Source: Leucobacter zeae
GTDB taxonomy: Bacteria; Actinomycetota; Actinomycetes; Actinomycetales; Microbacteriaceae
Direction: 5' to 3'
Assembly: GCF_016758175.1 (NCBI RefSeq)
Contig: NZ_QYAB01000004.1
Span: 186,001-250,000, forward strand
Length of the DNA stretch: 64,000 bases
A program made the position numbers and the translations under genes. The notes under the pieces were generated by a model, which was not told where the DNA came from, did not search any database, and saw nothing but the letters and a program-made list of their open reading frames with translations. This document shows, in pieces, positions 1-64,000 of the stretch (position 1 is the stretch's first letter; every line of letters begins with the position of its first letter).

Positions 1-97
1 GAGCCGCCGCTCCTCCGATGCCGAGGCCCCAGAGGAGCGCTGCGAGGGCGGCGACGGCGATGATGGCGGGGGCGAGAACGCGCAGGGAACGTGGCAC
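1..97 (-). CDS. N-terminus of a membrane protein, possibly CopD/CtaG-like (partial)
   Basis: Only the first 32 codons are present; the gene runs off the left edge. The GTG start at 97 follows an in-frame TGA by one codon, and a TAGGCT -10 element lies exactly 6 nt upstream, so this start is well supported. The peptide begins with a short basic stretch (PRSLR) followed by one hydrophobic segment of about 22 residues, typical of a first transmembrane helix or signal anchor. In many Microbacteriaceae a CopD/cytochrome c oxidase assembly protein sits beside hup. That identity is an inference from context and from the general look of the helix, not from a domain seen here. Confidence 0.55.
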   Translation of the reverse strand, partial: MPRSLRVLAPAIIAVAALAALLWGLGIGGAAA

Positions 98-103
98 GGA
101 TCA

Positions 104-109
104 AGCCTA
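104..109 (-). promoter_or_regulatory. -10 element of the partial membrane protein gene
   Basis: On the minus strand TAGGCT is followed by six bases and then the GTG start at 97. This fixed spacing recurs upstream of several other genes in the window and points to a leaderless transcript. No clear -35 hexamer is seen. Confidence 0.45.
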
Positions 110-224
110 CGCGAGGCCGCTGGGCGCGCGTTGCGGGGTCGCTCGCGGCACGTGCGCACCCCGGACGCACGAAACCCCCGCACCGGCTCATCGCCGGGTG
201 CGGGGGCGTCGCGCGGGAAGCGGA

Positions 225-503
225 TTACTTCACGGCAGCCTTGAGCTTCGAGCCGACCGAGACCTTGACGCGCTTGCCCGCGGGGATCTCGATGGTGTCG
301 CCCGTGCGGGGGTTGCGACCGGTGCGCGCAGCGGTGGTCGCGGTCTCGAAGGAGATCCAGCCGGGGATCGAAACCTTCTCGCCGGCAGCAACGGTCTCGG
401 AGACAGCGGCGAACAGGCCGTCGACCACGCTCGAAACGGCAGCCTGGCTCTGGCCGGTCTCAGCGGCGATCTTCGCGACGAGCTCGGTCTTGTTGAGTGC
501 CAT
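225..503 (-). CDS. hup: HU family DNA-binding protein
   Basis: A 92-residue histone-like protein that bends and compacts DNA as a dimer in the nucleoid. The N-terminal helices (MALNKTELVAKIA) and the conserved arm region with GRNPRTGDTIEIPAGK at about residues 62-77 match the HU signature. Length is that of plain bacterial HU; the lysine/alanine-rich C-terminal tail found in mycobacterial HupB is absent. A GGAAGGA ribosome binding site precedes the ATG. It lies between a membrane protein gene and a GntR regulator, all on the minus strand. Assignment is secure. Confidence 0.95.
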   Translation of the reverse strand: MALNKTELVAKIAAETGQSQAAVSSVVDGLFAAVSETVAAGEKVSIPGWISFETATTAARTGRNPRTGDTIEIPAGKRVKVSVGSKLKAAVK

Positions 504-612
504 GTTGTGTCCTTCCAGGGCAACGGCGATGATTCGCCCGGCCCCTGATATCGTTCAGGATTCCCACCGGATGGAGGGCGATCGGTTGATCGCGTACGAA
601 TCTACCCCACTT

Positions 613-628
613 CCGCGGAATTCCGCGG
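613..628. repeat. 16-bp perfect palindrome between GntR gene and hup
   Basis: A perfect palindrome built from two CCGCGG blocks joined by AATT occupies the 180-bp gap between the 3' end of the GntR gene and the start of hup. It could be part of a terminator for the upstream gene or a protein-binding site in the hup promoter. The sequence alone does not decide. Confidence 0.35.
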
Positions 629-683
629 ATTCCCGGCGCATTTTCGGTGTTCGCGTGTCGCGAAACGCCCTGCGGGGCCCCGC

Positions 684-1367
684 TCAGACCTCGAAACGGC
701 TCACGATCGCCTGCACCGCGACGTCCATGTGCTCGGCGAGCACGCGATGCAGTTCGTCCGCGTCGTTCATGCGGATCGCCCCGGCGATCGCGCGGTGCGC
801 GGTGATGCGCTCCGCGACGGGATACACCTGATTCTCGAACGCGGCGACGCACATGCGGCTCTCGGTCGCGAGCGTCGCGTGCATGCGGTTCAGCCGCGGG
901 CTCGCCGCGGCGGCCACGAGGTGCTCGTGGAACTCGATGTCCGACCAGGCGACCTCTTCCTCACCCGCGCCGCCGCTCGCCCGCGACTCGAGGGCGTCGG
1001 TGAGGGCGTCGAGGTTGGCGGCGACGGTCTCCGCCGATGCGCCCGACCCGATGACCCGCAGGCAGGCCGCGCGCTCGACGGCGAGGCGAGCGGCGTAGAT
1101 GTCCGAGACCTCCGCCGGCCCGAACACGGCGACGAACACGCCGCGGTTCGGGCGGCTCTCGAGCAGCCCCTCCTGGGTCAGGCGCTGCATCGCCTCGCGC
1201 AGCACGCTGCGACTGACGCCGAACTGCTGGGCGAGCGCGACCTCGGGCAGCTGCTGACCCGGGCGGAAGTAGCCGCGCGAGATGATGTCGCGGAGCTTGC
1301 GCGCGACGAGCGCGGGGGTGGATTCGGAGCGGATCGGCGTGAACGCGTAATCTTCCCAACTCGCCAC
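684..1367 (-). CDS. GntR family regulator, FCD subfamily
   Basis: A 227-residue transcription factor. The N-terminal winged helix-turn-helix is clear: LRDIISRGYFRPGQQLPE, then VSRSVLREAMQRLTQEGLLE and the wing RGVFV, at roughly residues 15-75. The C-terminal helical domain with SDIEFHEHLVAAA, ASPRL and EHMD is the FCD effector domain, which usually binds small carboxylates and often a metal ion. The GTG at 1367 was chosen because it has a GGACGA ribosome binding site and places the DNA-binding domain at the usual distance; a longer in-frame extension upstream looks non-coding. It is divergent from copZ across a 248-bp gap, but FCD regulators rarely control copper genes, so the target is unknown. 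Confidence 0.85.
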   Translation of the reverse strand: MASWEDYAFTPIRSESTPALVARKLRDIISRGYFRPGQQLPEVALAQQFGVSRSVLREAMQRLTQEGLLESRPNRGVFVAVFGPAEVSDIYAARLAVERAACLRVIGSGASAETVAANLDALTDALESRASGGAGEEEVAWSDIEFHEHLVAAAASPRLNRMHATLATESRMCVAAFENQVYPVAERITAHRAIAGAIRMNDADELHRVLAEHMDVAVQAIVSRFEV

Positions 1368-1531
1368 TGCTCGTCCACGCTTTCTCGCACGCAATACTGT
1401 CCACAGGATTCTATACGGTTTTTCAGAAACATCAGTGCGCCTGCCGTCCCTGCGGGGCGTCGAGGCGCGCGTCGACTCGGGGCCGCTCGTGCCATCCGCG
1501 CCCCTTCCCTCGGATTCCCCGCGAGCACCCC

Positions 1532-1560
1532 TTGCAGGGAATACCCCCCAGGGGTATATC
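1532..1560 (+). promoter_or_regulatory. copZ promoter (-35 TTGCAG, 17 bp, -10 TATATC)
   Basis: TTGCAG at 1532-1537 and TATATC at 1555-1560 are separated by the ideal 17 bp, 56 bp upstream of the copZ start codon. The spacer is filled by the copper operator palindrome, so repressor binding would block RNA polymerase directly. Likely drives copZ, the membrane protein and copA. Confidence 0.6.
1541..1557. promoter_or_regulatory. CsoR-type copper operator
   Basis: A perfect 7-bp inverted repeat with a 3-bp centre: ATACCCC, CCA, GGGGTAT. GC-rich TACCCC/GGGGTA dyads are the recognised operator class of the Cu(I)-sensing repressor CsoR, which releases DNA on binding copper. The site overlaps the -10 region of the copZ promoter. 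No csoR gene lies in this window, so the repressor must be encoded elsewhere. Confidence 0.7.
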
Positions 1561-1615
1561 GTTGGAGGTGTGGACGGCGGGCATCCGGCCCGCCGCGGAC
1601 CCAGGAGGCGTTCCC

Positions 1616-1828
1616 ATGGCAACCACCCAGTACCAGGTGACCGGAATGAGCTGCGGCCACTGCGAGGTCGCGATCCGCAGCGAGGTCGAGCAGATCCCGG
1701 GCGTCTCGGGCATCGCGGTCAGCTCGTCGACCGGGCACCTCGCCGTGTCGACGGACGGCGCCCCGATCGATGACGCCGCAGTGCTCGCGGCCGTCGAGGA
1801 GGCCGGCTACACGGCCGCGGTCGCCTGA
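1616..1828 (+). CDS. copZ: Copper chaperone, heavy-metal-associated domain
   Basis: A 70-residue single-domain HMA protein of the Atx1/CopZ type. The metal site GMSCGHC is at residues 10-16, with Cys13 and Cys16 as the Cu(I) ligands; the rest follows the beta-alpha-beta-beta-alpha-beta pattern and ends EEAGYTAAVA. Such proteins carry Cu(I) in the cytoplasm and hand it to CopA or to CsoR. The ATG at 1616 has a strong AGGAGG site; in-frame codons upstream would run through the promoter and are discarded. First gene of the copper transcription unit. Confidence 0.93.
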   Translation: MATTQYQVTGMSCGHCEVAIRSEVEQIPGVSGIAVSSSTGHLAVSTDGAPIDDAAVLAAVEEAGYTAAVA

Positions 1829-1873
1829 CCCACCGCATCACCGACGCACCGCCCACGCACTGAGAGGGTCACC

Positions 1874-2839
1874 ATGCACACACCCGCGAAACTCGGGCTC
1901 TACGGCCTCGGCCTCGCCGCGGTCTTCGGCGCCGCGTTCCTCGTCGCTGGGGCGATCGTCCCCCCATCCGCAGTCGAGTCGCACGCCGAGGCCGCCGACG
2001 ATGCCGCAGGTGCGCACGGCGGGCATGCTCCGCGGACCCAGCCGCGGGCGGAGGGGGACGCGGCGGCGCACGCGCTCCCCGGACTCTCGCTCGCCGCGGG
2101 CGGCTTCGAACTCGGCGCCATCGCGGCTCCGCACCGGACCGGAGCGGGCGGCGAGCTCTCGTTCTCCATCCTCGACGCGCACGGCGAGGCCGTGACGGAG
2201 TTCACCGAGACGCACGAGAAGGATCTCCATCTCATCGTCGTCCGGAGCGACGGCGCCGAGTTCCGCCACGTCCATCCGGCGCTCGGCGCCGACGGCACGT
2301 GGTCGCTGCCGTGGACGTGGGAGGAGGCCGGCACCTATCGCGTCTTCGCCGATTTCACTCCGACGGCTGGCGGCGAGCAGCTCACCCTCAGCCGCACCAT
2401 CGACGTGGGCGGCGACTTCGAGCCGGCCAGCGGCGGCGCGGACGTGCGCGAGGCGGCGGTCGGCGGGTTCGACGTGCGGCTGACCGGCGACCTCGTCGCC
2501 GGCGGCCCCTCGACGCTCGCGCTCGACGTGACGCGCGACGGCGCTCCCGTGACCGACCTGCAGCCCTATCTCGGCGCCTTCGGGCACCTCGTCGTCCTGC
2601 GCGACGGCGACCTCGCCTACCTGCACGCGCACCCGGAGGGCGAGGCGCCGGAGCCCGGCGACCGATCCGGACCCGCTGTCGAGTTCGCGACCGAGACGCC
2701 GACCGCGGGCCGCTACCTCCTGTACTTCGACTTCCGCGTCGGCGACGAGGTCCACTCGGCACCGTTCGTGCTCACGACCTCGGAAGGCGGCGCCGCGGAG
2801 GGCGACATCCCCGAGGGCGACCACGACGACTCCCACTGA
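1874..2839 (+). CDS. Membrane-anchored exported protein of the copper operon with paired His motifs
   Basis: A 321-residue protein of unproven function. Residues about 7-30 form one hydrophobic segment without a lipobox, so it is probably a signal anchor exposing the rest outside the cell. A short His-containing stretch (GAHGGHAP) follows. Two similar beta-rich halves each carry a His cluster, FRHVHPALG near residue 135 and YLHAHPEGE near residue 253, which look like metal ligands. The C-terminus is acidic and ends in Asp/His. It sits between copZ and copA with short gaps (45 and 53 bp), so a role in extracytoplasmic copper binding or delivery is likely. Actinobacterial homologues in this position are usually labelled only as heavy-metal-binding. 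Confidence 0.75.
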
Positions 2840-2892
2840 ACCGGCGCGCGGCGACGCGCCCCTCCGACACCCCAGAGCCCGAAGGACACGAC

Positions 2893-5205
<2,313 letters not shown>

Positions 5206-5297
5206 GCCCGGGCGGGTCCCGGCCCGGGGTGGATTCACCACCGGAATCCGCCCGACCGCGTGCAGGGCGCTCGGCGAGCGAAACGTCCCGGGAACGA

Positions 5298-5337
5298 CGG
5301 AACGGCCCCGGATCCCATGGGATCCGGGGCCGTTCCG
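5298..5337. terminator. Bidirectional terminator between copA and rpsN
   Basis: A 40-bp perfect palindrome with no spacer, containing GGATCCCATGGGATCC at its core. It lies between the convergent 3' ends of copA and rpsN, so it can fold in transcripts from either side. There is no long T-run, which is usual for high-GC actinobacteria. Confidence 0.75.
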
Positions 5338-5385
5338 GTCATCGAGCCGATGCGGCCCGACGCGTGCTGAGCAGCTCGGCGGTGC

Positions 5386-5430
5386 TTACCAGCTCGACGG
5401 CGCCGCTGATCGAGCTGTTACCAGCTCGAC
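5386..5430. repeat. 13-bp direct repeat duplicating the rpsN stop region
   Basis: TTACCAGCTCGAC occurs at 5386-5398 and 5418-5430. The second copy contains the rpsN stop codon and its last three codons (Ser-Ser-Trp); the first looks like a short duplicate of it just downstream. Confidence 0.5.
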
Positions 5431-5723
5431 TTGGTGATGCCGGGCAGCTCGCCGCGGTGCGCCATGTCGCGGAAGCGGACACGCGAGACGCCGTACTTCG
5501 ACAGGACGCCGCGGGGGCGGCCGTCGATGACGTCGCGCGAGCGCACGCGCACCGGCGAAGCGTTGCGGGGCAGCTTCTGCAGGCCGACGCGGGCGGCCTC
5601 GCGGCTCTCGTCGGTCCCGTTGGGATCGATGAGGGCCTTCTTCAGCTCGGCGCGCTTCGCGGCGTAGCGCTCGACGATGACCTGACGCTGCTTGTTCTTC
5701 GCGATCATGCTCTTCTTCGCCAT
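5418..5723 (-). CDS. rpsN: 30S ribosomal protein S14, zinc-independent type
   Basis: A 101-residue S14. The N-terminus [14 protein letters not shown] and C-terminus [19 protein letters not shown] are canonical. It is the long form without the CxxC pairs of zinc-binding S14 (no cysteine at all). It binds 16S rRNA in the 3' domain of the small subunit. It follows rpmG by only 3 bp and is the last gene of the rpmB-rpmG-rpsN unit. Confidence 0.97.
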
Positions 5724-5726
5724 GAT

Positions 5727-5894
5727 TTAGCGCTCCTCTCGGAAGTCGACGTGCTTGCGGATGACCGGGTCGTACTTCTTGAGCACGAGGCGATCCGGGG
5801 TGTTGCGACGGTTCTTCTTGGTCACGTAGGTGAACCCGGTGCCAGCCGTCGAACGGAGCTTGATGATCGGACGAACGTCCTTGTCCTTAGCCAT
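5727..5894 (-). CDS. rpmG: 50S ribosomal protein L33, zinc-independent type
   Basis: A 55-residue L33 beginning [20 protein letters not shown] and ending [16 protein letters not shown]. The four cysteines of the zinc-ribbon form are missing, so this is the C-minus paralogue. Its start codon overlaps the rpmB stop by one base (TAATG), so translation is coupled. L33 sits near the E site of the large subunit. Too short to be picked up by long-frame searches but unambiguous. Confidence 0.96.
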
Positions 5895-6130
5895 TAGAAC
5901 TTCACCCCACGCTTCTGCAGATCAGCGACAACTGCTTCGATGCCACGGGCATCGATCACCTTGATGCCCTTGGCCGACAGGGTGAGGGTCACCTTGCGGC
6001 CGAGCGAGGGCACGAAGTAGGTCTTCTTCTGGATGTTCGGATCGAACCGACGCTTGGTGCGACGGTGCGAGTGCGAAATGTTGTGTCCGAAGCCGGGAAC
6101 GGCGCCGGTCACCTGGCACACTGCTGCCAT
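5894..6130 (-). CDS. rpmB: 50S ribosomal protein L28
   Basis: A 78-residue L28 ([20 protein letters not shown], then [12 protein letters not shown]). It has a single Cys5 and lacks the partner cysteines of the zinc-binding form. The ATG at 6130 has a GAGAGGA site; the frame upstream is not coding. First gene of the rpmB-rpmG-rpsN unit. A TTGACA at 6277-6282 on the minus strand could be its -35, but the -10 is poor. No Zur-box-like AT-rich dyad is visible in the 230 bp upstream, although zinc-free ribosomal sets are often Zur-controlled. Confidence 0.96.
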
Positions 6131-6351
6131 GGTTTTTCCTCTCATACCGTGAGACCGGACGGCCTCACCCAAGATTTCTTGTCTGCGCGGGCAGGATCGC
6201 AACCGAACTCATCGGCCCGAGACGCTTCCCGCGCGGTCTGCGCAATGGGACTTTGCACAGCCAAAGAGCAAGCTTATGTCAATGCATCCCCTCACGCAAG
6301 CCGGGCGTGTCGCGCGGGCGCAGTGAGCGATCCTCGTTCGGCGCCCCTCTG

Positions 6352-6414
6352 CCGATCCGGGTCACTTTGGGGGCGTGTCTCGCTTCAACACACCCCCAAA
6401 GTGACCCGGATCGG
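6352..6414. terminator. Family A long palindrome, copy 1
   Basis: Inverted repeat with 27-bp arms (one mismatch) at 6352-6378 and 6388-6414 and a 9-nt loop. The arm contains GGGTCACTTTGGGGG. It overlaps the last codons and stop of the acyltransferase gene and separates it from the rpmB promoter. Related copies are at 15635-15697 and 36745-36805. It probably terminates the acyltransferase transcript. Confidence 0.75.
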
Positions 6415-7684
6415 AAGCGGGTGCGGCAGAAGCAGACGCACGCACAGGCGCGCTCGGCACCCCGAGCGTCAGCCATGCGATCGCGAGGGCGAGCGCAGCG
6501 ACGGCGACGGCGGTGCCCGGCACGAGGTACCCCTGCGTCAACACCCAGCCGACCGCCCCGACGAGCAGCGCAGTCGCGCCGACCGCCGCCCCCAGCCGCA
6601 TCGGGCCCGGCCGCTCCTGCGGCCACAGCCGCTCCAGACGCGGCACGACGAGGCAGAGCAGACCGAGCACCGCGGCGATCGCGAGGATCCAGGGCAGCCG
6701 CGTGATCCACCAGGCGCCGCTGAGGGGTTCGGGGAACGGCAGCCCGAGGGCGAGCTGGACTCCGACGACGACGCCCATCGCGACCGTGTGCCAGAGGTAG
6801 ATCGTCATGCCGTACACGCCGAGCGCCCCGACCACGACGAGCACGCGGCGCCTGCTCACGACGCGGCGGATCAGCGGCTGCAGCAGCGTGAAGAGGTAGA
6901 CCTGCGCGAGTCCGAGCAGCAGCAGGAGCACCGTCGGCGGGTTGAGGTTGTCGAGCATGTCGGGCGAGTAGCCCATGCCGAAGACCGCGACGCACATGAG
7001 GCCGTACGCCGCGATCGCGAGCGCGACGAGCAGCCACCTGGGCCGCTTTGCGTACCAGCCGTCGCGCACGCCGAAGCCGAGCTGCTGCACGAACAGCCAG
7101 ACGAACAGCCAGTTGAGCGGGGCGATCGGCGCACCGGCGAAGCGGCTCAGCAGGTCGGTCGCGACCCCGGCTGCGGCGAGCCCGAAGTACGTGGGCCAGG
7201 CCGCGAGGCGGTGCAGCTTCGCCATGAGCGGCACGAACGAGGTGCAGATCGCGTAGACCGCGATGAACCAGAGCGGCTCGGCCAGGCGGAAGGCGAAGGT
7301 CCTCAGGAACTCCGCGTCGGCGCCGCACACCGCCATGATCCCGAGCGTCGCCAGCACTCCGAGCATCGCGGTGAGCACGGGGCGCGCGAGCCGCAGCGCA
7401 CGCACCCGGATGTACTCGCCTGCCGTGCCGCCGCGACCGCGCATGCGCCGCCAGGTGGTGATCCCGGCGAAGCCGCCGGCGATGAAGAAGGTCGGCATGA
7501 TCATGCCGACCCAGGTGATCCAGACGAGCGGTTGCCAATGCGCGAGGGCGTTGGCGGCGCGCGGCGGATCGCCCGAGATCCCCATCTGCAGGGCGTGGAG
7601 CAGCACGACGATCGGGAGGCACAGTGCGCGCACCGCGTCGATCGACAGGTCGCGATCCGGCGGGATCCTCAGCTGCGTCGCCAC
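6362..7684 (-). CDS. Acyltransferase family 3 membrane protein
   Basis: A 440-residue integral membrane protein with about ten hydrophobic segments. The N-terminal LSIDAVRALCLPIVVLLHAL carries the Arg and His of the acyltransferase-3 active site. Such enzymes move acyl groups from CoA or similar donors to extracellular sugars or peptides; the acceptor here is unknown. The GTG at 7684 lies 6 nt after a TAGGCT -10, so the transcript is probably leaderless. The last 17 residues (ending GVLKRDTPPK) and the stop codon are encoded by the family A palindrome and do not look like native protein, as if the element had captured the 3' end. Confidence 0.85.
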   Translation of the reverse strand: MATQLRIPPDRDLSIDAVRALCLPIVVLLHALQMGISGDPPRAANALAHWQPLVWITWVGMIMPTFFIAGGFAGITTWRRMRGRGGTAGEYIRVRALRLARPVLTAMLGVLATLGIMAVCGADAEFLRTFAFRLAEPLWFIAVYAICTSFVPLMAKLHRLAAWPTYFGLAAAGVATDLLSRFAGAPIAPLNWLFVWLFVQQLGFGVRDGWYAKRPRWLLVALAIAAYGLMCVAVFGMGYSPDMLDNLNPPTVLLLLLGLAQVYLFTLLQPLIRRVVSRRRVLVVVGALGVYGMTIYLWHTVAMGVVVGVQLALGLPFPEPLSGAWWITRLPWILAIAAVLGLLCLVVPRLERLWPQERPGPMRLGAAVGATALLVGAVGWVLTQGYLVPGTAVAVAALALAIAWLTLGVPSAPVRASASAAPASDPGHFGGVLKRDTPPK

Positions 7685-7690
7685 GGGATC

Positions 7691-7696
7691 AGCCTA
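7691..7696 (-). promoter_or_regulatory. -10 element of the acyltransferase gene
   Basis: TAGGCT on the minus strand, six bases before the GTG start at 7684. Same arrangement as several other leaderless genes in the window. Confidence 0.45.
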
Positions 7697-7742
7697 GCGG
7701 CGGACGGTACCGCCCCGGAGGGCGGTGAGCGATGATGGAGGC

Positions 7743-9344
7743 ATGGACCGGATCACGCACGAGCCCGACCCCCGCACGCGCGCCGCCTCGCGGCCCCTCG
7801 CCCGGCTCGCCGCCGGCGCGATCGTCGCGGGCGGGATCCTCGCCGCGGCGCTGCTGCCCGGCACCGCCGCGCAAGCCGCGCCCGCCGCCGCGCAAGCCGC
7901 GCCCGCCGCCGCGCAGGCCGCGCCGCACGCGGCCGGCCCGGCCCCGGCCCCGGCCGCGGAGACCGTCGGTGCCCCCGTCATCGAGGACACCGCCGGCGTG
8001 CTGTATCTGCCGCAGCTCGAGCGCGAGCTCGCGCAGATCGAGTTCTACGCACCGACGCAGGTGGCGGTCTACACCTACCGCGGCGAGTATTCCGACAACC
8101 TGAACGAGCGGGTGCTCGCGTACGCCCGCGCCGAGCACCCCGAATGGATCAGCCCGGACGGGCAGAAGTGGGCCGACGGCCTCTTCCTCATCGCGCTCGA
8201 CCCCGAGGGGCGCCAGGTCGGCACCTATTTCGGCGAGGATCGCAGCGTGTCTCCCGAGCAGCAGACGAGCATCCAAGAGGCCACGAAGGACGACTTCAGG
8301 CGCGCCGTCTGGACCGACGGCATCGTCGCCGGGGTCGAGCGGGCCGCGCAGCTCATCGAGCGCCCGTGGTACGCGTCCCCCGGGTTCATCGGAACGGTGT
8401 CGGTGCTCGGGATCGGCGGTGTCGGCACGACGGCCACGGTGCTGGGCGTTCGGGCGCACCGCCGCAGCAGGTTCGCGGAGCAGCTCGAGCGGGGGTCCGG
8501 GCACCTCACCCGCGTCACCATGGACCTCGAGTCCACCGAGCTCTCGGCACGGACGCTCCCGAGCTCGTCGTCGTACGCCCAGCGCCTCGAGCAACGATTC
8601 CACGACTTCACCGCGCGCTATCGCGCAGCGGTCGCCGAGCAGCAGCGGCTCGCGTCCCTCGGTCCGAAGGAGCGCTCCCGCGGCGACGCCCCTCCCGCGG
8701 CGGCCGCCTGGGCCGACGAGGTCGAGGACATGGACTTCGTCGACGATGCGATCGTGCACCTGGCGGCGCTGCTGACGCAGTCCCCGACCTGGGAGCGGGC
8801 ATGGGACGCGCAGGTCGAACCGCTGCGCGCCGACCTCGCGCGCCTCTCGGACGTCACCGAGTGGGAGGGCGCCGCGGAGCTCGACACGACCCGCGCCCTG
8901 GCGGCGCTCGCACCCGTCGCGACCGCCGAGATCGAACGGCTCGGAGCGGGCCTGCGGGACGGTTCCACGACTCCCGAGGCGGCGCTCGACGGCCTCGCGG
9001 CGCTCCGACAGCAGCTTTCCGACGCCCTGCAGCAGCACGCCGAGGCCTCGCTCGCCGCCTACGCGAAGAGCGAGGAGGAGCGCGACCTGATGCGCGAGAA
9101 GCTCGAAGAGCAACGCCGGCGCGAGCAGCGGCCCTCGGGCTCCATCCTCGACACCATCAACCCTCCGGGCTCGTACGCCGGGCCGATCATCTTCTCCATG
9201 GGCTACCGCTCGGGCACGGAGGCCGTCGAGCACTCGCGCGCCGCCGCCGCCGCGAGCAGCAGCTCCTCCTTCGGCGGCGGCTCGACGGGCTACGGCTCGA
9301 GCGGCGGCAGCTTCTCGGGATCGGGGAGCTCCTCGCGCTTCTGA
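7743..9344 (+). CDS. Secreted/membrane TPM-domain protein (DUF5129-like) with Ser/Gly tail
   Basis: About 533 residues. The N-terminus has a signal-like hydrophobic stretch (about residues 17-38), then a repetitive Ala/Pro/Gln segment. A TPM-like domain follows (VIEDTAGVLYLPQLERELAQ, later TYRGEYSDNLNERVLAYA and ADGLFLIALDPEGRQVG). One membrane helix near residue 215 is followed by basic residues (RAHRRSR), then a long charged, partly coiled-coil cytoplasmic region, ending in a low-complexity Ser/Gly tail (GSGSSSRF). This layout resembles actinobacterial DUF5129 proteins; no enzyme activity can be assigned. ATG 7743 sits 6 nt after GATGAT; GTG 7725 with a GGAGG site is an alternative start. 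Confidence 0.75.
   Translation: MDRITHEPDPRTRAASRPLARLAAGAIVAGGILAAALLPGTAAQAAPAAAQAAPAAAQAAPHAAGPAPAPAAETVGAPVIEDTAGVLYLPQLERELAQIEFYAPTQVAVYTYRGEYSDNLNERVLAYARAEHPEWISPDGQKWADGLFLIALDPEGRQVGTYFGEDRSVSPEQQTSIQEATKDDFRRAVWTDGIVAGVERAAQLIERPWYASPGFIGTVSVLGIGGVGTTATVLGVRAHRRSRFAEQLERGSGHLTRVTMDLESTELSARTLPSSSSYAQRLEQRFHDFTARYRAAVAEQQRLASLGPKERSRGDAPPAAAAWADEVEDMDFVDDAIVHLAALLTQSPTWERAWDAQVEPLRADLARLSDVTEWEGAAELDTTRALAALAPVATAEIERLGAGLRDGSTTPEAALDGLAALRQQLSDALQQHAEASLAAYAKSEEERDLMREKLEEQRRREQRPSGSILDTINPPGSYAGPIIFSMGYRSGTEAVEHSRAAAAASSSSSFGGGSTGYGSSGGSFSGSGSSSRF
7869..7920 (+). repeat. 21-bp in-frame tandem repeat
   Basis: Two exact 21-bp copies (7869-7889, 7890-7910) and a partial third encode repeats of AAPAAAQ just after the signal sequence of the TPM-domain protein. 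Probably a flexible linker that can vary in copy number. Confidence 0.6.
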
Positions 9345-9423
9345 GCACCCGCAAAGGCCCGAACTCAGACCTTTAGGTTCGACCTTTCGCAACCCGCTCC
9401 GCGCGGGTAGTGGGCTAGAACGC

Positions 9424-9452
9424 TTGACGCATCGGCATTGCGCCTGCAGACT
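9424..9452 (+). promoter_or_regulatory. Possible promoter upstream of the HAD-like lipoprotein
   Basis: TTGACG at 9424-9429 and CAGACT at 9447-9452 are 17 bp apart in the 242-bp gap before the lipoprotein gene. The -10 matches the consensus at only three positions, so this is tentative. Nothing else coding is seen in this gap. Confidence 0.3.
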
Positions 9453-9586
9453 ACTGGGAACTCATGGTCTGATTTCAGGCCATTGAGTCGAGCGCCGCGG
9501 GGTGGAACCTCACCGTGGCGCAGGACCGCAGTGCCTCAGCGTCGAGCCGAGGCGACCCCGTGTCGCCTCCGTCTGCAAGGAGCCCC

Positions 9587-10930
9587 ATGTCACGATCCAA
9601 CAGCCCGTCACGGTCCCTCAGCCCGTCACGGTCCCTCCGCCCCGTCCGCCTCGGGGTCACCGCCGCAGCCGCGGCCGCGGTCCTGCTCGGCCTCGTGTCG
9701 TGCGCGTCCGCGTCTCCTCACGCCGACGGCGACGCGGACGCGACCGCCCCGGAGCAGTGCCGCACGCTCGACCCGAAGCTGGACTGGCCGGACGATGCCC
9801 GAGACGCACTCGACGCGATGCTCGCCGAAGCGGGCGACTGCTCGGGAGAGATGCCCGAGGACGCCCCCGTCGCGATCTTCGACTGGGACAACACCGTGGT
9901 GAAGAACGACGTCGGGTACGGCACCAACTACTGGATGCTGAACCACGACCGCGTGCTGCAGCCGGCCGGCGCCGACTGGACGACCACGAGCCGATACCTC
10001 ACGGACGCCGCGGCCGACGCCCTCGCGACCGCCTGCGGCGACGGCACCCCGGTGGGCGAGCCACTCCCGACCTCGACCGACGCGGACTGCGCCGACGAGA
10101 TCGTCGCGGTGCTGGACGGCGAGACCCGCGGCGGCGAGACCGCGTTCGAGGGGTACGACGCCCGGCGGATCAACGCGGCCTATGCGTGGAGCGCAGCGCT
10201 GCTCTCCGGCTACACGGCGGACGAGGCGCGCGGCATCGCGGACGCGGCGAAGGCGGACCTGCTCGCGGAGCCCGAGGGCGCGGTCTGGACCGTGGGCACC
10301 TCCGAGGTCGACGGCTACGTGCACGTCTACCCGCAGATCGCCGATCTCGTCGGCGCGTTGGAGGAGAACGGGATCGCGCCATGGGTGGTCTCCGCATCGG
10401 GGCAGCCGGTCGTCGATGCCTGGGCCGAAGAGGCCGGCTTCGATCCCGAGCGCGTGATCGGCGTGCGCAGCCTCGAGGACTCGGAGGGGCGCATCGTCCC
10501 CGGCCTCCAGGGGTGCGGAGACGTCGCCGACGGCGAGGACGCCGTCATGACCTACATCGACGGGAAGCGGTGCTGGGCGAACCAGGAGATCTTCGGGATC
10601 TCCGGGGCGCAGGCCTTCGAGCCCGCCCCGGAGGACCGCCGCCAGATCTTCGGCGCTGGCGATTCCGACACCGACGTCACCTTCCTCCAGGACGCGACGC
10701 TCGCGCGGCTCGTGATCGACCGCCACAAGACCGAGCTCATGTGCCGCGCGCTCGACGACGAGGACGGGCGCTGGATCGTCGTCCCGATGTTCGTCGACCC
10801 GAAGGAGCCGCAGGACGAGCCGTACCCGTGCTCGACGGATGGACGGATCGAGCCCGACGGCTCCACCTCGCCGCTGCTGCGCGAGGACGGCAGCACGGTC
10901 GAGGACCAGCGCGACGGCGCGGCGGCGTAG
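9587..10930 (+). CDS. HAD-superfamily phosphatase-like lipoprotein
   Basis: A 447-residue exported protein. A basic N-terminus and hydrophobic stretch lead to the lipobox LVSC with Cys39 as the lipidation site. HAD motif I is FDWDNTV (nucleophile and acid/base Asp). Motif II is around VVSASGQP and the late acidic motif is FGAGDSDTDVTF, the order of class I HAD hydrolases such as phosphoserine phosphatase. So it is probably an extracytoplasmic phosphatase; substrate unknown. ATG 9587 follows AAGGAG. The leader contains two exact 18-bp repeats (9602-9637) giving SPSRSL twice. It converges with the TPP-enzyme gene. Confidence 0.82.
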   Translation: MSRSNSPSRSLSPSRSLRPVRLGVTAAAAAAVLLGLVSCASASPHADGDADATAPEQCRTLDPKLDWPDDARDALDAMLAEAGDCSGEMPEDAPVAIFDWDNTVVKNDVGYGTNYWMLNHDRVLQPAGADWTTTSRYLTDAAADALATACGDGTPVGEPLPTSTDADCADEIVAVLDGETRGGETAFEGYDARRINAAYAWSAALLSGYTADEARGIADAAKADLLAEPEGAVWTVGTSEVDGYVHVYPQIADLVGALEENGIAPWVVSASGQPVVDAWAEEAGFDPERVIGVRSLEDSEGRIVPGLQGCGDVADGEDAVMTYIDGKRCWANQEIFGISGAQAFEPAPEDRRQIFGAGDSDTDVTFLQDATLARLVIDRHKTELMCRALDDEDGRWIVVPMFVDPKEPQDEPYPCSTDGRIEPDGSTSPLLREDGSTVEDQRDGAAA

Positions 10931-10992
10931 CCCGGGTCGCGGCGCCGAGGCATCGGCTGGGCTGCGGTCCGGATCCGCGACGCGCGCTTCCG

Positions 10993-11057
10993 GCACCGAT
11001 TCACCGAAACGCGTACGGGATTCCGCGGATTCTGTATGTGTTTCGGTGAATCGGTGC
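10993..11057. terminator. Family B long palindrome, copy 1
   Basis: Arms of 24 bp at 10993-11016 and 11034-11057 with two wobble-compatible mismatches and a 17-nt loop. The arm begins GCACCGATTCACCGAAAC. It lies between convergent genes (HAD lipoprotein and TPP enzyme). A second, perfect copy is at 32433-32509. Confidence 0.72.
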
Positions 11058-11085
11058 GCAAGCCGAGGCCGATCCCGCACCCCCG

Positions 11086-12774
11086 CTACGCGGGCTGCGG
11101 CACCCGCACCTCCGGGTCGGCCTGCACGTGCACGATCGAGACCCCGTCGACGGCGAGCGCTGCGGCCACGACCTCGCGGATGTCCTGGCTCCCGTCGAGC
11201 GTGAACCCGGTGCCGCCGAACGCCTCGGCGTACTTCGCGAAGTCGGGGTTGCGCAGCCGCGTCCCGCTGATGCGACCGGGGTAGTCCCGCTCCTGGTGCA
11301 CCCGGATGGTCCCGTAGATGCCGTTGTCGATGACGAAGATCGTCATGCGCGCGCCCTCGGCGACGGCGGTCGCGACCTCCTGCCCGTTCATCATGAAGCA
11401 GCCGTCGCCCGCGAACGAGAGCACCTGGCGGTCCGGGTGCGCGAGCGCGGCGCCCACGGCGGCGGGGATGCCGAGCCCCATCGCGCCGTTCTTCGGGGCG
11501 ACGAGCGAGGGGTACGCCTGCGAGGGCAGGTAGCGCTGCGGCCAGATCGCGTAGTTGCCAGCACCGTACGTGACGATGGCGTCGGCGTCGCGCAGTTCGG
11601 CGATCGCCTGCATCACGAGGCCGAGGTCGGCGAAGCGACTGCCGTCGGCGCGCGGCGTCGAGAAGTCCTCGAACTCGGCGCGGGCAGCCGTCAGGCGCTC
11701 GCGCCGCTCGGCCGACGGCGCCGGGAGCGCGGAGCCCGCGGCGTTCCGCGCCTCGAGCCTGGCAGCGAGCGCGACGACGAAGGCGCCGGGATCGACGGCG
11801 AAGGCGAGGTCGACGCGGCCGTAGTGGCCCTGGAGCTCGGCGTCAGGGCTCGCGATCACCGTCTCGGCATCGAGCCCGATCGTGTACCCGTCGCTCAGCA
11901 CGTCGGCCCGGCCGGTGCCGACGAAGAGCAGCAGGTCGGCGGCCGCGATGCGGTCGCTGAGGCGCTGATCCCGGCCGTAGCCGAGCATGCCGGCGTAGGC
12001 GGCGCTGCGGTTGTCGATGAGGTCGGCCGCGCGGAAGTCGGTCGCGACGGGCACGGCCAGCTGCTCGCCGAGACGCGCGACGGCAGCTGCGGCCTCGGCG
12101 CTCCACACCTCGCCTCCAAGCACGATGGCCGGCGCGCCCGCGGCGGCGAGGCGATCCAGCACCGCATCGAGCTCCTCCGTTCCCGGGAGGACGGCGCCCT
12201 GGGCCGGGCGTGCCTGGATCGATCCCGAGACCCGGTGCTTCAGGAGATCCTCGGGCAGTCCGACGACCACCGGCCCGGGCTTGCCCGACTCGGCGATCGC
12301 GAAGGCGCTGCGCACCACCCGCGCGGCCTCGGCGGGGTTGTCGAGCGTGAGCACGCGCTTCGCGGTCGTCGCGTACCAGCCGCCGAGCGAGAAGTCCTGG
12401 AACGCCTCGCGCTCGCGTTCCCGGCTGTCGACGAGCCCGACGAAGAGCACGATGGGCGTGCCGTCCTGCCAGGCGTTGTGCACCGCGATCGTCGCGTTGG
12501 CGGCGCCGGGGCCGCGGGTGACCATCGCGACACCGGCGCGGCCCGTGACGCGCGCCTCGCTCATCGCCGCCATGCCGACCCCGCCCTCCTGGCGGCAGAC
12601 GACCGTGTGGATCGGCGAGTCGTAGAGCCCGTCGAGCACGTCGAGGTAGCTCTCCCCCGGCACGCAGTAGACGCGCTCGACGCCCTCGGCCTCGAGCTGC
12701 TTCACGATGAGGTGACCGGCGCTGATGTCCGAGAAGCGGGTGTCGGCGGGCTGCGTGATCGGGTGCCGGGGCAT
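11086..12774 (-). CDS. Thiamine-diphosphate-dependent enzyme, acetolactate synthase-like
   Basis: A 562-residue three-domain ThDP enzyme. The N-terminal Pyr domain shows GVERVYCVPGESYLDVLDGL and catalytic Glu in CRQEGGVGMAAMSEA. The middle domain carries GGEVWSAEA, and the C-terminal PP domain has the ThDP motif GDGCFMMNGQEVATAV with the following IFVIDNGIYG. The family includes acetolactate synthase, benzoylformate decarboxylase and sulfoacetaldehyde acetyltransferase; the exact reaction is open. It is the last gene of an amino-acid ABC importer unit, not an ilv operon, so a catabolic 2-oxo acid or aminosulfonate-derived substrate is more likely than branched-chain synthesis. ATG 12774 follows GAAGGA. 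Confidence 0.85.
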   Translation of the reverse strand: MPRHPITQPADTRFSDISAGHLIVKQLEAEGVERVYCVPGESYLDVLDGLYDSPIHTVVCRQEGGVGMAAMSEARVTGRAGVAMVTRGPGAANATIAVHNAWQDGTPIVLFVGLVDSREREREAFQDFSLGGWYATTAKRVLTLDNPAEAARVVRSAFAIAESGKPGPVVVGLPEDLLKHRVSGSIQARPAQGAVLPGTEELDAVLDRLAAAGAPAIVLGGEVWSAEAAAAVARLGEQLAVPVATDFRAADLIDNRSAAYAGMLGYGRDQRLSDRIAAADLLLFVGTGRADVLSDGYTIGLDAETVIASPDAELQGHYGRVDLAFAVDPGAFVVALAARLEARNAAGSALPAPSAERRERLTAARAEFEDFSTPRADGSRFADLGLVMQAIAELRDADAIVTYGAGNYAIWPQRYLPSQAYPSLVAPKNGAMGLGIPAAVGAALAHPDRQVLSFAGDGCFMMNGQEVATAVAEGARMTIFVIDNGIYGTIRVHQERDYPGRISGTRLRNPDFAKYAEAFGGTGFTLDGSQDIREVVAAALAVDGVSIVHVQADPEVRVPQPA

Positions 12775-12857
12775 GGGGTTCCTTCGTTGTGTGGAGTGAT
12801 CTGGGTGCGGTCGGGATCGGGTCGGCCTCGCCGGCCCGCGGTCGGGATCGGGCGGGG

Positions 12858-13640
12858 TCAGCCGTCCGAGGAGAGGAAGCGCCGTGCGCGCGGGTCGCCC
12901 GGGTCGTCCATCCATTCGGGACCGCCCTGCTCGACGATACGGCCCTCCGACATGAAGATGACGTAGTCGGAGATGTTGCGGGCGAACTCGATCTCGTGGG
13001 TGACGATGACCATCGTCATGCCCTCGCGGGCGAGCTCCTCCATGACGCGCAGCACCTCGAGCGTCGACTCGGGATCGAGCGACGAGGTCGGCTCGTCGAA
13101 CAGCAGGATCTCGGGCTTCAGCGCGAGCGCTCGGGCGATCGCCACGCGCTGCTGCTCGCCGCCCGACATGTCGGGCGGGAACGCCATGGCGCGGTGGCTG
13201 AGCCCCACCCGGTCGAGTAGGCGCAGCGCGTTCGTGATCGCCTCGTCCTCGGGGGTGCCGAGCGAGATCCGCTGCGCGATGACGACGTTCTCGGCCGCGG
13301 TGAGGTGCGGGAAGAGGTTGAACCGCTGGAACACCATGCCGACCTTGGCGCGCATGCCCGTGAGGTCGGCTCCCGGGACCACGCCGTCGTCGTACACCGT
13401 CTCGCCGAGCAGCTCGAGCCGGCCGCTGCGGGGCATCTCGAGCAGGTTGAGGCAGCGGATGAACGTGCTCTTGCCGCCGCCGGACGCGCCGAGCACGCTG
13501 ACGATCTCGGACTTCGCGATCTTCAGGTCGATGCCCTGGAGCACGACGTTGTCGCCGTAGGCCTTCACGAGGTTCTCGACGTCGATGACCGGTTCGACCA
13601 GGTCGATCGACCCCGTCATCGGGGACTTCTTCTCGGCCAT
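12858..13640 (-). CDS. Polar amino acid ABC transporter ATPase
   Basis: A 260-residue GlnQ/HisP-type ATPase. Walker A GASGGGKST, signature MSGGEQQRV, Walker B ILLFDEPTSSLDP and H-loop VIVTHEIE are all intact. It powers uptake through the permease encoded just upstream, with which it overlaps by one base (TGATG). An 83-bp gap separates it from the TPP-enzyme gene downstream. The N-terminal extension before the ATP domain (MAEKKSPMTGSID) is short and ordinary. Confidence 0.93.
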   Translation of the reverse strand: MAEKKSPMTGSIDLVEPVIDVENLVKAYGDNVVLQGIDLKIAKSEIVSVLGASGGGKSTFIRCLNLLEMPRSGRLELLGETVYDDGVVPGADLTGMRAKVGMVFQRFNLFPHLTAAENVVIAQRISLGTPEDEAITNALRLLDRVGLSHRAMAFPPDMSGGEQQRVAIARALALKPEILLFDEPTSSLDPESTLEVLRVMEELAREGMTMVIVTHEIEFARNISDYVIFMSEGRIVEQGGPEWMDDPGDPRARRFLSSDG

Positions 13641-14401
13641 CAGGGCACCCTCCTCATGGTGGCGGTGGTCACGGAGTAGGTCTCGGCGAGCTCGCGCCGG
13701 ATCTTCTGCAGGCGGCGCCGGCGACCGGGGAACAGCGGGTCGCCGCGGTGCACACGACGCTCGATCCACAGCAGCAGCTGCGAGACCGGGTAGCAGAGGG
13801 CGAAGTAGATCACGGCGATGACGATGTAGACCTCGAGCGGCGCAAACGTCTTGGCCGCGATGACCTGGCCCTGCGCCATGAGCTCGCCCGCCGCGATGGT
13901 GACGAGGATCGACGTGCCCTTGAGCAGGTCGACCAGATACGCGTTCATGCCCGGCAGCGCGAGGCGCACGGCCTGCGGCGCGATCACGTGGAAGAAGATC
14001 GCGGTGCCCTTCATGCCGAGCGCCTGGGCGCCTTCGGTCTGGCCGTGGTCGACGCCGTTCATCGCAGCGCGGAAGATCTCGGAGAGGTAGGCGCCGTAGA
14101 AGAGGATCAGGGCGATCGTGCCCGAGGCGAAGGCGTCGAGCTTGATGCCCGAGGTGGCCAGGCCGAAGTAGATGACGAACACGATGACGAGCAGCGGGAT
14201 GTTCTTGAAGAACTCGGTGTACACCGCCGCGATGAACTTGAGGAGCTTGAGGTTCGAGCGCCGCATGAGTGCGGCGAGCATGCCGAGCACGACGGCGCCG
14301 ATGAAGCCGACGAGCGTGTACTGCAGCGTCGTCAGCAGCCCCTCGAGCAGGGCGGGGCCGAAATCGCCCCAAGAGATCTTGAAGAAGGATGCGTGGAACA
14401 T
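13640..14401 (-). CDS. Polar amino acid ABC transporter permease
   Basis: A 253-residue HisM/GlnP-family permease with about five membrane segments. The EAA loop is visible as EGAQALGMKGTAIFFHVI followed by PQAVRLALPG; this contacts the ATPase. FKNIPLLVIVF is another family hallmark. Only one permease is encoded, so the transporter probably uses a homodimer. The C-terminal 35 residues are basic and cytoplasmic. Translationally coupled to the ATPase gene downstream. Confidence 0.92.
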   Translation of the reverse strand: MFHASFFKISWGDFGPALLEGLLTTLQYTLVGFIGAVVLGMLAALMRRSNLKLLKFIAAVYTEFFKNIPLLVIVFVIYFGLATSGIKLDAFASGTIALILFYGAYLSEIFRAAMNGVDHGQTEGAQALGMKGTAIFFHVIAPQAVRLALPGMNAYLVDLLKGTSILVTIAAGELMAQGQVIAAKTFAPLEVYIVIAVIYFALCYPVSQLLLWIERRVHRGDPLFPGRRRRLQKIRRELAETYSVTTATMRRVP

Positions 14402-14423
14402 GGTCAGGTTCTCCCGGTCTGCG

Positions 14424-14460
14424 CCCGCGCGACCGGGCCGGAGGCCTCCGGCCGCGCGGG
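14424..14460 (-). terminator. Stem-loop between binding-protein and permease genes
   Basis: An 18-bp perfect palindrome (14436-14453, core GGCCGGAGGCCTCCGGCC) is flanked by CCCGCGCG and CGCGCGGG, which extend the stem. It sits in the 69-bp gap after the binding-protein gene. Hairpins here commonly stabilise the binding-protein mRNA or reduce read-through, so that more binding protein than permease is made. Confidence 0.55.
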
Positions 14461-14470
14461 CGCTGGTGGA

Positions 14471-15403
14471 CTAGTTGCCGCCGCGCTCGGCCGACGGCGG
14501 GGTCCAGCCCTTCTCGCGGTCGACCCCGATGCGGCGATCGGTGACCTCGGTCGGCGCCTCGAGGTACTCGTCGGGGTCGCCGCCGACGCTCTCGATGAGC
14601 TCGTCCATCGTGCCGTCGGCGTACATCTCGCGGATCTGCTCGGTGATCGCCTGCTCGACGCTCTCGTCGCCCGTGTAGAGCGCAGTGATCGCGGGCAGCA
14701 GCGCGCCGAGACCCGGCTTCGCCTTGATCTCCTCGGGCGTCGGCGCCTCGAGGTAGTTGGTCTTGAGCTTGATGTCGGGCCGCTGCTGGGCCGTGTACGT
14801 GACGACGAGGGGATCGAGCAGGATCGCATCGACCCTCCCGCCGGCGAACGCCTCGACGACGTCCTCCATGCGCGGGAAGAGCACGGCCTCGGCGCCGTCG
14901 ATCTCGGGGATCGCGTCGACGAACGAGTAGCCGGTCACGGTGCCGATCTTCTTGCCCTCGAGATCCGCGATGGTCTGGTAGTCGGTGCCCTCCGGCCCGC
15001 CGACGACGGGCGGGTTGTAGTAGGTGTCGTCGGTGTAGAGGCCGCTCTTGGCGCGATCCTCGGTCCAGTTGATCGTGCCGATCGCGACGTCGGCCCGGTG
15101 CGTCTGCACGCCGGAGAGCATGCCGGCGAAGTCGGTCACCGCGACCTCCACCTCGAGGTCCAGACGATCGGCGATCTCGTTGATCATGTCGCCGTCGAGC
15201 CCGACGGCCGTGCCGCCCTCCTCGCCGGAGTACGGCATGTACGGGCCGAAGGTGACGATCAGCTTGCCGTCCTCGACGGTGTTGATCCCGCCGTCGCCCT
15301 GCGCGTCCGACCCTCCTCCCGAGCCGGAGCCGGAGCATCCGGCGAGCGAGACGGCGAGTACGGCGGACGCGGCGAGCGCGGCCATGGACAGCGACTTCTT
15401 CAT
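14471..15403 (-). CDS. ABC transporter substrate-binding lipoprotein, polar amino acid family
   Basis: A 310-residue extracytoplasmic binding protein. The signal peptide ends in the lipobox LAGC with Cys23, followed by a Ser/Gly linker. The SBP family 3 fold is indicated by GLDGDMINEIADRLDLEVEV, the ligand-contact region GTINWTEDRAKSG, and KIGTVTGYSFVDAIPE. The ligand is unknown; an amino acid or a related small acid is expected. ATG 15403 has an AAGGAGG site. First gene of the importer unit; its promoter lies in the 230 bp upstream but no convincing hexamers are seen. Confidence 0.92.
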   Translation of the reverse strand: MKKSLSMAALAASAVLAVSLAGCSGSGSGGGSDAQGDGGINTVEDGKLIVTFGPYMPYSGEEGGTAVGLDGDMINEIADRLDLEVEVAVTDFAGMLSGVQTHRADVAIGTINWTEDRAKSGLYTDDTYYNPPVVGGPEGTDYQTIADLEGKKIGTVTGYSFVDAIPEIDGAEAVLFPRMEDVVEAFAGGRVDAILLDPLVVTYTAQQRPDIKLKTNYLEAPTPEEIKAKPGLGALLPAITALYTGDESVEQAITEQIREMYADGTMDELIESVGGDPDEYLEAPTEVTDRRIGVDREKGWTPPSAERGGN

Positions 15404-15719
15404 GATTTCCTCCTTGAAATACGGTGTGTCGAGACTTCGCGGCGCGCCGAAGGCCGGCCTCGGGCGGTGCCGGGCGAGGCCGATCCCGGCTCCCCTGATT
15501 CCGGAGCGGTCTCACCGGCGCGAACACTCCTCAGTATCGACCAGCCGCGCGCCGCGATCCCGCTCCATCGAGGCGAATGCATTTCTCGAGAACGGACACT
15601 TCGTACAGTGCTGCGGATCGTCGGCACGACGCAGCGGATCCGGGTCACTTGCGTGGGGTGTTCCGCTGAAACACCCCACGCAAGTGACCCGGATCCGAGA
15701 CGCAGCCGCAACGGCGCCG
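15404..15719. other. 316-bp gap with one long palindrome
   Basis: No gene is seen. The part next to the binding-protein gene must hold its promoter. The left part of the gap (near 15.6-15.7 kb) is occupied by the family A palindrome behind the MHS transporter gene. Confidence 0.6.
15635..15697. terminator. Family A long palindrome, copy 2
   Basis: Perfect 28-bp arms at 15635-15662 and 15670-15697 with a 7-nt loop. The arm contains GGGTCACTTGCGTGGGG. It lies 23 bp past the stop of the MHS transporter gene and so probably terminates it ahead of the ABC importer unit. Confidence 0.78.
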
Positions 15720-17048
15720 CTACGAGACGAGCGCGGCCTCCTCGGCGTCCTCCGCGGCGCGCTTGCGGCGCACGGCGGCCGAGCCGGCGCCGATCGCGCC
15801 GATCATCGTGGTGAGGGCGACCGCCATGAGCAGGAGCGCCACGCCCCACGACTGCATGCCGGTCGAGATGAGCAGACTCTGCGACATGATCGGGAGGAAG
15901 CCGCCGATGATGCCGAAGACGTTGTACGAGACGGCCATCGCGCTGTAGCGGTACTTCGCGGGGAAGAGCCCCGAGAGCAGCGAGCCGATCGGGCCGTAGG
16001 GGATCGTGAGCGCCCCCATGCCGACCATGATGCCCACCGTCGCGAGCAGCACGCTGCCCGAGTCGACGAGCATGAAGACGGGGAACGCGAGGATCGCGGT
16101 GATCGCACCGCCCGCCGCGCACACCTTCCACGCACCGACGCGGTCGGCGATCCTGCCCGAGACGATGATGACCGCGATCTGCACGAGCGCGCCCCAGAGC
16201 GTCGCCGTGAGCATGGTCTGACGGTCGTAGCCGAGCTCCTGCGTGCCGTAGCTGATGATGAACGTGGTCACGATGAAGAAGCCCGAACCGCCGAGCAGCG
16301 CGGCCATGCCGCCCAGCACCATGCGGCCGCCGGTGTGGCGGATCGCGCTGAGGATCGGGACCTTGACGACCTCCTGCTGCGCCTGCAGCGCCTTGAACAC
16401 GGGCGACTCCTCGACCCGGAACCGCAGGTAGAGGCCTACGGCGAGGAAGGGGAAGGCGAGCAGGAAGGGGATCCGCCAGCCCCACGAGAAGAAGTCCTCG
16501 TCGGGCAGGGTCGAGACGATCGTCAGGGCGCCCGTCGACAGCAGCGTCGCGACGGGCGACCCGAGCTGCGGGATCGCGGAATAGATGCCGCGTCGCGACT
16601 CGGGCGCGTGCTCCATCACGAGCACCATCGCGCCGCCCCACTCGCCGCCGGCCGAGATGCCCTGGCAGAGGCGGAGCAGCAGCAGGGCGAGCGCCGCGAA
16701 CACCCCCGCGGACGCGTAGGTCGGGAGCAGGCCGATCACGCCCGTCGCCAGGCCCATGAGCACGATCGAACCGACCACGGCGGCCCTGCGGCCGACGCGA
16801 TCGCCGATGTGCCCGAAGATCAGGGCGCCCAGCGGGCGGGCGATGAAGCCGGCCGCGAACGTCGCGAACGACAGCAGCGTCGCCACCGCGACGTCTTCCG
16901 CGGGGAAGAACAGCTTCGTGAAGACGACGGCCGACGCGGTGCCGTACAGGATGTAGTCGTACCACTCCATCGCGGTGCCTGCGAACGCCGACGCCGCGAC
17001 CTTGTTCACCTCTTTCCGCTGCGCGGGACTGAGCGTGCTGGTTGCCAT
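15720..17048 (-). CDS. MFS transporter, metabolite:H+ symporter (MHS) family
   Basis: A 442-residue, 12-helix transporter. The N-terminus MEWYDYILYGTASAVVF and the loop GALIFGHIGDRVGRR are MHS signatures (ProP, ShiA, KgtP relatives). GISAGGEWGGAMVLVMEHAP is the conserved helix 4-5 region. Such symporters import carboxylates, betaine-like or aromatic acids with protons; the substrate is unknown. ATG 17048 has an AAGGAGGA site. A close paralogue lies at 31041-32369. It follows the AcoX-like gene on the same strand after a 133-bp gap. Confidence 0.9.
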   Translation of the reverse strand: MATSTLSPAQRKEVNKVAASAFAGTAMEWYDYILYGTASAVVFTKLFFPAEDVAVATLLSFATFAAGFIARPLGALIFGHIGDRVGRRAAVVGSIVLMGLATGVIGLLPTYASAGVFAALALLLLRLCQGISAGGEWGGAMVLVMEHAPESRRGIYSAIPQLGSPVATLLSTGALTIVSTLPDEDFFSWGWRIPFLLAFPFLAVGLYLRFRVEESPVFKALQAQQEVVKVPILSAIRHTGGRMVLGGMAALLGGSGFFIVTTFIISYGTQELGYDRQTMLTATLWGALVQIAVIIVSGRIADRVGAWKVCAAGGAITAILAFPVFMLVDSGSVLLATVGIMVGMGALTIPYGPIGSLLSGLFPAKYRYSAMAVSYNVFGIIGGFLPIMSQSLLISTGMQSWGVALLLMAVALTTMIGAIGAGSAAVRRKRAAEDAEEAALVS

Positions 17049-17135
17049 TGAATATCCTCCTTGATGATGCAGTGGTGTCGCCCGGATCCCCCGGGCGGTC
17101 ATTCGTCGGGAGCGGCCGCCGCCGCCCCCTCGTCC

Positions 17136-17191
17136 GTGCTCACTCCACGGTGCTCACTCCACCGTGCTCACTCCACGGTGCTCACTCCACG
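17136..17191. repeat. 14-bp tandem repeat, four copies
   Basis: GTGCTCACTCCACG repeats head to tail at 17136, 17150 (one mismatch), 17164 and 17178. The last copy contains the stop codon of the AcoX-like gene, so the array is a minisatellite abutting a gene end. Confidence 0.85.
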
Positions 17192-18345
17192 GCGGCGACG
17201 GCGATGTCGCCGCGGCCGAGCAGCACCCGCCTGGGCCCCCGGAACCGGTCGTTGAGCGCCGCCGTCGGCGCGTCGATCCGCAGCCGTCCGCCGAGCTCGC
17301 CCAGTTTGGCTGGCTCCGCGACGATGACGAGGTTATCGGGGTCGAGCTCGGCGAGCAGGCGCTCCGTGAGCTGGTGGTTGCCCCGACCGATGACGAAGCC
17401 CTGCCCGCCGACCGGCGAGAGCACGACGGCGAACTCGCGGCCGAGCAGCAGCTGCTCGAGCACCGCGCCGCTGGCGTCGTGGTGCACGCCCCCGTCGGCG
17501 TCGAGCACGTCGAAGCCGAGCAGCGCGCCGCCCGTTCCTCCCGCTCCGCCGATCCCGAACCGTTCGGCGATCCGGGCCACGGTGGTGCCGGGGCCGAACG
17601 CGATCGGGAGCCCGGGGAAGCGCGACCGCACCTCGGCCGCGACCCCGTCGGCGTCGATGCCGCTGCCGTGGGCGGGCGACCTCTTGCCCCGCTGCAGGCG
17701 TTCGTGGTCGGGCACGCGCATCGTGCCGTAGACCGACGTGCTGAGCACGCCGGCGCGGCGCGCCGCCTCGTCGAGGTCGACGACGTCGCGCAGCGCGGTC
17801 CGACCCCGTCCGGCGAGCACGTCGGCCGCCTGCTGCGCGGCGTCCTCGGGCGTCACGGCGAACACGCCGGAGTGCATCTTGACCCCGGCGGGCACGCCGA
17901 GACAGAGCCGGTCGGGGGTCACTCCGGCGAGCACGTCGCGGGCCGTCCCGTCTCCGCCGACGAACACGATGACGGCGGCGCCGCGCTCGGCGAGCGCGGC
18001 GGCGAGCGCGGTCGTGTCCGCGCCGGTCGTCGTCGCGGCCGTCGGCGCGCGCCCCACGACTGCGACGCGGCCCGGATCCGATGCGGATCCGGGGTCGAGC
18101 GCGGCGGCGTCCTCCCCGAGCGGGCCGGCGCCGGTCAGGATCCGGACCCCCGGCACGAGACGCCGCAGCTCGCGCACGAACCGCACGGCCCGCTCGGGCG
18201 CGCGCGGCCTGCCGCCGCGCCGCGCCGCCTCGACCCGCACGTCCGCACCGTCGCTGCCGCCCAGGCCGACCTCGCCGCCGATGCCCGCGAACGGGTTCAC
18301 GACGAGGCCGACCGCGGCCGGGACGGTGCCCGATTCCCCCGACAT
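17182..18345 (-). CDS. ATP-NAD kinase-like protein, AcoX family
   Basis: About 387 residues. The NAD/diacylglycerol kinase nucleotide motif is clear in VIVFVGGDGTARDVL, with GLVVNPFAGIGGEVGL at the N-terminus and GVPAGVKMHSGVFAVTP, the signature that separates the AcoX branch from classical NAD kinase. AcoX proteins accompany acetoin or glycine genes, and their true substrate is not established. Here it lies 22 bp after gcvPB and appears to be in the same unit, which links it to glycine metabolism. ATG 18345 has only a weak G-rich site; the frame continues upstream inside gcvPB. Confidence 0.8.
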   Translation of the reverse strand: MSGESGTVPAAVGLVVNPFAGIGGEVGLGGSDGADVRVEAARRGGRPRAPERAVRFVRELRRLVPGVRILTGAGPLGEDAAALDPGSASDPGRVAVVGRAPTAATTTGADTTALAAALAERGAAVIVFVGGDGTARDVLAGVTPDRLCLGVPAGVKMHSGVFAVTPEDAAQQAADVLAGRGRTALRDVVDLDEAARRAGVLSTSVYGTMRVPDHERLQRGKRSPAHGSGIDADGVAAEVRSRFPGLPIAFGPGTTVARIAERFGIGGAGGTGGALLGFDVLDADGGVHHDASGAVLEQLLLGREFAVVLSPVGGQGFVIGRGNHQLTERLLAELDPDNLVIVAEPAKLGELGGRLRIDAPTAALNDRFRGPRRVLLGRGDIAVAAVE

Positions 18346-18367
18346 GGAAGCCCCCGTTCCACCGCGC

Positions 18368-20083
18368 TCAGCGGTGGAACGCCTTCTCGGGGCGCTCGCG
18401 CGGCTCGAAACCGGCCGGGGGCGTCCAGTGCGTCGGCACCGGGGCGCCGGCACCCCGGTACTTGCGCCGGTACGCCCGCCAGGAGGTCGCCCAGGTCTCG
18501 GGATCGCTCATCGCTTCCTCGTGCACGCGGTGGATGCTGCTGCGGTGCGGCGCGGTGCGCACGAGCTCGGGGGCCTCGCGCGCCTCGGCGGCGACGCGCA
18601 TGAGCGCGTTCACGTACTCGTCGAGCTCGGCCTTCGAGTACGACTCGGTCGGTTCGATCGTCGCCGGCTCCGGCACGATGTACGGGTGGTGGCTCGTCCA
18701 GTAGTGGAAGCCGAAGTCGGCCATGCGGCTGCCGATCTCGGCCGAGGTCACGCCGGTCTCGTCCGTCAGCCGCTGCCAGCTGTAGCGCACCTGCTCGATC
18801 GGCAGCCGGCCGGGCACGTCGTACGAGGCGACGACGCCGGGCTCCCCGCGCAGCCGCGCCAGGATGTAGTTGTTGTTCAGCACCGCGTCCTCGGCGACCT
18901 GGCGCAGGCCCTCGCCCCCGAGGGCGCGGATCCACGCGTAGGCGCGGATGAGGTTGGGCACGACGCCGTAGAAGGGGCGGATCGGCGCGACCGCCTGCGG
19001 GCCCGCGTCCTCGAGCGTGTAGACGCCGTCGCGCTCGCGCACCCGCGGCCCGGGCAGGAACGGCTCGATCTCGGCGGTGACGCACATCGCCCCGGCCGCC
19101 GGCCCGCCGCACGCGTGCGGGGTCGAGAACGTCTTGTGCAGGTTGAAGTGGCAGATGTCGAAGCCGGCCCGGCGCGCGCTGGTGATGCCGAGCATCCCGT
19201 TGGCGTTGGCCTGGTCGTAGACGCCGAGCGCGCCGACCGCGTGCACGGCCTCGACGATCTCGGAGATCTCGGGGTTGAAGATGCCCGTGTCCTCGGGGTT
19301 CGTGATGAGCACGGCCGCCGTGCGCTCCGAGAGCACCGCGCGCAGCGCATCGAGGCTCACCAGCCCGTCCTCGCCCGGGTAGAGGGTGACGACGGAGTAG
19401 CCGAGCGTCTTGGCCGTTGCGGCGTTCGACGGATGCGAGAACACCGTCGTGATGATCTCCGTGCGCTGATCGGACTCGCCGCGGGCCGCGTGGTAGGCCT
19501 TGACGAGGCTGACGTTGCCGAAGATCGCGGCGGATCCGGCCGGAGCCTGCAGCGACACGGCGTCCATGCCCGAGATCTCGCAGAGGTACCCCTCGAGCTC
19601 GTGGATGATCCGCAGCGCACCCTGCACGGTCGATTCGTGCTGCAGCGGGTGGATCTCGGACGCCTGCTGCGCCCGGACGAACTGCTCGTTGATCTTGGGG
19701 CTGTACTTCATCGTGCAGGTGCCCTGCCCGATGTCGACGTTGAGGTCGGCGCCGAGCGTCTCCTGCGAGAGCCGCAGGAAGTGGCGCTGCACTTGAGCCT
19801 GGGCGACGGAGGGGAGCCCGATCTCGCGGGTCGAGGCGACGCGCGCCTCCGGCGAGGCGTCCAGGCGGGCCTGCAGCTCGTCGGGGAGTCCGGGGATCCG
19901 CACGCCGCGGCTCCCCGGCACGTCGTGGGCGAAGATCAGCGGTTCCGACCAGCGGGCCGCGTGGTAGTCGCGCGGTTCGGAGAGGCCGCGCGCGACCGCG
20001 GCGATCCCCGGCCGCGGCGCGCCCTCGGCCGTCGCGGCTTCGGCTGCCGCGGTGTCCGTCGAGGTGGTGGTGACGGTGGTCAT
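18368..20083 (-). CDS. gcvPB: Glycine dehydrogenase (decarboxylating) subunit 2
   Basis: A 571-residue P-protein subunit 2. The PLP lysine is in HFNLHKTFSTPHACGGP. GQGTCTMKYSPKINE and NPEDTGIFNPEI are further family blocks. With GcvPA it forms the split P-protein that decarboxylates glycine and passes the aminomethyl group to lipoylated GcvH. The N-terminus is about 70 residues longer than typical, with an Ala/Thr-rich lead. Start ATG overlaps the gcvPA stop by 4 nt (ATGA). gcvT and gcvH are not in the window. Confidence 0.93.
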   Translation of the reverse strand: MTTVTTTSTDTAAAEAATAEGAPRPGIAAVARGLSEPRDYHAARWSEPLIFAHDVPGSRGVRIPGLPDELQARLDASPEARVASTREIGLPSVAQAQVQRHFLRLSQETLGADLNVDIGQGTCTMKYSPKINEQFVRAQQASEIHPLQHESTVQGALRIIHELEGYLCEISGMDAVSLQAPAGSAAIFGNVSLVKAYHAARGESDQRTEIITTVFSHPSNAATAKTLGYSVVTLYPGEDGLVSLDALRAVLSERTAAVLITNPEDTGIFNPEISEIVEAVHAVGALGVYDQANANGMLGITSARRAGFDICHFNLHKTFSTPHACGGPAAGAMCVTAEIEPFLPGPRVRERDGVYTLEDAGPQAVAPIRPFYGVVPNLIRAYAWIRALGGEGLRQVAEDAVLNNNYILARLRGEPGVVASYDVPGRLPIEQVRYSWQRLTDETGVTSAEIGSRMADFGFHYWTSHHPYIVPEPATIEPTESYSKAELDEYVNALMRVAAEAREAPELVRTAPHRSSIHRVHEEAMSDPETWATSWRAYRRKYRGAGAPVPTHWTPPAGFEPRERPEKAFHR

Positions 20084-21459
20084 GCGATCTCTCCCAGCTC
20101 GCGCACGAGCGCATCGATGTCTGCCTGCGAGTGCTGCTCCGTGACGCTCAGCAGCAGTTGATCCCCGCGATCGGGGAAGAAGCGGCCGAGGTCGACCCCG
20201 GCGTGGAACCCGCGGCCGAGCATCCGGTCGCGGATCTCGGACGCGCCGAGCGAGTCGTGGCGCACGACGAACTCGCGCCAGTTCGCGGAGGCCGAGTGCG
20301 GCACCTCGAAGCCCGGGAGCGCGCCGATGCGGTCCTTCGCGTAGCGGGTCAGCCCGGCCACGGCGACGCCGAGCTCGCGCATGCCCTGCGGCCCCATGAG
20401 CGACAGGTAGACGCCCGCGGTGATGGCCCACAGCGACGCCGCGGTGCCGACCCACTCGTTGCCCTCCTCGCGGCGGGCGAGCGAGGTGCGCTCGTAGGCG
20501 ACATCGGTGAAACCGATCTCGCCGGGATCGCTCGTCGGCGTCAGCCCGAACAGGCGCGACGGGAACTCGAAGACGAACTCCGGCTCGTCGTGCGTCGCGA
20601 TGAAGCCGCCGTGTCCGCCGCCGAAGTGCATGCCGATGCCGAGCGCCTGGATGTCGCCGCAGACGATGTCGGCGCCCCAGCTCGCGGGGGGATCGAGGTA
20701 GCCGAGCGAGACCGGGTCCGTCGCCGCGATCATCACGGCGCCCCTGGCGTGGGCCGCCCGGGCGATGTCCTCCGCCGCGGTCTCCACCACGCCGAAGACG
20801 TTGGGGCTCTCGATGAGCACCGCCGCCGTGCCGTCGCCGATGAGCTCCGCGACGCGCGCGGCATCGAGCGCTCCCGTCGCCTCGTCGACGTCGACGAGGC
20901 GCACCGCGACGTCGTCGGGCAGGTAGGTGCGGATCTTCGCGAGCTTGCCCGCCTGCATCGCGGTCGACACGACGACCTCGCTGCGGCCCGTGAGCCGGAG
21001 CCCCATGCGCAGCGCCGTCGCCGCGGCCTGATAGCCGTCGTAGGTGGGGATCGAGACGACGTCCATGTCGAGCAGCTCGGCCATGAGGCTCGAGTACTCG
21101 AACAGCGCCTGCCACTTGCCGTGGTCCTCGGTCGACTCGCCCGCGTACGCGGTGAGGAACTCGGCGCGCCCGTTGATCTCGCCGCAGGTCGCGGGAACGT
21201 AGTGCTGGTAGCAGCCGTAGCCGAGGAAGCTGCGCGCGGCGAGAGCCGGCTCGTTCTGCCCGAGCACGCCGCGCATGTGCGCGACGAGCCTCGCCTCGCT
21301 CTCGAGCGCCTCGGGGAGCCGCAGCCCCTCGGGCATGCGCAGGTGCTCGGGAATGGTCTCGTACAGGTCGTCGATGCTGCCGACACCGATGGTGTCGAGC
21401 ATCTCCTGTCGCACCGCCGGAACCGAGTTCGGGAGGTACGGATGGGGGGTCGTGGGCAT
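20080..21459 (-). CDS. gcvPA: Glycine dehydrogenase (decarboxylating) subunit 1
   Basis: A 459-residue P-protein subunit 1 lacking the PLP lysine, as expected. Recognisable blocks are YHYVPATCGEIN-like QHYVPATCGEINGRAEFLTA and CGDIQALGIGMHFGGGHGG. It pairs with GcvPB downstream (4-nt overlap). ATG 21459 follows GGAAG; an ATG 18 nt upstream is an alternative. The divergent amidohydrolase gene begins only 148 bp away, leaving little room for a glycine riboswitch, and none is visible. Confidence 0.92.
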   Translation of the reverse strand: MPTTPHPYLPNSVPAVRQEMLDTIGVGSIDDLYETIPEHLRMPEGLRLPEALESEARLVAHMRGVLGQNEPALAARSFLGYGCYQHYVPATCGEINGRAEFLTAYAGESTEDHGKWQALFEYSSLMAELLDMDVVSIPTYDGYQAAATALRMGLRLTGRSEVVVSTAMQAGKLAKIRTYLPDDVAVRLVDVDEATGALDAARVAELIGDGTAAVLIESPNVFGVVETAAEDIARAAHARGAVMIAATDPVSLGYLDPPASWGADIVCGDIQALGIGMHFGGGHGGFIATHDEPEFVFEFPSRLFGLTPTSDPGEIGFTDVAYERTSLARREEGNEWVGTAASLWAITAGVYLSLMGPQGMRELGVAVAGLTRYAKDRIGALPGFEVPHSASANWREFVVRHDSLGASEIRDRMLGRGFHAGVDLGRFFPDRGDQLLLSVTEQHSQADIDALVRELGEIA

Positions 21460-21595
21460 CGCTTCCGCGCCTTTCATCTGCTTCGTTCTGGGCACCACTG
21501 TATGAAGCGGCCGCGCCGCCGATCCCTATCCGATCCGTACAATCTGACCCCTTCATTAGACGCGGTGGCGAGAAGCGCCGGATCGCTGCGGATCA

Positions 21596-21601
21596 TACGA
21601 T
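21596..21601 (+). promoter_or_regulatory. -10 element of the amidohydrolase gene
   Basis: TACGAT followed by six bases and the GTG start at 21608. Fits the leaderless pattern seen elsewhere in the window. Confidence 0.45.
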
Positions 21602-21607
21602 GGGCAC

Positions 21608-23242
21608 GTGAAACTCGACACGCTGATCACGAACGCGCGCGTACTGACCATGGACCCGGCACGGCCGACCGCCTCGGTCATCGGAATCTGGGGCGGGCGG
21701 ATCGTCGGGCTCGACGCCGAGGTCGCCGACCTGGCCGCCGCGCGCACGATCGACGCCTGCGGCATGACCGTGCTCCCCGGCTTCCACGACGCGCACAACC
21801 ACATGGCGACGTTCGGGCGCAGCCTGCTGAACGTCGACGCCGCGCCGCTGCGCTCGCTCGACGAGCTCTACCGCGCCATCCGCGAACGGGCCGCCGCGCA
21901 TCCGGAGCACGAGTGGATCGTCGCCGACTCGTACGATCAGCACCAGCTCGGCGGCCACCCCACCCGCGCGGGGCTCGACGCCGCTGCGCCGGGGCGGAAC
22001 GTCATCGTGAACCACCGCACCACGCACATGCTGGTGGCGAGCACGCCGGTCTTCGCGCGCGTCGGCGCCCTCGCGTCGGACTGGAGCGTACCGGACGGCG
22101 GCTTCATCGAGCGCGACGCCGCAGGCGAGGCGACCGGCCTCGTCGGCGAGCAGGCGATGGCGCCCTTCCGCGACCTCAGCCGGCCCTACGGCGTCGAGGT
22201 GCTCGTCGACGCGATCTCACGGGCCAGCGACCGCTTCCTCTCCGAGGGCATCACGTCGGTCGGCGAGGCGGGGATCGGCGCATCGGCCGTCGTCGGCTCG
22301 AGCCCCATCGAGCTGCTGCCCTACCAGATCGCCCGGGAGCGGGGCGGGCTCGGGGTGCGCGTGCAGCTCATGGTGTCGATGGAGAACCTGCACCCCGTCG
22401 TCTCCGCGCCCCAGGATCTCATCGATCTCGGGCTCGACCTCGGGCTGCGCACCGGGCTCGGCGACGACGTCCTCGGCATCGGCGCGCTCAAGATGTTCAC
22501 CGACGGCGCCATCAGCAGCCGCACCGCCGCGCTCACGGCCCCGTTCTGCGATCACGGCGGCACCGGCGTCATGCAGTTCGACGCCGAGACGCTCACGCGG
22601 CTGGGCTCGTCGGCGGCGCGCGCGGGCTGGCAGCTCGCGGTCCACGCCATCGGCGACCAGGCCAACGACGTCGCACTCGACGTGATCGCTGCGGCGCGCG
22701 CCGCCGCGCCCGCGAACACGCGCAGGCACCGGATCGAGCACGCCTCGATCGTGCGCGACGACCAGGTGCGGCGCTTCGCCGACGCGGGGGTCGTCGCCTC
22801 GATCCAGCCGCAGTTCGTCAGCGCGATCGGCGACACCGTGCTCGCCGCGGTCGGCGACCGCTCCGCGTGGACGTACCGGCACGGCTCGCTGCTCGCCGCG
22901 GGCGTCGCCGTGGTCTGCGGCAGCGATCGGCCGGTCGTGTCGGGCAATCCGCTGCGGGCCGTGCAGGACGCCGTGCTGCGCCGCACCTCGACGGGACGCG
23001 AGTTCAGCCCGAGCGAGGCCGTCGACGCGCTCACCGCGCTGCGGGGCTACACCCGGGACCCGGCGTTCGCCGTGCACCGCGAGGACCGGCTCGGCGTGCT
23101 CCGCTCCGGCGCGCACGCCGACCTGGTCGTACTCGACGGCGATCCGATCGACGGCGCCCCCGAGCGGATCGCCGCGATCCCGGTCGTCGCGACCGCCGTC
23201 GCCGGCGAGTTCCGCTTCGACCCGAGCGGCCTCGCCGCCTGA
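21608..23242 (+). CDS. Amidohydrolase, YtcJ-like metal-dependent hydrolase
   Basis: A 544-residue amidohydrolase-superfamily protein. The N-terminal metal motif is GFHDAHNHMATFG; further ligands are expected in HAIGDQAND and HRIEHASIV, and the C-terminal acid in VCGSDRPVVSGNPL. The opening (ITNARVLTMDPARP) and ending (LGVLRSGAHADLVVLDGDP) are the usual small beta-sandwich. YtcJ-type enzymes cleave N-acyl or similar bonds, but the substrate cannot be read. GTG 21608 has no strong Shine-Dalgarno and a -10 six bases upstream. The dehydrogenase gene follows after 29 bp. Confidence 0.88.
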   Translation: MKLDTLITNARVLTMDPARPTASVIGIWGGRIVGLDAEVADLAAARTIDACGMTVLPGFHDAHNHMATFGRSLLNVDAAPLRSLDELYRAIRERAAAHPEHEWIVADSYDQHQLGGHPTRAGLDAAAPGRNVIVNHRTTHMLVASTPVFARVGALASDWSVPDGGFIERDAAGEATGLVGEQAMAPFRDLSRPYGVEVLVDAISRASDRFLSEGITSVGEAGIGASAVVGSSPIELLPYQIARERGGLGVRVQLMVSMENLHPVVSAPQDLIDLGLDLGLRTGLGDDVLGIGALKMFTDGAISSRTAALTAPFCDHGGTGVMQFDAETLTRLGSSAARAGWQLAVHAIGDQANDVALDVIAAARAAAPANTRRHRIEHASIVRDDQVRRFADAGVVASIQPQFVSAIGDTVLAAVGDRSAWTYRHGSLLAAGVAVVCGSDRPVVSGNPLRAVQDAVLRRTSTGREFSPSEAVDALTALRGYTRDPAFAVHREDRLGVLRSGAHADLVVLDGDPIDGAPERIAAIPVVATAVAGEFRFDPSGLAA

Positions 23243-23271
23243 GCACGACCCATCCCAGCGAAGGAGCACCG

Positions 23272-24099
23272 ATGACCGCAGCAGCCATCACCGTGATCGG
23301 CGGCGGAACGATGGGGCGCGGCATCGCCGTCGCGGCCCTCGTGCGCACCGACGCCGACGTCGCCCTCGTCGAGACCGCCGTGGATCGCCACGACGAACTG
23401 CGGGACGGAATCGTCGCCGAGTCGTCGGAGCGGGGTGCCGATGGCGCGGGATCGCGCCTCACCGTGACCGCATCGATCGACGCGACCCCTGCGGCGGACC
23501 TCGTCGTCGAGGCGGTGCCCGAGATCCCCGAGTTGAAGACCCGGGTGCTCCGGGCGGCGGAGCAGCGGCTCCGCCCCGGCGGGATCCTCACCACGAACAC
23601 CAGCTCGCTGAGCATCTCGCAGCTCGCGGGCGCGCTCGAGCACCCGGACCGCTTCCTCGGGATGCACTTCTTCCAGCCGGTGCCCGACACGGTGCTCACC
23701 GAACTCGTCCTGCACCCGGCGGCCTCCGGCGCGACGGTCGAGGCCGCACAGGCTTGGACCGAGCGGCTGCACCGCGAATCGATCAGCGCGCAGGACGCTC
23801 CGGGGTTCGCGACGAGCCGGCTCGGGCTCGCGATCGGGCTCGAGGCGATGCGCATGGTCGAGGAGGGCGTCGCGACGCCCGAGGACATCGACCGGGGCAT
23901 GCGGCTCGGCTACCAGCACGCGGTCGGCCCGCTGCGCATGACCGACATGGTCGGGCTCGACGTGCGCCTCGCGATCGCGGAGTACCTCGCGTCGACCCTC
24001 GGACCGCGTTTCGAGCCGCCGCAGATCCTCCGCGACATGGTCGCCGAGGGGCGCATCGGCCGCAAGAGCGGCCGCGGCTTCTTCGACTGGCCCGAGTAG
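23272..24099 (+). CDS. 3-hydroxyacyl-CoA dehydrogenase family protein
   Basis: A 275-residue single-function dehydrogenase. The NAD site is ITVIGGGTMGRGIAVAAL. The catalytic region has TTNTSSLSISQLA and GMHFFQPVPDTVLTELV with the conserved His. The C-terminal domain (DRGMRLGYQHAVGPLRMTD) closes the substrate pocket. It oxidises a 3-hydroxyacyl-CoA to 3-oxoacyl-CoA, as in fatty-acid or short-chain acid breakdown. AAGGAG precedes ATG 23272. It appears cotranscribed with the amidohydrolase. Confidence 0.9.
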   Translation: MTAAAITVIGGGTMGRGIAVAALVRTDADVALVETAVDRHDELRDGIVAESSERGADGAGSRLTVTASIDATPAADLVVEAVPEIPELKTRVLRAAEQRLRPGGILTTNTSSLSISQLAGALEHPDRFLGMHFFQPVPDTVLTELVLHPAASGATVEAAQAWTERLHRESISAQDAPGFATSRLGLAIGLEAMRMVEEGVATPEDIDRGMRLGYQHAVGPLRMTDMVGLDVRLAIAEYLASTLGPRFEPPQILRDMVAEGRIGRKSGRGFFDWPE

Positions 24100-24115
24100 C
24101 CGCGCGTTCCTCCCC

Positions 24116-24156
24116 CGTCATGCTGCGAAACGAGCGGAGCGAATCGCAGGATGACG
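24116..24156. repeat. Family D palindrome, copy 1
   Basis: CGTCATGCTGCGA and TCGCAGGATGACG form 13-bp arms (one mismatch) around GAGCGGAGCGAA-type loop sequence. Lies between convergent genes. A related element is in the gap at 46640-46832. Confidence 0.6.
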
Positions 24157-24163
24157 AGGGAAG

Positions 24164-24188
24164 GCCCCGTCGCGCGGAGCGACGGGGC
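24164..24188. terminator. Bidirectional terminator hairpin
   Basis: GCCCCGTCGC, a 5-nt loop GCGGA, and GCGACGGGGC form a 10-bp perfect stem just before the stop codon side of the aldehyde dehydrogenase gene and after the dehydrogenase gene. Suits termination from both sides. Confidence 0.7.
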
Positions 24189-24194
24189 GCCCGC

Positions 24195-25583
24195 CTACTT
24201 CGCGACCGGCCAGTCGGCCTCGCTGGGCAGGTGGATGAGCTTCTGGTTGAGGAACTCCGAGATCGCGTACCTGCCGAGCTCGCGCCCGAAGCCCGACGCC
24301 TTCGTGCCGCCGAAGGGCAGCTCGGGCGAATCCGCGAGCGACTCGTTCACGTAGACCATGCCGGTGTCGAGCCGATCCGCCACGCGGAAGGCCTGCTCGC
24401 GGTCGGTCGTGAACAGGTACGAGCCGAGTCCGAACGGGATGTCGTTGGCGAGGGCCACCGCCTCGTCCTCAGAAGACACCCGGTAGAACTGCGCCACGGG
24501 TCCGAAGAACTCCACCTGCGACGTCGGGGATCCGACGGCGATCTCCTCGAGCACGGTCGTGCCGAAGTACGCGCCGTCCGCCGTGCCGTCGCCGAGCACG
24601 AGCGCGGCTCCGTCCGCGACCGCGCGCCCGACCTGCTGCTCGAGCTCGGCAGCGGCGGCGACCGACGACATCGGGCCGACGCGCACGCCGTCCGCGAGCG
24701 GGTCGCCGACCGGGGCTGCGGCGAGCGCGGCCACGAACGCCTCGCGGAACGCGTCGTAGACGTCGTCGTGCACGATGAACCGCTTGGCGCCGTTGCAGGC
24801 CTGGCCGCTGTTGTGCAGGCGGGAGTTCAGCGCGGCCGTCACGGCGGCGTCCATGTCGTCGACGCTCAGCACGATGAAGGGATCGGATCCGCCGAGTTCG
24901 AGCACGACGGGCTTGAGGTGCTTGCCCGCGAGCGCGCCGACGGCGCGCCCGGCCGCCTCGGAGCCGGTGAGCGAGACGCCGCGCACGCGCGGGTCGGCGA
25001 TCACGCGCTCGATGCGCGCGCTCTCGACGAAGAGGTTCTGGTACGCCCCCTCGGGGAACCCGGCCTCGCGCAGGATCTCCCCGATCGCCGCCGACGACTC
25101 GGGGCACTGCGACGCCGGCTTCAACAGGACGGTGTTGCCCGCGAGCAGGTTGGGGGCCACGAAGCGCGCGATCTGGTAGAAGGGGAAGTTCCACGGCATG
25201 ATCCCGAGCAGCGCGCCGAGCGGCGTCGGCCGCACGATCGCGGTGCGCCCGCGCTTGGAGTCGATGATCTCGTCGGCGAGGTACTGCGCCCCCTCTTCCC
25301 CGTAGTAGCGGTAGATGAGCACGACGAAGCCGATCTCGCCGCGGGCCTGCCACATGGGCTTGCCCATCTCGCGCACGATGATCTCGGCGAGCTCCTCCGC
25401 GCGCTCCTCGTGCAGGTCGGCGGCACGGCGCAGCATCGCCGAGCGCTCCTCGAGCGAGAGCGCACCCAGCGAGGCGCGCGCCGCGTCGGCGCGGGCGATC
25501 GTGGCCTCGAGCTCCGCATCACCGAGCGGGGGAAGGGGTTCGCCGACCTCGCCGGTCGCGGGATTCACCACTTGGTACACCAT
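24195..25583 (-). CDS. NAD(P)-dependent aldehyde dehydrogenase, succinate-semialdehyde type
   Basis: A 462-residue ALDH. Motifs include IMPWNFPFYQIARF, SLTGSEAAGRAVG, the general base Glu in VLELGGSDPFIVL, and the nucleophile Cys in NSGQACNGAKRFIV. EFFGPVAQFYRV and PFGGTKASGFGRELG complete the family pattern. Similar short ALDHs act on succinate semialdehyde. In this neighbourhood of an aminotransferase and oxidase it may finish an amino-acid or polyamine breakdown route; the substrate is inferred only. ATG 25583 follows GAGGAG. Divergent from the aminotransferase gene. Confidence 0.9.
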   Translation of the reverse strand: MVYQVVNPATGEVGEPLPPLGDAELEATIARADAARASLGALSLEERSAMLRRAADLHEERAEELAEIIVREMGKPMWQARGEIGFVVLIYRYYGEEGAQYLADEIIDSKRGRTAIVRPTPLGALLGIMPWNFPFYQIARFVAPNLLAGNTVLLKPASQCPESSAAIGEILREAGFPEGAYQNLFVESARIERVIADPRVRGVSLTGSEAAGRAVGALAGKHLKPVVLELGGSDPFIVLSVDDMDAAVTAALNSRLHNSGQACNGAKRFIVHDDVYDAFREAFVAALAAAPVGDPLADGVRVGPMSSVAAAAELEQQVGRAVADGAALVLGDGTADGAYFGTTVLEEIAVGSPTSQVEFFGPVAQFYRVSSEDEAVALANDIPFGLGSYLFTTDREQAFRVADRLDTGMVYVNESLADSPELPFGGTKASGFGRELGRYAISEFLNQKLIHLPSEADWPVAK

Positions 25584-25718
25584 TGACTACTCCTCATCGT
25601 CTTCGATTCATCGTCTCGTTCGGCCGGTCCCGACCGGTGGCGCACCCGCGGCCGGGAACCGAGCCCGCACGGCTGCGCTGCAGGCTCAGCCTACGAACGG
25701 AGGCGCTGCGCCGGAGTC

Positions 25719-25762
25719 GTACACGATGATGATCTTGAGCGTTGCAGATGGACATCGCGTAC
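25719..25762. promoter_or_regulatory. Inverted repeat in the ALDH/aminotransferase divergent region
   Basis: GTACACGATG at 25719-25728 and CATCGCGTAC at 25753-25762 are inverted copies matching at 9 of 10 positions. The site lies between the two divergent starts. A TAGCCT -10 for the aminotransferase is at 25788-25793. Possibly an operator, perhaps for the nearby PucR regulator. Confidence 0.4.
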
Positions 25763-25868
25763 ACCCCGCCGCACGGGCGCCGCCCGCTAGCCTGGGTCCG
25801 AATCCGCACCAGCCGGAGCGCCGGCACGGCCCTCCGAGCGTCGATCACCCGAAGAAGGGACCCCTGCA

Positions 25869-27062
25869 ATGCCGCAGCCCGCCGCACGGATGGAACTCGT
25901 CAGGCCCTCGGCGATCCGGGAGCTGCTCGCGCTCGCGGCGGATCCCGGCATCATCTCGTTCGGCGGCGGATACCCCGATCCCGCGCTCTTCCCGACGGCG
26001 GACCTCGGCGAGGCCTTCCGCCGCGCCATCGAGGAGCAGGGGGCGTCGGCGCTGCAGTACGCGCCGTCCGAGGGCATCGACCGGCTGCGCGACCAGGTCG
26101 CCGGGCTCATGCGCGCCGACGGCGTGGCATGCGGCGCCGAGAACATCCTGATGGTGCAGGGCGCGCAGCAGGCGATCGACCTCGTCGGCAAGATGTGGCT
26201 CGAGCCGGGCGACGTGGTGCTCACCGAGACGCCCTCGTTCCTCGGCGGGATCGTCGGGCTCAACCCCTATGAACCGGTCTACCGCTCCGTGCGCACGGAC
26301 GAGCACGGCATCGATCCCGCGCACCTCGAGGTCGTGCTCCGCGAGAATCCGCGCGCGAAGCTGCTCTACACCGTGCCCGACTTCCACAACCCCACGGGCT
26401 ACACGCTCAGCCTGGAGCGCCGCGCCCGCGTCGTCGAGCTGGCGCGCGAGCACGACATCGTCATCCTCGAGGACACCCCCTACCGCGAGCTCTTCTTCAC
26501 CGCGCAGAAGCTCCCCACGCTCAAGAGCTTCGACACCGACGGCCGCGTCTACCACGTCGGCAGCTTCTCGAAGACGCTCGCCCCCGGCCTCCGCACCGGG
26601 TGGATGGTGGCCGACCCCGACACGGTCGAACGGCTCGCGCTCCTGAAGCTCGCGACCGACACGCAGAACAGCACGCTCAACATGTCGGCCATCTCGCTCT
26701 ACCTCGAGCACGCCGACTACGGCGCGCATCTCGAGCGCAACCGCGAGCACTACCGGGCCAAGCGGGACCACACCGCTGCGGCCCTCGCGGCGGAGCTGCC
26801 CGAGGAGGTCGGATACAGCGTGCCGGCAGGCGGACTGTTCCTCTGGCTCACGTTCCCGGAGCACGTGAACACCGACCGCCTGCTGCGCGAGCACCTCATC
26901 CCCCGCGCGGGCGTCGCGTTCGTGCCCGGCTCCTCCTTCTACTCCGAGAACCCCGAATTCAACCGCGGTAGGCTGGGGTTCCCCACGCTGCCGTCGGATC
27001 GGATCAGCGAGGGGATCCACCGCATCGCACGGGGGTATGCGGACGCGAGGCACCTGCTCTAG
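25869..27062 (+). CDS. PLP-dependent aminotransferase, LysN/MocR-like class I
   Basis: A 397-residue fold-type I aminotransferase without a fused DNA-binding domain. The N-terminus IISFGGGYPDPALFP, NPTGYTLS, the PLP lysine in GSFSKTLAPGLRTGWM and the Arg of RLGFPTL are all present. Homologues include 2-aminoadipate and valine/tryptophan aminotransferases, so the donor amino acid is not fixed. A long leader of 75 nt separates it from a TAGCCT -10. The PucR regulator follows 91 bp downstream on the same strand, suggesting local control. Confidence 0.9.
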   Translation: MPQPAARMELVRPSAIRELLALAADPGIISFGGGYPDPALFPTADLGEAFRRAIEEQGASALQYAPSEGIDRLRDQVAGLMRADGVACGAENILMVQGAQQAIDLVGKMWLEPGDVVLTETPSFLGGIVGLNPYEPVYRSVRTDEHGIDPAHLEVVLRENPRAKLLYTVPDFHNPTGYTLSLERRARVVELAREHDIVILEDTPYRELFFTAQKLPTLKSFDTDGRVYHVGSFSKTLAPGLRTGWMVADPDTVERLALLKLATDTQNSTLNMSAISLYLEHADYGAHLERNREHYRAKRDHTAAALAAELPEEVGYSVPAGGLFLWLTFPEHVNTDRLLREHLIPRAGVAFVPGSSFYSENPEFNRGRLGFPTLPSDRISEGIHRIARGYADARHLL

Positions 27063-27153
27063 CGACCCGGACGGTCGCGCCGGCGCGGCCGCGCGGGCCC
27101 GCGCCCGCCGGGCGAGCACCGATCCACCGCCATCGAGCCACGGGAGGAACCGC

Positions 27154-28701
27154 ATGATCCGCCTGCACGACGCCTTCGAGCTGCCGGATCTGGGGCTCTC
27201 ACCCGTGTTCACCCCCGGCGGGCCGTCCCCCGAGATCCGCTGGGCGCACGTGAGCGAGCTGATCGACCCGTCGCCCTGGCTGCTCGGCAAGGAGCTCCTG
27301 CTCACGACCGGCTTCGCGCTCGAGGACGACGCGGGGCTCTGGAACGACTACTGCGGGCGGCTGAAGAACGCCGGCGTCTCGGTCATCGGCATGAGCACCG
27401 GGCCGAGCCTCCCCTACCCCGCGATCCCGCCGCTCCTCATCGAAGCCGCGCGGCAGCAGGGCATCGCGCTGCTGCACGTGCCCCATGACACGCTCATGCA
27501 GAGCGTGGTGCAGCGGGTGTCGGACGCGCTGCACCACGCGGCCAACCAGGACCTGGTGCGCTCGTTCTCGGTGCAGCGCCAGCTCAGCGAGGCCGCGTCG
27601 TCGAGCGGAGGCCCTGACCGCATCGTCGAGGTGATGGGGCGTCTGCTCGGATTCCGCACGGTCGTGTTCGACGAACGGCTGCGCACGATCGCCCGCAGCA
27701 GCGAGCAGGCCGAGGAGCGCATCGCTTCGATCCGCGGGGAGCTGAAGACGCGGCTGCGCGAGGGGCTGCGCTGGTCGATCTCGGAGGAGGGCCACAGCGA
27801 TTCCCTCGTGGTCCTCCCCCTCGGCACCGAGGGGCGCCTGTCGGGCATCCTCACCTGCACCAAGGAGGGGGCGCTGAGCGTCCACGACCGCGCCGCACTC
27901 GGACTCGCGGCGTCGCTGCTCGGGATCCTGCTCGAACGGCGCCAGGCATCGCAGAAGCACCGGAGGATGGTCGAATCGCAGCTGCTCGCCAACCTCATCG
28001 ACGACCCGGGCACGGTGCCCGATGTGCAGCGCTACCTCGCGCGGCTCGGGCTCAGGGTCGAGCAGGTCGAGGTGCTGACGACGGGCGCCCCTGCCGACGA
28101 GGCCGACCTCGACGAGTTCCTCACGAGCGCGCTCGAGCTCTGCGCGGACGTACTCATGACGCGCACCCCTGACGGATGCGTGTTCGCGTTCGTCAACCCG
28201 TCGGAGCCCCTCGCCGACCCGTTGCGCGCCCTCGTCGCCGAGCTGGGCCTCGCACCCGCTGGACTCGGCGAGCGTCGCGCGCTCCCGGGCATCGCCGAGA
28301 GTCTGGCGCAGGCCCGCTTCGCCCGAACGGTCGCGGCCTCCCGCGACGTGCCGCTCCTCGAGCGGCTCGACACCGGCGGGTACCGGGCGCTCATGATGAT
28401 GGGCACGCCTGCGGCGCGGCACGAGTTCGCCGACAGCGCGCTGAGCCCGCTCGACGCGGCCGACCGGCAGGGCCGGGGCGAGCTCGTGAAGACCCTGCGC
28501 GCCTATCTCTCGACGCTCGGCAACCACGAGGCGACGGCCGATGCGCTCGGAGTGCACCGGCACACCGTGCGCTCGCGCATGGCGCGCATCGCCCAGCTCA
28601 CGGGACGCGACCTGTCCCAGCCCGAGGACTACCTCGAGCTCTGGATGGCCGTCGAGTTCCGCATGAGCAGCACCGACCGGGTGTCCGAGCCGGACACCTG
28701 A
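27154..28701 (+). CDS. PucR family transcriptional regulator
   Basis: A 515-residue regulator with the N-terminal PucR ligand domain (IRWAHVSELIDPSPWLLGKE) and the C-terminal PucR helix-turn-helix (YLSTLGNHEATADALGVHRH, then TVRSRMARIAQL). PucR proteins control purine, ureide and amine catabolism in response to pathway intermediates. ATG 27154 has GGGAGGA. It sits between the aminotransferase and the oxidase genes, all on the plus strand, and is one of three PucR proteins in the window. Confidence 0.92.
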   Translation: MIRLHDAFELPDLGLSPVFTPGGPSPEIRWAHVSELIDPSPWLLGKELLLTTGFALEDDAGLWNDYCGRLKNAGVSVIGMSTGPSLPYPAIPPLLIEAARQQGIALLHVPHDTLMQSVVQRVSDALHHAANQDLVRSFSVQRQLSEAASSSGGPDRIVEVMGRLLGFRTVVFDERLRTIARSSEQAEERIASIRGELKTRLREGLRWSISEEGHSDSLVVLPLGTEGRLSGILTCTKEGALSVHDRAALGLAASLLGILLERRQASQKHRRMVESQLLANLIDDPGTVPDVQRYLARLGLRVEQVEVLTTGAPADEADLDEFLTSALELCADVLMTRTPDGCVFAFVNPSEPLADPLRALVAELGLAPAGLGERRALPGIAESLAQARFARTVAASRDVPLLERLDTGGYRALMMMGTPAARHEFADSALSPLDAADRQGRGELVKTLRAYLSTLGNHEATADALGVHRHTVRSRMARIAQLTGRDLSQPEDYLELWMAVEFRMSSTDRVSEPDT

Positions 28702-28750
28702 CGATCCCGCACTCGCCATCGCGGCGGGTGCCGTCCGCACGCCCCGGTGC

Positions 28751-28756
28751 CAGGCT
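28751..28756 (+). promoter_or_regulatory. -10-like element of the oxidoreductase gene
   Basis: CAGGCT lies six bases before the GTG start at 28763. It deviates from TAGGCT at the first position but keeps the same spacing as the leaderless genes in the window. Confidence 0.35.
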
Positions 28757-28762
28757 GGGATC

Positions 28763-30106
28763 GTGACGAAGGAGACCGGCAGCTCGGCTGCACCGCAGGA
28801 CGTCCTGGTGCTCGGCGGGGGACTCATCGGGCTCTGCTCAGCCTTCGCGCTGCTGCGGGCCGGTCACCGCGTGACGCTCGTCGACCGGGATCGGCCCGGA
28901 TCCGGCGCGGCCCGCGGCAACGCGGGAGAGATCACGCCGCTCACCGCGCTGCCCCTCGCCGGGCCGGGGATGATGCGGGAGACCGTGCGGGGCGTGCTCA
29001 CGCGCAGCCACTTCCTCTCGATCGCGCCCCTCGCGCTGCCCGCGCTCACGGCGTTCGGCGTCTCCTTCCTGGCGCACTGCTCCCCCGGCCGGCTCGCCGC
29101 GGGAACCCGGGCGCTCGACCAGCTCGTCCGGGGCGCCTTCTCGGCGTTCGACGCCTACCGCGCCGACGGGATCAGCCTCGCGGGCGGCGGGTCCGGCTAC
29201 CTCTACACGCATCGGGATCCCGCCGCACTCGCGGCCTATCGGGACGGGATGGCCGCTCGCGCGGAGCACCTCGGTCTCGCCGCCCCGGAACCGATCCTCC
29301 GCGGCGGTGCCGTGCAGGAGGCTGAGCCGGCGCTCGCCGCGAGCGTCGGCGCGAGCTTCGTCGCACCGTCGGAGCGGTTCATCGACCCCGGGATCCTCGT
29401 CGACGAGCTCGAGGCACGCGTGCGCGCCGCGGGCGCCCGAGTGATCGCAGGAGCCGAGGCGGTGCGGGTCGAGGGCACCGCGTCTCGACGCGCAAGCGGC
29501 TCCGGACCCGCAGCCGTGATCCGCACCGCCGCCGGCGAGGACCGGATCGTCGCATCGCGCATCGTGGTCGCGTGCGGCTCGCGCACGGGCGAGGTGCTGC
29601 GCGCGAGCGGCGTGCGCGTCCCGCCGCGGCTCTCGGTGCGGCCGGGGCGCGGCTACAGCTGCACCGTCGGCGCCGAGACGCTGCCGCGCGCGCTGCTCGG
29701 CTCGCTCGACCGGCGTACGGTCGCGATCCCCCTGAGCGGTCGGCTGCGCATCGTGGGGCTCATGGACTTCGACGGCAGTCACGAGCGATTCGACCCGAGC
29801 CGGATGCGGCAGCTCGCCGCTCGTGCGTCGGGCTTTGTGCGCGGGCTCGACTGGAGCGACGTCACCGAGGAGTGGGTCGGCGCGCGACCGATGACGCCGA
29901 GCGGTCTCCCGATCGTGTCGCCGCTGCCCGCGGACCCCCGGATCGTCGTTGCGACCGGCCATAATATGCACGGGGTGTCGCTCGGACCCGTGACCGGGGA
30001 GCTGGTCGCGGCGCTCGTCGAGGGGCGACCGGGGCGGATCGCGGGGGCGGATGTCGACATGCGCCCGTTCGCGCTCCGCGCACACACGCGCGGCGAGAGC
30101 CGATGA
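28763..30106 (+). CDS. FAD-dependent amino acid/amine oxidoreductase (DadA-like)
   Basis: A 447-residue flavoprotein of the D-amino-acid oxidase (DAO) family. The dinucleotide-binding motif is VLVLGGGLIGLCSAFALLRA with VTLVDRDRPGSGAARGNAGE. The C-terminal block EEWVGARPMTPSGLPIVSPL and GHNMHGVSLGPVTGELVA matches DadA-type D-amino-acid dehydrogenases. It would oxidise an amino acid or N-substituted glycine to the oxo acid. GTG 28763 lacks a clear Shine-Dalgarno but follows CAGGCT by 6 nt. The SDR gene begins 17 bp after its stop. Confidence 0.88.
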   Translation: MTKETGSSAAPQDVLVLGGGLIGLCSAFALLRAGHRVTLVDRDRPGSGAARGNAGEITPLTALPLAGPGMMRETVRGVLTRSHFLSIAPLALPALTAFGVSFLAHCSPGRLAAGTRALDQLVRGAFSAFDAYRADGISLAGGGSGYLYTHRDPAALAAYRDGMAARAEHLGLAAPEPILRGGAVQEAEPALAASVGASFVAPSERFIDPGILVDELEARVRAAGARVIAGAEAVRVEGTASRRASGSGPAAVIRTAAGEDRIVASRIVVACGSRTGEVLRASGVRVPPRLSVRPGRGYSCTVGAETLPRALLGSLDRRTVAIPLSGRLRIVGLMDFDGSHERFDPSRMRQLAARASGFVRGLDWSDVTEEWVGARPMTPSGLPIVSPLPADPRIVVATGHNMHGVSLGPVTGELVAALVEGRPGRIAGADVDMRPFALRAHTRGESR

Positions 30107-30123
30107 TCGAAAGGACAGATGCG

Positions 30124-30951
30124 ATGAACGAGACCGTGCCAGGACCCGAGACCGGATCGACCGTCTCCGCCGGTTCCGCCGGTTCAGTCGGTTCCGTCGG
30201 CGACGCGACCGACCGGCCCGTCGCGATCGTGACGGGCGGAGCCGGGGCCTTCGGATCCGCCATCTCGCGCCGCCTCGCCGCCGCGGGCCAGCACGTCGTG
30301 ATCGCCGACATCGACCTGGATCGCGCCGCTGCCGTCGCGCAGTCCATCGGCGACGCCAGCGCCGTGCGAGTCGATCTGGCCGACGAGGCCTCGGTGCGCG
30401 CCGCCGTCGCCGAGGTCGTCGAGCGCCGGGGCCGGATCGACACGCTCGTCAACAACGCGGGCTACTCGCCCACGGGCGGGCTCGGCGACACGTCGCTCGC
30501 CGACTTCGACCGCACGCTGTCGATCAACCTGCGGGGCGCCTACCTCATGTGCGCTGAGGCGCTCGACCCGCTGCGGCGCTCCCCGCACGCGCGCGTCGTG
30601 ATGGTCGGATCGCGCACCTGGCTCGCCGGGGGCAACCCCGCGTACACCGCGTCGAAAGCGGGTGTCGTCGGCCTGTCGCGGACGGTCGTGCACGCGCTCG
30701 GCGCGACCGGGGGCACCTGCAACGTCGTCGCACCGGGACCGGTCGACACCCCCCTGGTCGACAGCATGGGCATGGGCGCATCGCGCGCCGAGAACTTCCG
30801 CCGCTACGCCGAGGCGACGCCGCTCGGCCGCGTCGCGACGCCCGACGAGGTCGCGGCGGCGGTCGCGTTCTTCGCAGGCCCCGACGCGGGCTTCATCACG
30901 GGCGAGGTGCTGCACGTCGCAGGAGGCCTGCAGCTCGCGCCCCGCCTCTAG
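30124..30951 (+). CDS. Short-chain dehydrogenase/reductase
   Basis: A 275-residue classical SDR. The cofactor site is VTGGAGAFGSAI, NNAG is in VNNAGYSPTGG, the catalytic Ser is in MVGSRTW, and Tyr/Lys are in YTASKAG. The specificity loop APGPVDTPLVDSMGMG and C-terminus ITGEVLHVAGGLQ are typical. The Asp after beta-2 (ADIDLD) suggests NAD. ATG 30124 has AAAGGA seven bases upstream; ATG 30103, overlapping the previous stop, is less likely. A Ser/Val/Gly-rich repeat follows the start. Its substrate is probably the product of the preceding oxidase pathway, but this is inferred. Confidence 0.87.
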   Translation: MNETVPGPETGSTVSAGSAGSVGSVGDATDRPVAIVTGGAGAFGSAISRRLAAAGQHVVIADIDLDRAAAVAQSIGDASAVRVDLADEASVRAAVAEVVERRGRIDTLVNNAGYSPTGGLGDTSLADFDRTLSINLRGAYLMCAEALDPLRRSPHARVVMVGSRTWLAGGNPAYTASKAGVVGLSRTVVHALGATGGTCNVVAPGPVDTPLVDSMGMGASRAENFRRYAEATPLGRVATPDEVAAAVAFFAGPDAGFITGEVLHVAGGLQLAPRL

Positions 30952-31040
30952 ACCGATCCCGGATCCCGCGGCCGCGGAGCAGATCGCAGGATCCACCGAC
31001 CCGATTCCCGTTCACGTCACGAAAGGACACCGTCGCCCTG

Positions 31041-32369
31041 ATGACCTCCACGAGCACCGACCCCCGCACCCGGACCGCCGGCCCCCCGAAGGGTTCGCCG
31101 AGGAAGGTCGCCCTCGCGAGCTTCATCGGCACCAGCATCGAGTGGTACGACTTCTTCCTCTACGGCACCGCCTCGGCGCTCGTGTTCGGCGCGCTCTTCT
31201 TCCCGAGCGAGGAGCCGATCATCGGCACGCTCCTCGCGTTCGGATCCTTCGGCGTCGGCTTCGCGGCGCGACCGCTCGGCGGCGCGATCTTCGGCAACCT
31301 GGCCGACCGGATCGGCCGCAAGCGCGTGCTCGTCGCGACCCTTCTCATCATGGGCATCGCGACCGCGGCGATCGGCCTGCTGCCCACCTACGCGCAGATC
31401 GGCGTATGGGCCCCGATCCTGCTCGTCGTGCTCCGGCTCATCCAGGGCATCGGCGTCGGCGGCGAGTGGGGCGCAGCAGTGCTCATGAGCGTCGAGCACG
31501 CGCCGAGCGGGCGCAAGGGCTTCTTCGGATCGATCCCGCAGATGGGCGTGCCGGTCGGCACGATCCTCTCGACCGGCGCATTCGCCCTGCTCGCGCTGCT
31601 TCCCGAGGAGCAGTTCATGACGTGGGGCTGGCGCCTCCCGTTCCTCGCGAGCTTCCTGCTCGTCATCGTCGGGCTCGTGATCCGCATCTCGATCGAGGAG
31701 TCGCCCGAGTTCGAGCGCGTCGTCGCGAGCGGTCGTGTCGAGAAGATGCCGCTCGCCGTGGCCGTGAAGGGGCACTGGCGCACGATCCTGGCCGCGGCAG
31801 GCACCCGCTTCTCCGAGAACTCGACCTTCTACGTCGTGACGGTGTTCTCGATCACCTACGGCGTCGAAGCGCTCGGTCTCGACCGCGCGCTGATCCTCAA
31901 CGCCGTGCTCATCTGCGCCGCGATCGAGTTCGTGCTGATCCCGTTCTTCGGCAGGTGGTCCGAGCACCTCGGCCACCGACGCCTGTTCCTCTGGGCCGCC
32001 GCGGCGTCGGCGCTCATCGCGTTCCCGTACTTCCTGCTCTTCAACACGGGCAACTTCGCGATCATTGCGGCGGCGATGTCGGTCACGATCGGCATCGCGT
32101 GCGTCATGTTCGCGCTCGAACCGGTCATCATGGGCTCGCTCTTCCCGACCGAGATCCGCACGAGCGCGGTCTCGATCGGCTACCAGGTCGCCGCGGTCTT
32201 CGCCGGCGGGCTCTCCCCGTTCATCGCGACCGGCCTCTACGCGCTGTTCGACGGCGCCTGGTGGCCGATCGCCGCGTACATCGCGCTCATGGCCGTGATC
32301 AGCTTCGTGTCGATGTGGGTGGCTCCCGCAGCCGCCCGGCGCGAGAGCGGACGGGCTTCGCACGCCTGA
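31041..32369 (+). CDS. MFS transporter, MHS family
   Basis: A 442-residue, 12-helix symporter. SIEWYDFFLYGTASALVFG, the loop GGAIFGNLADRIGRKR and GIGVGGEWGAAVLMSVEHAP are MHS hallmarks. It probably imports the carboxylate or amine consumed by the neighbouring oxidase, SDR and aminotransferase. Paralogue of the gene at 15720-17048. It is the last gene before a perfect palindromic terminator. Confidence 0.9.
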   Translation: MTSTSTDPRTRTAGPPKGSPRKVALASFIGTSIEWYDFFLYGTASALVFGALFFPSEEPIIGTLLAFGSFGVGFAARPLGGAIFGNLADRIGRKRVLVATLLIMGIATAAIGLLPTYAQIGVWAPILLVVLRLIQGIGVGGEWGAAVLMSVEHAPSGRKGFFGSIPQMGVPVGTILSTGAFALLALLPEEQFMTWGWRLPFLASFLLVIVGLVIRISIEESPEFERVVASGRVEKMPLAVAVKGHWRTILAAAGTRFSENSTFYVVTVFSITYGVEALGLDRALILNAVLICAAIEFVLIPFFGRWSEHLGHRRLFLWAAAASALIAFPYFLLFNTGNFAIIAAAMSVTIGIACVMFALEPVIMGSLFPTEIRTSAVSIGYQVAAVFAGGLSPFIATGLYALFDGAWWPIAAYIALMAVISFVSMWVAPAAARRESGRASHA

Positions 32370-32432
32370 CGCGGCCGGCGGGGTTCCCGCACCGCGGGGT
32401 GCGCCCGCCTCGCGCCCACCCCGCAGGCCGAC

Positions 32433-32509
32433 CTTCCGGCACCGATCCACCGAAACGCGTACAGGGATCCGAGGAATCTGTACGCGTTTCGGTGGATCGG
32501 TGCCGGAAG
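32433..32509. terminator. Family B long palindrome, copy 2
   Basis: Perfect 32-bp arms at 32433-32464 and 32478-32509 with a 13-nt loop. The arm contains GCACCGATCCACCGAAAC. It lies between the convergent MHS and DAACS genes. Compared with copy 1, a T-to-C change in one arm is matched by A-to-G in the other. Confidence 0.8.
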
Positions 32510-32581
32510 AGGCAGGGCTAGGGGCGCTCGACTCCGGATCCGGATCCGGACCCCGGACTCCGGACTCCGACTCCCGGACCC

Positions 32582-33874
32582 TTACTCGGGGAGCGCGTGC
32601 CGGGTATCGGCCGCGAGCTCATCGCCCTCGAGGGTCTCGACGACCTCGTCGTCGCCCTCCTGCGCCTGCGCGCCCAGGTGCCCGCGCGTGAGCTTGTTCA
32701 TGATCATCGCGATGGCGCCGTCGCCCGTCACGTTGGTCGCGGTGCCGAAGCTGTCGAGCGCGATGTAGGCCGCGAACATGAGCCCGACCTCGACCTCGCC
32801 GAAGCCGAGCATCTGCACGAGGAGCCCGGCCGCCGCCGCGATCGCGCCGCCCGGGACGCCGGGGGCCGCGATCATCATCACGCCGAGCATCAGGATGAAC
32901 GGGAAGTAGGCGCCGAACGAGACGTCGCCGCCCGTGAGCAGGAGGACCGCGATCGAGAAGCACGTGATCTTCACCATCGACCCCGAGAGGTGGATCGTCG
33001 CGCAGAGCGGCACGACGAAGCCGGCGACCGAGTCGGAGACGCCGTTCCGCTTCGCTGAGGCGAGCGTGACCGGGATCGTGGCCGCCGACGACGACGTGCC
33101 GAGCGCCGTGAAGTATGCGTCGCGCATGTTCCAGAGCGCCTTCAGCGGGTTCACGCCCGACATCGCGCCCGCGATCGTGTACTGCAGCAGCAGCACGACG
33201 AGCGTGAGGGCGAACGAGACCACGACGACGAGCAGGAACTTCGAGACGACGGTCATCGCGGCCCCGCTGCGGGAGAGGTCCATGAAGATGCCGAAGATGA
33301 AGAGCGGCAGCGCCGGGACGACGATGCGGCGGATGAGCGACTCCACGATCGTGCGGAACTCGACGGCGCCGCGGAAGATGACCCTGCTGCGGAACGCCGT
33401 CAGCCCGATGCCGATCACGAAGGCGAGCACGAGCGCGCTCATCACGTCGATGACGGGCGACAGCACGATCTCGGTCGCCGAGTCGCCCGGCGCGCTCGTG
33501 ACCGTGAAGTACGGGGTGAGCCCCGATCCGCCCTCGTCTCCCAGCGCCTCGAGGCCGCCGCCCGAGAGCGACGCGGTGAAGAGCCAGCGGGCGACGACGT
33601 AGGCGAGCAGGCCGGCGATGAGGGTGGATCCGTAGGCGAGGCCCGCCGTGATCCCGAGCCACTTGCCCGCGCCCTTGCCGAGCTCGGCGATCGCCGGTGT
33701 GACGAGGCCGAGGATGATCAGCGGGACGGCGAAGCCGAGGAACCCCGAGAAGATCGAGTTGTAGGTGAGGAACACGTTGCCGAGCCAGGTCGGCAGCACC
33801 GGGCCGAGCAGGATACCGAGGACGATCGCCACGATGATCCAGCCGAGCAGCGGCACCTTGCGGAGCAGTTTCAT
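32582..33874 (-). CDS. Dicarboxylate/amino acid:cation symporter (DAACS family)
   Basis: A 430-residue membrane transporter of the GltP/SstT fold. The hairpin motif ALGTSSSAATIPVTL and the substrate region FGTATNVTGDGAIAMI are diagnostic. It imports glutamate, serine/threonine or a dicarboxylate with H+ or Na+. The start MKLLRKVPLLGWI at 33874 fits the family; an ATG 42 nt upstream would add an acidic lead without a better ribosome site. The C-terminal 35 residues are acidic. Same strand as, and downstream of, the TetR gene (71 bp). Confidence 0.9.
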   Translation of the reverse strand: MKLLRKVPLLGWIIVAIVLGILLGPVLPTWLGNVFLTYNSIFSGFLGFAVPLIILGLVTPAIAELGKGAGKWLGITAGLAYGSTLIAGLLAYVVARWLFTASLSGGGLEALGDEGGSGLTPYFTVTSAPGDSATEIVLSPVIDVMSALVLAFVIGIGLTAFRSRVIFRGAVEFRTIVESLIRRIVVPALPLFIFGIFMDLSRSGAAMTVVSKFLLVVVVSFALTLVVLLLQYTIAGAMSGVNPLKALWNMRDAYFTALGTSSSAATIPVTLASAKRNGVSDSVAGFVVPLCATIHLSGSMVKITCFSIAVLLLTGGDVSFGAYFPFILMLGVMMIAAPGVPGGAIAAAAGLLVQMLGFGEVEVGLMFAAYIALDSFGTATNVTGDGAIAMIMNKLTRGHLGAQAQEGDDEVVETLEGDELAADTRHALPE

Positions 33875-33945
33875 GGGGGTTCCCGTCTCGTCGTCGGTCG
33901 CGGTCGTTCCTGCCATCGTAGGCGAGGTCGGCGCGCCGGCCCGGA

Positions 33946-34569
33946 TCAGCCCGCCTCGGCCTCCGAGCTCGCCGCGAGCCCCGCGAGGATGATGTCGAGC
34001 CCGCGGCCGAACGAGGCGTCCAGGCCATCGGTCGGATCGCCGTCCGGCTGCGCGGCGTCCGCTCGGGGGGCGGGATCCACGAGCGCCCCGAACGCCGCCG
34101 CCTGCCGGTGCGTCTGCGTCTGCTGCGTCTGACCGAAGGTGTAGAGCAGCAGGGTGCGCGCGCCGTCGCGGCCGACGGCCTCGGCCAGACGATCCTCGAC
34201 GGCGGACGCGCCGAGCCGGAACGCGGCCGCGGTCGCGACGACGTCGGCGCCGTCGCGCACCGCGAGCATCGCGGCCCGCAGGCGGACGCAGATCGTCCGC
34301 GCGGCGGACGCGGCGGACGCGGCTGACGCGGCGATCGCGGAAGCGCCCGCCGGCATCGGACCCGGACCGCGCGACACGACCGCGCCGTTCCGCACGATCT
34401 CATCGGCCATGAGCGCGAGCAGGCTCTGCTTGTCGGCGACGTGGTGGTAGAGGGCGCTGGGCTGCACCTCGAGCTCGGCGGCGACGCGGCGCATGGAGCA
34501 GTTCTCGAGCCCCTGCGCGTCGAGCACGCGCAGGGCAGCGGCGACGACGTCGGCGAGGCTGTTGCGCAT
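33946..34569 (-). CDS. TetR family regulator, BioQ-like
   Basis: A 207-residue TetR-type repressor. The N-terminal helix-turn-helix is VVAAALRVLDAQGLEN, then SMRRVAAELEVQPSALYHHV. The C-terminal ligand domain has an Ala-rich insert. It is divergent from bioYMN, and the gap holds two TGAAC-N3-GTTCA-type sites. That matches the published BioQ site (TGAAC-N3-GTTAC) in corynebacteria, where BioQ represses biotin genes. The role as biotin regulator is therefore inferred from position and site. ATG 34569 follows a TAGGCT -10 by six bases, so the mRNA is probably leaderless. Confidence 0.85.
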   Translation of the reverse strand: MRNSLADVVAAALRVLDAQGLENCSMRRVAAELEVQPSALYHHVADKQSLLALMADEIVRNGAVVSRGPGPMPAGASAIAASAASAASAARTICVRLRAAMLAVRDGADVVATAAAFRLGASAVEDRLAEAVGRDGARTLLLYTFGQTQQTQTHRQAAAFGALVDPAPRADAAQPDGDPTDGLDASFGRGLDIILAGLAASSEAEAG

Positions 34570-34575
34570 TCCTCG

Positions 34576-34581
34576 AGCCTA
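34576..34581 (-). promoter_or_regulatory. -10 element of the TetR gene
   Basis: TAGGCT on the minus strand with a 6-nt gap to the ATG at 34569. The operator repeats begin 10 bp upstream, where a -35 would be, giving autoregulation. Confidence 0.5.
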
Positions 34582-34590
34582 CCGCTAACC

Positions 34591-34618
34591 TGAACACCGT
34601 TCACCAGAACACTGTTCA
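34591..34618. promoter_or_regulatory. Tandem BioQ-type operators
   Basis: TGAACACCGTTCA (34591-34603) and AGAACACTGTTCA (34606-34618) are two 13-bp dyads, centres 15 bp apart. They lie between the TetR gene and bioY and could control both directions. Confidence 0.65.
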
Positions 34619-34662
34619 GGTCGGGTCGTTGACCCGGCCGGAGTCCCGATCCAGGAGGACAC

Positions 34663-35310
34663 GTGTCCAGCTCAGCATCCGAAGCCCCCGACGCCGCCGC
34701 AGCGCCCTCCCCCGCGGCACCCCCGGCCGCGCGCCGGCGGAGCACGGCCACGGACCTCGCGCTCGTCGCCACGTTCGCAGCCCTCATCGCGGTGTGCGCC
34801 CTGCTGCCCGCGATCAGCGTGGGCGGCGCGGTGCCCATCACCCTGCAGACGTTCGCCGTGATGCTCGCCGGCGCGACGCTGGGAGCCCGTCGCGGCCTCC
34901 TCGCCGTGCTGCTCTACCTCGCCGTCGGCGCGATCGGCCTGCCCGTCTTCACCCAGGGGGCCGCGGGCATCGGGCCGTTCCTCGGCCCGTCCGTGGGCTA
35001 CCTCGTCGGCTTCCCGCTCGCCGCGTTCTCGACCGGATTCATCGTCGAGCGGCTGCCCCGCAGGAAGATCGCGACGAGCATCCCGCTGATCTTCCTCGCG
35101 GGCCTCGCCTCGAGCATCGTCTTCATCCACCCGCTCGGCATCCTCGGCATGGCCTGGCGCGCCGACCTGACGCTCGGCCAGGCCTTCCTCGCCGACCTCG
35201 CGTTCTGGCCGGGCGACGTGGTGAAGAACCTGCTCATGGCGCTCGTCGCCACGGCCGTGCACCGCGCATTCCCCGCGCTGCTGCCCGCCCGCGCCCGCCG
35301 GCGACCGTAG
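34663..35310 (+). CDS. bioY: Biotin transporter substrate-binding S component
   Basis: A 215-residue membrane protein. TDLALVATFAALIAVCALLP, GAVPITLQTFAVMLAGATLG and LAVGAIGLPVFTQGAAG are the BioY core; six helices are expected. It binds biotin and, with BioM and BioN, forms an ECF importer. The first 28 residues are an Ala/Pro/Ser-rich extension. GTG 34663 has a strong AGGAGG site. First gene of bioYMN. Confidence 0.95.
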   Translation: MSSSASEAPDAAAAPSPAAPPAARRRSTATDLALVATFAALIAVCALLPAISVGGAVPITLQTFAVMLAGATLGARRGLLAVLLYLAVGAIGLPVFTQGAAGIGPFLGPSVGYLVGFPLAAFSTGFIVERLPRRKIATSIPLIFLAGLASSIVFIHPLGILGMAWRADLTLGQAFLADLAFWPGDVVKNLLMALVATAVHRAFPALLPARARRRP

Positions 35311-35319
35311 GATGTGCGG

Positions 35320-36063
35320 GTGATCGCATTCGAGGGCGCCTCCGTCACCGCGCAGACCACGGACGGGGCCGTCACGATCCTCCACCCCACCACCCTCGCG
35401 CTCGCCGAACGCCGCATCTCGGTGATCGGCGCCAACGGCTCGGGCAAGTCGACGCTCGCGCGTCTGATCAACGGGCTCGTCGAGCCGAGCTCGGGTACGG
35501 TGACGATCCGCCCCGATACGGAGCGCTCCCTCGACACCGTCCGCGACGGCGCCGCCGTGCGCCGCGCCGTCGGCTTCGTCTTCACCGACCCGGCCGCGCA
35601 GCTCATCATGCCGACCGCCGCGGAGGACGTCGCCCTCTCCCTCCGCCGCACGCACCGCGACAAGCGCGAGCGCCGGGCGGCCGCGGTCGCGGCGCTCGAC
35701 GGCTTCGGGCTCGGCGACCTCGCCGACCGCAGTGTCCACGCGCTCTCCGGAGGGCAGAAGCAGATGCTCGCGATCGCGTCGGTGCTCGCCGCAGGCCCGT
35801 CGATCCTCGTCGCCGACGAACCCACCACGCTGCTCGATCTGCGCAACTCCCGCCGCGTCGGCGATCTGCTCGCCTCGCTGTCCCAGCAGCTCGTGCTCGT
35901 GACCCACGACCTCGAACTCGCGGCCCGCGCCGACCGCACGCTCGTGGTCGAGGACGGCCGTGTCGTGTTCGACGGGGAGCCCGCCGCTGCGATCGCGGAC
36001 TACCGCGCCCGGTCCGCCGCGGACCCGAGGGACACCCGGCACCACGGGGACCGGACGCCGTGA
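35320..36063 (+). CDS. bioM: Biotin ECF transporter ATPase
   Basis: A 247-residue ABC ATPase. Walker A GANGSGKST, Q-loop region FTDPAAQLIMPT, signature LSGGQKQML, Walker B ILVADEPTTLLDL and H-loop LVTHDLE are intact. It energises biotin import. GTG 35320 follows TAGGAT by six bases (the TAG is the bioY stop), so it may have its own leaderless start as well as operon transcription; AGGA also serves as a ribosome site. GTG 35314 is an alternative. It overlaps bioN by 4 nt. Confidence 0.94.
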   Translation: MIAFEGASVTAQTTDGAVTILHPTTLALAERRISVIGANGSGKSTLARLINGLVEPSSGTVTIRPDTERSLDTVRDGAAVRRAVGFVFTDPAAQLIMPTAAEDVALSLRRTHRDKRERRAAAVAALDGFGLGDLADRSVHALSGGQKQMLAIASVLAAGPSILVADEPTTLLDLRNSRRVGDLLASLSQQLVLVTHDLELAARADRTLVVEDGRVVFDGEPAAAIADYRARSAADPRDTRHHGDRTP

Positions 36064-36689
36064 GCGCCGCGAGCCCCCTCGGGGCCTACCGGCCCGGAGC
36101 CGGGCCGCTGCACCGCCTGCGCCCCGGCGCGAAGCTCGTCGGGCTCTTCGTATTCGCCACCGCGGTCGTCGCGCTGCCGGGTCCCCTCGAGTTCCCCGGC
36201 TGGATCGCAGCCGCAGCGGCGCTCGGCATCGCCGTGCTGCTCGCGATCATCGCGGGCCTCACGGGGCGGGACCTGCTGCGAGTGCTGCGCGGGTTCCTGT
36301 TCATCGCGGTGCCGCTCTTCGCGTTCCAGGCGTGGCAGAACGGCTGGGCGCGCGGCTTCGAGGTGGTGGGCGACCTGCTCGCACTGCTGCTCGCGGCGAG
36401 CGCGCTCACGGCGAGCACCTCGGTCGACGACATGCTCGACACGGTCGCCCGCGCACTCGGACCGCTGCGCCCGCTCGGTGTGGATCCCGAACGGGTCGCG
36501 TTCGCCTTCTCGCTCGTGATCCGCACGATCCCTGGCATCCTCGACATCGCCCACGAGGCGCGGGCCGCGGCCCGCGCCCGCGGACTGGAGCGGAGCCCCC
36601 GCGCCCGCCTCGTGCCGCTCGTCCTGCGCACCGTCGCGCACGCGCAGATGACGGGCGAGGCGCTCACGGCCCGCGGCATCGGCGAGTAG
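36060..36689 (+). CDS. bioN: Biotin ECF transporter transmembrane T component
   Basis: A 209-residue membrane protein of the CbiQ/EcfT family. LHRLRPGAKLVGLFVF at the N-terminus and the coupling motif EARAAARARGLE (the A-R-G ATPase contact) are present, with about five hydrophobic segments. It couples BioM ATP hydrolysis to BioY. Start GTG overlaps the bioM stop (GTGA). Followed by the family A palindrome. Confidence 0.93.
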   Translation: MSAASPLGAYRPGAGPLHRLRPGAKLVGLFVFATAVVALPGPLEFPGWIAAAAALGIAVLLAIIAGLTGRDLLRVLRGFLFIAVPLFAFQAWQNGWARGFEVVGDLLALLLAASALTASTSVDDMLDTVARALGPLRPLGVDPERVAFAFSLVIRTIPGILDIAHEARAAARARGLERSPRARLVPLVLRTVAHAQMTGEALTARGIGE

Positions 36690-36744
36690 GGGCCGCCGGC
36701 GGGCCCACCTGCGAGCTGCTCATGCGCGACCCTGCCGACCGGAA

Positions 36745-36805
36745 GGATCGGGGTCACTTGCGGGGGGTGTTTCGCCGAAACACCCCCCGCAAGTGACCCC
36801 GATCC
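36745..36805. terminator. Family A long palindrome, copy 3
   Basis: Perfect 30-bp arms (36745-36774 and 36776-36805) around a single base. The arm contains GGGTCACTTGCGGGGGG. Located between convergent bioN and the alcohol dehydrogenase gene. Confidence 0.8.
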
Positions 36806-36861
36806 ATGCGGCACACGGCGCACGCCGACGCACGCCGACGCACGCCGGCCGGCGCGCCCGA

Positions 36862-38073
36862 CTACCCCACCATGCCGTGGGGGTCGATGACGTACTTCGT
36901 CGCAGCGCCGCCGTCGAACTCCGCGTAGCCGCGCGGGGCGTCCTCGAGCCCGATGGTCTGCGCGTTGACGGCCTTCGCGATGTGCGCCTTGTCGGCGAGG
37001 ATGAGGTTCATCAGTTTGCGGTTGTACTGCTTGACCGGGCACTGCCCCGTGACGAAGTGGTGGGACTTCGCCCAGCCGAGGCCGAGCCGCACGCCGATCT
37101 GACCGTGCTTCGCGGCCTCGTCGACCGCACCGGGGTCGCCGGTCACGTAGAGGCCGGGAATGCCGAGCGACGCGCCAGCCCTGGCGACGTTCATGACGTC
37201 GTTGAGCACGGTCGCCGGGGCCTCCGCCGCGCCCTCGCCGTGCCCGCGCGCCTCGAATCCCACGGCGTCGACGGCGGCGTCGACCTCGGGCTCTCCGATC
37301 AGGTCGGCGATCACGTCGGCGAGGGCGTCGCCCGTCGAGAGGTCGGCGGTGAGGCATCCGAAGCTCGCCGCCTGGGCGAGGCGGCCCGCGTTCATGTCGC
37401 CCACGATGACGTGGGACGCGCCGAGCAGATGCGCGGAGTACGCCGCGGCCAGGCCGACCGGCCCGGCGCCCGCGACGTAGACCGTCGACCCCGTCGTGAC
37501 GCCTGCCGAGACCGCGCCGTGGTAGCCGGTCGGGAAGATGTCGGAGAGCATCGTGAGGTCGAGGATCTTCTCGAGCGCCTGATCGCGATCGGGGAACTTC
37601 AGCAGGTTGAAGTCGGCGTAGGGGATCATGACGTAGTCGGCCTGACCGCCGAACCAGCCGCCCATATCCACGTAGCCGTAGGCCGCGCCTGCGCGAGCCG
37701 GGTTCACGTTGAGGCAGATGCCAGTCTTGCCCTCGTTGCACATGCGGCAGCGGCCGCAGGCGATGTTGAAGGGCACCGAGCAGATGTCGCCCACCTTGTG
37801 GAACAGCACGTCGTCGCCGATCTCGACGACCTCGCCCGTGATCTCGTGGCCGAGCGTCTGCCCGACCGGAGCGGTCGTGCGCCCGCGCACCATGTGCTGA
37901 TCGCTCCCGCAGATGTTGGTGGTCACGAGCTTGAGGATCACCGCGTGCGGCGCGGCCTGCTTGATCCCCATCCCCTCGGCCACCTCCCGCGGGATCTCGA
38001 GCTTCGGATACTCGAAGTGCTCGACCGACACCTTGCCTGGACCCTGGTACACGACGACTCTGTTGCCACTCAT
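36862..38073 (-). CDS. Zinc-dependent alcohol dehydrogenase, glutathione-independent formaldehyde dehydrogenase type
   Basis: A 403-residue medium-chain dehydrogenase. The catalytic zinc region is TTNICGSDQHMVRGRT with LGHEITGEVVEIG; the structural zinc cysteines are in ACGRCRMCNEGKTGIC. The NAD site is VYVAGAGPVGLAAAY. The length and the order GQCPVKQYNRKLM near the end match glutathione-independent formaldehyde dehydrogenases, which dismutate or oxidise formaldehyde and related aldehydes. ATG 38073 follows GGAGG. Divergent from an AraC regulator. Confidence 0.9.
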   Translation of the reverse strand: MSGNRVVVYQGPGKVSVEHFEYPKLEIPREVAEGMGIKQAAPHAVILKLVTTNICGSDQHMVRGRTTAPVGQTLGHEITGEVVEIGDDVLFHKVGDICSVPFNIACGRCRMCNEGKTGICLNVNPARAGAAYGYVDMGGWFGGQADYVMIPYADFNLLKFPDRDQALEKILDLTMLSDIFPTGYHGAVSAGVTTGSTVYVAGAGPVGLAAAYSAHLLGASHVIVGDMNAGRLAQAASFGCLTADLSTGDALADVIADLIGEPEVDAAVDAVGFEARGHGEGAAEAPATVLNDVMNVARAGASLGIPGLYVTGDPGAVDEAAKHGQIGVRLGLGWAKSHHFVTGQCPVKQYNRKLMNLILADKAHIAKAVNAQTIGLEDAPRGYAEFDGGAATKYVIDPHGMVG

Positions 38074-38177
38074 GGGACTGCCTCCGTTCAACCGCCGAGC
38101 GGGGCGCCGAGGGGGCCCTCTCCGGGCTCGATGCGGTGCCTCCACCGTACGGCCGGGCCGATTCGGGCAGGCGCTCC

Positions 38178-38209
38178 GGATCTGCACGGACGTGTGCAGG
38201 ATCTGCACG
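38178..38209 (+). promoter_or_regulatory. Direct-repeat AraC-type binding sites
   Basis: GGATCTGCACG occurs at 38178-38188 and 38199-38209, 21 bp apart (two helical turns), on the same face of DNA. A TAGGGT -10 at 38216-38221 follows. Same-direction half-sites at this spacing are typical for AraC proteins, so autoregulation or control of the divergent dehydrogenase is likely. Confidence 0.5.
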
Positions 38210-38291
38210 CTTTGCTAGGGTCGGAAGCGTCGAGGACGACGACGCGGCGCCCGGCGCTCCGGGGCCGCGCGGGACCGCTGGGAGGTGCCGG

Positions 38292-39245
38292 ATGAGCAGG
38301 CTCAGGAATGCACGGACGCGCTGCGTCGGCACGTGGCAGCGCCTGGCCGCCGAGCTCTTCGTTCCAGTGCGATGCCGCGCGGCGCACGACCGCTTCGAGG
38401 CGGCGTGCGAGCAGCGCACCATCGTGCGCGGGCTCCATGTGAGCCGGCTCGGGATCGATGCGCACTCGGCGGAGCGCACGCCCGCGCTCATCGCCGACGG
38501 CGTGGACGACGTGATGCTCGTGATCCCGCCGGCGACGGGCGTGTGCGAGCTCGCGCAGCACGGCCGCGGCGGGTTCCTGCCGCCCGGAAGCGTGACCCTA
38601 TGCGAGCTCGATGCACCGTTCCGATTCGAGCTGCAGGATCGGGCCGACGACCTCGTGCTCGTGCAGGTGTCGCGGGCGCTCCTCGGGGTGAGCCGCAGGA
38701 CAGTGCGGCGCGTGAGCGCGCTCCCGATCGGCCCGTCGACGCCCGCGCAGCCGGCCCTGCGCGCCGTGCTCGAGACGCTCGGCTGCGATCCGGCCGCGGG
38801 TCCGGTCGGGGCCCCGGCCGACGACGGCGTCGCCGAGAGCCTGGCGGACGTGACCGTGCGGCTGGTCGCGACCGTGATCCGCGCGTTCCTGACGGGCGTC
38901 GACGGAGCGCCCCCGCGGGAGGCGCAGCTGGAGGAGCTGCGGGCGTCGATGCAGCGTCAGCTCGGCGATGCGACGCTCACCGTCGACCGGCTCGCCGCAC
39001 AGCACTTCCTCTCGGTGCGGCAGGTCCACGCCCTCTTCGCCGAGCAGGGCGATTCCCCCGCCGCCTACCTGCGCCGGATCCGCCTCGCCAGGGCGGCCGG
39101 AATGCTCGCGGTGCGCGCGAGCGCCGGCGTCACCGTGCGGTCGGTCGCGCACGAGAACGGCTACGCCGACGCGGCGGCCTTCTCGCGCGCGTTCTCCCGC
39201 GCGTACGGAGCCCGGCCCGGCAGCTGGGCGGCCTCGGCCGGATAG
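38292..39245 (+). CDS. AraC family transcriptional regulator
   Basis: A 317-residue regulator. The C-terminal double helix-turn-helix is recognisable: LTVDRLAAQHFLSVRQVHAL, SPAAYLRRIRLARAAGML, then VRSVAHENGYADAAAFSRAF. The N-terminal half resembles the AraC ligand domain of the AraC_binding_2/NphR type (FLPPGSVTLCELDAPFRFEL). ATG 38292 has GGAGG seven bases upstream. Divergent from the formaldehyde-dehydrogenase-like gene, which it probably controls. Confidence 0.9.
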   Translation: MSRLRNARTRCVGTWQRLAAELFVPVRCRAAHDRFEAACEQRTIVRGLHVSRLGIDAHSAERTPALIADGVDDVMLVIPPATGVCELAQHGRGGFLPPGSVTLCELDAPFRFELQDRADDLVLVQVSRALLGVSRRTVRRVSALPIGPSTPAQPALRAVLETLGCDPAAGPVGAPADDGVAESLADVTVRLVATVIRAFLTGVDGAPPREAQLEELRASMQRQLGDATLTVDRLAAQHFLSVRQVHALFAEQGDSPAAYLRRIRLARAAGMLAVRASAGVTVRSVAHENGYADAAAFSRAFSRAYGARPGSWAASAG

Positions 39246-39248
39246 GCT
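39243..39248 (+). promoter_or_regulatory. -10 element of the SseB-like gene
   Basis: TAGGCT overlaps the stop codon of the AraC gene and lies seven bases before ATG 39256. The intervening bases also contain GGAGG, so leaderless or short-leader transcription is possible. Confidence 0.4.
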
Positions 39249-39255
39249 GGAGGGC

Positions 39256-39717
39256 ATGGCAGCAACCCCGCAGATCCCCGAGGACGTGCACGCCGACTAC
39301 GCGAACGCGGCGGCCCGGAGCGCGCTGCATGCGCTGCAGGCGACGCCGGACTACGAGCACCTCGCGGCGTTCCTCGAAGCGCTCCGGGAGGGCTACCTCG
39401 TGGTGGACGTGTCGGGCGCTTCCGGCAAGAAGCAGGGCCATCGGATCCGCACGATCCGGTCCACCCGGGGTCAACTCGTGCTCCCGCTGTTCACCTCGAT
39501 GGGCGAGCTGCGCGCCGTCGTCCCGGCCGATCGCCGCGACCAGCTCAAAGGCGCGGTGATGCCCGCGCGCGAGGCGCTCGCCCTCATCTCGTCCGACCGC
39601 TTCGTGGCGGCCGAGTTCGACAAGGCATCCGCATCGCTCGTCGTGCTGCGCAAGTACGTCTCGCTCGCCGCAGGCGACGAGCCGATCACGGCCGCGTCGC
39701 TCGAATCGATGCGCTGA
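39256..39717 (+). CDS. SseB-family protein
   Basis: A 153-residue cytoplasmic protein. The single SseB N-terminal domain is indicated by EGYLVVDVSG, LVLPLFTSMGELRAVVPA and PAREALALISSDRFVAAEFD. The family is common in actinobacteria and has no proven biochemical role. It begins 10 bp after the AraC gene. Confidence 0.75.
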   Translation: MAATPQIPEDVHADYANAAARSALHALQATPDYEHLAAFLEALREGYLVVDVSGASGKKQGHRIRTIRSTRGQLVLPLFTSMGELRAVVPADRRDQLKGAVMPAREALALISSDRFVAAEFDKASASLVVLRKYVSLAAGDEPITAASLESMR

Positions 39718-39787
39718 TCCTGCGACGCCGGGCCGGCCCCGGCCCGCGCGACCCCGCCCGGCGCGGACGGGATCGCGCGGAACGGAG

Positions 39788-40360
39788 CTATGCCTTGGGC
39801 TTCAGCCCGAACGCGCGGATCACCTGGACGATGCCCATGACGACCATCGAGATGCCGAGCAGCAGCCACAGCGTGACCGCGCTGATGAGCGGGGAGAACA
39901 TGAGCGTGAAGCCCGCGATGAGGCTGACGACGCCGTAGACGATCGACCAGGTGCGGTTGCCGCCCTGTCCGGCGACCGAGAGCGCCATGATGCCCTCGAA
40001 CACCCAGAGCACGCCGACGGTCACGGTCAGGAACACGGCGATGACGGCACCGGCGGCGCCGAGGTTCGCCATCATCACGCCGCCGCCGACGACGTAGAGG
40101 ATGCCCAGCAGGATGTGGCCGGTGCGGGCCCAGCCCCCGAGCGTGCGCGAGAAGATCGCGGTGCCGGCGTAGACGACGCCCACGACGAGCGCGTACGAGG
40201 CCATCACCGCGGCGACGATCTGCATCGCGACCGCGCCCGACTTGGCCGGGAAGAAGAGGATCAGAAGGCCGAGCACGACGGCGATGAGGCCGCCGACGCC
40301 GATCGCCGTGCGGAGCCCGTCGCCGGCGCGCTGCGCGAGTGTGGGTTCGGAAGAGGACAT
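39788..40360 (-). CDS. DUF308/HdeD-family membrane protein
   Basis: A 190-residue protein with six hydrophobic segments arranged as three pairs, e.g. AIGVGGLIAVVLGLLILFFP and WLLLGISMVVMGIVQVIRAF. This is the DUF308 (HdeD) layout. HdeD is linked to acid resistance in E. coli, but here the function is unknown. AAGGAG precedes the ATG. It stands alone between SseB and the tautomerase gene. Confidence 0.82.
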   Translation of the reverse strand: MSSSEPTLAQRAGDGLRTAIGVGGLIAVVLGLLILFFPAKSGAVAMQIVAAVMASYALVVGVVYAGTAIFSRTLGGWARTGHILLGILYVVGGGVMMANLGAAGAVIAVFLTVTVGVLWVFEGIMALSVAGQGGNRTWSIVYGVVSLIAGFTLMFSPLISAVTLWLLLGISMVVMGIVQVIRAFGLKPKA

Positions 40361-40497
40361 GGTGGCTCCTTCTGCGAGGGTGCGGCCGGTCCGGGCGGAC
40401 AGCGGCCGATGCCTTCATCATGGCCCATTCACAGGTCATCCTCTACGGCGCGCGCCGAGATGTGCGGAGCACGGCCGGTGTGCGCCGGACCGACGCG

Positions 40498-40692
40498 TCA
40501 GCGGATACGGCCGTTGAAGGTCCACTGCTCGCGGGGCACGCCCTCGACGGTCACCCACGTGTCGGGGCGCTCACCGCCGGGGGCGGTGCACATCTCGGCG
40601 ACGAGCGCGTCGATCGCGACCGCGAGCCGCTGCGCGAGCTCGGGATCCTGCTGCAGTCGGTGTTCGAACATCTTCACGGTGACGAGCGGCAT
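40498..40692 (-). CDS. 4-oxalocrotonate tautomerase-like enzyme
   Basis: A 64-residue tautomerase-superfamily subunit. Removal of Met exposes the catalytic N-terminal Pro (MPLVTVKMFEHRL). The second half ends PREQWTFNGRIR, with an Arg suited to carboxylate binding. These small enzymes form hexamers and shift keto/enol or imine/enamine double bonds. It lies 63 bp after pxpC on the same strand and may act on an unsaturated or oxo intermediate of that pathway. Confidence 0.8.
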   Translation of the reverse strand: MPLVTVKMFEHRLQQDPELAQRLAVAIDALVAEMCTAPGGERPDTWVTVEGVPREQWTFNGRIR

Positions 40693-40755
40693 GCTCGGCC
40701 CCCTCTCTTCCTCGGAATCGTGAGGTGCGCCCGCCTCGGGTGCGGGCGCACCGCG

Positions 40756-41721
40756 CTACGACCAGACTCGGGCGAGGCGCTCCCGGCGCTCGGCCCTGGC
40801 GGCGAGCGCCTCCTCCATCGTCACGGGCACGAATCGCACGCGGGTCCCGGGAGCCATGCGCGCGAACAGGTCCATGTCGGCGCTGATCACGGTGGCGGCC
40901 TGGGCGTAGCCTCCGCCCGAGACCGCGTCGCGGTGCAGCACGATCGGCTGCGTGCCTCCCGGGATCTGGATCGACCCCACGGCGTACCCGGCATCGGTGA
41001 TGTTCGAGGGATCCTGCCCCGCCCCGAACGGCTGCTCCTCGCGCTTCCACTCCGCGCCAGGACCGTCGAAGCGCAGGCCCATCCGGTCGGCGACCGGGGT
41101 GAGCGTCCACTCCGCCCCGATGAGGTTCTCGAGGCCCTGATCGGTCAGCTTGTGGTCGTAGAGACCGAGCATGACGCGCACCGAGACCTCGCGGTCGTAG
41201 CTCGGCAGCAGCTCCTCGGGCACGGCCTCGAGCCTGGGCAGCGTCTCGGGCAGCGGCGCGCCGACCGGCAGCTCATCGCCCGCCTGCACGGCGCGCCCCT
41301 CGAACCCGCCCATCTTGCCGATCGGGTAGGTCGAGCGCGAGCCCAGCACCTCGGGCACGTCGATGCCGCCGGCGACCGAGACGAAGAACTTCGTCCCGCC
41401 CTTGATCACCCCGAACGAGAGCGTGTCGCCCGCGGCGAGCGCGATGCGCGCGTTCTGCGGCGCTGGCGCGCCGTTGACGAGCACGTCGACCGGCGCCCCG
41501 GTCACCGCGACGACGACGTCCTCGGAGGTGCGCAGCTGCGGCCCCAGGTAGGTGCACTCGAGCACGGCCTCGTCGGGGGTGTTGCCGACGAGCCGGTTGC
41601 CGAGCGCCGCGGCGTACTCGTCCATCGCTCCGCCCTGGGGGATCCCGAAGCGGTAGTAGCCGAATCGCCCGCGGTCCTGCACCGTGGTCGCCAGGCCGGG
41701 GTTCACAATCTCAAGCGACAT
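40756..41721 (-). CDS. pxpC: 5-oxoprolinase subunit C / biotin-dependent carboxyltransferase family
   Basis: A 321-residue KipA/AHS2-domain protein. The N-terminus MSLEIVNPGLATTVQDRGRF and GIPQGGAMDEYAAALGNRLV are the family signature, with GGYAQAATVISADMDL later. In E. coli PxpABC it is part of ATP-dependent 5-oxoprolinase; the same fold is half of the carboxyltransferase of urea amidolyase. It overlaps pxpB by 11 nt and has GGAGG inside that gene. The presence of biotin carrier and carboxylase genes upstream favours a carboxyltransferase role. Confidence 0.9.
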   Translation of the reverse strand: MSLEIVNPGLATTVQDRGRFGYYRFGIPQGGAMDEYAAALGNRLVGNTPDEAVLECTYLGPQLRTSEDVVVAVTGAPVDVLVNGAPAPQNARIALAAGDTLSFGVIKGGTKFFVSVAGGIDVPEVLGSRSTYPIGKMGGFEGRAVQAGDELPVGAPLPETLPRLEAVPEELLPSYDREVSVRVMLGLYDHKLTDQGLENLIGAEWTLTPVADRMGLRFDGPGAEWKREEQPFGAGQDPSNITDAGYAVGSIQIPGGTQPIVLHRDAVSGGGYAQAATVISADMDLFARMAPGTRVRFVPVTMEEALAARAERRERLARVWS

Positions 41722-42622
41722 CGAGGGCCTCCAGAAGCGTGCGGTTGTATCCATCGGGGTCGGCGAGGGCGTCCGCCAGCGTGAAGGTCACATCGGCCTG
41801 CTTGTACCGGTAGGTGCCGGCCTCCACCTGGGCCTCGATCTCGCGGTACTCGGCCTCGTCCACCGGTCGGTACTTGACGATGTCGCCGGTGCGGAACAGC
41901 ACCATGAAGTCGGCGAAGTCGGCGAGCTTCTGCTCGGGGTCGAAGATCGGGGTCGGAGTGATCCCGAGCATCTGGTACCCGCCCGCGCCGCGCACCGAGT
42001 AGTGCGCGGTGAAGCAGCCGCCGTAGCCGATCGTGAGCGCCGGGGTGTCCGTGCGCGGGCTCAGGTACTTCGGCACCTCGAGCTGGCGCTCGCGCGGGGT
42101 GAGCTGGAAGAGGAACGGGAGGCCGGCGACGAAGCCGACCATCGAGACGATCCACGGGGTCTCGTGGTGCCGCCTGATGAACTCGTCGGCGGAGGCGAGC
42201 CCGTTGATCTCGGCGGCGTAGTCGAGATCGGAGCCCTCGGGCCGCTGGTGGTAGCCCTCGCGGAAGCGCGCCTCGACCTCGCTCGTGTACGGATCGTCGT
42301 ACCAGACCGGCACCTCGATGATCCGGGTCGCGAGCTCCTGCACCGTGGCCCTGCGCACCTCGTCCTCGAGCGAGCGGACCGTCTCCTCGAGCAGCGCGTG
42401 ATCGAGCGCGTCGGGATCGAAGCGGATCAGCAGCGACGCGTTCGCCGGGCAGATGTCGATGATGCCGTCGAGCGCCCGATCCTCGAGCCCGGCGGCGATG
42501 GAGTTCGAGACGAAGTTCGCCTCGAGGGACATGTCGGGGGCGATCTCGACGAGCAGGAACTCGTCGCCGCCCCAGCTGATGCGCGCCCGCTCGGGCAGCG
42601 TCGTGCTGGCGGTCGAAGTCAT
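41711..42622 (-). CDS. pxpB: 5-oxoprolinase subunit B / allophanate hydrolase subunit 1 (KipI)
   Basis: A 303-residue AHS1/KipI-domain protein. The core IIEVPVWYDDPY, GFVAGLPFLFQLTPRERQLE, PKYLSPRTDTPALTIGYGG and GAGGYQMLGITPTPIFDP are typical. The N-terminal 90 residues resemble other PxpB proteins. It forms a heteromer with PxpC. Start ATG overlaps the biotin carboxylase stop by 4 nt (ATGA), so AccC and PxpB are translationally coupled, strong evidence that they function together. Confidence 0.9.
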   Translation of the reverse strand: MTSTASTTLPERARISWGGDEFLLVEIAPDMSLEANFVSNSIAAGLEDRALDGIIDICPANASLLIRFDPDALDHALLEETVRSLEDEVRRATVQELATRIIEVPVWYDDPYTSEVEARFREGYHQRPEGSDLDYAAEINGLASADEFIRRHHETPWIVSMVGFVAGLPFLFQLTPRERQLEVPKYLSPRTDTPALTIGYGGCFTAHYSVRGAGGYQMLGITPTPIFDPEQKLADFADFMVLFRTGDIVKYRPVDEAEYREIEAQVEAGTYRYKQADVTFTLADALADPDGYNRTLLEALDVA

Positions 42623-43974
42623 GCGGATTCTCCCAAGAGGCCGGGGACCGATTCGATGTACGTGGTGTAGTGCGTCGCGTCGCGGAAGTGCTCGAGCGCG
42701 ACGAGGCGCCGCATCAGCGGCACGGTCGACTTGATGCCCGTGATCTCGGTCTCCTCGAGCGCGCGCACCGCGCGGGCGAGCGCACGGTCGCGATTCGTGT
42801 CCCACACGATGAGCTTGCCGAGCAGCGAATCGTAGAAGGGCACGACGACCTGGCCCGCGGAGAAGCCGAAGTCGGCGCGGACGCCCGGTCCGCCCGCGAG
42901 GTCGAGCGTCTCGATGCGGCCGGGGCTCGGCATGAAGCTGTTGTCGGGATCCTCCGCGTTGATGCGGAACTCGAACGCGTGCCCCTCGAGCTCGATGTCG
43001 TCCTGCGTGTACCCCAGCTTCTCCCCCGCAGCGATGCGCAGCTGTTCGCGCACGAGATCCACACCCGCGATGGCCTCGCTGATGGGGTGCTCGACCTGGA
43101 GGCGCGTGTTCATCTCGATGAACGCGATCTCCTGGCGCTCGGGGTCATAGAGGAACTCGACGGTGCCAGCCCCGACGTACGCGGACTGGCGGGCGAGTTC
43201 GACCGAGGTCTCGCGCATCCGGCGACGCAGGTCGTCGGGCAGCCCGGGCGCCGGGGCCTCCTCGACCACCTTCTGCTGGCGGCGCTGCATCGAGCAGTCG
43301 CGATCGCCGAAGTGCACCCAGGTCTCGCCGTCGCCGAGCACCTGCACCTCGACGTGCCTGGCATGAGTGACGAAGCGCTCGAAATAGACCTCGTCCGACT
43401 TGAACGCCGCGAGCGCCTCGGCCTGGGCGACCTCGACGGTGCCGCGCACCTCCTCGCGCGAATCGATGCGGCGGATGCCGCGTCCGCCGCCTCCGGCCGA
43501 TGCCTTGACGAGCAGCGGGTATCCGATCCCGTCGGCGATGGCCTCGATGTCCTGGCTCGTGTCGAGCGCGCCGTCGGTGCCGACGAGCACCGGCACTCCC
43601 GCCGCGATGGCGGCCTGGCGGGCGCGGGACTTGTCCCCCATGAGGTCGATCGAGCCCGGATCGGGACCGACCCAGGTGATGCCGGCGGCCTGCACCTTGC
43701 GCGCGAACTCCGCGTTCTCCGAGAGGAAGCCGTAGCCCGGGTGAATCGCGTCGGCACCGGTCTGCTTCGCCGCCTCGAGGATCGCGTCGTGGTTGAGATA
43801 GCTCAGACCTGCGGGGGCCGGCCCGACCACGACCGACTCGTCGGCGTACCGTTCGACGTTCGATCCCCGGTCGGCCTCGCTCACCACCGCGACCGTGGCG
43901 ATACCGAGTTCCCGGGCCGACCGGATGACCCTGATGGCGATTTCGCCGCGGTTGGCGATCAGCAGTTTTTTCAC
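42619..43974 (-). CDS. accC: Biotin carboxylase
   Basis: A 451-residue ATP-grasp enzyme that carboxylates biotin on the carrier protein using ATP and bicarbonate. KLLIANRGEIAIRVIRSARE at the N-terminus, the ATP loop KASAGGGGRGIR, HVEVQVLGDG, DCSMQRRQQKVVEEAPAP and EMNTRLQVEHPISEAI are complete. It is not fused to a carrier, and it lies inside a pxp operon rather than beside fatty-acid genes. GTG 43974 has AAGGAG seven bases upstream. Confidence 0.95.
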   Translation of the reverse strand: MKKLLIANRGEIAIRVIRSARELGIATVAVVSEADRGSNVERYADESVVVGPAPAGLSYLNHDAILEAAKQTGADAIHPGYGFLSENAEFARKVQAAGITWVGPDPGSIDLMGDKSRARQAAIAAGVPVLVGTDGALDTSQDIEAIADGIGYPLLVKASAGGGGRGIRRIDSREEVRGTVEVAQAEALAAFKSDEVYFERFVTHARHVEVQVLGDGETWVHFGDRDCSMQRRQQKVVEEAPAPGLPDDLRRRMRETSVELARQSAYVGAGTVEFLYDPERQEIAFIEMNTRLQVEHPISEAIAGVDLVREQLRIAAGEKLGYTQDDIELEGHAFEFRINAEDPDNSFMPSPGRIETLDLAGGPGVRADFGFSAGQVVVPFYDSLLGKLIVWDTNRDRALARAVRALEETEITGIKSTVPLMRRLVALEHFRDATHYTTYIESVPGLLGESA

Positions 43975-44044
43975 GTGTGGAGCTCCTTTGCTGCGTGCTC
44001 GGCCTGCGGTCGACGTCGGTCGACCGGCCGGTGCGGGGTGGTGA

Positions 44045-44281
44045 CTAGTCGATGGTGGCGATGACGTCGCCAGGGCCGACCATGCCGTAGTCCTCGATCT
44101 CGAAGGAGGCCAGTACGCCGGCCGTCTCGCTCCGCACCTCGGTGAACTGCTTCATGATCTCGATGACCCCGATGGTCTGGCCGGCTTCGACGGTGTCGCC
44201 GACCTCGACGAAGGGGGCCTTGTCCGGCGCCGGCTTGCGGTAGAAGATGCCGGGGATCGGCGCGATGATCTGTGCGGTCAT
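44045..44281 (-). CDS. accB: Biotin carboxyl carrier protein
   Basis: A 78-residue stand-alone biotinyl domain. The biotin site is EIMKQF with Lys44, in place of the common EAMKM; flanking GDTVEAGQTIGVI and GVLASFEIEDYGMVGPGD give the two-fold beta barrel. The long N-terminal region of fatty-acid AccB is absent. It lies between pxpA and accC (gaps of 49 and 70 bp) and must depend on biotin, which the bioYMN importer in the same window could supply. Confidence 0.9.
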   Translation of the reverse strand: MTAQIIAPIPGIFYRKPAPDKAPFVEVGDTVEAGQTIGVIEIMKQFTEVRSETAGVLASFEIEDYGMVGPGDVIATID

Positions 44282-44330
44282 GGAGATGTTCGCTTTCCAA
44301 ATAGTGATGGTGGGGATGATTCGGGACGGG

Positions 44331-45080
44331 TTATGCGGCGATCGCCGCGCGGACGGCCTGGGCCACCTCGACGGCGTTGGGGGTGTCGGAGTGGACGCAG
44401 ATGCTGCCGAAGGTCATCGGCAGCACGGTGCCGTCGTTCGCGAGGATCGTGCCCTCCGCCACCGCCCGCCTGGCGCGCTCCGCCGCCGCAGCGGGATCGG
44501 TCGCGTGGGGCTGCCTGAGGATGATGAGGCCGCCATCGGAGTTGTAGTCGAGATCGACGTAGAGTTCGCCGACGAAGGCGACGCCCTCGCGCTCGGCGAC
44601 GCTCTGGTGCGCCGTTCCCGCGATGCCGAACACCGGGACGCCGTAGTCCCGGGCGACGCGCACCGCACCGAGCATGAGCGCTTCGTCGCGGGCGAGCATG
44701 CCGTAGAGCGAGCCGTGGGGCTTGATGTGGCTGAGCGGCACGTCGTGCTTCGTCAGGAAGCCGGTGAGCGCTCCGACCTGGTAGCGGATGATGCTCTCGA
44801 CCTCGTCTGGGGTGAGCTTCATCTCGCGGCGGCCGAAGCCGACGAGATCGGGGAGTCCGGGGTGCGCGCCGACGCCGACGCCGTGCTGCCGCGCCAGGGC
44901 GACCGTCGCGTCCATCGTCGCGGGATCACCGGAGTGGAACCCGCACGCGACGTTCGCGACGTCGATGATCTCCATGAGGGCCGCGTCGTTGCCGAAGGTG
45001 TGGAGCCCGAAGGCCTCGCCCATATCGGAGTTGACCGAGATCGAGTCTGCTGAGTATCCATCACTGCGTTGTGCTGTCAT
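44331..45080 (-). CDS. pxpA: 5-oxoprolinase subunit A (LamB/YcsF family)
   Basis: A 249-residue protein. The metal-site blocks are NSDMGEAFG, NVACGFHSGDP, GAHPGLPDLVGFGRR and IKPHGSLYG. LamB/YcsF proteins are the hydrolase part of bacterial 5-oxoprolinase, opening the pyroglutamate ring after activation. First gene of the pxpA-accB-accC-pxpB-pxpC unit, divergent from a PucR gene. ATG 45080 has no clear ribosome site; a TAGCTT -10 seven bases upstream suggests a leaderless message. Confidence 0.9.
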   Translation of the reverse strand: MTAQRSDGYSADSISVNSDMGEAFGLHTFGNDAALMEIIDVANVACGFHSGDPATMDATVALARQHGVGVGAHPGLPDLVGFGRREMKLTPDEVESIIRYQVGALTGFLTKHDVPLSHIKPHGSLYGMLARDEALMLGAVRVARDYGVPVFGIAGTAHQSVAEREGVAFVGELYVDLDYNSDGGLIILRQPHATDPAAAAERARRAVAEGTILANDGTVLPMTFGSICVHSDTPNAVEVAQAVRAAIAA

Positions 45081-45087
45081 GGAGACC

Positions 45088-45093
45088 AAGCTA
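45088..45093 (-). promoter_or_regulatory. -10 element of the pxpA operon
   Basis: TAGCTT on the minus strand with a 7-nt gap to the pxpA ATG. Regulatory dyads lie 34-61 bp further upstream. Confidence 0.4.
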
Positions 45094-45126
45094 CGCGGGG
45101 CCTTCGGCGAGCGTTATTATGCAAGT

Positions 45127-45154
45127 GCAAGAATCTTGCTTCACAAATTGTGCA
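45127..45154. promoter_or_regulatory. Putative PucR operator region
   Basis: GCAAGAATCTTGC (13-bp dyad, 45127-45139) is followed by CACAAATTGTG (45142-45152) and the 8-mer ATTGTGCA (45147-45154). The same 8-mer occurs as an inverted pair upstream of the NCS1 permease. It lies between divergent pxpA and pucR starts. Confidence 0.5.
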
Positions 45155-45169
45155 ACTGCGAAAGTGGCG

Positions 45170-46639
45170 ATGATGCGCGTTTCGGACCTCCTCTCGGAGC
45201 ACTCGCTCCAACTCCGACTCGAGACCCCCTCCGGCTTGAAGCGGCTGCAGCGGGAGATCGCGCGATGCGCTCCCGCGGAGCACCTCGACCCGACGCCCTA
45301 CCTCGAGCCGAACGTGCTCCTGCTCACCTCGGGCATCGGCATGAACTTCACCGAACCGAGCATCTGGGACGGGTACGTCGAGCGGCTGACCCGCGTGCCC
45401 GTCTCCGCGCTCGCGTTCGCGGTGGGGACCGCGCACCGCTCGCTGCCGGCCGGCCTCATCGAGGCCTGCGTGCGGCACGACCTGCCGCTGCTCGAAGTCC
45501 CGACGACCGTGCCGCTGTACAAGATCAACCAGCACGTCGAGTACATGCTGCAGGCCGAGCGCAACGCGCTCACCGATCGCGGCTGGCGCCTCGCCGACGA
45601 ATGCGCGCGCCTCGCGAATCAGGGCGCCGAGATCTCGACTCTGCTCGCCGCGATCACCGCCGTGCTCGAGGTCCCCATCGCCGTCTACGACGCGTTCGAT
45701 TCGCTCATCGCCCAGTACCCGAGCACCGCGACGTGGCGCACGGGGGCCGCCCGCGCCGGGCAGCCGGACGTCTTCAACATGACACTGCCCATGGGCCTCG
45801 CGAAACCGTGCCAGCTCGCCGTGCGGCTGCACCTGCCGTCCGCCGACATCGAGTCCCTGCTGACCCCCGTCTCCTCGATCCTCGCGCTGCGCCTCAACAG
45901 CTCGGTCGCGGTCGACGCGAACAGCCACCAGGACATGCTGCGCTTCGTGAACCGCTGCGTGTCGTGGTCGGAGTCGACGCGCGGCGACGTGGCGAACGCG
46001 TTCCAGGAGCTCGGGCTCAGCCGGTCGGCCGAGACCTCGCTGCTCGTCGCCGACCTCAGCGGCGAGCACGCCGCCGCCGCGTGGAAGCTGCGCATCGCGC
46101 TCCACGACGCGTTCCACGACGTGCGCCTCGCCGAGATCGACGAACGGCTCATCGCGCTCATGCAGTTCCCCCGCGAGGGGGTCTCGGAGGCCGAGGCGCA
46201 CCTGCTCGGCGTCGAGCCGGATCTGCCGCTCGTCTTCCGTGAGCCCACGCGCACGATCGACGAACTGCGCATCTCGCTCGTGCACGCGCTCGACCTGGTG
46301 CGCCACACGGCGGAGCCGGTCGTCGCGCCGCTGCTGGGCCTGAGCGCGGTCGTCGCTGCTGCGGCGGGTCGCGGCGCCCGGGAGTCGGCGAAGCGCTTCC
46401 TCGCGCCGCTCATGGAGCACGACGAGCAGCGCACCACGGAGCTGCTGCCGACGCTGCGCACCTGGCTGCGCAACGACGCCCAGCCCTCGCGCACCTGCGA
46501 GGAGCTGTTCATCCACCGCAACTCGCTGAGCTACCGGCTGCGGCGCATCGAACAGGTGCTCGGGCTCTCGCTCGACACGCTCGACGGGAAGGCGACCTGC
46601 CTCATGGCGCTGCGCCTCGTCGAGCTGGAGCCGTACTGA
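45170..46639 (+). CDS. PucR family transcriptional regulator
   Basis: A 489-residue regulator. The N-terminal PucR domain (MRVSDLLSEHSLQLR, TSGIGMNFTE and DLPLLEVPTTVPLYKINQHV) binds an effector; the C-terminal helix-turn-helix is TCEELFIHRNSLSYRLRRIE. It lies between the pxp operon and the NCS1/hyu genes and probably controls one or both. ATG 45170 or 45173 are equally possible starts; the ribosome site is weak. Confidence 0.9.
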   Translation: MMRVSDLLSEHSLQLRLETPSGLKRLQREIARCAPAEHLDPTPYLEPNVLLLTSGIGMNFTEPSIWDGYVERLTRVPVSALAFAVGTAHRSLPAGLIEACVRHDLPLLEVPTTVPLYKINQHVEYMLQAERNALTDRGWRLADECARLANQGAEISTLLAAITAVLEVPIAVYDAFDSLIAQYPSTATWRTGAARAGQPDVFNMTLPMGLAKPCQLAVRLHLPSADIESLLTPVSSILALRLNSSVAVDANSHQDMLRFVNRCVSWSESTRGDVANAFQELGLSRSAETSLLVADLSGEHAAAAWKLRIALHDAFHDVRLAEIDERLIALMQFPREGVSEAEAHLLGVEPDLPLVFREPTRTIDELRISLVHALDLVRHTAEPVVAPLLGLSAVVAAAAGRGARESAKRFLAPLMEHDEQRTTELLPTLRTWLRNDAQPSRTCEELFIHRNSLSYRLRRIEQVLGLSLDTLDGKATCLMALRLVELEPY

Positions 46640-46728
46640 TCCGGCCCCCTTCCGCCGTCATGCTGCGCGACGCCCCCCTCCCCGCCGTCCGCGCGACGCC
46701 CCCTTCCCCGTCATGCTGCGCGACGAAG

Positions 46729-46762
46729 GAGTCGCAGGATCCAACCGTGGATCCTGCGACTC
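46729..46762. terminator. Family D hairpin, copy 2
   Basis: GAGTCGCAGGATCCA and TGGATCCTGCGACTC form a perfect 15-bp stem with a 4-nt loop ACCG, between convergent pucR and NCS1 permease genes. The surrounding gap has three further CGTCATGCTGCG-like or GATGACGG fragments, remnants of the same family as 24116-24156. Confidence 0.75.
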
Positions 46763-46832
46763 GCTCCGCTCCCGCAGGACGACGGAGGGGAACCCAGGGG
46801 GAGCGGGAAACCTCCCGCGGGATGACGGGACG

Positions 46833-48224
46833 CTACGGGACGACCGTGATGAGACCCGTGCGGCTCGTGGGGTGCGCCTTCCAGAGGATCGCGTACACGA
46901 CTGCTGCGGAGACCGCGGTGAGGATCGGACCCCACGTCGAGCCGATGCCGGCGAGGTCGGGGTTGATCGTGCCGAACTGCAGCATCACGAGCCCGATGAC
47001 CGTGGCCACGATCCACGAGATCAGGCCGTTGCTGTTGAAAGCCCGGTAGTGCTGGTCCCCGATCGCGGAGTGCTCCTGATTGCGGCCGCCGTCGAGCAGC
47101 ACGTGGGTCAGCGCGATCGCGACCCACGCCGTGACGAGCACGCCCTGCCAGGCGAGGGCGAGCAACAGGTACTGCACGATCGGCAGCAGCATGAGCAGGT
47201 AGATGATGACCGAAGAGATCAGCACCCACGCGAGGTTGGGCAGCCGGAGTTTCAGCACGCGCTCCCCGAACGCCTTGAGGTTCGCCGCACCGAGGTAGTA
47301 GTTCGCCGTGTTGATGCGCGTCTGCGAGGCGATGATGACGATCAGGCCGAAGATCCCCATGAGACTCACGATGCCGCCGGCGACGCCCGTCTCGGACACC
47401 TCCATGCCGGGGATCGTGAAGGTGAGGAAGATGCCGACGAAGGCCGAGAAGCCGTAGGCGAGCACGTAGAAGAGGGGGCCGAAGGTGAAGTTCTGGTGGA
47501 ACTTCACGTCCTTGCGCTTGCCGAGCGCGGCGTAGTCCATCGTGAACATCATCATGATCCAGATGCCCATGTAGCCGGCGAAGGTCGCGAGCCAGCCCGG
47601 GCCGCCGAGCGCGAACGGCAGCTCGACCTCGGGCGCGTGGGTGAGCCAGGCGTCGCCGAAGCCGTAGACCGCGCCCGCCCAGATCACGGCGGCGATGAGG
47701 CCGAAGAAGTAGAGCGGCATGAGCCAGCCGTTGAGCTTGTCGAGGAAGCGCCGCACCCCGCCGATGATGAGCGGTGTGGAGTAGATCACGACGATGAGGC
47801 TCCACATCCACATCTCGCCGCCGAAGGCCGCCATGAACGCGTAGGCCACGATCGAGCCCTCGAAGACGGCGTAGTAGATCGCGACGAGCGCGAAGATGAT
47901 GGTCGCGATCGAGGAGCCGGCGGTGCCGAGGATCGTGCGCGAGAACTGCGCGACGGTGGTGCGGTTGTTGATCGCGTACTTCGACAGCACTGCGTTGATG
48001 GCGCCGTAGGCGATGATGGTCAGCACGATGCCGATGATGGCGTTCAGCGTGCCGTAGGCGGCCGCCATGGCCGCGCCGATGTAGACGAAGAAGAATGCGC
48101 TCGCCACGCCGTACCAGGCCAGCGCGAGCGAGCCGCGCTTCATCTGGTCGTCATCGCTGCCCTCGCGGGCCAGAGTGTCGGTCGCTTCGACGTCGTCGTT
48201 GCTTCCGGTGAGATTGAGACTCAC
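46833..48224 (-). CDS. NCS1 family purine/cytosine/hydantoin-type permease
   Basis: A 463-residue permease with about 12 helices. LAWYGVASAFFFVYIGAAMA, IGTLNAIIG-like YGTLNAIIGIVLTII, and NRTTVAQFSRTILG match the NCS1 (CodB/PucI/Mhp1) superfamily. The likely cargo is a ring amide such as a hydantoin, uracil-like or related compound handled by HyuAB or Pxp. GTG 48224 was chosen over ATG 48239 because GGAGG lies eight bases before it. It follows hyuB after a 205-bp gap that has its own operator-like repeats. Confidence 0.85.
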   Translation of the reverse strand: MSLNLTGSNDDVEATDTLAREGSDDDQMKRGSLALAWYGVASAFFFVYIGAAMAAAYGTLNAIIGIVLTIIAYGAINAVLSKYAINNRTTVAQFSRTILGTAGSSIATIIFALVAIYYAVFEGSIVAYAFMAAFGGEMWMWSLIVVIYSTPLIIGGVRRFLDKLNGWLMPLYFFGLIAAVIWAGAVYGFGDAWLTHAPEVELPFALGGPGWLATFAGYMGIWIMMMFTMDYAALGKRKDVKFHQNFTFGPLFYVLAYGFSAFVGIFLTFTIPGMEVSETGVAGGIVSLMGIFGLIVIIASQTRINTANYYLGAANLKAFGERVLKLRLPNLAWVLISSVIIYLLMLLPIVQYLLLALAWQGVLVTAWVAIALTHVLLDGGRNQEHSAIGDQHYRAFNSNGLISWIVATVIGLVMLQFGTINPDLAGIGSTWGPILTAVSAAVVYAILWKAHPTSRTGLITVVP

Positions 48225-48293
48225 GGTCGATACCTCCATTGGTATTCGGATTGCGTTGCCATCTCATTGTGAGGATCGGGATCGCGCAGAAGT

Positions 48294-48342
48294 ATTGTGC
48301 ACAGGCCGGAATGGGCCGCGATCCTTATGTCATCTGCACAAT
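48294..48342. promoter_or_regulatory. Inverted ATTGTGCA boxes upstream of the NCS1 permease
   Basis: ATTGTGCA at 48294-48301 and its exact inverse TGCACAAT at 48335-48342, centres 41 bp apart (about four helical turns). The same 8-mer is in the pxpA/pucR gap. A candidate PucR binding site pair. Confidence 0.5.
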
Positions 48343-48429
48343 TGGGATCCGCGCGCGTCCTCGTCGACGCGCGCGGACTCCGCCGGGGCCCGCGCGAGCG
48401 CGCGCCCCGGCGGACGGTGCCGCCTTCGG

Positions 48430-50421
48430 TCAGGCGCTCCAGTGCGCTGCCGAGCGGCGCTCCATCTGCTGACGGTGCTGCCTGGTCGTCTCCGCGAAGA
48501 GCTCGCCCGTGCCCCAGTCGAGGATCACGCCGTGCCTGCGGATCACGTCGAGCATGCCGATCTCTCCCGAGCGGTAGCCCGCCGCGACGGATTCCGCGTC
48601 CGTCGCGAGCCACTCGGCCCGGTGCTCCCGGATCCAGGCGCGCTTCGCCGTCGTCGCCTCGACATCGATCTCGTACCGGTCGAGCTCGGGGTCGATCGCA
48701 CGGATGACGACGCCGTAGTCCTCCGCGGCGCGCTCGAGCGACACGTACTCGTCGATCACGTCTTCGAGCACCTCATCGGGGGTGCGGTCGAGCGGGTCGC
48801 CGAAGCCGCCGCCGCCTGCGGACGGCCGGTAGAAGGTGTCGCCGGGCTGCACCGGGACGGAGGAGAAGATCGAGCCGAGGAACCGCTCGCTCTCGGTGTC
48901 GCGGTTGAGCCAGACGCCGTGCGGGATCGACGGGAGCCCACCCTCGATGCCCCACGTGATCGAGCGCGCCCGATCGCAGCAGTAGCTCATGACCGAGGTC
49001 TCGGCGTCGGTCAGCGTGCCGCCCTTCTCGACGCCGCAGCCGCCGCGGAACCGGCCGGGCCCGCCCGAGTCGGTGCCGATCCGGTGCATCGTCGTGAGCA
49101 CGGGCGTCAGCCGCTCCTGCCCCTCGCAGGCCTGCACGGCGAGCCCGACGCCGAACACGGGGGCCGTGGCGCTCGACCCGTCCTTCGAGGACCGGCCGCC
49201 CCAGCCGCCGGCCATCCAGTCGTACCACATGAAGTACGGGTTCTCCTCGTCGCGCGCGTCGCGCCCGCCGACGAGCAGGTACTCGAGGTTGAACGCGCAG
49301 GCCATCGCGCGCTCGGGCATGATCTGCGACCAGATCTCGAAGATGCCGTTCATGAGCTTCTCGTACGGGCCCGAGCAGAACCCGGTGACGGCGTACGGCC
49401 AACCGGCGTTCACGACCGTGCCCTCCGGCCCGATCTCCGCGGTTACCGCCGCGTAGAAGCCCGAGTTGAGCGGCACGTCGGGGAAGAACGTCTTCGTGCC
49501 GGCGTAGATCGCCGAGAAGGTGGTGCCGTAGCCCGAGTTCAGGAAGGTGTCGACCACGTCCGCGCTGCCCTCGAGGTCGTAGTGGATCCCCTCGCCGTCG
49601 AGCGTCATGACGATCTTGACCGGGACCAGGCCCTCCTCCTTCCCGGGGTCGAGATCGAGGTAGTCGACCGTCTCCCACCGCCCCTGCGGCAGGTCGGCGA
49701 GCCGGCGGCGCACGGTGCGCTCGACGTAGTCCTGGGTCTCCTGCATGGCGAGCTCCACCGTGCCGGTGCCGTAGCGCTCCACGAGGCGCAGCACCTCGCG
49801 CTCGCACACGGCCGTCGCCTCGGACTGCGCGTGCAGGTCGCCGAGCGCCTGCTCGGGAGCGCGCGTGTTCGCCACGAGCAGCTGGGCGACGTCGTGCAGG
49901 AACTCGCCCTTCGACCACACCCTGATGGGCGTGATCCTGAGCCCCTCGCCGAAGTGCTCCGACGCCGAGACGTCGAAGGAGCCGGGCACCTTGCCGCCGA
50001 TGTCGGCCCAGTGGCCCTTGTTCTGGGCGAAGGCGATGATGCGCCCCTCCGAGAAGATCGGGCGCACGAACGAGACGTCGTTGAAGTGCGTGCCGCCGCG
50101 GTACGGGTCGTTGATGGCGAACACGTCGCCCGGGTGGATGTTCTCGCCGAACTCCTCGATCACCGCCTTCGCCTGGAAGTGGAGCGTGCCGACGTGCACT
50201 GCGATGTCGCCCGACCCCTGCATCACGGTGTTGCCGTGCTTGTCGCAGAGCGCCGACGAGAAGTCGCGCGAATAGATGACGAAGGAGTAGCAGGTGCGCA
50301 GGATCTGCTCGCTCATCAGGTCGACGCTCGTGGCGAAGGCGTTCTTGAGCACTTCGAACGTCACGGGGTCGAGGCGGGTGGCCGGCGCGTCGATCGTCGC
50401 TGCCGCAGTGGTGTCGCTCAT
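48430..50421 (-). CDS. hyuB: Hydantoinase/oxoprolinase family protein, subunit B
   Basis: A 663-residue HyuB-family subunit. RLDPVTFEVLKNAFATSVDL, SRDFSSALCDKHGNTVMQGS, HVGTLHFQAK and INDPYRGGTHFNDVS are the family core; the C-terminal YRPSAGGGGFGDPLDR is typical. With HyuA it forms ATP-dependent N-methylhydantoinase, oxoprolinase, caprolactamase or acetophenone-carboxylase-like enzymes. ATG 50421 has GAGGAGG and overlaps the hyuA stop by 4 nt. Substrate not readable. Confidence 0.92.
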   Translation of the reverse strand: MSDTTAAATIDAPATRLDPVTFEVLKNAFATSVDLMSEQILRTCYSFVIYSRDFSSALCDKHGNTVMQGSGDIAVHVGTLHFQAKAVIEEFGENIHPGDVFAINDPYRGGTHFNDVSFVRPIFSEGRIIAFAQNKGHWADIGGKVPGSFDVSASEHFGEGLRITPIRVWSKGEFLHDVAQLLVANTRAPEQALGDLHAQSEATAVCEREVLRLVERYGTGTVELAMQETQDYVERTVRRRLADLPQGRWETVDYLDLDPGKEEGLVPVKIVMTLDGEGIHYDLEGSADVVDTFLNSGYGTTFSAIYAGTKTFFPDVPLNSGFYAAVTAEIGPEGTVVNAGWPYAVTGFCSGPYEKLMNGIFEIWSQIMPERAMACAFNLEYLLVGGRDARDEENPYFMWYDWMAGGWGGRSSKDGSSATAPVFGVGLAVQACEGQERLTPVLTTMHRIGTDSGGPGRFRGGCGVEKGGTLTDAETSVMSYCCDRARSITWGIEGGLPSIPHGVWLNRDTESERFLGSIFSSVPVQPGDTFYRPSAGGGGFGDPLDRTPDEVLEDVIDEYVSLERAAEDYGVVIRAIDPELDRYEIDVEATTAKRAWIREHRAEWLATDAESVAAGYRSGEIGMLDVIRRHGVILDWGTGELFAETTRQHRQQMERRSAAHWSA

Positions 50422-52460
50422 CGGGAGACCTCCTCGAGGTGGATGCGGATGTTGAGCCACTCGTCGATCTCGGCCCGGGTGTGCGGCGGGACGACGGTGG
50501 TGGAGTCGAGCTGATTGATGATGGCCGGCCCGGCGAAGGCCGTGCCTGCGGCGAGCGCGTCGCGGTCGTAGACCGGGGTGTCGAGCCAGCCGTCTTCGCC
50601 GAAGTAGACGGGACGCCGCTCGGCGGGGGCGCCGGGGGCCTGCTCCACGAGCTCGGCCGGGCGGAACGACGGCTTCGGGATCTTCCCGACCGCGCCGAGG
50701 TGCAGCTGGTAGACCTCGACCGGGGCGTCGTCCTGGCGGAACGCGAACTCCCGCTCGTACTGCTCGTGGAAGGTGCGCACCGCCTGCGCCAGCGCGTCAG
50801 GGCCAGAGCCCATCGGCACCTGGAGCGAGCGCCACTGGCCGCGGTAGCGCATCGAGATCTTGCGCTGCAGCAGCGCGTCCTCGTCGGCGACGCCCTCGTG
50901 CCGGAGTCGGGCGGACGCCTCGGCCTCGAGCTCGACGAAGGCCTGCTCGATCCCCTCGCGGTCGGCTGCGGACGCGAGGCCCGTGTACATCTGGGCGAAG
51001 TCGTGCTGGATGTCGACGAGCAGGCACCCCATCGCCGAGGTGACGCCGGGGTTCGGCGGCACGACGACGGTCGGGATCCCGAGCTCCCTGGCGACATCGG
51101 CGCCGTGCAGGGCGCCCGCCCCGCCGAAGGCCAGCAGGGCGAAGTCGCGCGGGTCGTAGCCGCGCCGGATCGACACGAGCCGCACGGCGTCGGCCATGTT
51201 CGCGTTCGCGACCGACACGATCGCCTGGGCCGCCTCCTCGACCCCCATGCCGAGGGGATCGGCGATGACGCCGCGGATCGCCTGTTCGGAGAGCGAGCGG
51301 TCGAGCTGCTTCACGCCGCCGGCGAGCGACGTGCCGAGCCGTCCGAGCACGACGTTGGCGTCGGTGTTGGTCGGCTGGTCGCCGCCCGCGCCGTAGCAGG
51401 CGGGGCCCGGATCCGCTCCCGCGGACTGCGGGCCGTTGCGCAGCGAGCCGGCGATGTCGATGTGGGCGAGGGATCCACCGCCCGCGCCGATCGTGAGCAC
51501 CTCGATGGACGGGAAGATGATCGGGTGGCCGTACTCGACCTGCCACTCCTGCGAGACGCGCAGCTCGCCGTCGGCGACGAGCGCGATGTCGGTCGAGGTG
51601 CCGCCCATGTCGAGGCTGACGGCGTTCTCGTACCCGCACTGCTGGGCGATGTGCTTCGCCGAGATCGCGCCGGCGGCGATGCCGGAGGCGGCCAGGCGCA
51701 CCGGGAACTTCTCGACGAGGCGGGGCGTCATGGATCCGCCGCCCGAGTGGAGCAGCAGCAGGTCGCCGCGGTATCCGCCGTCGCGCAGCCGGTCGGCGAG
51801 GCGGTTGACGTACCCCGAGACGAGCGGGGCCAGCACGGCGTTGGCGACCGCCGTGTTGAAGCGGGGGTACTCGAAGATCTCGGGCAGGATCTCGGCCGAG
51901 GTCGAGACGCTCGCGTCGGGGATCACCTCCTCGAGGATCTCGCGCATGCGGGTCTCGTGCGCCGGGTTGGCGTAGGAGTTGAGGAAGCAGACGGCGATCG
52001 TCTTCGCGCCCCGCCGCTTGATGAGCTCGGCCAGCTGACGCGCCTCGGTCTCGTCGAGCGGGGTGACCGTGTTGCCCGCGTAGTCGATGCGCTCGGAGAC
52101 CTCGAAGCGGTCGCGCCGACGGATGTAGGGCTCGGAGACGTCGTTGTAGGCGTCCCAGAGGTCGTCCTTCGTGCCGTCCCTGATCTCGAGCACGTCGCGG
52201 AAGCCCCGCGTCGTGACGAGGGCCGCCTCGGGGAAGTTGCGGGTGATCAGGGCGTTGGTGGCGACCGTCGTGCCGTGCGAGAACTGGACGACCTCGGTCA
52301 GGTCGATCTCGCCGCGCTCGACGCCGCCCATCACGGCGACCATCGGATCGCTCGGCGTCGACGGCACCTTGGTCACCCGCATCTGCTGGGTCTGGTCGTC
52401 GAAGATGCAGACGTCGGTGAAGGTTCCTCCGACGTCGACCGCGACACGGATACTGCTCAT
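50418..52460 (-). CDS. hyuA: Hydantoinase/oxoprolinase family protein, subunit A
   Basis: A 680-residue ATP-binding subunit. The actin-like nucleotide motif is VAVDVGGTFTD (residues 6-16), with SHGTTVATNALI, SLDMGGTSTDIAL, EVLTIGAGGGSLAHID and ADPGPACYGAGG. It phosphorylates the substrate amide using ATP so that HyuB can complete ring opening. GGAGGAG precedes ATG 52460. Divergent from a third PucR gene; that gap (173 bp) is AT-richer than its surroundings, with ATTGTAGA and TTCGCACAA fragments similar to the PucR-box. Confidence 0.93.
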   Translation of the reverse strand: MSSIRVAVDVGGTFTDVCIFDDQTQQMRVTKVPSTPSDPMVAVMGGVERGEIDLTEVVQFSHGTTVATNALITRNFPEAALVTTRGFRDVLEIRDGTKDDLWDAYNDVSEPYIRRRDRFEVSERIDYAGNTVTPLDETEARQLAELIKRRGAKTIAVCFLNSYANPAHETRMREILEEVIPDASVSTSAEILPEIFEYPRFNTAVANAVLAPLVSGYVNRLADRLRDGGYRGDLLLLHSGGGSMTPRLVEKFPVRLAASGIAAGAISAKHIAQQCGYENAVSLDMGGTSTDIALVADGELRVSQEWQVEYGHPIIFPSIEVLTIGAGGGSLAHIDIAGSLRNGPQSAGADPGPACYGAGGDQPTNTDANVVLGRLGTSLAGGVKQLDRSLSEQAIRGVIADPLGMGVEEAAQAIVSVANANMADAVRLVSIRRGYDPRDFALLAFGGAGALHGADVARELGIPTVVVPPNPGVTSAMGCLLVDIQHDFAQMYTGLASAADREGIEQAFVELEAEASARLRHEGVADEDALLQRKISMRYRGQWRSLQVPMGSGPDALAQAVRTFHEQYEREFAFRQDDAPVEVYQLHLGAVGKIPKPSFRPAELVEQAPGAPAERRPVYFGEDGWLDTPVYDRDALAAGTAFAGPAIINQLDSTTVVPPHTRAEIDEWLNIRIHLEEVSR

Positions 52461-52633
52461 GGGCTCCTCCTGGAGTTCGTCGTTGAGTTCCGGATGCATC
52501 CACCTTCGTGGCACGCTCCGCCCGGGTCACTGGAGAATGCGAAGCTTTGGAACGAGGTGATTGTAGATTTCACAAAAATTGATGAGAATTGCGAATTGAA
52601 ACCTTTCCTTCGCACAAGGCTCGGAGATCCCGC

Positions 52634-53851
52634 ATGACCGACCCGACCGATCCCGCGTCCGAGACCGAGCGCCTCCGCGCCACGCTCGACATCACGCACT
52701 CGCTGCTCGCCGCGGTCTCGTCGCCCGACCCCGTCCGCGCGCTCGCGGCGCGCATCGGCACCCTCTGCCGGGGCACCGCCATCATCTACGACGTGGAGGG
52801 GACCATCGTCGCGAGCACGGGCGAGGCGCCGACGCAGCTCGTCTGGAACGAGGTCGCGGCCACCCACCGGCGCGAGCTCTCGCTCGAGATCGGCCGCTGG
52901 CACGTGCGCACGCGACGGGTCGCGCTCCGGGACGGCGTGCATGTGATCGCCATCGCGAGCCGCGGGGCCGAGACGCTCGACCAGATCGGCGACCTGCTGC
53001 TCGACACCTCCGAGCGGCTGCTCGGCGCGGTGCACGGCATCAGGTACGGGGCGACGCAGCGCGACCGGCGCGACAACGAGCAGCTGCTGGCGTCCCTGCA
53101 CGACGGCGTGGTGCCCGCGCGCGAGCACCGCTTCTGGAGCCGCGTCGCGCAGTTCCGCTTCCCCAGCTACGCTCCGGTGCGCGCGCTCGAGCTCGCGCCG
53201 CTCGACGGCGGATCCGCTGTGGAGGCGCACGTGGCTCAGCTCATCGGGAGCGCCCGCTCCGAGGATGTGCCGCTGCTCGTCATGCTCAGGCGCGCCGACA
53301 TGGACTCGCCCGCGACGATCTCGGCGCTGGTCCCCGACTCCGCCGCGGTCGACCGGTGGATCGACGCCGCCTCCGCCCGCTTCCTGCTCGGGGCGTCGGC
53401 GCCGTTCCCGGCGCTCTCCCGCGTCCCCGACAGCGTGCGCGAGGCCGAGACGGCCCTCGGCATCGCCCGCGGCTGGGCGCGCGCCGCCGAGTCCCCTGCG
53501 GGCATCGGCGCGGTGCGCATCGACCGCATCGACCTGGCGACGTGGCTGCTCTCGCACGTCGACCGGCGGCAGCTCGACGACCGCATCGCGCGCACCCTCG
53601 CCCCCATTGACTCGCCCCAGCTGCGCGACACGCTCATCGCCTATCTGGCGAACGGGCAGAACGTCGCGTTCGCGGCCGAGACCCTCTTCGTGCATCCGAA
53701 TACGATCCGCTACCGGCTCGCCCGGATCGAGGAGGCCATCGGCAGCCCCATCGCGTCGGCCTTCGCGCTGTCGAACCTCATCCTGGCGCTCCACCCCGAG
53801 CTCATCGGCCGCGCGTCCGGTCCCGTCGCGCACGGCGCCGACCGGCCGTGA
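52634..53851 (+). CDS. PucR family transcriptional regulator (short form)
   Basis: A 405-residue regulator lacking the classical PucR N-domain. The N-terminal part looks GAF-like (LCRGTAIIYDVEGTIVASTG). The C-terminal helix-turn-helix is ANGQNVAFAAETLFVHPNTI, then RYRLARIEEAIG. It is divergent from hyuAB and is its probable regulator. ATG 52634 follows CGGAGA; an in-frame ATG 45 nt upstream has no site. Confidence 0.87.
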   Translation: MTDPTDPASETERLRATLDITHSLLAAVSSPDPVRALAARIGTLCRGTAIIYDVEGTIVASTGEAPTQLVWNEVAATHRRELSLEIGRWHVRTRRVALRDGVHVIAIASRGAETLDQIGDLLLDTSERLLGAVHGIRYGATQRDRRDNEQLLASLHDGVVPAREHRFWSRVAQFRFPSYAPVRALELAPLDGGSAVEAHVAQLIGSARSEDVPLLVMLRRADMDSPATISALVPDSAAVDRWIDAASARFLLGASAPFPALSRVPDSVREAETALGIARGWARAAESPAGIGAVRIDRIDLATWLLSHVDRRQLDDRIARTLAPIDSPQLRDTLIAYLANGQNVAFAAETLFVHPNTIRYRLARIEEAIGSPIASAFALSNLILALHPELIGRASGPVAHGADRP

Positions 53852-53921
53852 GTCTGGCCGGGGCGCCGGTGACGGGAACCGGCCGGGCGCGGACCGGGCG
53901 CGGGACCGCGCGCGGGACCGC

Positions 53922-54005
53922 GTGTCGGTGAGCGATCCGGCTTCGGTCGGACGCGCACCCGGGTCAACGCCTCACCGACACCGGATCCCCGACCGAAGCA
54001 GGATC
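53922..54005. repeat. Interlocked inverted repeats (pseudoknot order)
   Basis: Four segments in the order A-B-A'-B': A 53922-53934 (GTGTCGGTGAGCG), B 53934-53950, A' 53968-53981, B' 53989-54005. A pairs with A' over 11 bp plus three after a bulge; B pairs with B' over 17 bp with one mismatch. The two stems interlock and cannot both be nested. It lies between a pucR 3' end and the cupin promoter. Confidence 0.55.
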
Positions 54006-54042
54006 CGGATCCGCCATCCGCGCGCCGCGACCGGCGCGGGGC

Positions 54043-54048
54043 TAGGCT
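54043..54048 (+). promoter_or_regulatory. -10 element upstream of the cupin gene
   Basis: TAGGCT, 45 bp before the cupin ATG, which has its own GAGGAGG site. Probable promoter of the cupin-acetyltransferase unit; no clear -35. Confidence 0.4.
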
Positions 54049-54093
54049 GGACGGAGCGCGGCGGGGCGCCGCGCACATCGAGCGAGGAGGGTC

Positions 54094-54405
54094 ATGAGCG
54101 CGGAAACGACGAGCACCGGCACGGGATCGACGGGCGAAGTGCAGCTGGAGAACGAGCACTTCCGGGTCACGCGGTGGACGATCGCCCCGGGCGGGCACAT
54201 CCCGATGCACCGGCACGAGCACGAGTACGTCGTCGTGCCCATGGTCACCGACACCATGCACGTCACGAACGGCGACGGCACGGAGATCGTCGCCGAGCTC
54301 ACCGCGGGCGTGAGCTACACGCGCGCCGCGGGCTCGGAGCACCGCGTCGAGAATCGCGGCGGGACGGCCGACGTCGTCTTCGTCGAGGTGGAGAAGCTGG
54401 CATGA
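54094..54405 (+). CDS. Small cupin-domain protein
   Basis: A 103-residue single-cupin protein. Motif 1 is HIPMHRHEHEYVVVPMV, with metal-binding histidines, and motif 2 is around SEHRVENRGGTADVVFVEV. Small stand-alone cupins may be isomerases, dioxygenases or ligand sensors; the function is unknown. GAGGAGG precedes the ATG. It overlaps the acetyltransferase gene by 4 nt (ATGA). Confidence 0.82.
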   Translation: MSAETTSTGTGSTGEVQLENEHFRVTRWTIAPGGHIPMHRHEHEYVVVPMVTDTMHVTNGDGTEIVAELTAGVSYTRAAGSEHRVENRGGTADVVFVEVEKLA

Positions 54406-54863
54406 GCTCGGGATCGCAGGCCGTCGTCCGGCCGGTCGCGGCGGGCGACCGAGAGGCCTGGGCCGCGCTCTACCGCGGCTACCGCGACTTCTACGCCAAG
54501 CCACACGAGGAGCGGGTCTACGAGACGGTCTGGAGCTGGCTCATGGACGACTCGCACCAGACGCGCGGGCTCATCGCAGAGGTCGACGGGGTGCCGGTCG
54601 GGATCGGGCACTACCGGTCGTTCGCGCGTCCCATCGACGGGGGCAGCGGCATCTACCTCGACGACCTCTTCACGTCGCCCGAGTCGCGCGGGAGCGGTGC
54701 CGGCTCGGCGATCCTCACCCGGCTCGCCGAAATCGCCCGAGACGAAGGCGCGTCGCTCGTGCGGTGGATCACCGCCGACAGCAACGCGACCGCGCGCAGC
54801 CTCTACGACCGGGTCGCCCAGCAGACGCCCTGGGTCACGTACGACCTCTCCCCCGCCGAGTAG
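54402..54863 (+). CDS. GNAT family N-acetyltransferase
   Basis: A 153-residue GNAT. RPVAAGDREAWAALYRGYRD starts the fold; the acetyl-CoA loop is SPESRGSGAGSAILTRLAEI, and GASLVRWITADSNATARSLY is motif B. It transfers an acetyl group to an amine of unknown identity. Translationally coupled to the cupin, so the two probably act in one pathway. Confidence 0.9.
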   Translation: MSSGSQAVVRPVAAGDREAWAALYRGYRDFYAKPHEERVYETVWSWLMDDSHQTRGLIAEVDGVPVGIGHYRSFARPIDGGSGIYLDDLFTSPESRGSGAGSAILTRLAEIARDEGASLVRWITADSNATARSLYDRVAQQTPWVTYDLSPAE

Positions 54864-54940
54864 CGGGGCCTGCGGCTGGGCGGCCGAGGTCAGCGCCGGT
54901 CCGCCCGGGGCGGTTCGGGCCGACGCGGGCACGGGCGCAG

Positions 54941-54970
54941 GCGCTGGCGCTGGCGCTGGCGCTGGCGCTG
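54941..54970. repeat. GCGCTG hexanucleotide array, five copies
   Basis: Five exact GCGCTG units in a row at the left end of the gene-free gap. A simple-sequence tract likely to vary in length. Confidence 0.8.
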
Positions 54971-55023
54971 GCGGCCCACGATGGCGCCTGTCGCGGGCGC
55001 CTGAGCGGCCGTCCACCCGATTG

Positions 55024-55073
55024 CGAGTGAGTTGGTGCGGGTCCCACCCCGCGATCCCGCACCAACTCACTCG
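55024..55073. repeat. Family C palindrome, copy 1
   Basis: Perfect 18-bp arms (CGAGTGAGTTGGTGCGGG and its inverse) at 55024-55041 and 55056-55073, loop of 14 nt containing CCCACCCCG. Closest to the acetyltransferase gene end and able to act as terminator. Confidence 0.75.
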
Positions 55074-55240
55074 GAACCTGGGTCGCGATCGGAACCGGGA
55101 TCCCGGATCGGGATTCGGGATCGCGGGCCAGATTCGGGATCGCGGGCCTACGGGGCTTTGCAATCGATGCGGTCCGCTGGAAACGGACCGCACGCAGAGT
55201 GCCTCGAAGCAGGGCGCCGAGCACCCTCCGCCCCCAAATC

Positions 55241-55291
55241 CGAGTGAGTTGGTACCCGATCCCACCCCGCGGTCCCGCACCGACTCACTCG
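55241..55291. repeat. Family C palindrome, copy 2
   Basis: Arms of 13 bp (CGAGTGAGTTGGT, inverse with one mismatch) at 55241-55253 and 55279-55291. The preceding CGCCGAGCACC and the loop ACCCGATCCCACCCCG are shared with copy 3, so copies 2 and 3 are a tandem duplication of about 129 bp spacing. Confidence 0.72.
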
Positions 55292-55369
55292 GAATCGGAA
55301 TCAGTTTCACGGACCGGCGAGCAACCCAAACCAGCGGTGCAGTGTGCCGAGCACCTTGCACTTCGGTTC

Positions 55370-55420
55370 CGAGTGAGTTGGTACCCGATCCCACCCCGGG
55401 ATCCCGCACCAACTCACTCG
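55370..55420. repeat. Family C palindrome, copy 3
   Basis: Perfect 13-bp outer arms at 55370-55382 and 55408-55420, same loop sequence as copy 2. Lies nearest the thioesterase 3' end. Confidence 0.72.
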
Positions 55421-55598
55421 CGACCGGAAGCGGGATCGGGGTTCGGGATCCGGGTTCGGCTCGGGATCAGGGTTCGGGTCGGGACCTGGATCCGCGTCGG
55501 GCTCGTGGGCCGGGCTCGCAGGCTCCGGGCTCGCAGGCGCCTGGCCACGGCGACCGGGCCGCGGCGACCGGCTCCTCCCCCGTCCAGCCGGCCCGTGC

Positions 55599-55997
55599 TC
55601 AGGCGCGCAGGCGCTCGGTGCCGGCCGTGGTCTCGGTGCGCCCGTGCGCGACCGGGTGCCCGTCGCCGTCGACGGCGACGAACACGATGCTGTCGAGGGT
55701 GAGCACCTCGCGCCCGGTGACGGCGTTCTCCACGCGGCAGGCGAGCGTGATCGAGGTGCGTCCGAAGGCGACGACGCCGTAGACGAGCTCGAGCAGGTCG
55801 CCGCGTACAGCGGTCGAGGTGAAGCCGATCTCGGACATGTGCCGGGTGACGACGTCGATCGTGCCGAGTTGCGACACGGCGACGATCGCGGCTTCCTCGT
55901 CGACCCACTGGAGCAGGCGCCCGCCGAAGAGGGCTCCGTGCTGGTTGAGGTCCTCGGGCTTGACCCATTTCCGCACGATGTGCCGGTAGTCGCTCAT
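55599..55997 (-). CDS. Acyl-CoA thioesterase, hotdog fold (YciA-like)
   Basis: A 132-residue single-hotdog thioesterase. VKPEDLNQHGALFGGRLLQW and VDEEAAIVAV contain the active-site Asn and Asp region; VTRHMSEIGFTSTAVRGDLL matches the YciA/ACOT pattern. It hydrolyses acyl-CoA esters of medium breadth. ATG 55997 lies six bases after TAGGCT (minus strand), so the message is probably leaderless. Confidence 0.9.
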   Translation of the reverse strand: MSDYRHIVRKWVKPEDLNQHGALFGGRLLQWVDEEAAIVAVSQLGTIDVVTRHMSEIGFTSTAVRGDLLELVYGVVAFGRTSITLACRVENAVTGREVLTLDSIVFVAVDGDGHPVAHGRTETTAGTERLRA

Positions 55998-56003
55998 GCC
56001 GCA

Positions 56004-56009
56004 AGCCTA
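56004..56009 (-). promoter_or_regulatory. -10 element of the thioesterase gene
   Basis: TAGGCT on the minus strand, six bases before ATG 55997; leaderless arrangement. Confidence 0.45.
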
Positions 56010-56176
56010 CGGTGCTGTCGGACCCCGGGGGACGCCGATTGCCGGGGCGCTGGGTCCGGCATCACGCCCCGCGCATCACGCTTGGGAGCGCAACGGCCGC
56101 AGCGCCCGCGTCCGTTGCCCGTCGCGCGCGCATCGGTAGCCTGGGCATGCGACAGCAGCGAACGATGAGGAGCACG

Positions 56177-56815
56177 ATGCACGTACCCGGCGAGTCCCGC
56201 CTGGACCAGGAGCATGCGCAGGAACCCCAGACGGCTCCCGAGCCCGGACCGGATCACGCATCCGCCTGGTTGCCTGCGGAGTTCGTGCACCCCCTGCTGG
56301 TCCGCTTCGACGAGCAGACGTACCTGCGCCCGATCCGTGCGTCGGACGTCGACATCGATCTCGTCGCGGTGCGGGCGAACCACGAAGCCCTCCGTCGACA
56401 GTACGGAGAGGCGTGGGACTGGCCGCCCGAGCGCCTCTCGCGAGAAGCCGACGAGGCCGACCTCGCCCGGCACGCCGATGAGGCGGAGCGGCACGAATCG
56501 TTCAACTACGCGATCCTCACCGGAGCCGAGGGAACGGACGACCAGCGCCTGCTCGGCTGCGTCTACGTCGATCCGCCCGGCCCTGCCCACGCCGACGGGA
56601 CCCCCTGCGAGGCCGAGGTCTCCTGGTGGTGCACGGCCGACGCCCCGGCCTCGCTCGCCTCGGGCCTGGCCGAATTCGTACGCGGCTGGATCGCGTCCGA
56701 GTGGCCGTTCACGGCCCCCTGCGCACCGTTCAACGGCTCCGCGCCGACCGGGCCGTGCGCTGGTGTCGACCCATCGCGGCTGTTCGACCGGAATCCCGGC
56801 TGCGACGCGGCGTAG
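56177..56815 (+). CDS. GNAT-like acetyltransferase domain protein
   Basis: A 212-residue protein. The central part (YLRPIRASDVDIDLVAVRAN, FNYAILTGAEGTDDQRLLGC, VYVDPPG) resembles a group of actinobacterial GNAT-like proteins that keep the beta-bulge region but have a weak acetyl-CoA loop. The last 40 residues are unrelated to known motifs. ATG 56177 has GAGGAG; a TAGCCT -10 is at 56137-56142. Function is not assigned. Confidence 0.65.
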   Translation: MHVPGESRLDQEHAQEPQTAPEPGPDHASAWLPAEFVHPLLVRFDEQTYLRPIRASDVDIDLVAVRANHEALRRQYGEAWDWPPERLSREADEADLARHADEAERHESFNYAILTGAEGTDDQRLLGCVYVDPPGPAHADGTPCEAEVSWWCTADAPASLASGLAEFVRGWIASEWPFTAPCAPFNGSAPTGPCAGVDPSRLFDRNPGCDAA

Positions 56816-56932
56816 CCGGCGAACGCCGATCCGCGGAGGTCCGCCGCATCGCGGATCGCGGACGCGAACCGCTCCGCAGCGCGGCAGGTCTCCGCGCAGC
56901 GGTGCCGAACAGGCGGACTGCGCGGCGGAGGG

Positions 56933-57604
56933 TCAGGCCGCGGCCCGCAGCAGTTCGGCGATCTCGCCGAAGCCGAGCTTCTCGGCGTGCTGCAGCGGCG
57001 AGACGCCCCACTGGTCGACCATGCGGGGGTCGGCCCCCGCCGCGAGCAGGATCCGCACGATCTCCTGCTGCTCCGGCCCGCCGTCGCGGAGGATGATCGC
57101 CTCGAGCAGCGGGGTCCATCCGCAGAGGTTGGTGTAGTTGACGTTCATGTCGGGCAGGGAGGCGAGGTACCGCGTCAGCTCGACATAGCCCTTCTCGGCC
57201 GCGGGGTGGATGCCGACGCCGTCGAAGCGAGTCCTGCGGTCGAGGTCGGCGCCGGCGGCGACCGCGCGGCGAGCGACCTCGAGGTCGTCGTTGATGCAGG
57301 CCCACAGCAGCGGGTTGAGCTTGATGCGATTCTGGGCGTCGACATCGGCGCCGGCCTCGACGAGCGCGTCGAACGCCTCGAAGTTGCGGGCGCGGGCGGC
57401 GATGAGCACCGCAGACGAGCGCTGCTGCTCGGTCGTGGCGGTCGCGTTCGCGTCGGCGCCTGCGGCGAGCGCGGCGCGCACCTCGTCGCCGGTCGCGGTC
57501 GCGACGAGCTCGGGCCATCGGACATCGGCCGAGACGGATTCGGGTGCGACGGATTCGGGTGCGACGGATTCGGGTGCGGCGGTTTCAGTCGGCCTTGCGG
57601 TCAT
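56933..57604 (-). CDS. Ankyrin-repeat protein coupled to the DUF2877/carbamate kinase genes
   Basis: A 223-residue protein with about five ankyrin repeats from residue 60 onward: AVLIAARARNFEAFDALVEA, LLWACINDDLEVARRAVAAG, GIHPAAEKGYVELTRYLASL, TPLLEAIILRDGG and SPLQHAEKLGFGEIAELLRA. No enzyme motif is seen, so a protein-binding role is likely. The N-terminus has a threefold 15-bp repeat (APESV). ATG 57604 overlaps the DUF2877 stop by 4 nt, so it is translated with that gene; this suggests a scaffold or regulatory partner for the carbamoyltransferase system. Confidence 0.85.
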   Translation of the reverse strand: MTARPTETAAPESVAPESVAPESVSADVRWPELVATATGDEVRAALAAGADANATATTEQQRSSAVLIAARARNFEAFDALVEAGADVDAQNRIKLNPLLWACINDDLEVARRAVAAGADLDRRTRFDGVGIHPAAEKGYVELTRYLASLPDMNVNYTNLCGWTPLLEAIILRDGGPEQQEIVRILLAAGADPRMVDQWGVSPLQHAEKLGFGEIAELLRAAA

Positions 57605-59088
57605 GCGTGGTCCTCTTCGGAGTCGGGGGCCGGAGTACCGGCCCGAGGTCGTGCGGAGCAATCCGCGGGGTCTGGGCTGCTGGGGTGCGCGGCACTGAAG
57701 CCGGCGACGCCGAGGTCCGACACGTCGACGCCCGATCGGTCGGCGGTGGACGCGCCGGGACCCGACGCCCCGGGTCTCGGAGAGGCGGGCATCGACGCGC
57801 CGGGACCCGGCCGCGCCTGCGAGCGGGAGGCCCGCGGCCCGGGGTCGCGCGCCGCGGACAGCGCGACGTGGGCGTCGACGAGTCCGTGCAGCGCGTCGCT
57901 CCCCGATGTCGACCCGATGCGGGCGGTCGCGGCGAACGCCGCGGTCGCTGCGCCGAGGTCTCCCCCGGCGACCGCCCGTGCGGCGTCGGCGAGGTCGACC
58001 TGGAAGGCTCCGTCGGCCGCCGCGAGCAGGAAGTGACGGCTCACCGGCGTCGTCCGCTCATCCACCGGAACGGACGCCTGCGCCGCGCGAGCGGCTTCGC
58101 CGTCCGTGCGCGGCGCCAGGACACGGGTTCCCGCACCGAGCGCAGCGCGCACGGCGTCCGCCACGGCAGCCCGGGCGACCGCGGCCCCGCTCCCGGGGTG
58201 CGCCGAGAGCAGGCACAGCGCTCCGACGAGGTAGTCGTCGCCGGAGGGCGTCAGGCCGACCCCGAGCCCGATGAGGTCATGGACCGCAGCGTCGAGCGCG
58301 CGATCGGCGGCCTCGACCGAACTCGCCGATGCCGATCCCCCGCCCTGCGCTGCCGAGACCCGCAGCGCGGCCTCGAGCGCGGCGCGGAAGCGGCCGCGCG
58401 CCGCCTCGAGCGCCGTCCGGACCGCGCGTGCGAACGCGGGCTCCTCCCCGAGCGGCACGAAGGACCCGGGGCGCGCCACGGCGGCGAGCAGCACGGAGAA
58501 CCGAGGATCGTCCGGACCCGCGGGACCCGACACGACAGTTCCGGCCGCACCACCGGCGGGATCCGCACCACCGGCGGGATCCGCACCACCGGCGGGATCC
58601 GCACCACCGGCGGGATCCGCTGCACCGATGGAACTCGCGGAGCCGGGGCCGGCACCGGCACCGGCACCGCACGGTACCGGTCGCACGGTGCAGTCCCGGA
58701 CGCGCGCCCCGGTCAGCTCGATCCGGATCTCGCCGAGGGTGAGTATCCCATCGGCGATCCGGGCGGTATCGCCGGCGCGCACGTCCGCGAAGCCCGAGCG
58801 CGCGGTGAGCAGCGCGCCCGGTGCAGGCCGCCCGCCCGAGGCGACGAGCGAGAACCTCCGCCAGGACGATGCGGCGTCACCCGGAACGACGAGATTGACC
58901 GCGTGCGGGAACGCGGACTCGACCCGCGCGAGCAGCGGCGCCCCCGCCGCTCCGCGCAGCAGGGACGTCCACATCCCGTCCATCCCGGTGGCCGGTGCAC
59001 CGACGCCCGAGGCACCGGAGGCGTTGACACCGGCATCGACGCAGGAGGCCCCGGCACCGATCGGCCGGGCACGGTCGATCGCGATCAT
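57601..59088 (-). CDS. DUF2877 protein, YlbF/AllH-like carbamoyltransferase component
   Basis: A 495-residue protein. The DUF2877 signature GLGVGLTPSGDDYLVGALCL is at about residues 275-294, and the beta-rich front region (HAVNLVVPGDAASSWRRFSL) matches the family. E. coli YlbF, with FdrA and YlbE, has been reported to form oxamate carbamoyltransferase. Compared with that protein this one is enlarged by a DPAGGA repeat linker (58547-58618) and a Pro/Ala/Gly-rich C-terminal tail of about 80 residues. The start overlaps the carbamate kinase stop by 4 nt; a later Met near residue 36 is an alternative. Confidence 0.82.
   Translation of the reverse strand: MIAIDRARPIGAGASCVDAGVNASGASGVGAPATGMDGMWTSLLRGAAGAPLLARVESAFPHAVNLVVPGDAASSWRRFSLVASGGRPAPGALLTARSGFADVRAGDTARIADGILTLGEIRIELTGARVRDCTVRPVPCGAGAGAGPGSASSIGAADPAGGADPAGGADPAGGADPAGGAAGTVVSGPAGPDDPRFSVLLAAVARPGSFVPLGEEPAFARAVRTALEAARGRFRAALEAALRVSAAQGGGSASASSVEAADRALDAAVHDLIGLGVGLTPSGDDYLVGALCLLSAHPGSGAAVARAAVADAVRAALGAGTRVLAPRTDGEAARAAQASVPVDERTTPVSRHFLLAAADGAFQVDLADAARAVAGGDLGAATAAFAATARIGSTSGSDALHGLVDAHVALSAARDPGPRASRSQARPGPGASMPASPRPGASGPGASTADRSGVDVSDLGVAGFSAAHPSSPDPADCSARPRAGTPAPDSEEDHA
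58547..58618. repeat. 18-bp in-frame tandem repeat, four copies
   Basis: Four exact copies of GCACCACCGGCGGGATCC inside the DUF2877 gene encode DPAGGA repeats in a linker. Copy number can change without a frameshift. Confidence 0.85.
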
Positions 59089-60107
59089 GCGGTCGCCCGA
59101 CCCGCCCGCCCGGGCCCCTCGCGCTCCGCACGCCCGCCGCGCTCGCCGCTGCCGTCGCTGCCGTCGCTGCCGTCGCGATCGACGTACTCGACGCCGGCGG
59201 CGAGCTCGGGCACGATCTCCGTGCCGATGCGCCGCGCGAGCAGGTCTTCGAGGCGGTCGAGCGGACCGATGAGCGCGCGGCCGCCGGCTCGGGCGACGCG
59301 GATCGCGGCGTCGATCTTCGGCCGCATCGACCCCTCCTCGAACTCCATCGCGGCGACGGCGTCGGCCGATGCGCGCAGGATCCCGCGCTGCTCGGGCGTG
59401 CCCCAGTGCTCGATCACGAAGTCGCCGTCGGTGAGCATGATCAGGGTGTCGGCGCCGATGTCGGCGGCGAGCGCCGCGCTCGCGAGATCCTTGTCGACCA
59501 CTGCCTGCACGCCCACCTGCCTGCCCGAGGACTCCAGCTTCACCGGCACGCCGCCCCCGCCGACGCAGACCACGAGGCTACCGGCTTCGAGCAGGCGGTT
59601 CACGAGCGGCGCCTGCACGATCGACTGCGGCACGGGAGACGGCACGACCCTGCGGAAGAGGTCGCCGTCCTTCGCGATGGTCCAGCGGTACTCGGCGGCG
59701 GCTTCGGCGGCGTCGCTCGCGGAGTACTGCGGCCCGATCAGCTTCGTGGGGCGTTCGAACGCCGGGTCGCTCTCGTCGACGACCGTGGTGGTGAGGATCG
59801 CCGTCACCTCGCGCGCGCCGCCGAGCGCGTTCGCGAGCTCCTGCTGCACGACGTAGCCGATCATGCCCTGGGTCTCCGCCCCGAGGATGTCGAGGGGGTA
59901 GGCGGCGACATCCTGGTATGCGAGATTCTGCAGCGCGAGCAGGCCGACCTGGGGGCCGTTGCCGTGCGTGATCACGACCTCGTTGCCGCTCGAGAAGTCC
60001 GCGAGCGCCGCGCACGCCTCCCGCACGTTCTTGCGCAGGTAGTCCGCGGTCATGGGCTCGCCACGCTTGGCGAGGGCGTTTCCTCCGAGTGCGACGACGG
60101 CGCGCAT
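59085..60107 (-). CDS. arcC: Carbamate kinase
   Basis: A 340-residue amino-acid-kinase-fold enzyme: carbamoyl phosphate + ADP to carbamate + ATP. VVALGGNALAKRGEP, ITHGNGPQVGLLALQ, VVCVGGGGVPV and AVVDKDLASAALAADI are the family motifs. The final 25 residues are a Gly/Asp/Ser/Arg-rich extension with a 9-bp DNA repeat. ATG 60107 has GGAGGAG. It is not linked to arginine deiminase genes but to DUF2877 and fdrA, so it probably harvests ATP from carbamoyl phosphate made by the carbamoyltransferase. Confidence 0.93.
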   Translation of the reverse strand: MRAVVALGGNALAKRGEPMTADYLRKNVREACAALADFSSGNEVVITHGNGPQVGLLALQNLAYQDVAAYPLDILGAETQGMIGYVVQQELANALGGAREVTAILTTTVVDESDPAFERPTKLIGPQYSASDAAEAAAEYRWTIAKDGDLFRRVVPSPVPQSIVQAPLVNRLLEAGSLVVCVGGGGVPVKLESSGRQVGVQAVVDKDLASAALAADIGADTLIMLTDGDFVIEHWGTPEQRGILRASADAVAAMEFEEGSMRPKIDAAIRVARAGGRALIGPLDRLEDLLARRIGTEIVPELAAGVEYVDRDGSDGSDGSGERGGRAEREGPGRAGRATA

Positions 60108-60180
60108 GGCTCTCCTCCGGTGGACGGGCGATGGGCGCGCGGTTCGCGTCGCCTCGATGTGGCCACCGTAACACGCTTTC

Positions 60181-60252
60181 GTATACCAACTGCTCCATCT
60201 TTGGTGAGAATCGCGCCGCTGAGTTCGATTCTTCGCTCGTTCTGGCATACCA
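60181..60252. promoter_or_regulatory. Repeated GTATACCA-like boxes in the arcC/fdrA divergent region
   Basis: GTATACCA at 60181-60188 and GCATACCA at 60245-60252, same orientation, in the 200-bp gap. The second includes TACCAT, a possible -10 for fdrA; the inverse of the first gives TATAC near the arcC start. Candidate operators, regulator unknown. Confidence 0.35.
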
Positions 60253-60307
60253 TGTTGGAGAGAAGATGCGCCGCGGCTCGATTTCGGCGGCGTCGGAGAG
60301 GACCCGG

Positions 60308-61843
60308 ATGAGCAGGCACATCGACGTCAGGCAGAACACCTACCTCGACTCCGTCTCGCTCATGTCGATGAGCACCCGGGCGAACGCCGTCGACGGCGTC
60401 ACGCAGGCCCTGCTCGGCATGGCGACCCCGATGAACCGGGAGGTGCTCGCGAACCTCGGGATCGAGGATCCCGCGCTCGACGCGGCGCGCCCGAGCGACC
60501 TCATGATCGTGATCGACGCGGCCGACGATCTGCTCGACGCCGCGATCACGGCAGTCGACGACATCCTCGCGCGCAAGCAGCGGGCCGGAGCCGAGCGCGG
60601 CGAGACCCGCCACCGCACGCTCGACGCCGCGTTCGCGGAGGCCCCGGATACGAACCTCGTACTCATCTCGGTCAACGGCGCGTTCGCCGCACGGGAGGCG
60701 CGCACGGCGCTCGACGCCGGCAAGCACGTCATGATCTTCTCGGACAACGTCCCCGTCGAGGACGAGCTCGCGCTCAAGCGCCTCGCGCACGAACGCGGAC
60801 TCATCGTGATGGGGCCCGACTGCGGGACCGCGATCATCAACGGCACGGCGCTCGCATTCGCCAACGCCGTGCGGCGCGGCCCGATCGGGATCGTCGGCGC
60901 CTCGGGCACGGGCAGCCAGGAGGTCTCGGTGCGGATCCACGACTTCGGCGGCGGCGTCTCGCAGCTGATCGGCACCGGCGGCCGCGACCTCTCGACCGAC
61001 ATCGGGGGCATCTCGATGATCGACGGGATCCGCGCCCTCGACGCGGACCCGGGGACCGAGGTCATCGTCGTCGTCTCGAAGCCGCCTGCCGAGGAGGTCG
61101 CGGAGCGCGTGCTCGCCGTCGCGGGCGCCGCCTCGAAGCCCGTCTTCGTCTCGTTCCTCGGGTCGGATCGCACCGACTCCGGATACGCCAACGTCACGCT
61201 GGTGCGGGGCACCAAGCCGCTCGCCCTCTCCGCGGTCGTCGCTTCGGGCGTCGACGAGTCGACCCTCGACACGCACCCGCTCAACCTCCCGCTGATCGAG
61301 GAGGTGCGCGCCCGGCTCGCACCCGAGCAGCGGTACATCCGCGGGCTGTTCTGCGGCGGCACCCTCTGCGACGAGGCGATGTTCGCGGCGCTCGCGAAAC
61401 TCGACGGCGTCTACTCGAACATCCAGAAGGACCCATCGAAGCTCCTCGGGGCCGCGGACGCGTCGCGCGAGCACACCTTCCTCGACATGGGCGACGACGA
61501 CTTCACGAACGGGCGCCCGCACCCGATGATCGATCCGTCGCTGCGTCTCGCGCGGATCGTCGAGGAGGCTCGGGATCCGGAGGTCGCCGTGCTCGCCCTC
61601 GACTTCGTGCTCGGCTACGGTGCGCACGAGGATCCGGTCGGGGTCACCCTGCCCGCCATCGCCGAGGCCCGCGCCCTCGCGGCCGCGCGCGGCAGGCACC
61701 TCGAGATCCTGGGCTACGTGCTCGGCACGGAGCTCGACACCCCGAGCCTCGCCGCGCAGGTCGCGCAGCTCGAGGCCGCCGGGGTCACGATCGCCTCCTC
61801 CTCCACCAACCTGGGCCTGCTGGCCCGCGAGTTCGTCGCCTGA
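60308..61843 (+). CDS. fdrA: FdrA family protein (acyl-CoA synthetase-like carbamoyltransferase subunit)
   Basis: A 511-residue protein related to the succinyl-CoA synthetase alpha chain. Blocks include NTYLDSVSLMSMSTRANAVD, IVMGPDCGTAIINGTALAFA, GIVGASGTGSQEVSVRIHDF and FCGGTLCDEAMFAAL. E. coli FdrA is reported as one of three subunits of oxamate carbamoyltransferase. GAGAGGA precedes ATG 60308. The DUF1116 gene follows 25 bp downstream; carbamate kinase and DUF2877 are divergent. Confidence 0.9.
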   Translation: MSRHIDVRQNTYLDSVSLMSMSTRANAVDGVTQALLGMATPMNREVLANLGIEDPALDAARPSDLMIVIDAADDLLDAAITAVDDILARKQRAGAERGETRHRTLDAAFAEAPDTNLVLISVNGAFAAREARTALDAGKHVMIFSDNVPVEDELALKRLAHERGLIVMGPDCGTAIINGTALAFANAVRRGPIGIVGASGTGSQEVSVRIHDFGGGVSQLIGTGGRDLSTDIGGISMIDGIRALDADPGTEVIVVVSKPPAEEVAERVLAVAGAASKPVFVSFLGSDRTDSGYANVTLVRGTKPLALSAVVASGVDESTLDTHPLNLPLIEEVRARLAPEQRYIRGLFCGGTLCDEAMFAALAKLDGVYSNIQKDPSKLLGAADASREHTFLDMGDDDFTNGRPHPMIDPSLRLARIVEEARDPEVAVLALDFVLGYGAHEDPVGVTLPAIAEARALAAARGRHLEILGYVLGTELDTPSLAAQVAQLEAAGVTIASSSTNLGLLAREFVA

Positions 61844-61868
61844 ACCGCGACGGCAAGGAGCATCATCG

Positions 61869-63290
61869 ATGAGCATCAACGACCTGTTCACCAGCGCCCT
61901 CAAGCCGGTGAACCTCGGCCTCGACATGTTCGCCGACGACCTGCGCGCGCAGGGCGTCGAGCCAGTCCTCATGGACTGGACCCCGCCGGGCGGCGGCGAC
62001 CCCGAGATGATCTCGGCGCTCGGCCGCCTCGAGCGGCCCGGGGTCGCCGAGAAGATCGACGCGGCCAACCAGGTCGCGCTCGAGCGCATCCTCTCGTCCC
62101 AGCCGTTCCTCGAGGGTTTCGGACAGGCGATCGACACCGTGCCGGGCATGACCGCGAAGACGATCCTGCACGCCGGCCCCCCGATCGAGTTCACCCGCAT
62201 GTCGGGCCCGATGCAGGGCGCTGTCACGGGCGCGCTCGTCTTCGAGGGCCTCGCGGGGGACCTCGACGAGGCCTTCGAGCTCGCCGCATCGGGCGAGATC
62301 GACTTCTCGCCCTGCCACGAGCACCAGTCGGTCGGCTCGATGGCGGGCGTCACGAGCGCGAGCATGTGGGTGCACCGGGTCGTGAACCGCACGCACGGCA
62401 ACACCGCGTACACGAACCTCTCCGAGCAGCTGTCGAAGATCCTCCGGTTCGGCGCGAACGATCAGTCGGTCATCGACCGCCTGAACTGGATGCGCGACGT
62501 GTTCGGCCCCGTGCTCGCGGGCGCGATGGAGCTGAACGCCGACGGCATCGACCTGCGTCTCATGCTGTCCCAGGCGCTGCACATGGGCGACGAGGCGCAC
62601 AACCGCAATGTGGCAGGCACCACCCTGCTCATTCAGGCGCTCGCCCCCTACATCCTCGAGACCGACTTCACCACGAAGGAGAAGCGCGAGGTCTTCGACT
62701 TCGTCGCATCGTCCGACTACTTCTCCGGCCCGACCTGGATGGTCGCGGCGAAGGCCTCGATGGACGCCGCGAACGGCATCGAGCACTCGACCGTGGTCAC
62801 GACGATGGCGCGCAACGGCGTGGACTTCGGGATCCGGGTCTCGGGCACCGGCGACCAGTGGTTCACCGGGCCGGCGCAGCAGGTGGTCGGTCCGATGTTC
62901 GCCGGCTACACCCCCGCGGACTCAGGTCTCGACATGGGCGACTCCGCGATCACCGAGACCTTCGGCATCGGCGGCTTCGCGATGGCCGCGGCCCCCGCGA
63001 TCGTCGCCCTCGTCGGCGGCACGGTCGAGGAGGCCATGGGCTACTCGCGCACCATGAACGCGATCACCACGGGCAACAACCCGAACATCACGATCCCCGC
63101 GCTCGACTTCATGGGCGTCCCTTCGGGCATCGACGTGCGCAAGGTCATGGAGACCGGCATCCTGCCGATCATCAACACCGCGATCGCGCACAAGGATCCG
63201 GGAATCGGCATGATCGGCGCCGGCATCACCCACCCGCCCGTCGGGGCCTTCCGCGACGCGCTCACCGCGCTCGCGGATCGGATCGCATAG
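61869..63290 (+). CDS. DUF1116 protein, YlbE/YahG-like carbamoyltransferase component
   Basis: A 473-residue protein of the YlbE/YahG family. LMDWTPPGGGDPEMISALGR, the histidine-rich FSPCHEHQSVGSMAGVTSAS, QALHMGDEAHNRNVAGT and NGVDFGIRVSGTGDQWFTGP are the conserved blocks, several with likely catalytic His/Asp. With FdrA and the DUF2877 protein it would make the carbamoyltransferase. AAGGAG precedes ATG 61869. In a unit with fdrA and the permease. Confidence 0.9.
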   Translation: MSINDLFTSALKPVNLGLDMFADDLRAQGVEPVLMDWTPPGGGDPEMISALGRLERPGVAEKIDAANQVALERILSSQPFLEGFGQAIDTVPGMTAKTILHAGPPIEFTRMSGPMQGAVTGALVFEGLAGDLDEAFELAASGEIDFSPCHEHQSVGSMAGVTSASMWVHRVVNRTHGNTAYTNLSEQLSKILRFGANDQSVIDRLNWMRDVFGPVLAGAMELNADGIDLRLMLSQALHMGDEAHNRNVAGTTLLIQALAPYILETDFTTKEKREVFDFVASSDYFSGPTWMVAAKASMDAANGIEHSTVVTTMARNGVDFGIRVSGTGDQWFTGPAQQVVGPMFAGYTPADSGLDMGDSAITETFGIGGFAMAAAPAIVALVGGTVEEAMGYSRTMNAITTGNNPNITIPALDFMGVPSGIDVRKVMETGILPIINTAIAHKDPGIGMIGAGITHPPVGAFRDALTALADRIA

Positions 63291-63387
63291 GCCGCGCCGC
63301 CGCACCTCCCCGTCATTCCGCGCCAGCGGGGCGGCTCGCTGGAACCGCCCCGTCCGCCCCCTCCCGCATCACCGAAGAAGGTCCCCC

Positions 63388-64000
63388 ATGCCCGCAGCAA
63401 CCACCGAAGACGCGCCGACAGGCGCCCCAGCCGCATCCGATTCCGCCGAGCGGCCCCGCACGCTGAAGCGGCAGCTCGGCCTCCCGTCGCTCGTAGCCTA
63501 CGGCCTGACGTCGATGGGCGTGCTCTCCGTCGTCTCGGTCTACGGCCCCGGCACCCAGATCAGCGACGGGCACCTGCCCGCGGCCTACGTCCTCGCGGTC
63601 GTCATCATGCTCTTCACGGCGCACAGCTACGGACGCATGGCCGTGCACGTCCCCATCACGGGCGGCGCGTACGCCTACGCGACCCGTGGCTTCGGGCAGT
63701 TCACGGGCTTCCTCACCGGCTGGGTGATGATGCTCGACTACCTCTTCCTGCCGATGGTCAACTTCCTGTTGTTCGGCCTGTACTTCAACAGCCTGTTCAC
63801 CGGGGTCGCCCCGTGGGCGGGCACCCTCGTCTGCCTGCTGATCGTCGCGGTGCTCAGCGTCATCGGCGTGGGCTGGATCAAGCGCATGAACACGGTGGTC
63901 GTCCTCGCGTCGGTGCTGGTGATCCTGGCGTTCCTCGTGCTCGCCGTGCTCAACGCGCCCGGGCTGAGCCTCGAAGCCGTCATGCGCCCGCTCTCCGTCG
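63388..64000 (+). CDS. APC family permease (partial)
   Basis: The first 204 codons; the gene leaves the right edge. After a hydrophilic lead of about 27 residues the APC core begins, LGLPSLVAYGLTSMGVLSVV, followed by ITGGAYAYATRGFGQFTGFL, typical of amino-acid/polyamine permeases. Six hydrophobic segments are present. It probably imports the substrate or exports an amine product of the FdrA/DUF1116 system. GAAGG precedes ATG 63388; the gap from the DUF1116 gene is 97 bp and contains a CGTCATTCCGCG fragment like family D. Confidence 0.88.
   Translation, partial: MPAATTEDAPTGAPAASDSAERPRTLKRQLGLPSLVAYGLTSMGVLSVVSVYGPGTQISDGHLPAAYVLAVVIMLFTAHSYGRMAVHVPITGGAYAYATRGFGQFTGFLTGWVMMLDYLFLPMVNFLLFGLYFNSLFTGVAPWAGTLVCLLIVAVLSVIGVGWIKRMNTVVVLASVLVILAFLVLAVLNAPGLSLEAVMRPLSV

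Follow-up and report, generated by a model that had tools for sequence, protein, structure and literature searches.

Linked pxp/acc and hyu genes in Leucobacter zeae, candidates for two lactam-opening systems, beside a separately inherited allFGHK unit

Gene content at positions 40498 to 64000

We analysed a window of 64,000 nucleotides from Leucobacter zeae. The three gene blocks that the initial annotation had reported at 40498-64000 are present there, and their genes were identified by domain and family models as follows.

40498-40692, minus strand: 4-oxalocrotonate-tautomerase-like protein of 64 aa
40756-41721, minus strand: pxpC-like carboxyltransferase (CT_A_B; PF02626, 288.5 bits)
41711-42622, minus strand: pxpB-like carboxyltransferase (CT_C_D; PF02682, 145.6 bits)
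42619-43974, minus strand: accC-type biotin carboxylase (Biotin_carb_N, CPSase_L_D2, Biotin_carb_C)
44045-44281, minus strand: accB-type biotin carrier of 78 aa (NF005457, 105.8 bits, cut-off 87)
44331-45080, minus strand: pxpA (LamB/YcsF; PF03746, 285.7 bits)
45170-46639, plus strand: PucR regulator 1, divergent from pxpA (PF07905 and PF13556)
46833-48239, minus strand: permease of NCS1-like predicted fold (AlphaFold2 mean pLDDT 77; Foldseek)
48430-50421, minus strand: hyuB, hydantoinase B/CapB-type subunit (PF02538, 505.5 bits)
50418-52499, minus strand: hyuA, hydantoinase A/CapA-type ATPase subunit (PF01968, PF05378, PF19278)
52634-53851, plus strand: PucR-type regulator 2 (HTH_30), divergent from hyuA (PF13556)
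56933-57661, minus strand: ankyrin-repeat protein (ankyrin-protein models)
57601-59088, minus strand: allH (DUF2877), start uncertain (PF11392 "Oxamate carbamoyltransferase subunit AllH", 67.6 bits)
59085-60107, minus strand: allK, carbamate kinase (NF009008, 404.8 bits, cut-off 361)
60308-61843, plus strand: allF (fdrA) (NF004760, 469.9 bits, cut-off 433)
61869-63290, plus strand: allG (DUF1116) (PF06545 "Oxamate carbamoyltransferase subunit AllG", 297.8 bits)
63388-64000, plus strand: APC permease, running past the window to contig position 250803 (PF00324/PF13520)

The first block holds all parts of a biotin-dependent carboxylase, namely a biotin carboxylase (605.4 bits against NF006367, cut-off 597), a carrier with an MK motif (EIMKQ including its lysine, identical across 13 rows) and both carboxyltransferase halves. 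PxpA passes the NF003814 model of the 5-oxoprolinase subunit PxpA subfamily (259.9 bits, cut-off 226). The pxpABC and accBC genes originally named are all there, with the reservation that pxpB (87.2 bits, cut-off 145.55) and pxpC (195.9 bits, cut-off 500) stay below their NCBIfam equivalog cut-offs. PxpC scores higher against urea carboxylase (3va7, 184 bits) than against E. coli YbgK/PxpC (5dud, 133 bits). The cassette shares with urea carboxylase the biotin carboxylase, CT_A_B, CT_C_D and biotin carrier; unlike that enzyme it has them in four separate genes, partnered by PxpA and not by allophanate hydrolase, and it stays below the single-chain urea carboxylase model (TIGR02712, cut-off 1303.85 bits), with at most 500.7 bits for one part. 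Like the C. glutamicum 5-oxoprolinase operon pxpTABC, which has a GntR repressor according to PMC13274462, it combines PxpA with carboxyltransferase-like PxpB and PxpC in a single operon, but here accB and accC belong to the operon, a tautomerase-like gene stands at its end and the regulator is PucR. The best reading of the cassette is a PxpABC variant that resembles a urea carboxylase split into separate genes. Since the same genome carries another pxpA with a fused pxpBC on contig C1, with no accB or accC match within 20 kb at E ≤ 1e-3, the cassette is probably not the genome's sole 5-oxoprolinase. In the 64-aa tautomerase-like protein Pro2, which would correspond to the catalytic Pro1 of the tautomerase superfamily, is invariant in 7 aligned rows, and the profile (A2) matches 4-OT (PDB 35wa) over residues 2-63 with an E value of 3.3e-5. 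The Pfam Tautomerase match (E 0.12) is under cut-off, and an assignment by fold was rejected, as Foldseek returned no match at E ≤ 0.001.

HyuA and HyuB belong to the ATP-dependent lactamase/hydantoinase superfamily, as indicated by both Hydantoinase domains and the metal ligands, so that this part of the originally proposed hyuAB and NCS1 permease block stood. Their best NCBIfam matches are CapA and CapB (527.2 and 328.7 bits, each below the 1000-bit equivalog cut-off). CapAB is an ATP-dependent caprolactamase and OplBA a valerolactam hydrolase, as PMC8453981 and PMC11879879 describe them. With these the pair shares the two-subunit family, and HyuB, which matches CapB (6yra_B) with 271 bits, retains all the CapB metal ligands (Asp41, His99, Asp102 and His124 in CapB numbering); it differs from them in its low equivalog scores, in most of the hydrophobic CapB pocket and the vicinal cysteine pair, which are not conserved, and in its pairing with a pxp cassette. 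A CapAB/OplBA-like lactamase is the best reading of HyuAB. Caprolactam itself was rejected as the specific substrate, the CapB pocket being mostly unlike in HyuB.

The permease gave no sequence match in Pfam (E ≤ 1), NCBIfam (E ≤ 0.001) or the PDB. The first three Foldseek ranks for its model are CodB and Mhp1 (TM 0.74 for CodB and 0.66 for Mhp1, by target length), and SGLT, NRAMP and YcsG (rank 15), of the same broad transporter fold, follow further down; the NCS1 label is thus carried by the predicted fold only and found no backing in sequence models. The two regulators annotated as PucR fared differently, the first having the PucR N-terminal domain and the second HTH_30, with GGDEF_2 below cut-off. 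A third PucR lies in the window at 27037-28701.

A gap of about 3 kb (53852-56932), which holds cupin, thioesterase and other ORFs, separates the second regulator from the third block. This block had been presented as part of a combination without a described counterpart; AllF, AllG, AllH and AllK are all present together and correspond to the allFGHK genes published in 2024, which in E. coli encode an oxamate carbamoyltransferase and a carbamate kinase (PMC11326118). Like the E. coli set it has all four genes, two of them so named by Pfam; unlike it, the genes form two divergent pairs accompanied by the ankyrin gene, whose homologues adjoin all genes in three other loci (L009, L055 and L066), and the genome has no AllD match. 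The APC permease assigned to the block is real but not peculiar to it, locus L008 carrying this permease without any all gene.

Linkage of the blocks in relatives

Three samples were used: 54 loci fetched by HyuA, with flanks of at most 10 kb in which block 3 is only partly visible; 150 genomes of the family; and a phylum sample of 396 genomes. The simple gene caller misses genes in lower-G+C loci, and neighbours were for this reason counted by tblastn. The 54 HyuA loci are not phylogenetically independent, and the linkage and neighbour figures are raw counts.

Blocks 1 and 2 form a real linked unit. In 42 of the 54 loci hyuA is accompanied by hyuB, the NCS1-like permease and a PucR-type regulator, and the whole pucR1-pxpA-accB-accC-pxpB-pxpC set adjoins hyuA in at least 13 of the 54 (pxpA within 10 kb; several contigs end early). 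Among the 150 family genomes, three of the four with a HyuA of at least 76% identity have pxpA a few kb away (G000, G061 and G078; not G020). LamB/PxpA gave 85 matches in this sample, and loci were read for 25 of them, two from G000, one each from G061, G078 and G020, and 20 mainly lower-scoring ones. In the phylum sample pxpA lies beside a short accB in four of the six genomes with a HyuA of at least 59% (G000, G214, G344 and G385); the reading covered the accB matches of all but G258, and G367 had none. The linkage extends to the distant actinobacterial family f18, where G214 has its hyuAB (61 and 71% identity) at a distance of about 6 kb from pxpB-pxpC-pxpA-accB; in G385 the distance is about 18 kb. 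The stretch between hyu and pxp in G385 carries hydantoinase-, isochorismatase- and amidase-type genes, judged from opening residues alone. The pxp cassette is found with a permease remnant and without close hyuAB in G141, which indicates that hyu and pxp need not act jointly, and four loci have hyuAB and the permease with the cassette site empty.

The initial annotation had proposed to look for co-occurrence of the blocks in other genomes; blocks 1 and 2 recur together and block 3 largely does not, being a separately inherited neighbour. AllG was found in 5 of the 150 family genomes, one of which (G024) has no LamB/PxpA match and no HyuA match at E ≤ 1e-50. Within the flanks of at most 10 kb, genes of the all set occur in two of the 54 HyuA loci (L009 and L055), and a 42% allK-like gene in a further one (L057). 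Seven related loci have the site without allFGHK.

The supply of block 3 does not follow the E. coli pattern. The window genome has an allantoinase over cut-off, as has G014, which has no AllG match. The oxalurate-forming AllD of E. coli gave no match in six genomes, including the five with AllG, in a search whose control matched 4 of 14 named genomes, one of them over cut-off. An allantoin-oxalurate supply of the E. coli kind was rejected on this account, and the question arises which carbamoyl compound allFGHK genomes without an AllD match use.

Candidate substrates and competing explanations

The neighbours of hyuA in relatives offer hints about the substrate. Within 10 kb of hyuA, at least one GABA or glutarate gene was found in 15 of the 54 loci: glutaryl-CoA dehydrogenase in 7, CoA-transferase in 7, GabT of at least 50% identity in 6, a putrescine-oxidase-like/aminobutyraldehyde dehydrogenase pair in 3 and a PuuD-like gene of at least 70% in 4, three of these with a glutamine-synthetase-like gene. 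At these levels the remaining 39 loci lack any such gene; weaker matches (31-40%) occur in four of them, and no GABA or glutarate gene was found beside hyuAB in the Leucobacter loci among the 54. A CoA-transferase directly adjoins hyuAB in G214 and G344, and in G214 the hyu-pxp pairing is accompanied by both glutaryl-CoA dehydrogenase and a glutarate-type CoA-transferase. The dehydrogenase was identified by its match to PDB 3sf6 (537 bits); for the transferase, succinate-glutarate CoA-transferase was the top NCBIfam model, at a score below cut-off. In the window genome homologues of the two are paired elsewhere (C1:862433-864788), and G014, a genome without a close HyuA, has such a pair too.

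We consider that 40498-53851 may hold two lactam-opening systems side by side, with the separately inherited allFGHK unit outside their route, and give this reading a probability of about 0.47. The most likely substrates would be lactams of the 2-piperidone/2-pyrrolidinone type. More doubtful is the specific proposal that the accBC-type Pxp is a biotin-dependent lactamase, N-carboxylating a plain lactam for PxpA and kept beside the unrelated HyuAB to feed GABA and glutarate pathways of actinobacteria. A search by title and abstract start in the openly licensed literature found no paper describing such a Pxp.

The same genes could instead serve a ring ureide. HyuAB would then produce a carbamoyl acid by opening a hydantoin or a cyclic imide, and AccBC-PxpBC with PxpA would degrade the freed ureido group. 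This is unlikely in our view, even though N-methylhydantoinase (7hk5, 501 bits, compared with 394 bits for CapA) is the closest PDB match of HyuA, the permease fold resembles CodB and the hydantoin transporter Mhp1, PxpC is closest to urea carboxylase, the regulators are of PucR type and the intervening genes of G385 include hydantoinase and isochorismatase types by their opening residues. The Hyu-type NmpAB of Paracoccus is moreover reported to open an oxidised pyrrolidone (PMC12866759). The N-methylpyrrolidone pathway nmpABCDEF (PMC12866759, PMC6987047), compared here by its published description, likewise relies on a Hyu-type pair, which opens a five-membered cyclic amide or imide on the way to succinate semialdehyde; unlike here, its partners are an amino acid oxidase and a semialdehyde dehydrogenase. 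Against a ureide stand the lack of a carbamoylase among the scanned window genes of both cassettes and the glutaryl-CoA dehydrogenase, CoA-transferase and GabT genes near hyuAB in several loci, which suit lactams better. PxpA-type enzymes, moreover, are not known to act on anything but 5-oxoproline (PMC13274462).

Another rather improbable explanation makes each of the two systems a 5-oxoprolinase, of the two different kinds known, with pyroglutamate as the source of carbon and nitrogen. PxpA is over the cut-off of the 5-oxoprolinase subunit subfamily, the C. glutamicum 5-oxoprolinase is a PxpABC (PMC13274462) and the permease model matches a YcsG model at rank 15. Three other loci of the family (L115, L120 and L121) likewise have a biotin carboxylase gene next to pxp genes of 5-oxoprolinase type (L120 with an NRAMP-like gene ahead of pxpA and with its biotin carboxylase fused to a carrier), so that accBC alone is no mark of a different substrate and a 5-oxoproline role has to be kept in view. 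PxpB and PxpC, however, are far under their equivalog cut-offs, the genome has an additional pxpA and fused pxpBC on C1 with no accBC match beside them, and regulators of PucR type contrast with the GntR repressor described for pxpTABC. A route taking one ring ureide or lactam through all three blocks and regaining ATP by carbamate kinase, as the initial annotation had it, is very improbable. The blocks do lie within 23 kb, and also near one another in Leucobacter loci L009 and L055. We nevertheless rejected this route on the distribution of allFGHK, found without the other systems in G024, missing in G061 and G078, which have hyu and pxp, and missing in 9 of the 11 HyuA loci that carry pxp and extend 9.7 kb or more in that direction, and on the seven related sites without allFGHK; furthermore, a plain lactam releases no carbamoyl group.

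Several observations run against the two-lactamase reading as well: HyuA is nearer to N-methylhydantoinase than to CapA and the CapB pocket and its vicinal cysteine pair are mostly lost, and the NCBIfam equivalog cut-offs for 5-oxoprolinase B/C and for caprolactamase are all unreached. The Leucobacter loci without GABA or glutarate genes beside hyuAB, the dehydrogenase/transferase pair of G014, the genes between hyu and pxp in G385, the cassette of G141, the four loci with an empty cassette site and the biotin carboxylase genes of L115, L120 and L121 weigh on the same side.

Proposed route and significance

If two lactam-opening systems lie side by side, the NCS1-fold permease would import a small cyclic amide, which HyuAB could open to an omega-amino acid, HyuA activating it with ATP and HyuB hydrolysing it at the metal site. 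In the second opener AccC would put CO2 on biotin-AccB, from which PxpB/PxpC would carboxylate the amide nitrogen of the ring, leaving the activated ring for PxpA to hydrolyse. Each operon would answer to its own divergent PucR-type regulator, and products such as 5-aminovalerate and GABA would lead to glutaryl-CoA or succinate. The separate unit at 56933-63290 would transfer a carbamoyl group to phosphate and then yield ATP through carbamate kinase.

In fungi lamA/lamB serve 2-pyrrolidinone utilisation, and lactam-opening enzymes are relevant to the breakdown of nylon monomers and solvents and to lactam production strains. A lactam-carboxylase role of the biotin-type Pxp, if real, would explain why biotin carboxylase genes stand beside pxp in several of the actinobacterial loci analysed, and annotations of biotin-type pxp/acc genes as 5-oxoprolinase or acetyl-CoA carboxylase would need correcting.

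Layout of the region

A search of genome records with HyuA gave 54 loci, which served as the base for the counts of hyuA neighbours; the closest named matches are from Leucobacter. In the window itself (the genome is of 3.47 Mb) the three gene sets described by the initial annotation were all present at the stated positions, with family assignments that Pfam and NCBIfam bear out:

40498-46639: pxp cassette (tautomerase-like gene, pxpC, pxpB, accC, accB, pxpA, pucR1)
46833-53851: permease, hyuB, hyuA, pucR2
56933-63290: allH/DUF2877, allK, allF/fdrA, allG/DUF1116 and an ankyrin-repeat gene, with an APC permease next

The region has two parts rather than a single run of catabolic genes, because about 3 kb holding a cupin gene, a thioesterase gene and other ORFs separates pucR2 from the third set. 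The intergenic DNA that separates these parts (55016-55446) contains three near-palindromic repeats, each about 50-80 nt long, and a pattern search of the window allowing up to 3 mismatches recovered two of them and no other site. Upstream of the clustered sets, a succinate-semialdehyde-dehydrogenase-like gene (24195-25583) scores 463 of 730 bits, and a third PucR regulator is found at 27037-28701.

Linkage of the three gene sets

The initial annotation had read all three sets as a single route; the pxp and hyu genes do belong together, and the third set is a separate unit. Among the 54 HyuA loci hyuB was found in 53, pucR2 in 52 and the permease in 43, all of these genes being together with hyuA in 42. 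In 13 of the 54 (L009, L011, L014-L017, L020-L023, L029, L037 and L055) the set pxpA-accB-accC-pxpB-pxpC lies alongside, together with pucR1; L020 ends early, which leaves pxpB and pxpC visible in 12 of these, and the tautomerase-like gene is present in 10. In L007, L008, L010 and L050 the cassette site is empty, since the next gene after the permease is the homologue of the window gene 39788-40360. Within a sample of 150 family genomes, HyuA of at least 76% identity occurs in G000, G061, G020 and G078, and pxpA lies a few kb from hyuA in all of these except G020, where it is 40 kb away among other genes. G141, from the genus of G078, tells against a strict need for the two sets together: it retains the cassette and a 117-aa permease remnant (L131, 12009-12362) but lacks a close hyuAB. 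Six of 396 phylum-sample genomes have HyuA of at least 59% identity, and in four of them (G000, G214, G344 and G385; the accB matches of G258 were left out) pxpA is beside a short accB. G367, also among the six, gave no accB match. The hyu and pxp genes are about 6 kb apart in G214, about 18 kb apart in G385 and far apart in G344.

The fdrA, DUF1116, DUF2877 and carbamate kinase genes of the third set are allF, allG, allH and allK. Work published in 2024 (PMC11326118) established that allFGHK code for oxamate carbamoyltransferase and the accompanying kinase, and Pfam already carries AllG and AllH (oxamate carbamoyltransferase) names for DUF1116 and DUF2877. AllG occurs in 5 of the 150 family genomes; in one of these, G024, LamB/PxpA gave no match and HyuA none at E<=1e-50. 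Among the HyuA loci, read over flanks of at most 10 kb, only L009 and L055 contain the all unit, L057 having a 42% allK-like gene. In seven loci of Leucobacter type (L008, L010, L011, L017, L029, L037 and L056) an amidohydrolase lies close to the thioesterase, and the stretch separating them holds no all gene. This distribution and these seven loci indicate that allFGHK and the ankyrin gene are a separate unit, and they speak against a single system in which carbamate kinase recovers the ATP of ring opening. L008 carries the APC permease and a GntR regulator at the same site without all genes, so that the permease is not allFGHK's own. The ankyrin-repeat gene (56933-57661) goes with the all genes, likewise in L009, L055 and L066. 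AllD was found in none of six genomes searched, including the five with AllG; the control for this search gave a signal in 4 of 14 named genomes and exceeded the cut-off in one of them. The window genome encodes an allantoinase that scores over the cut-off, as does G014, for which AllG gave no match. Just past the window end, after the all unit, lie a chlorohydrolase/deaminase-type amidohydrolase, an oligopeptide-type ABC transporter and a second amidohydrolase (L005, 4148-12101); in other Leucobacter loci the first of these is found near the thioesterase.

The probable ring openers and their candidate substrates

The window pxp cassette is a variant consisting of pxpABC plus accC and accB. 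In sequence the window PxpC resembles urea carboxylase more than it resembles E. coli PxpC, and neither PxpB nor PxpC reaches the 5-oxoprolinase cut-offs. A second pxpA lies elsewhere in the genome, ahead of a fused pxpBC, and no accB or accC match at E<=1e-3 was obtained within 20 kb of it; the window copy may therefore act on a different substrate. We propose that the cassette would N-carboxylate a lactam, whose ring PxpA would then hydrolyse. Short accB genes were used to retrieve 30 loci; besides the window's own, pxpA was within reach in 18 loci of one other actinobacterial family (f18) and one locus of another (f42). Nine f18 loci were read widely; in eight (L101-L104 and L107-L110) a molybdenum-hydroxylase large subunit of CO-dehydrogenase/xanthine-dehydrogenase type, one of the eight being named by NCBIfam, adjoins the accBC-type pxp genes, and in four GabT at 43-44% is nearby. 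The molybdenum enzyme might hydroxylate an N-heterocycle to the lactam. A special meaning of accBC is disfavoured, since pxp genes of the 5-oxoprolinase type have a biotin carboxylase gene beside them in L115, L120 and L121, and biotin may therefore serve such systems too. L120, from G014, represents a second way for biotin parts to join pxp genes: an NRAMP-like gene (labelled by reading of its sequence), pxpA, fused pxpBC and a biotin carboxylase fused to its carrier stand in a row (7833-13435). PxpA relatives of 50-57% identity occur in L127, L132 and L133 with no pxpB, pxpC or accBC match beside them; the one in L132 adjoins an amidase-like gene and an ABC transporter, both named by their opening residues.

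HyuB conserves all four metal ligands of CapB, whereas most caprolactam-pocket residues and the vicinal cysteines differ (CapB residues as given in PMC8453981). Sequence comparison places HyuA closer to N-methylhydantoinase and HyuB marginally closer to CapB. Neighbours of GABA or glutarate type were found in 15 of the 54 HyuA loci, namely glutaryl-CoA dehydrogenase (7), family III CoA-transferase (7), GabT of at least 50% identity (6), a PuuD-like gene of at least 70% identity (4) and a putrescine-oxidase-like gene, named by reading its sequence and with no NCBIfam match, together with aminobutyraldehyde dehydrogenase (3). The other 39 have none at these levels (weaker matches occur in L028, L041, L044 and L051), and such neighbours are absent from every Leucobacter HyuA locus. 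The best PDB matches of the dehydrogenase beside hyuAB are glutaryl-CoA dehydrogenases. G214 carries, in this order, the pxp cassette, a molybdenum-hydroxylase large subunit and two further genes, then glutaryl-CoA dehydrogenase, the CoA-transferase, hyuA and hyuB; in G344 the CoA-transferase comes after hyuB. Paired homologues of the dehydrogenase (61%) and transferase (55%) are located elsewhere in the window genome (C1:862433-864788); G014 has the same pair, yet no close HyuA. The products of these neighbours would fit 5-aminovalerate or GABA, i.e. opened 2-piperidone or 2-pyrrolidinone.

The permease matches no sequence model; its predicted structure (mean pLDDT 77) is closest to CodB and Mhp1, with NRAMP and YcsG structures matching at lower rank. 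Each operon, pxp and hyu, has its own divergent PucR-type regulator, and only the first of the two contains the PucR N-terminal domain. Pro2 is invariant in the small, tautomerase-like last gene, which matches the 4-oxalocrotonate tautomerase profile but gave no fold match. In all, one part of the cluster initially annotated is real and another is chance adjacency, and what merits testing is the linked pair of probable ring openers, of which one is of biotin type.
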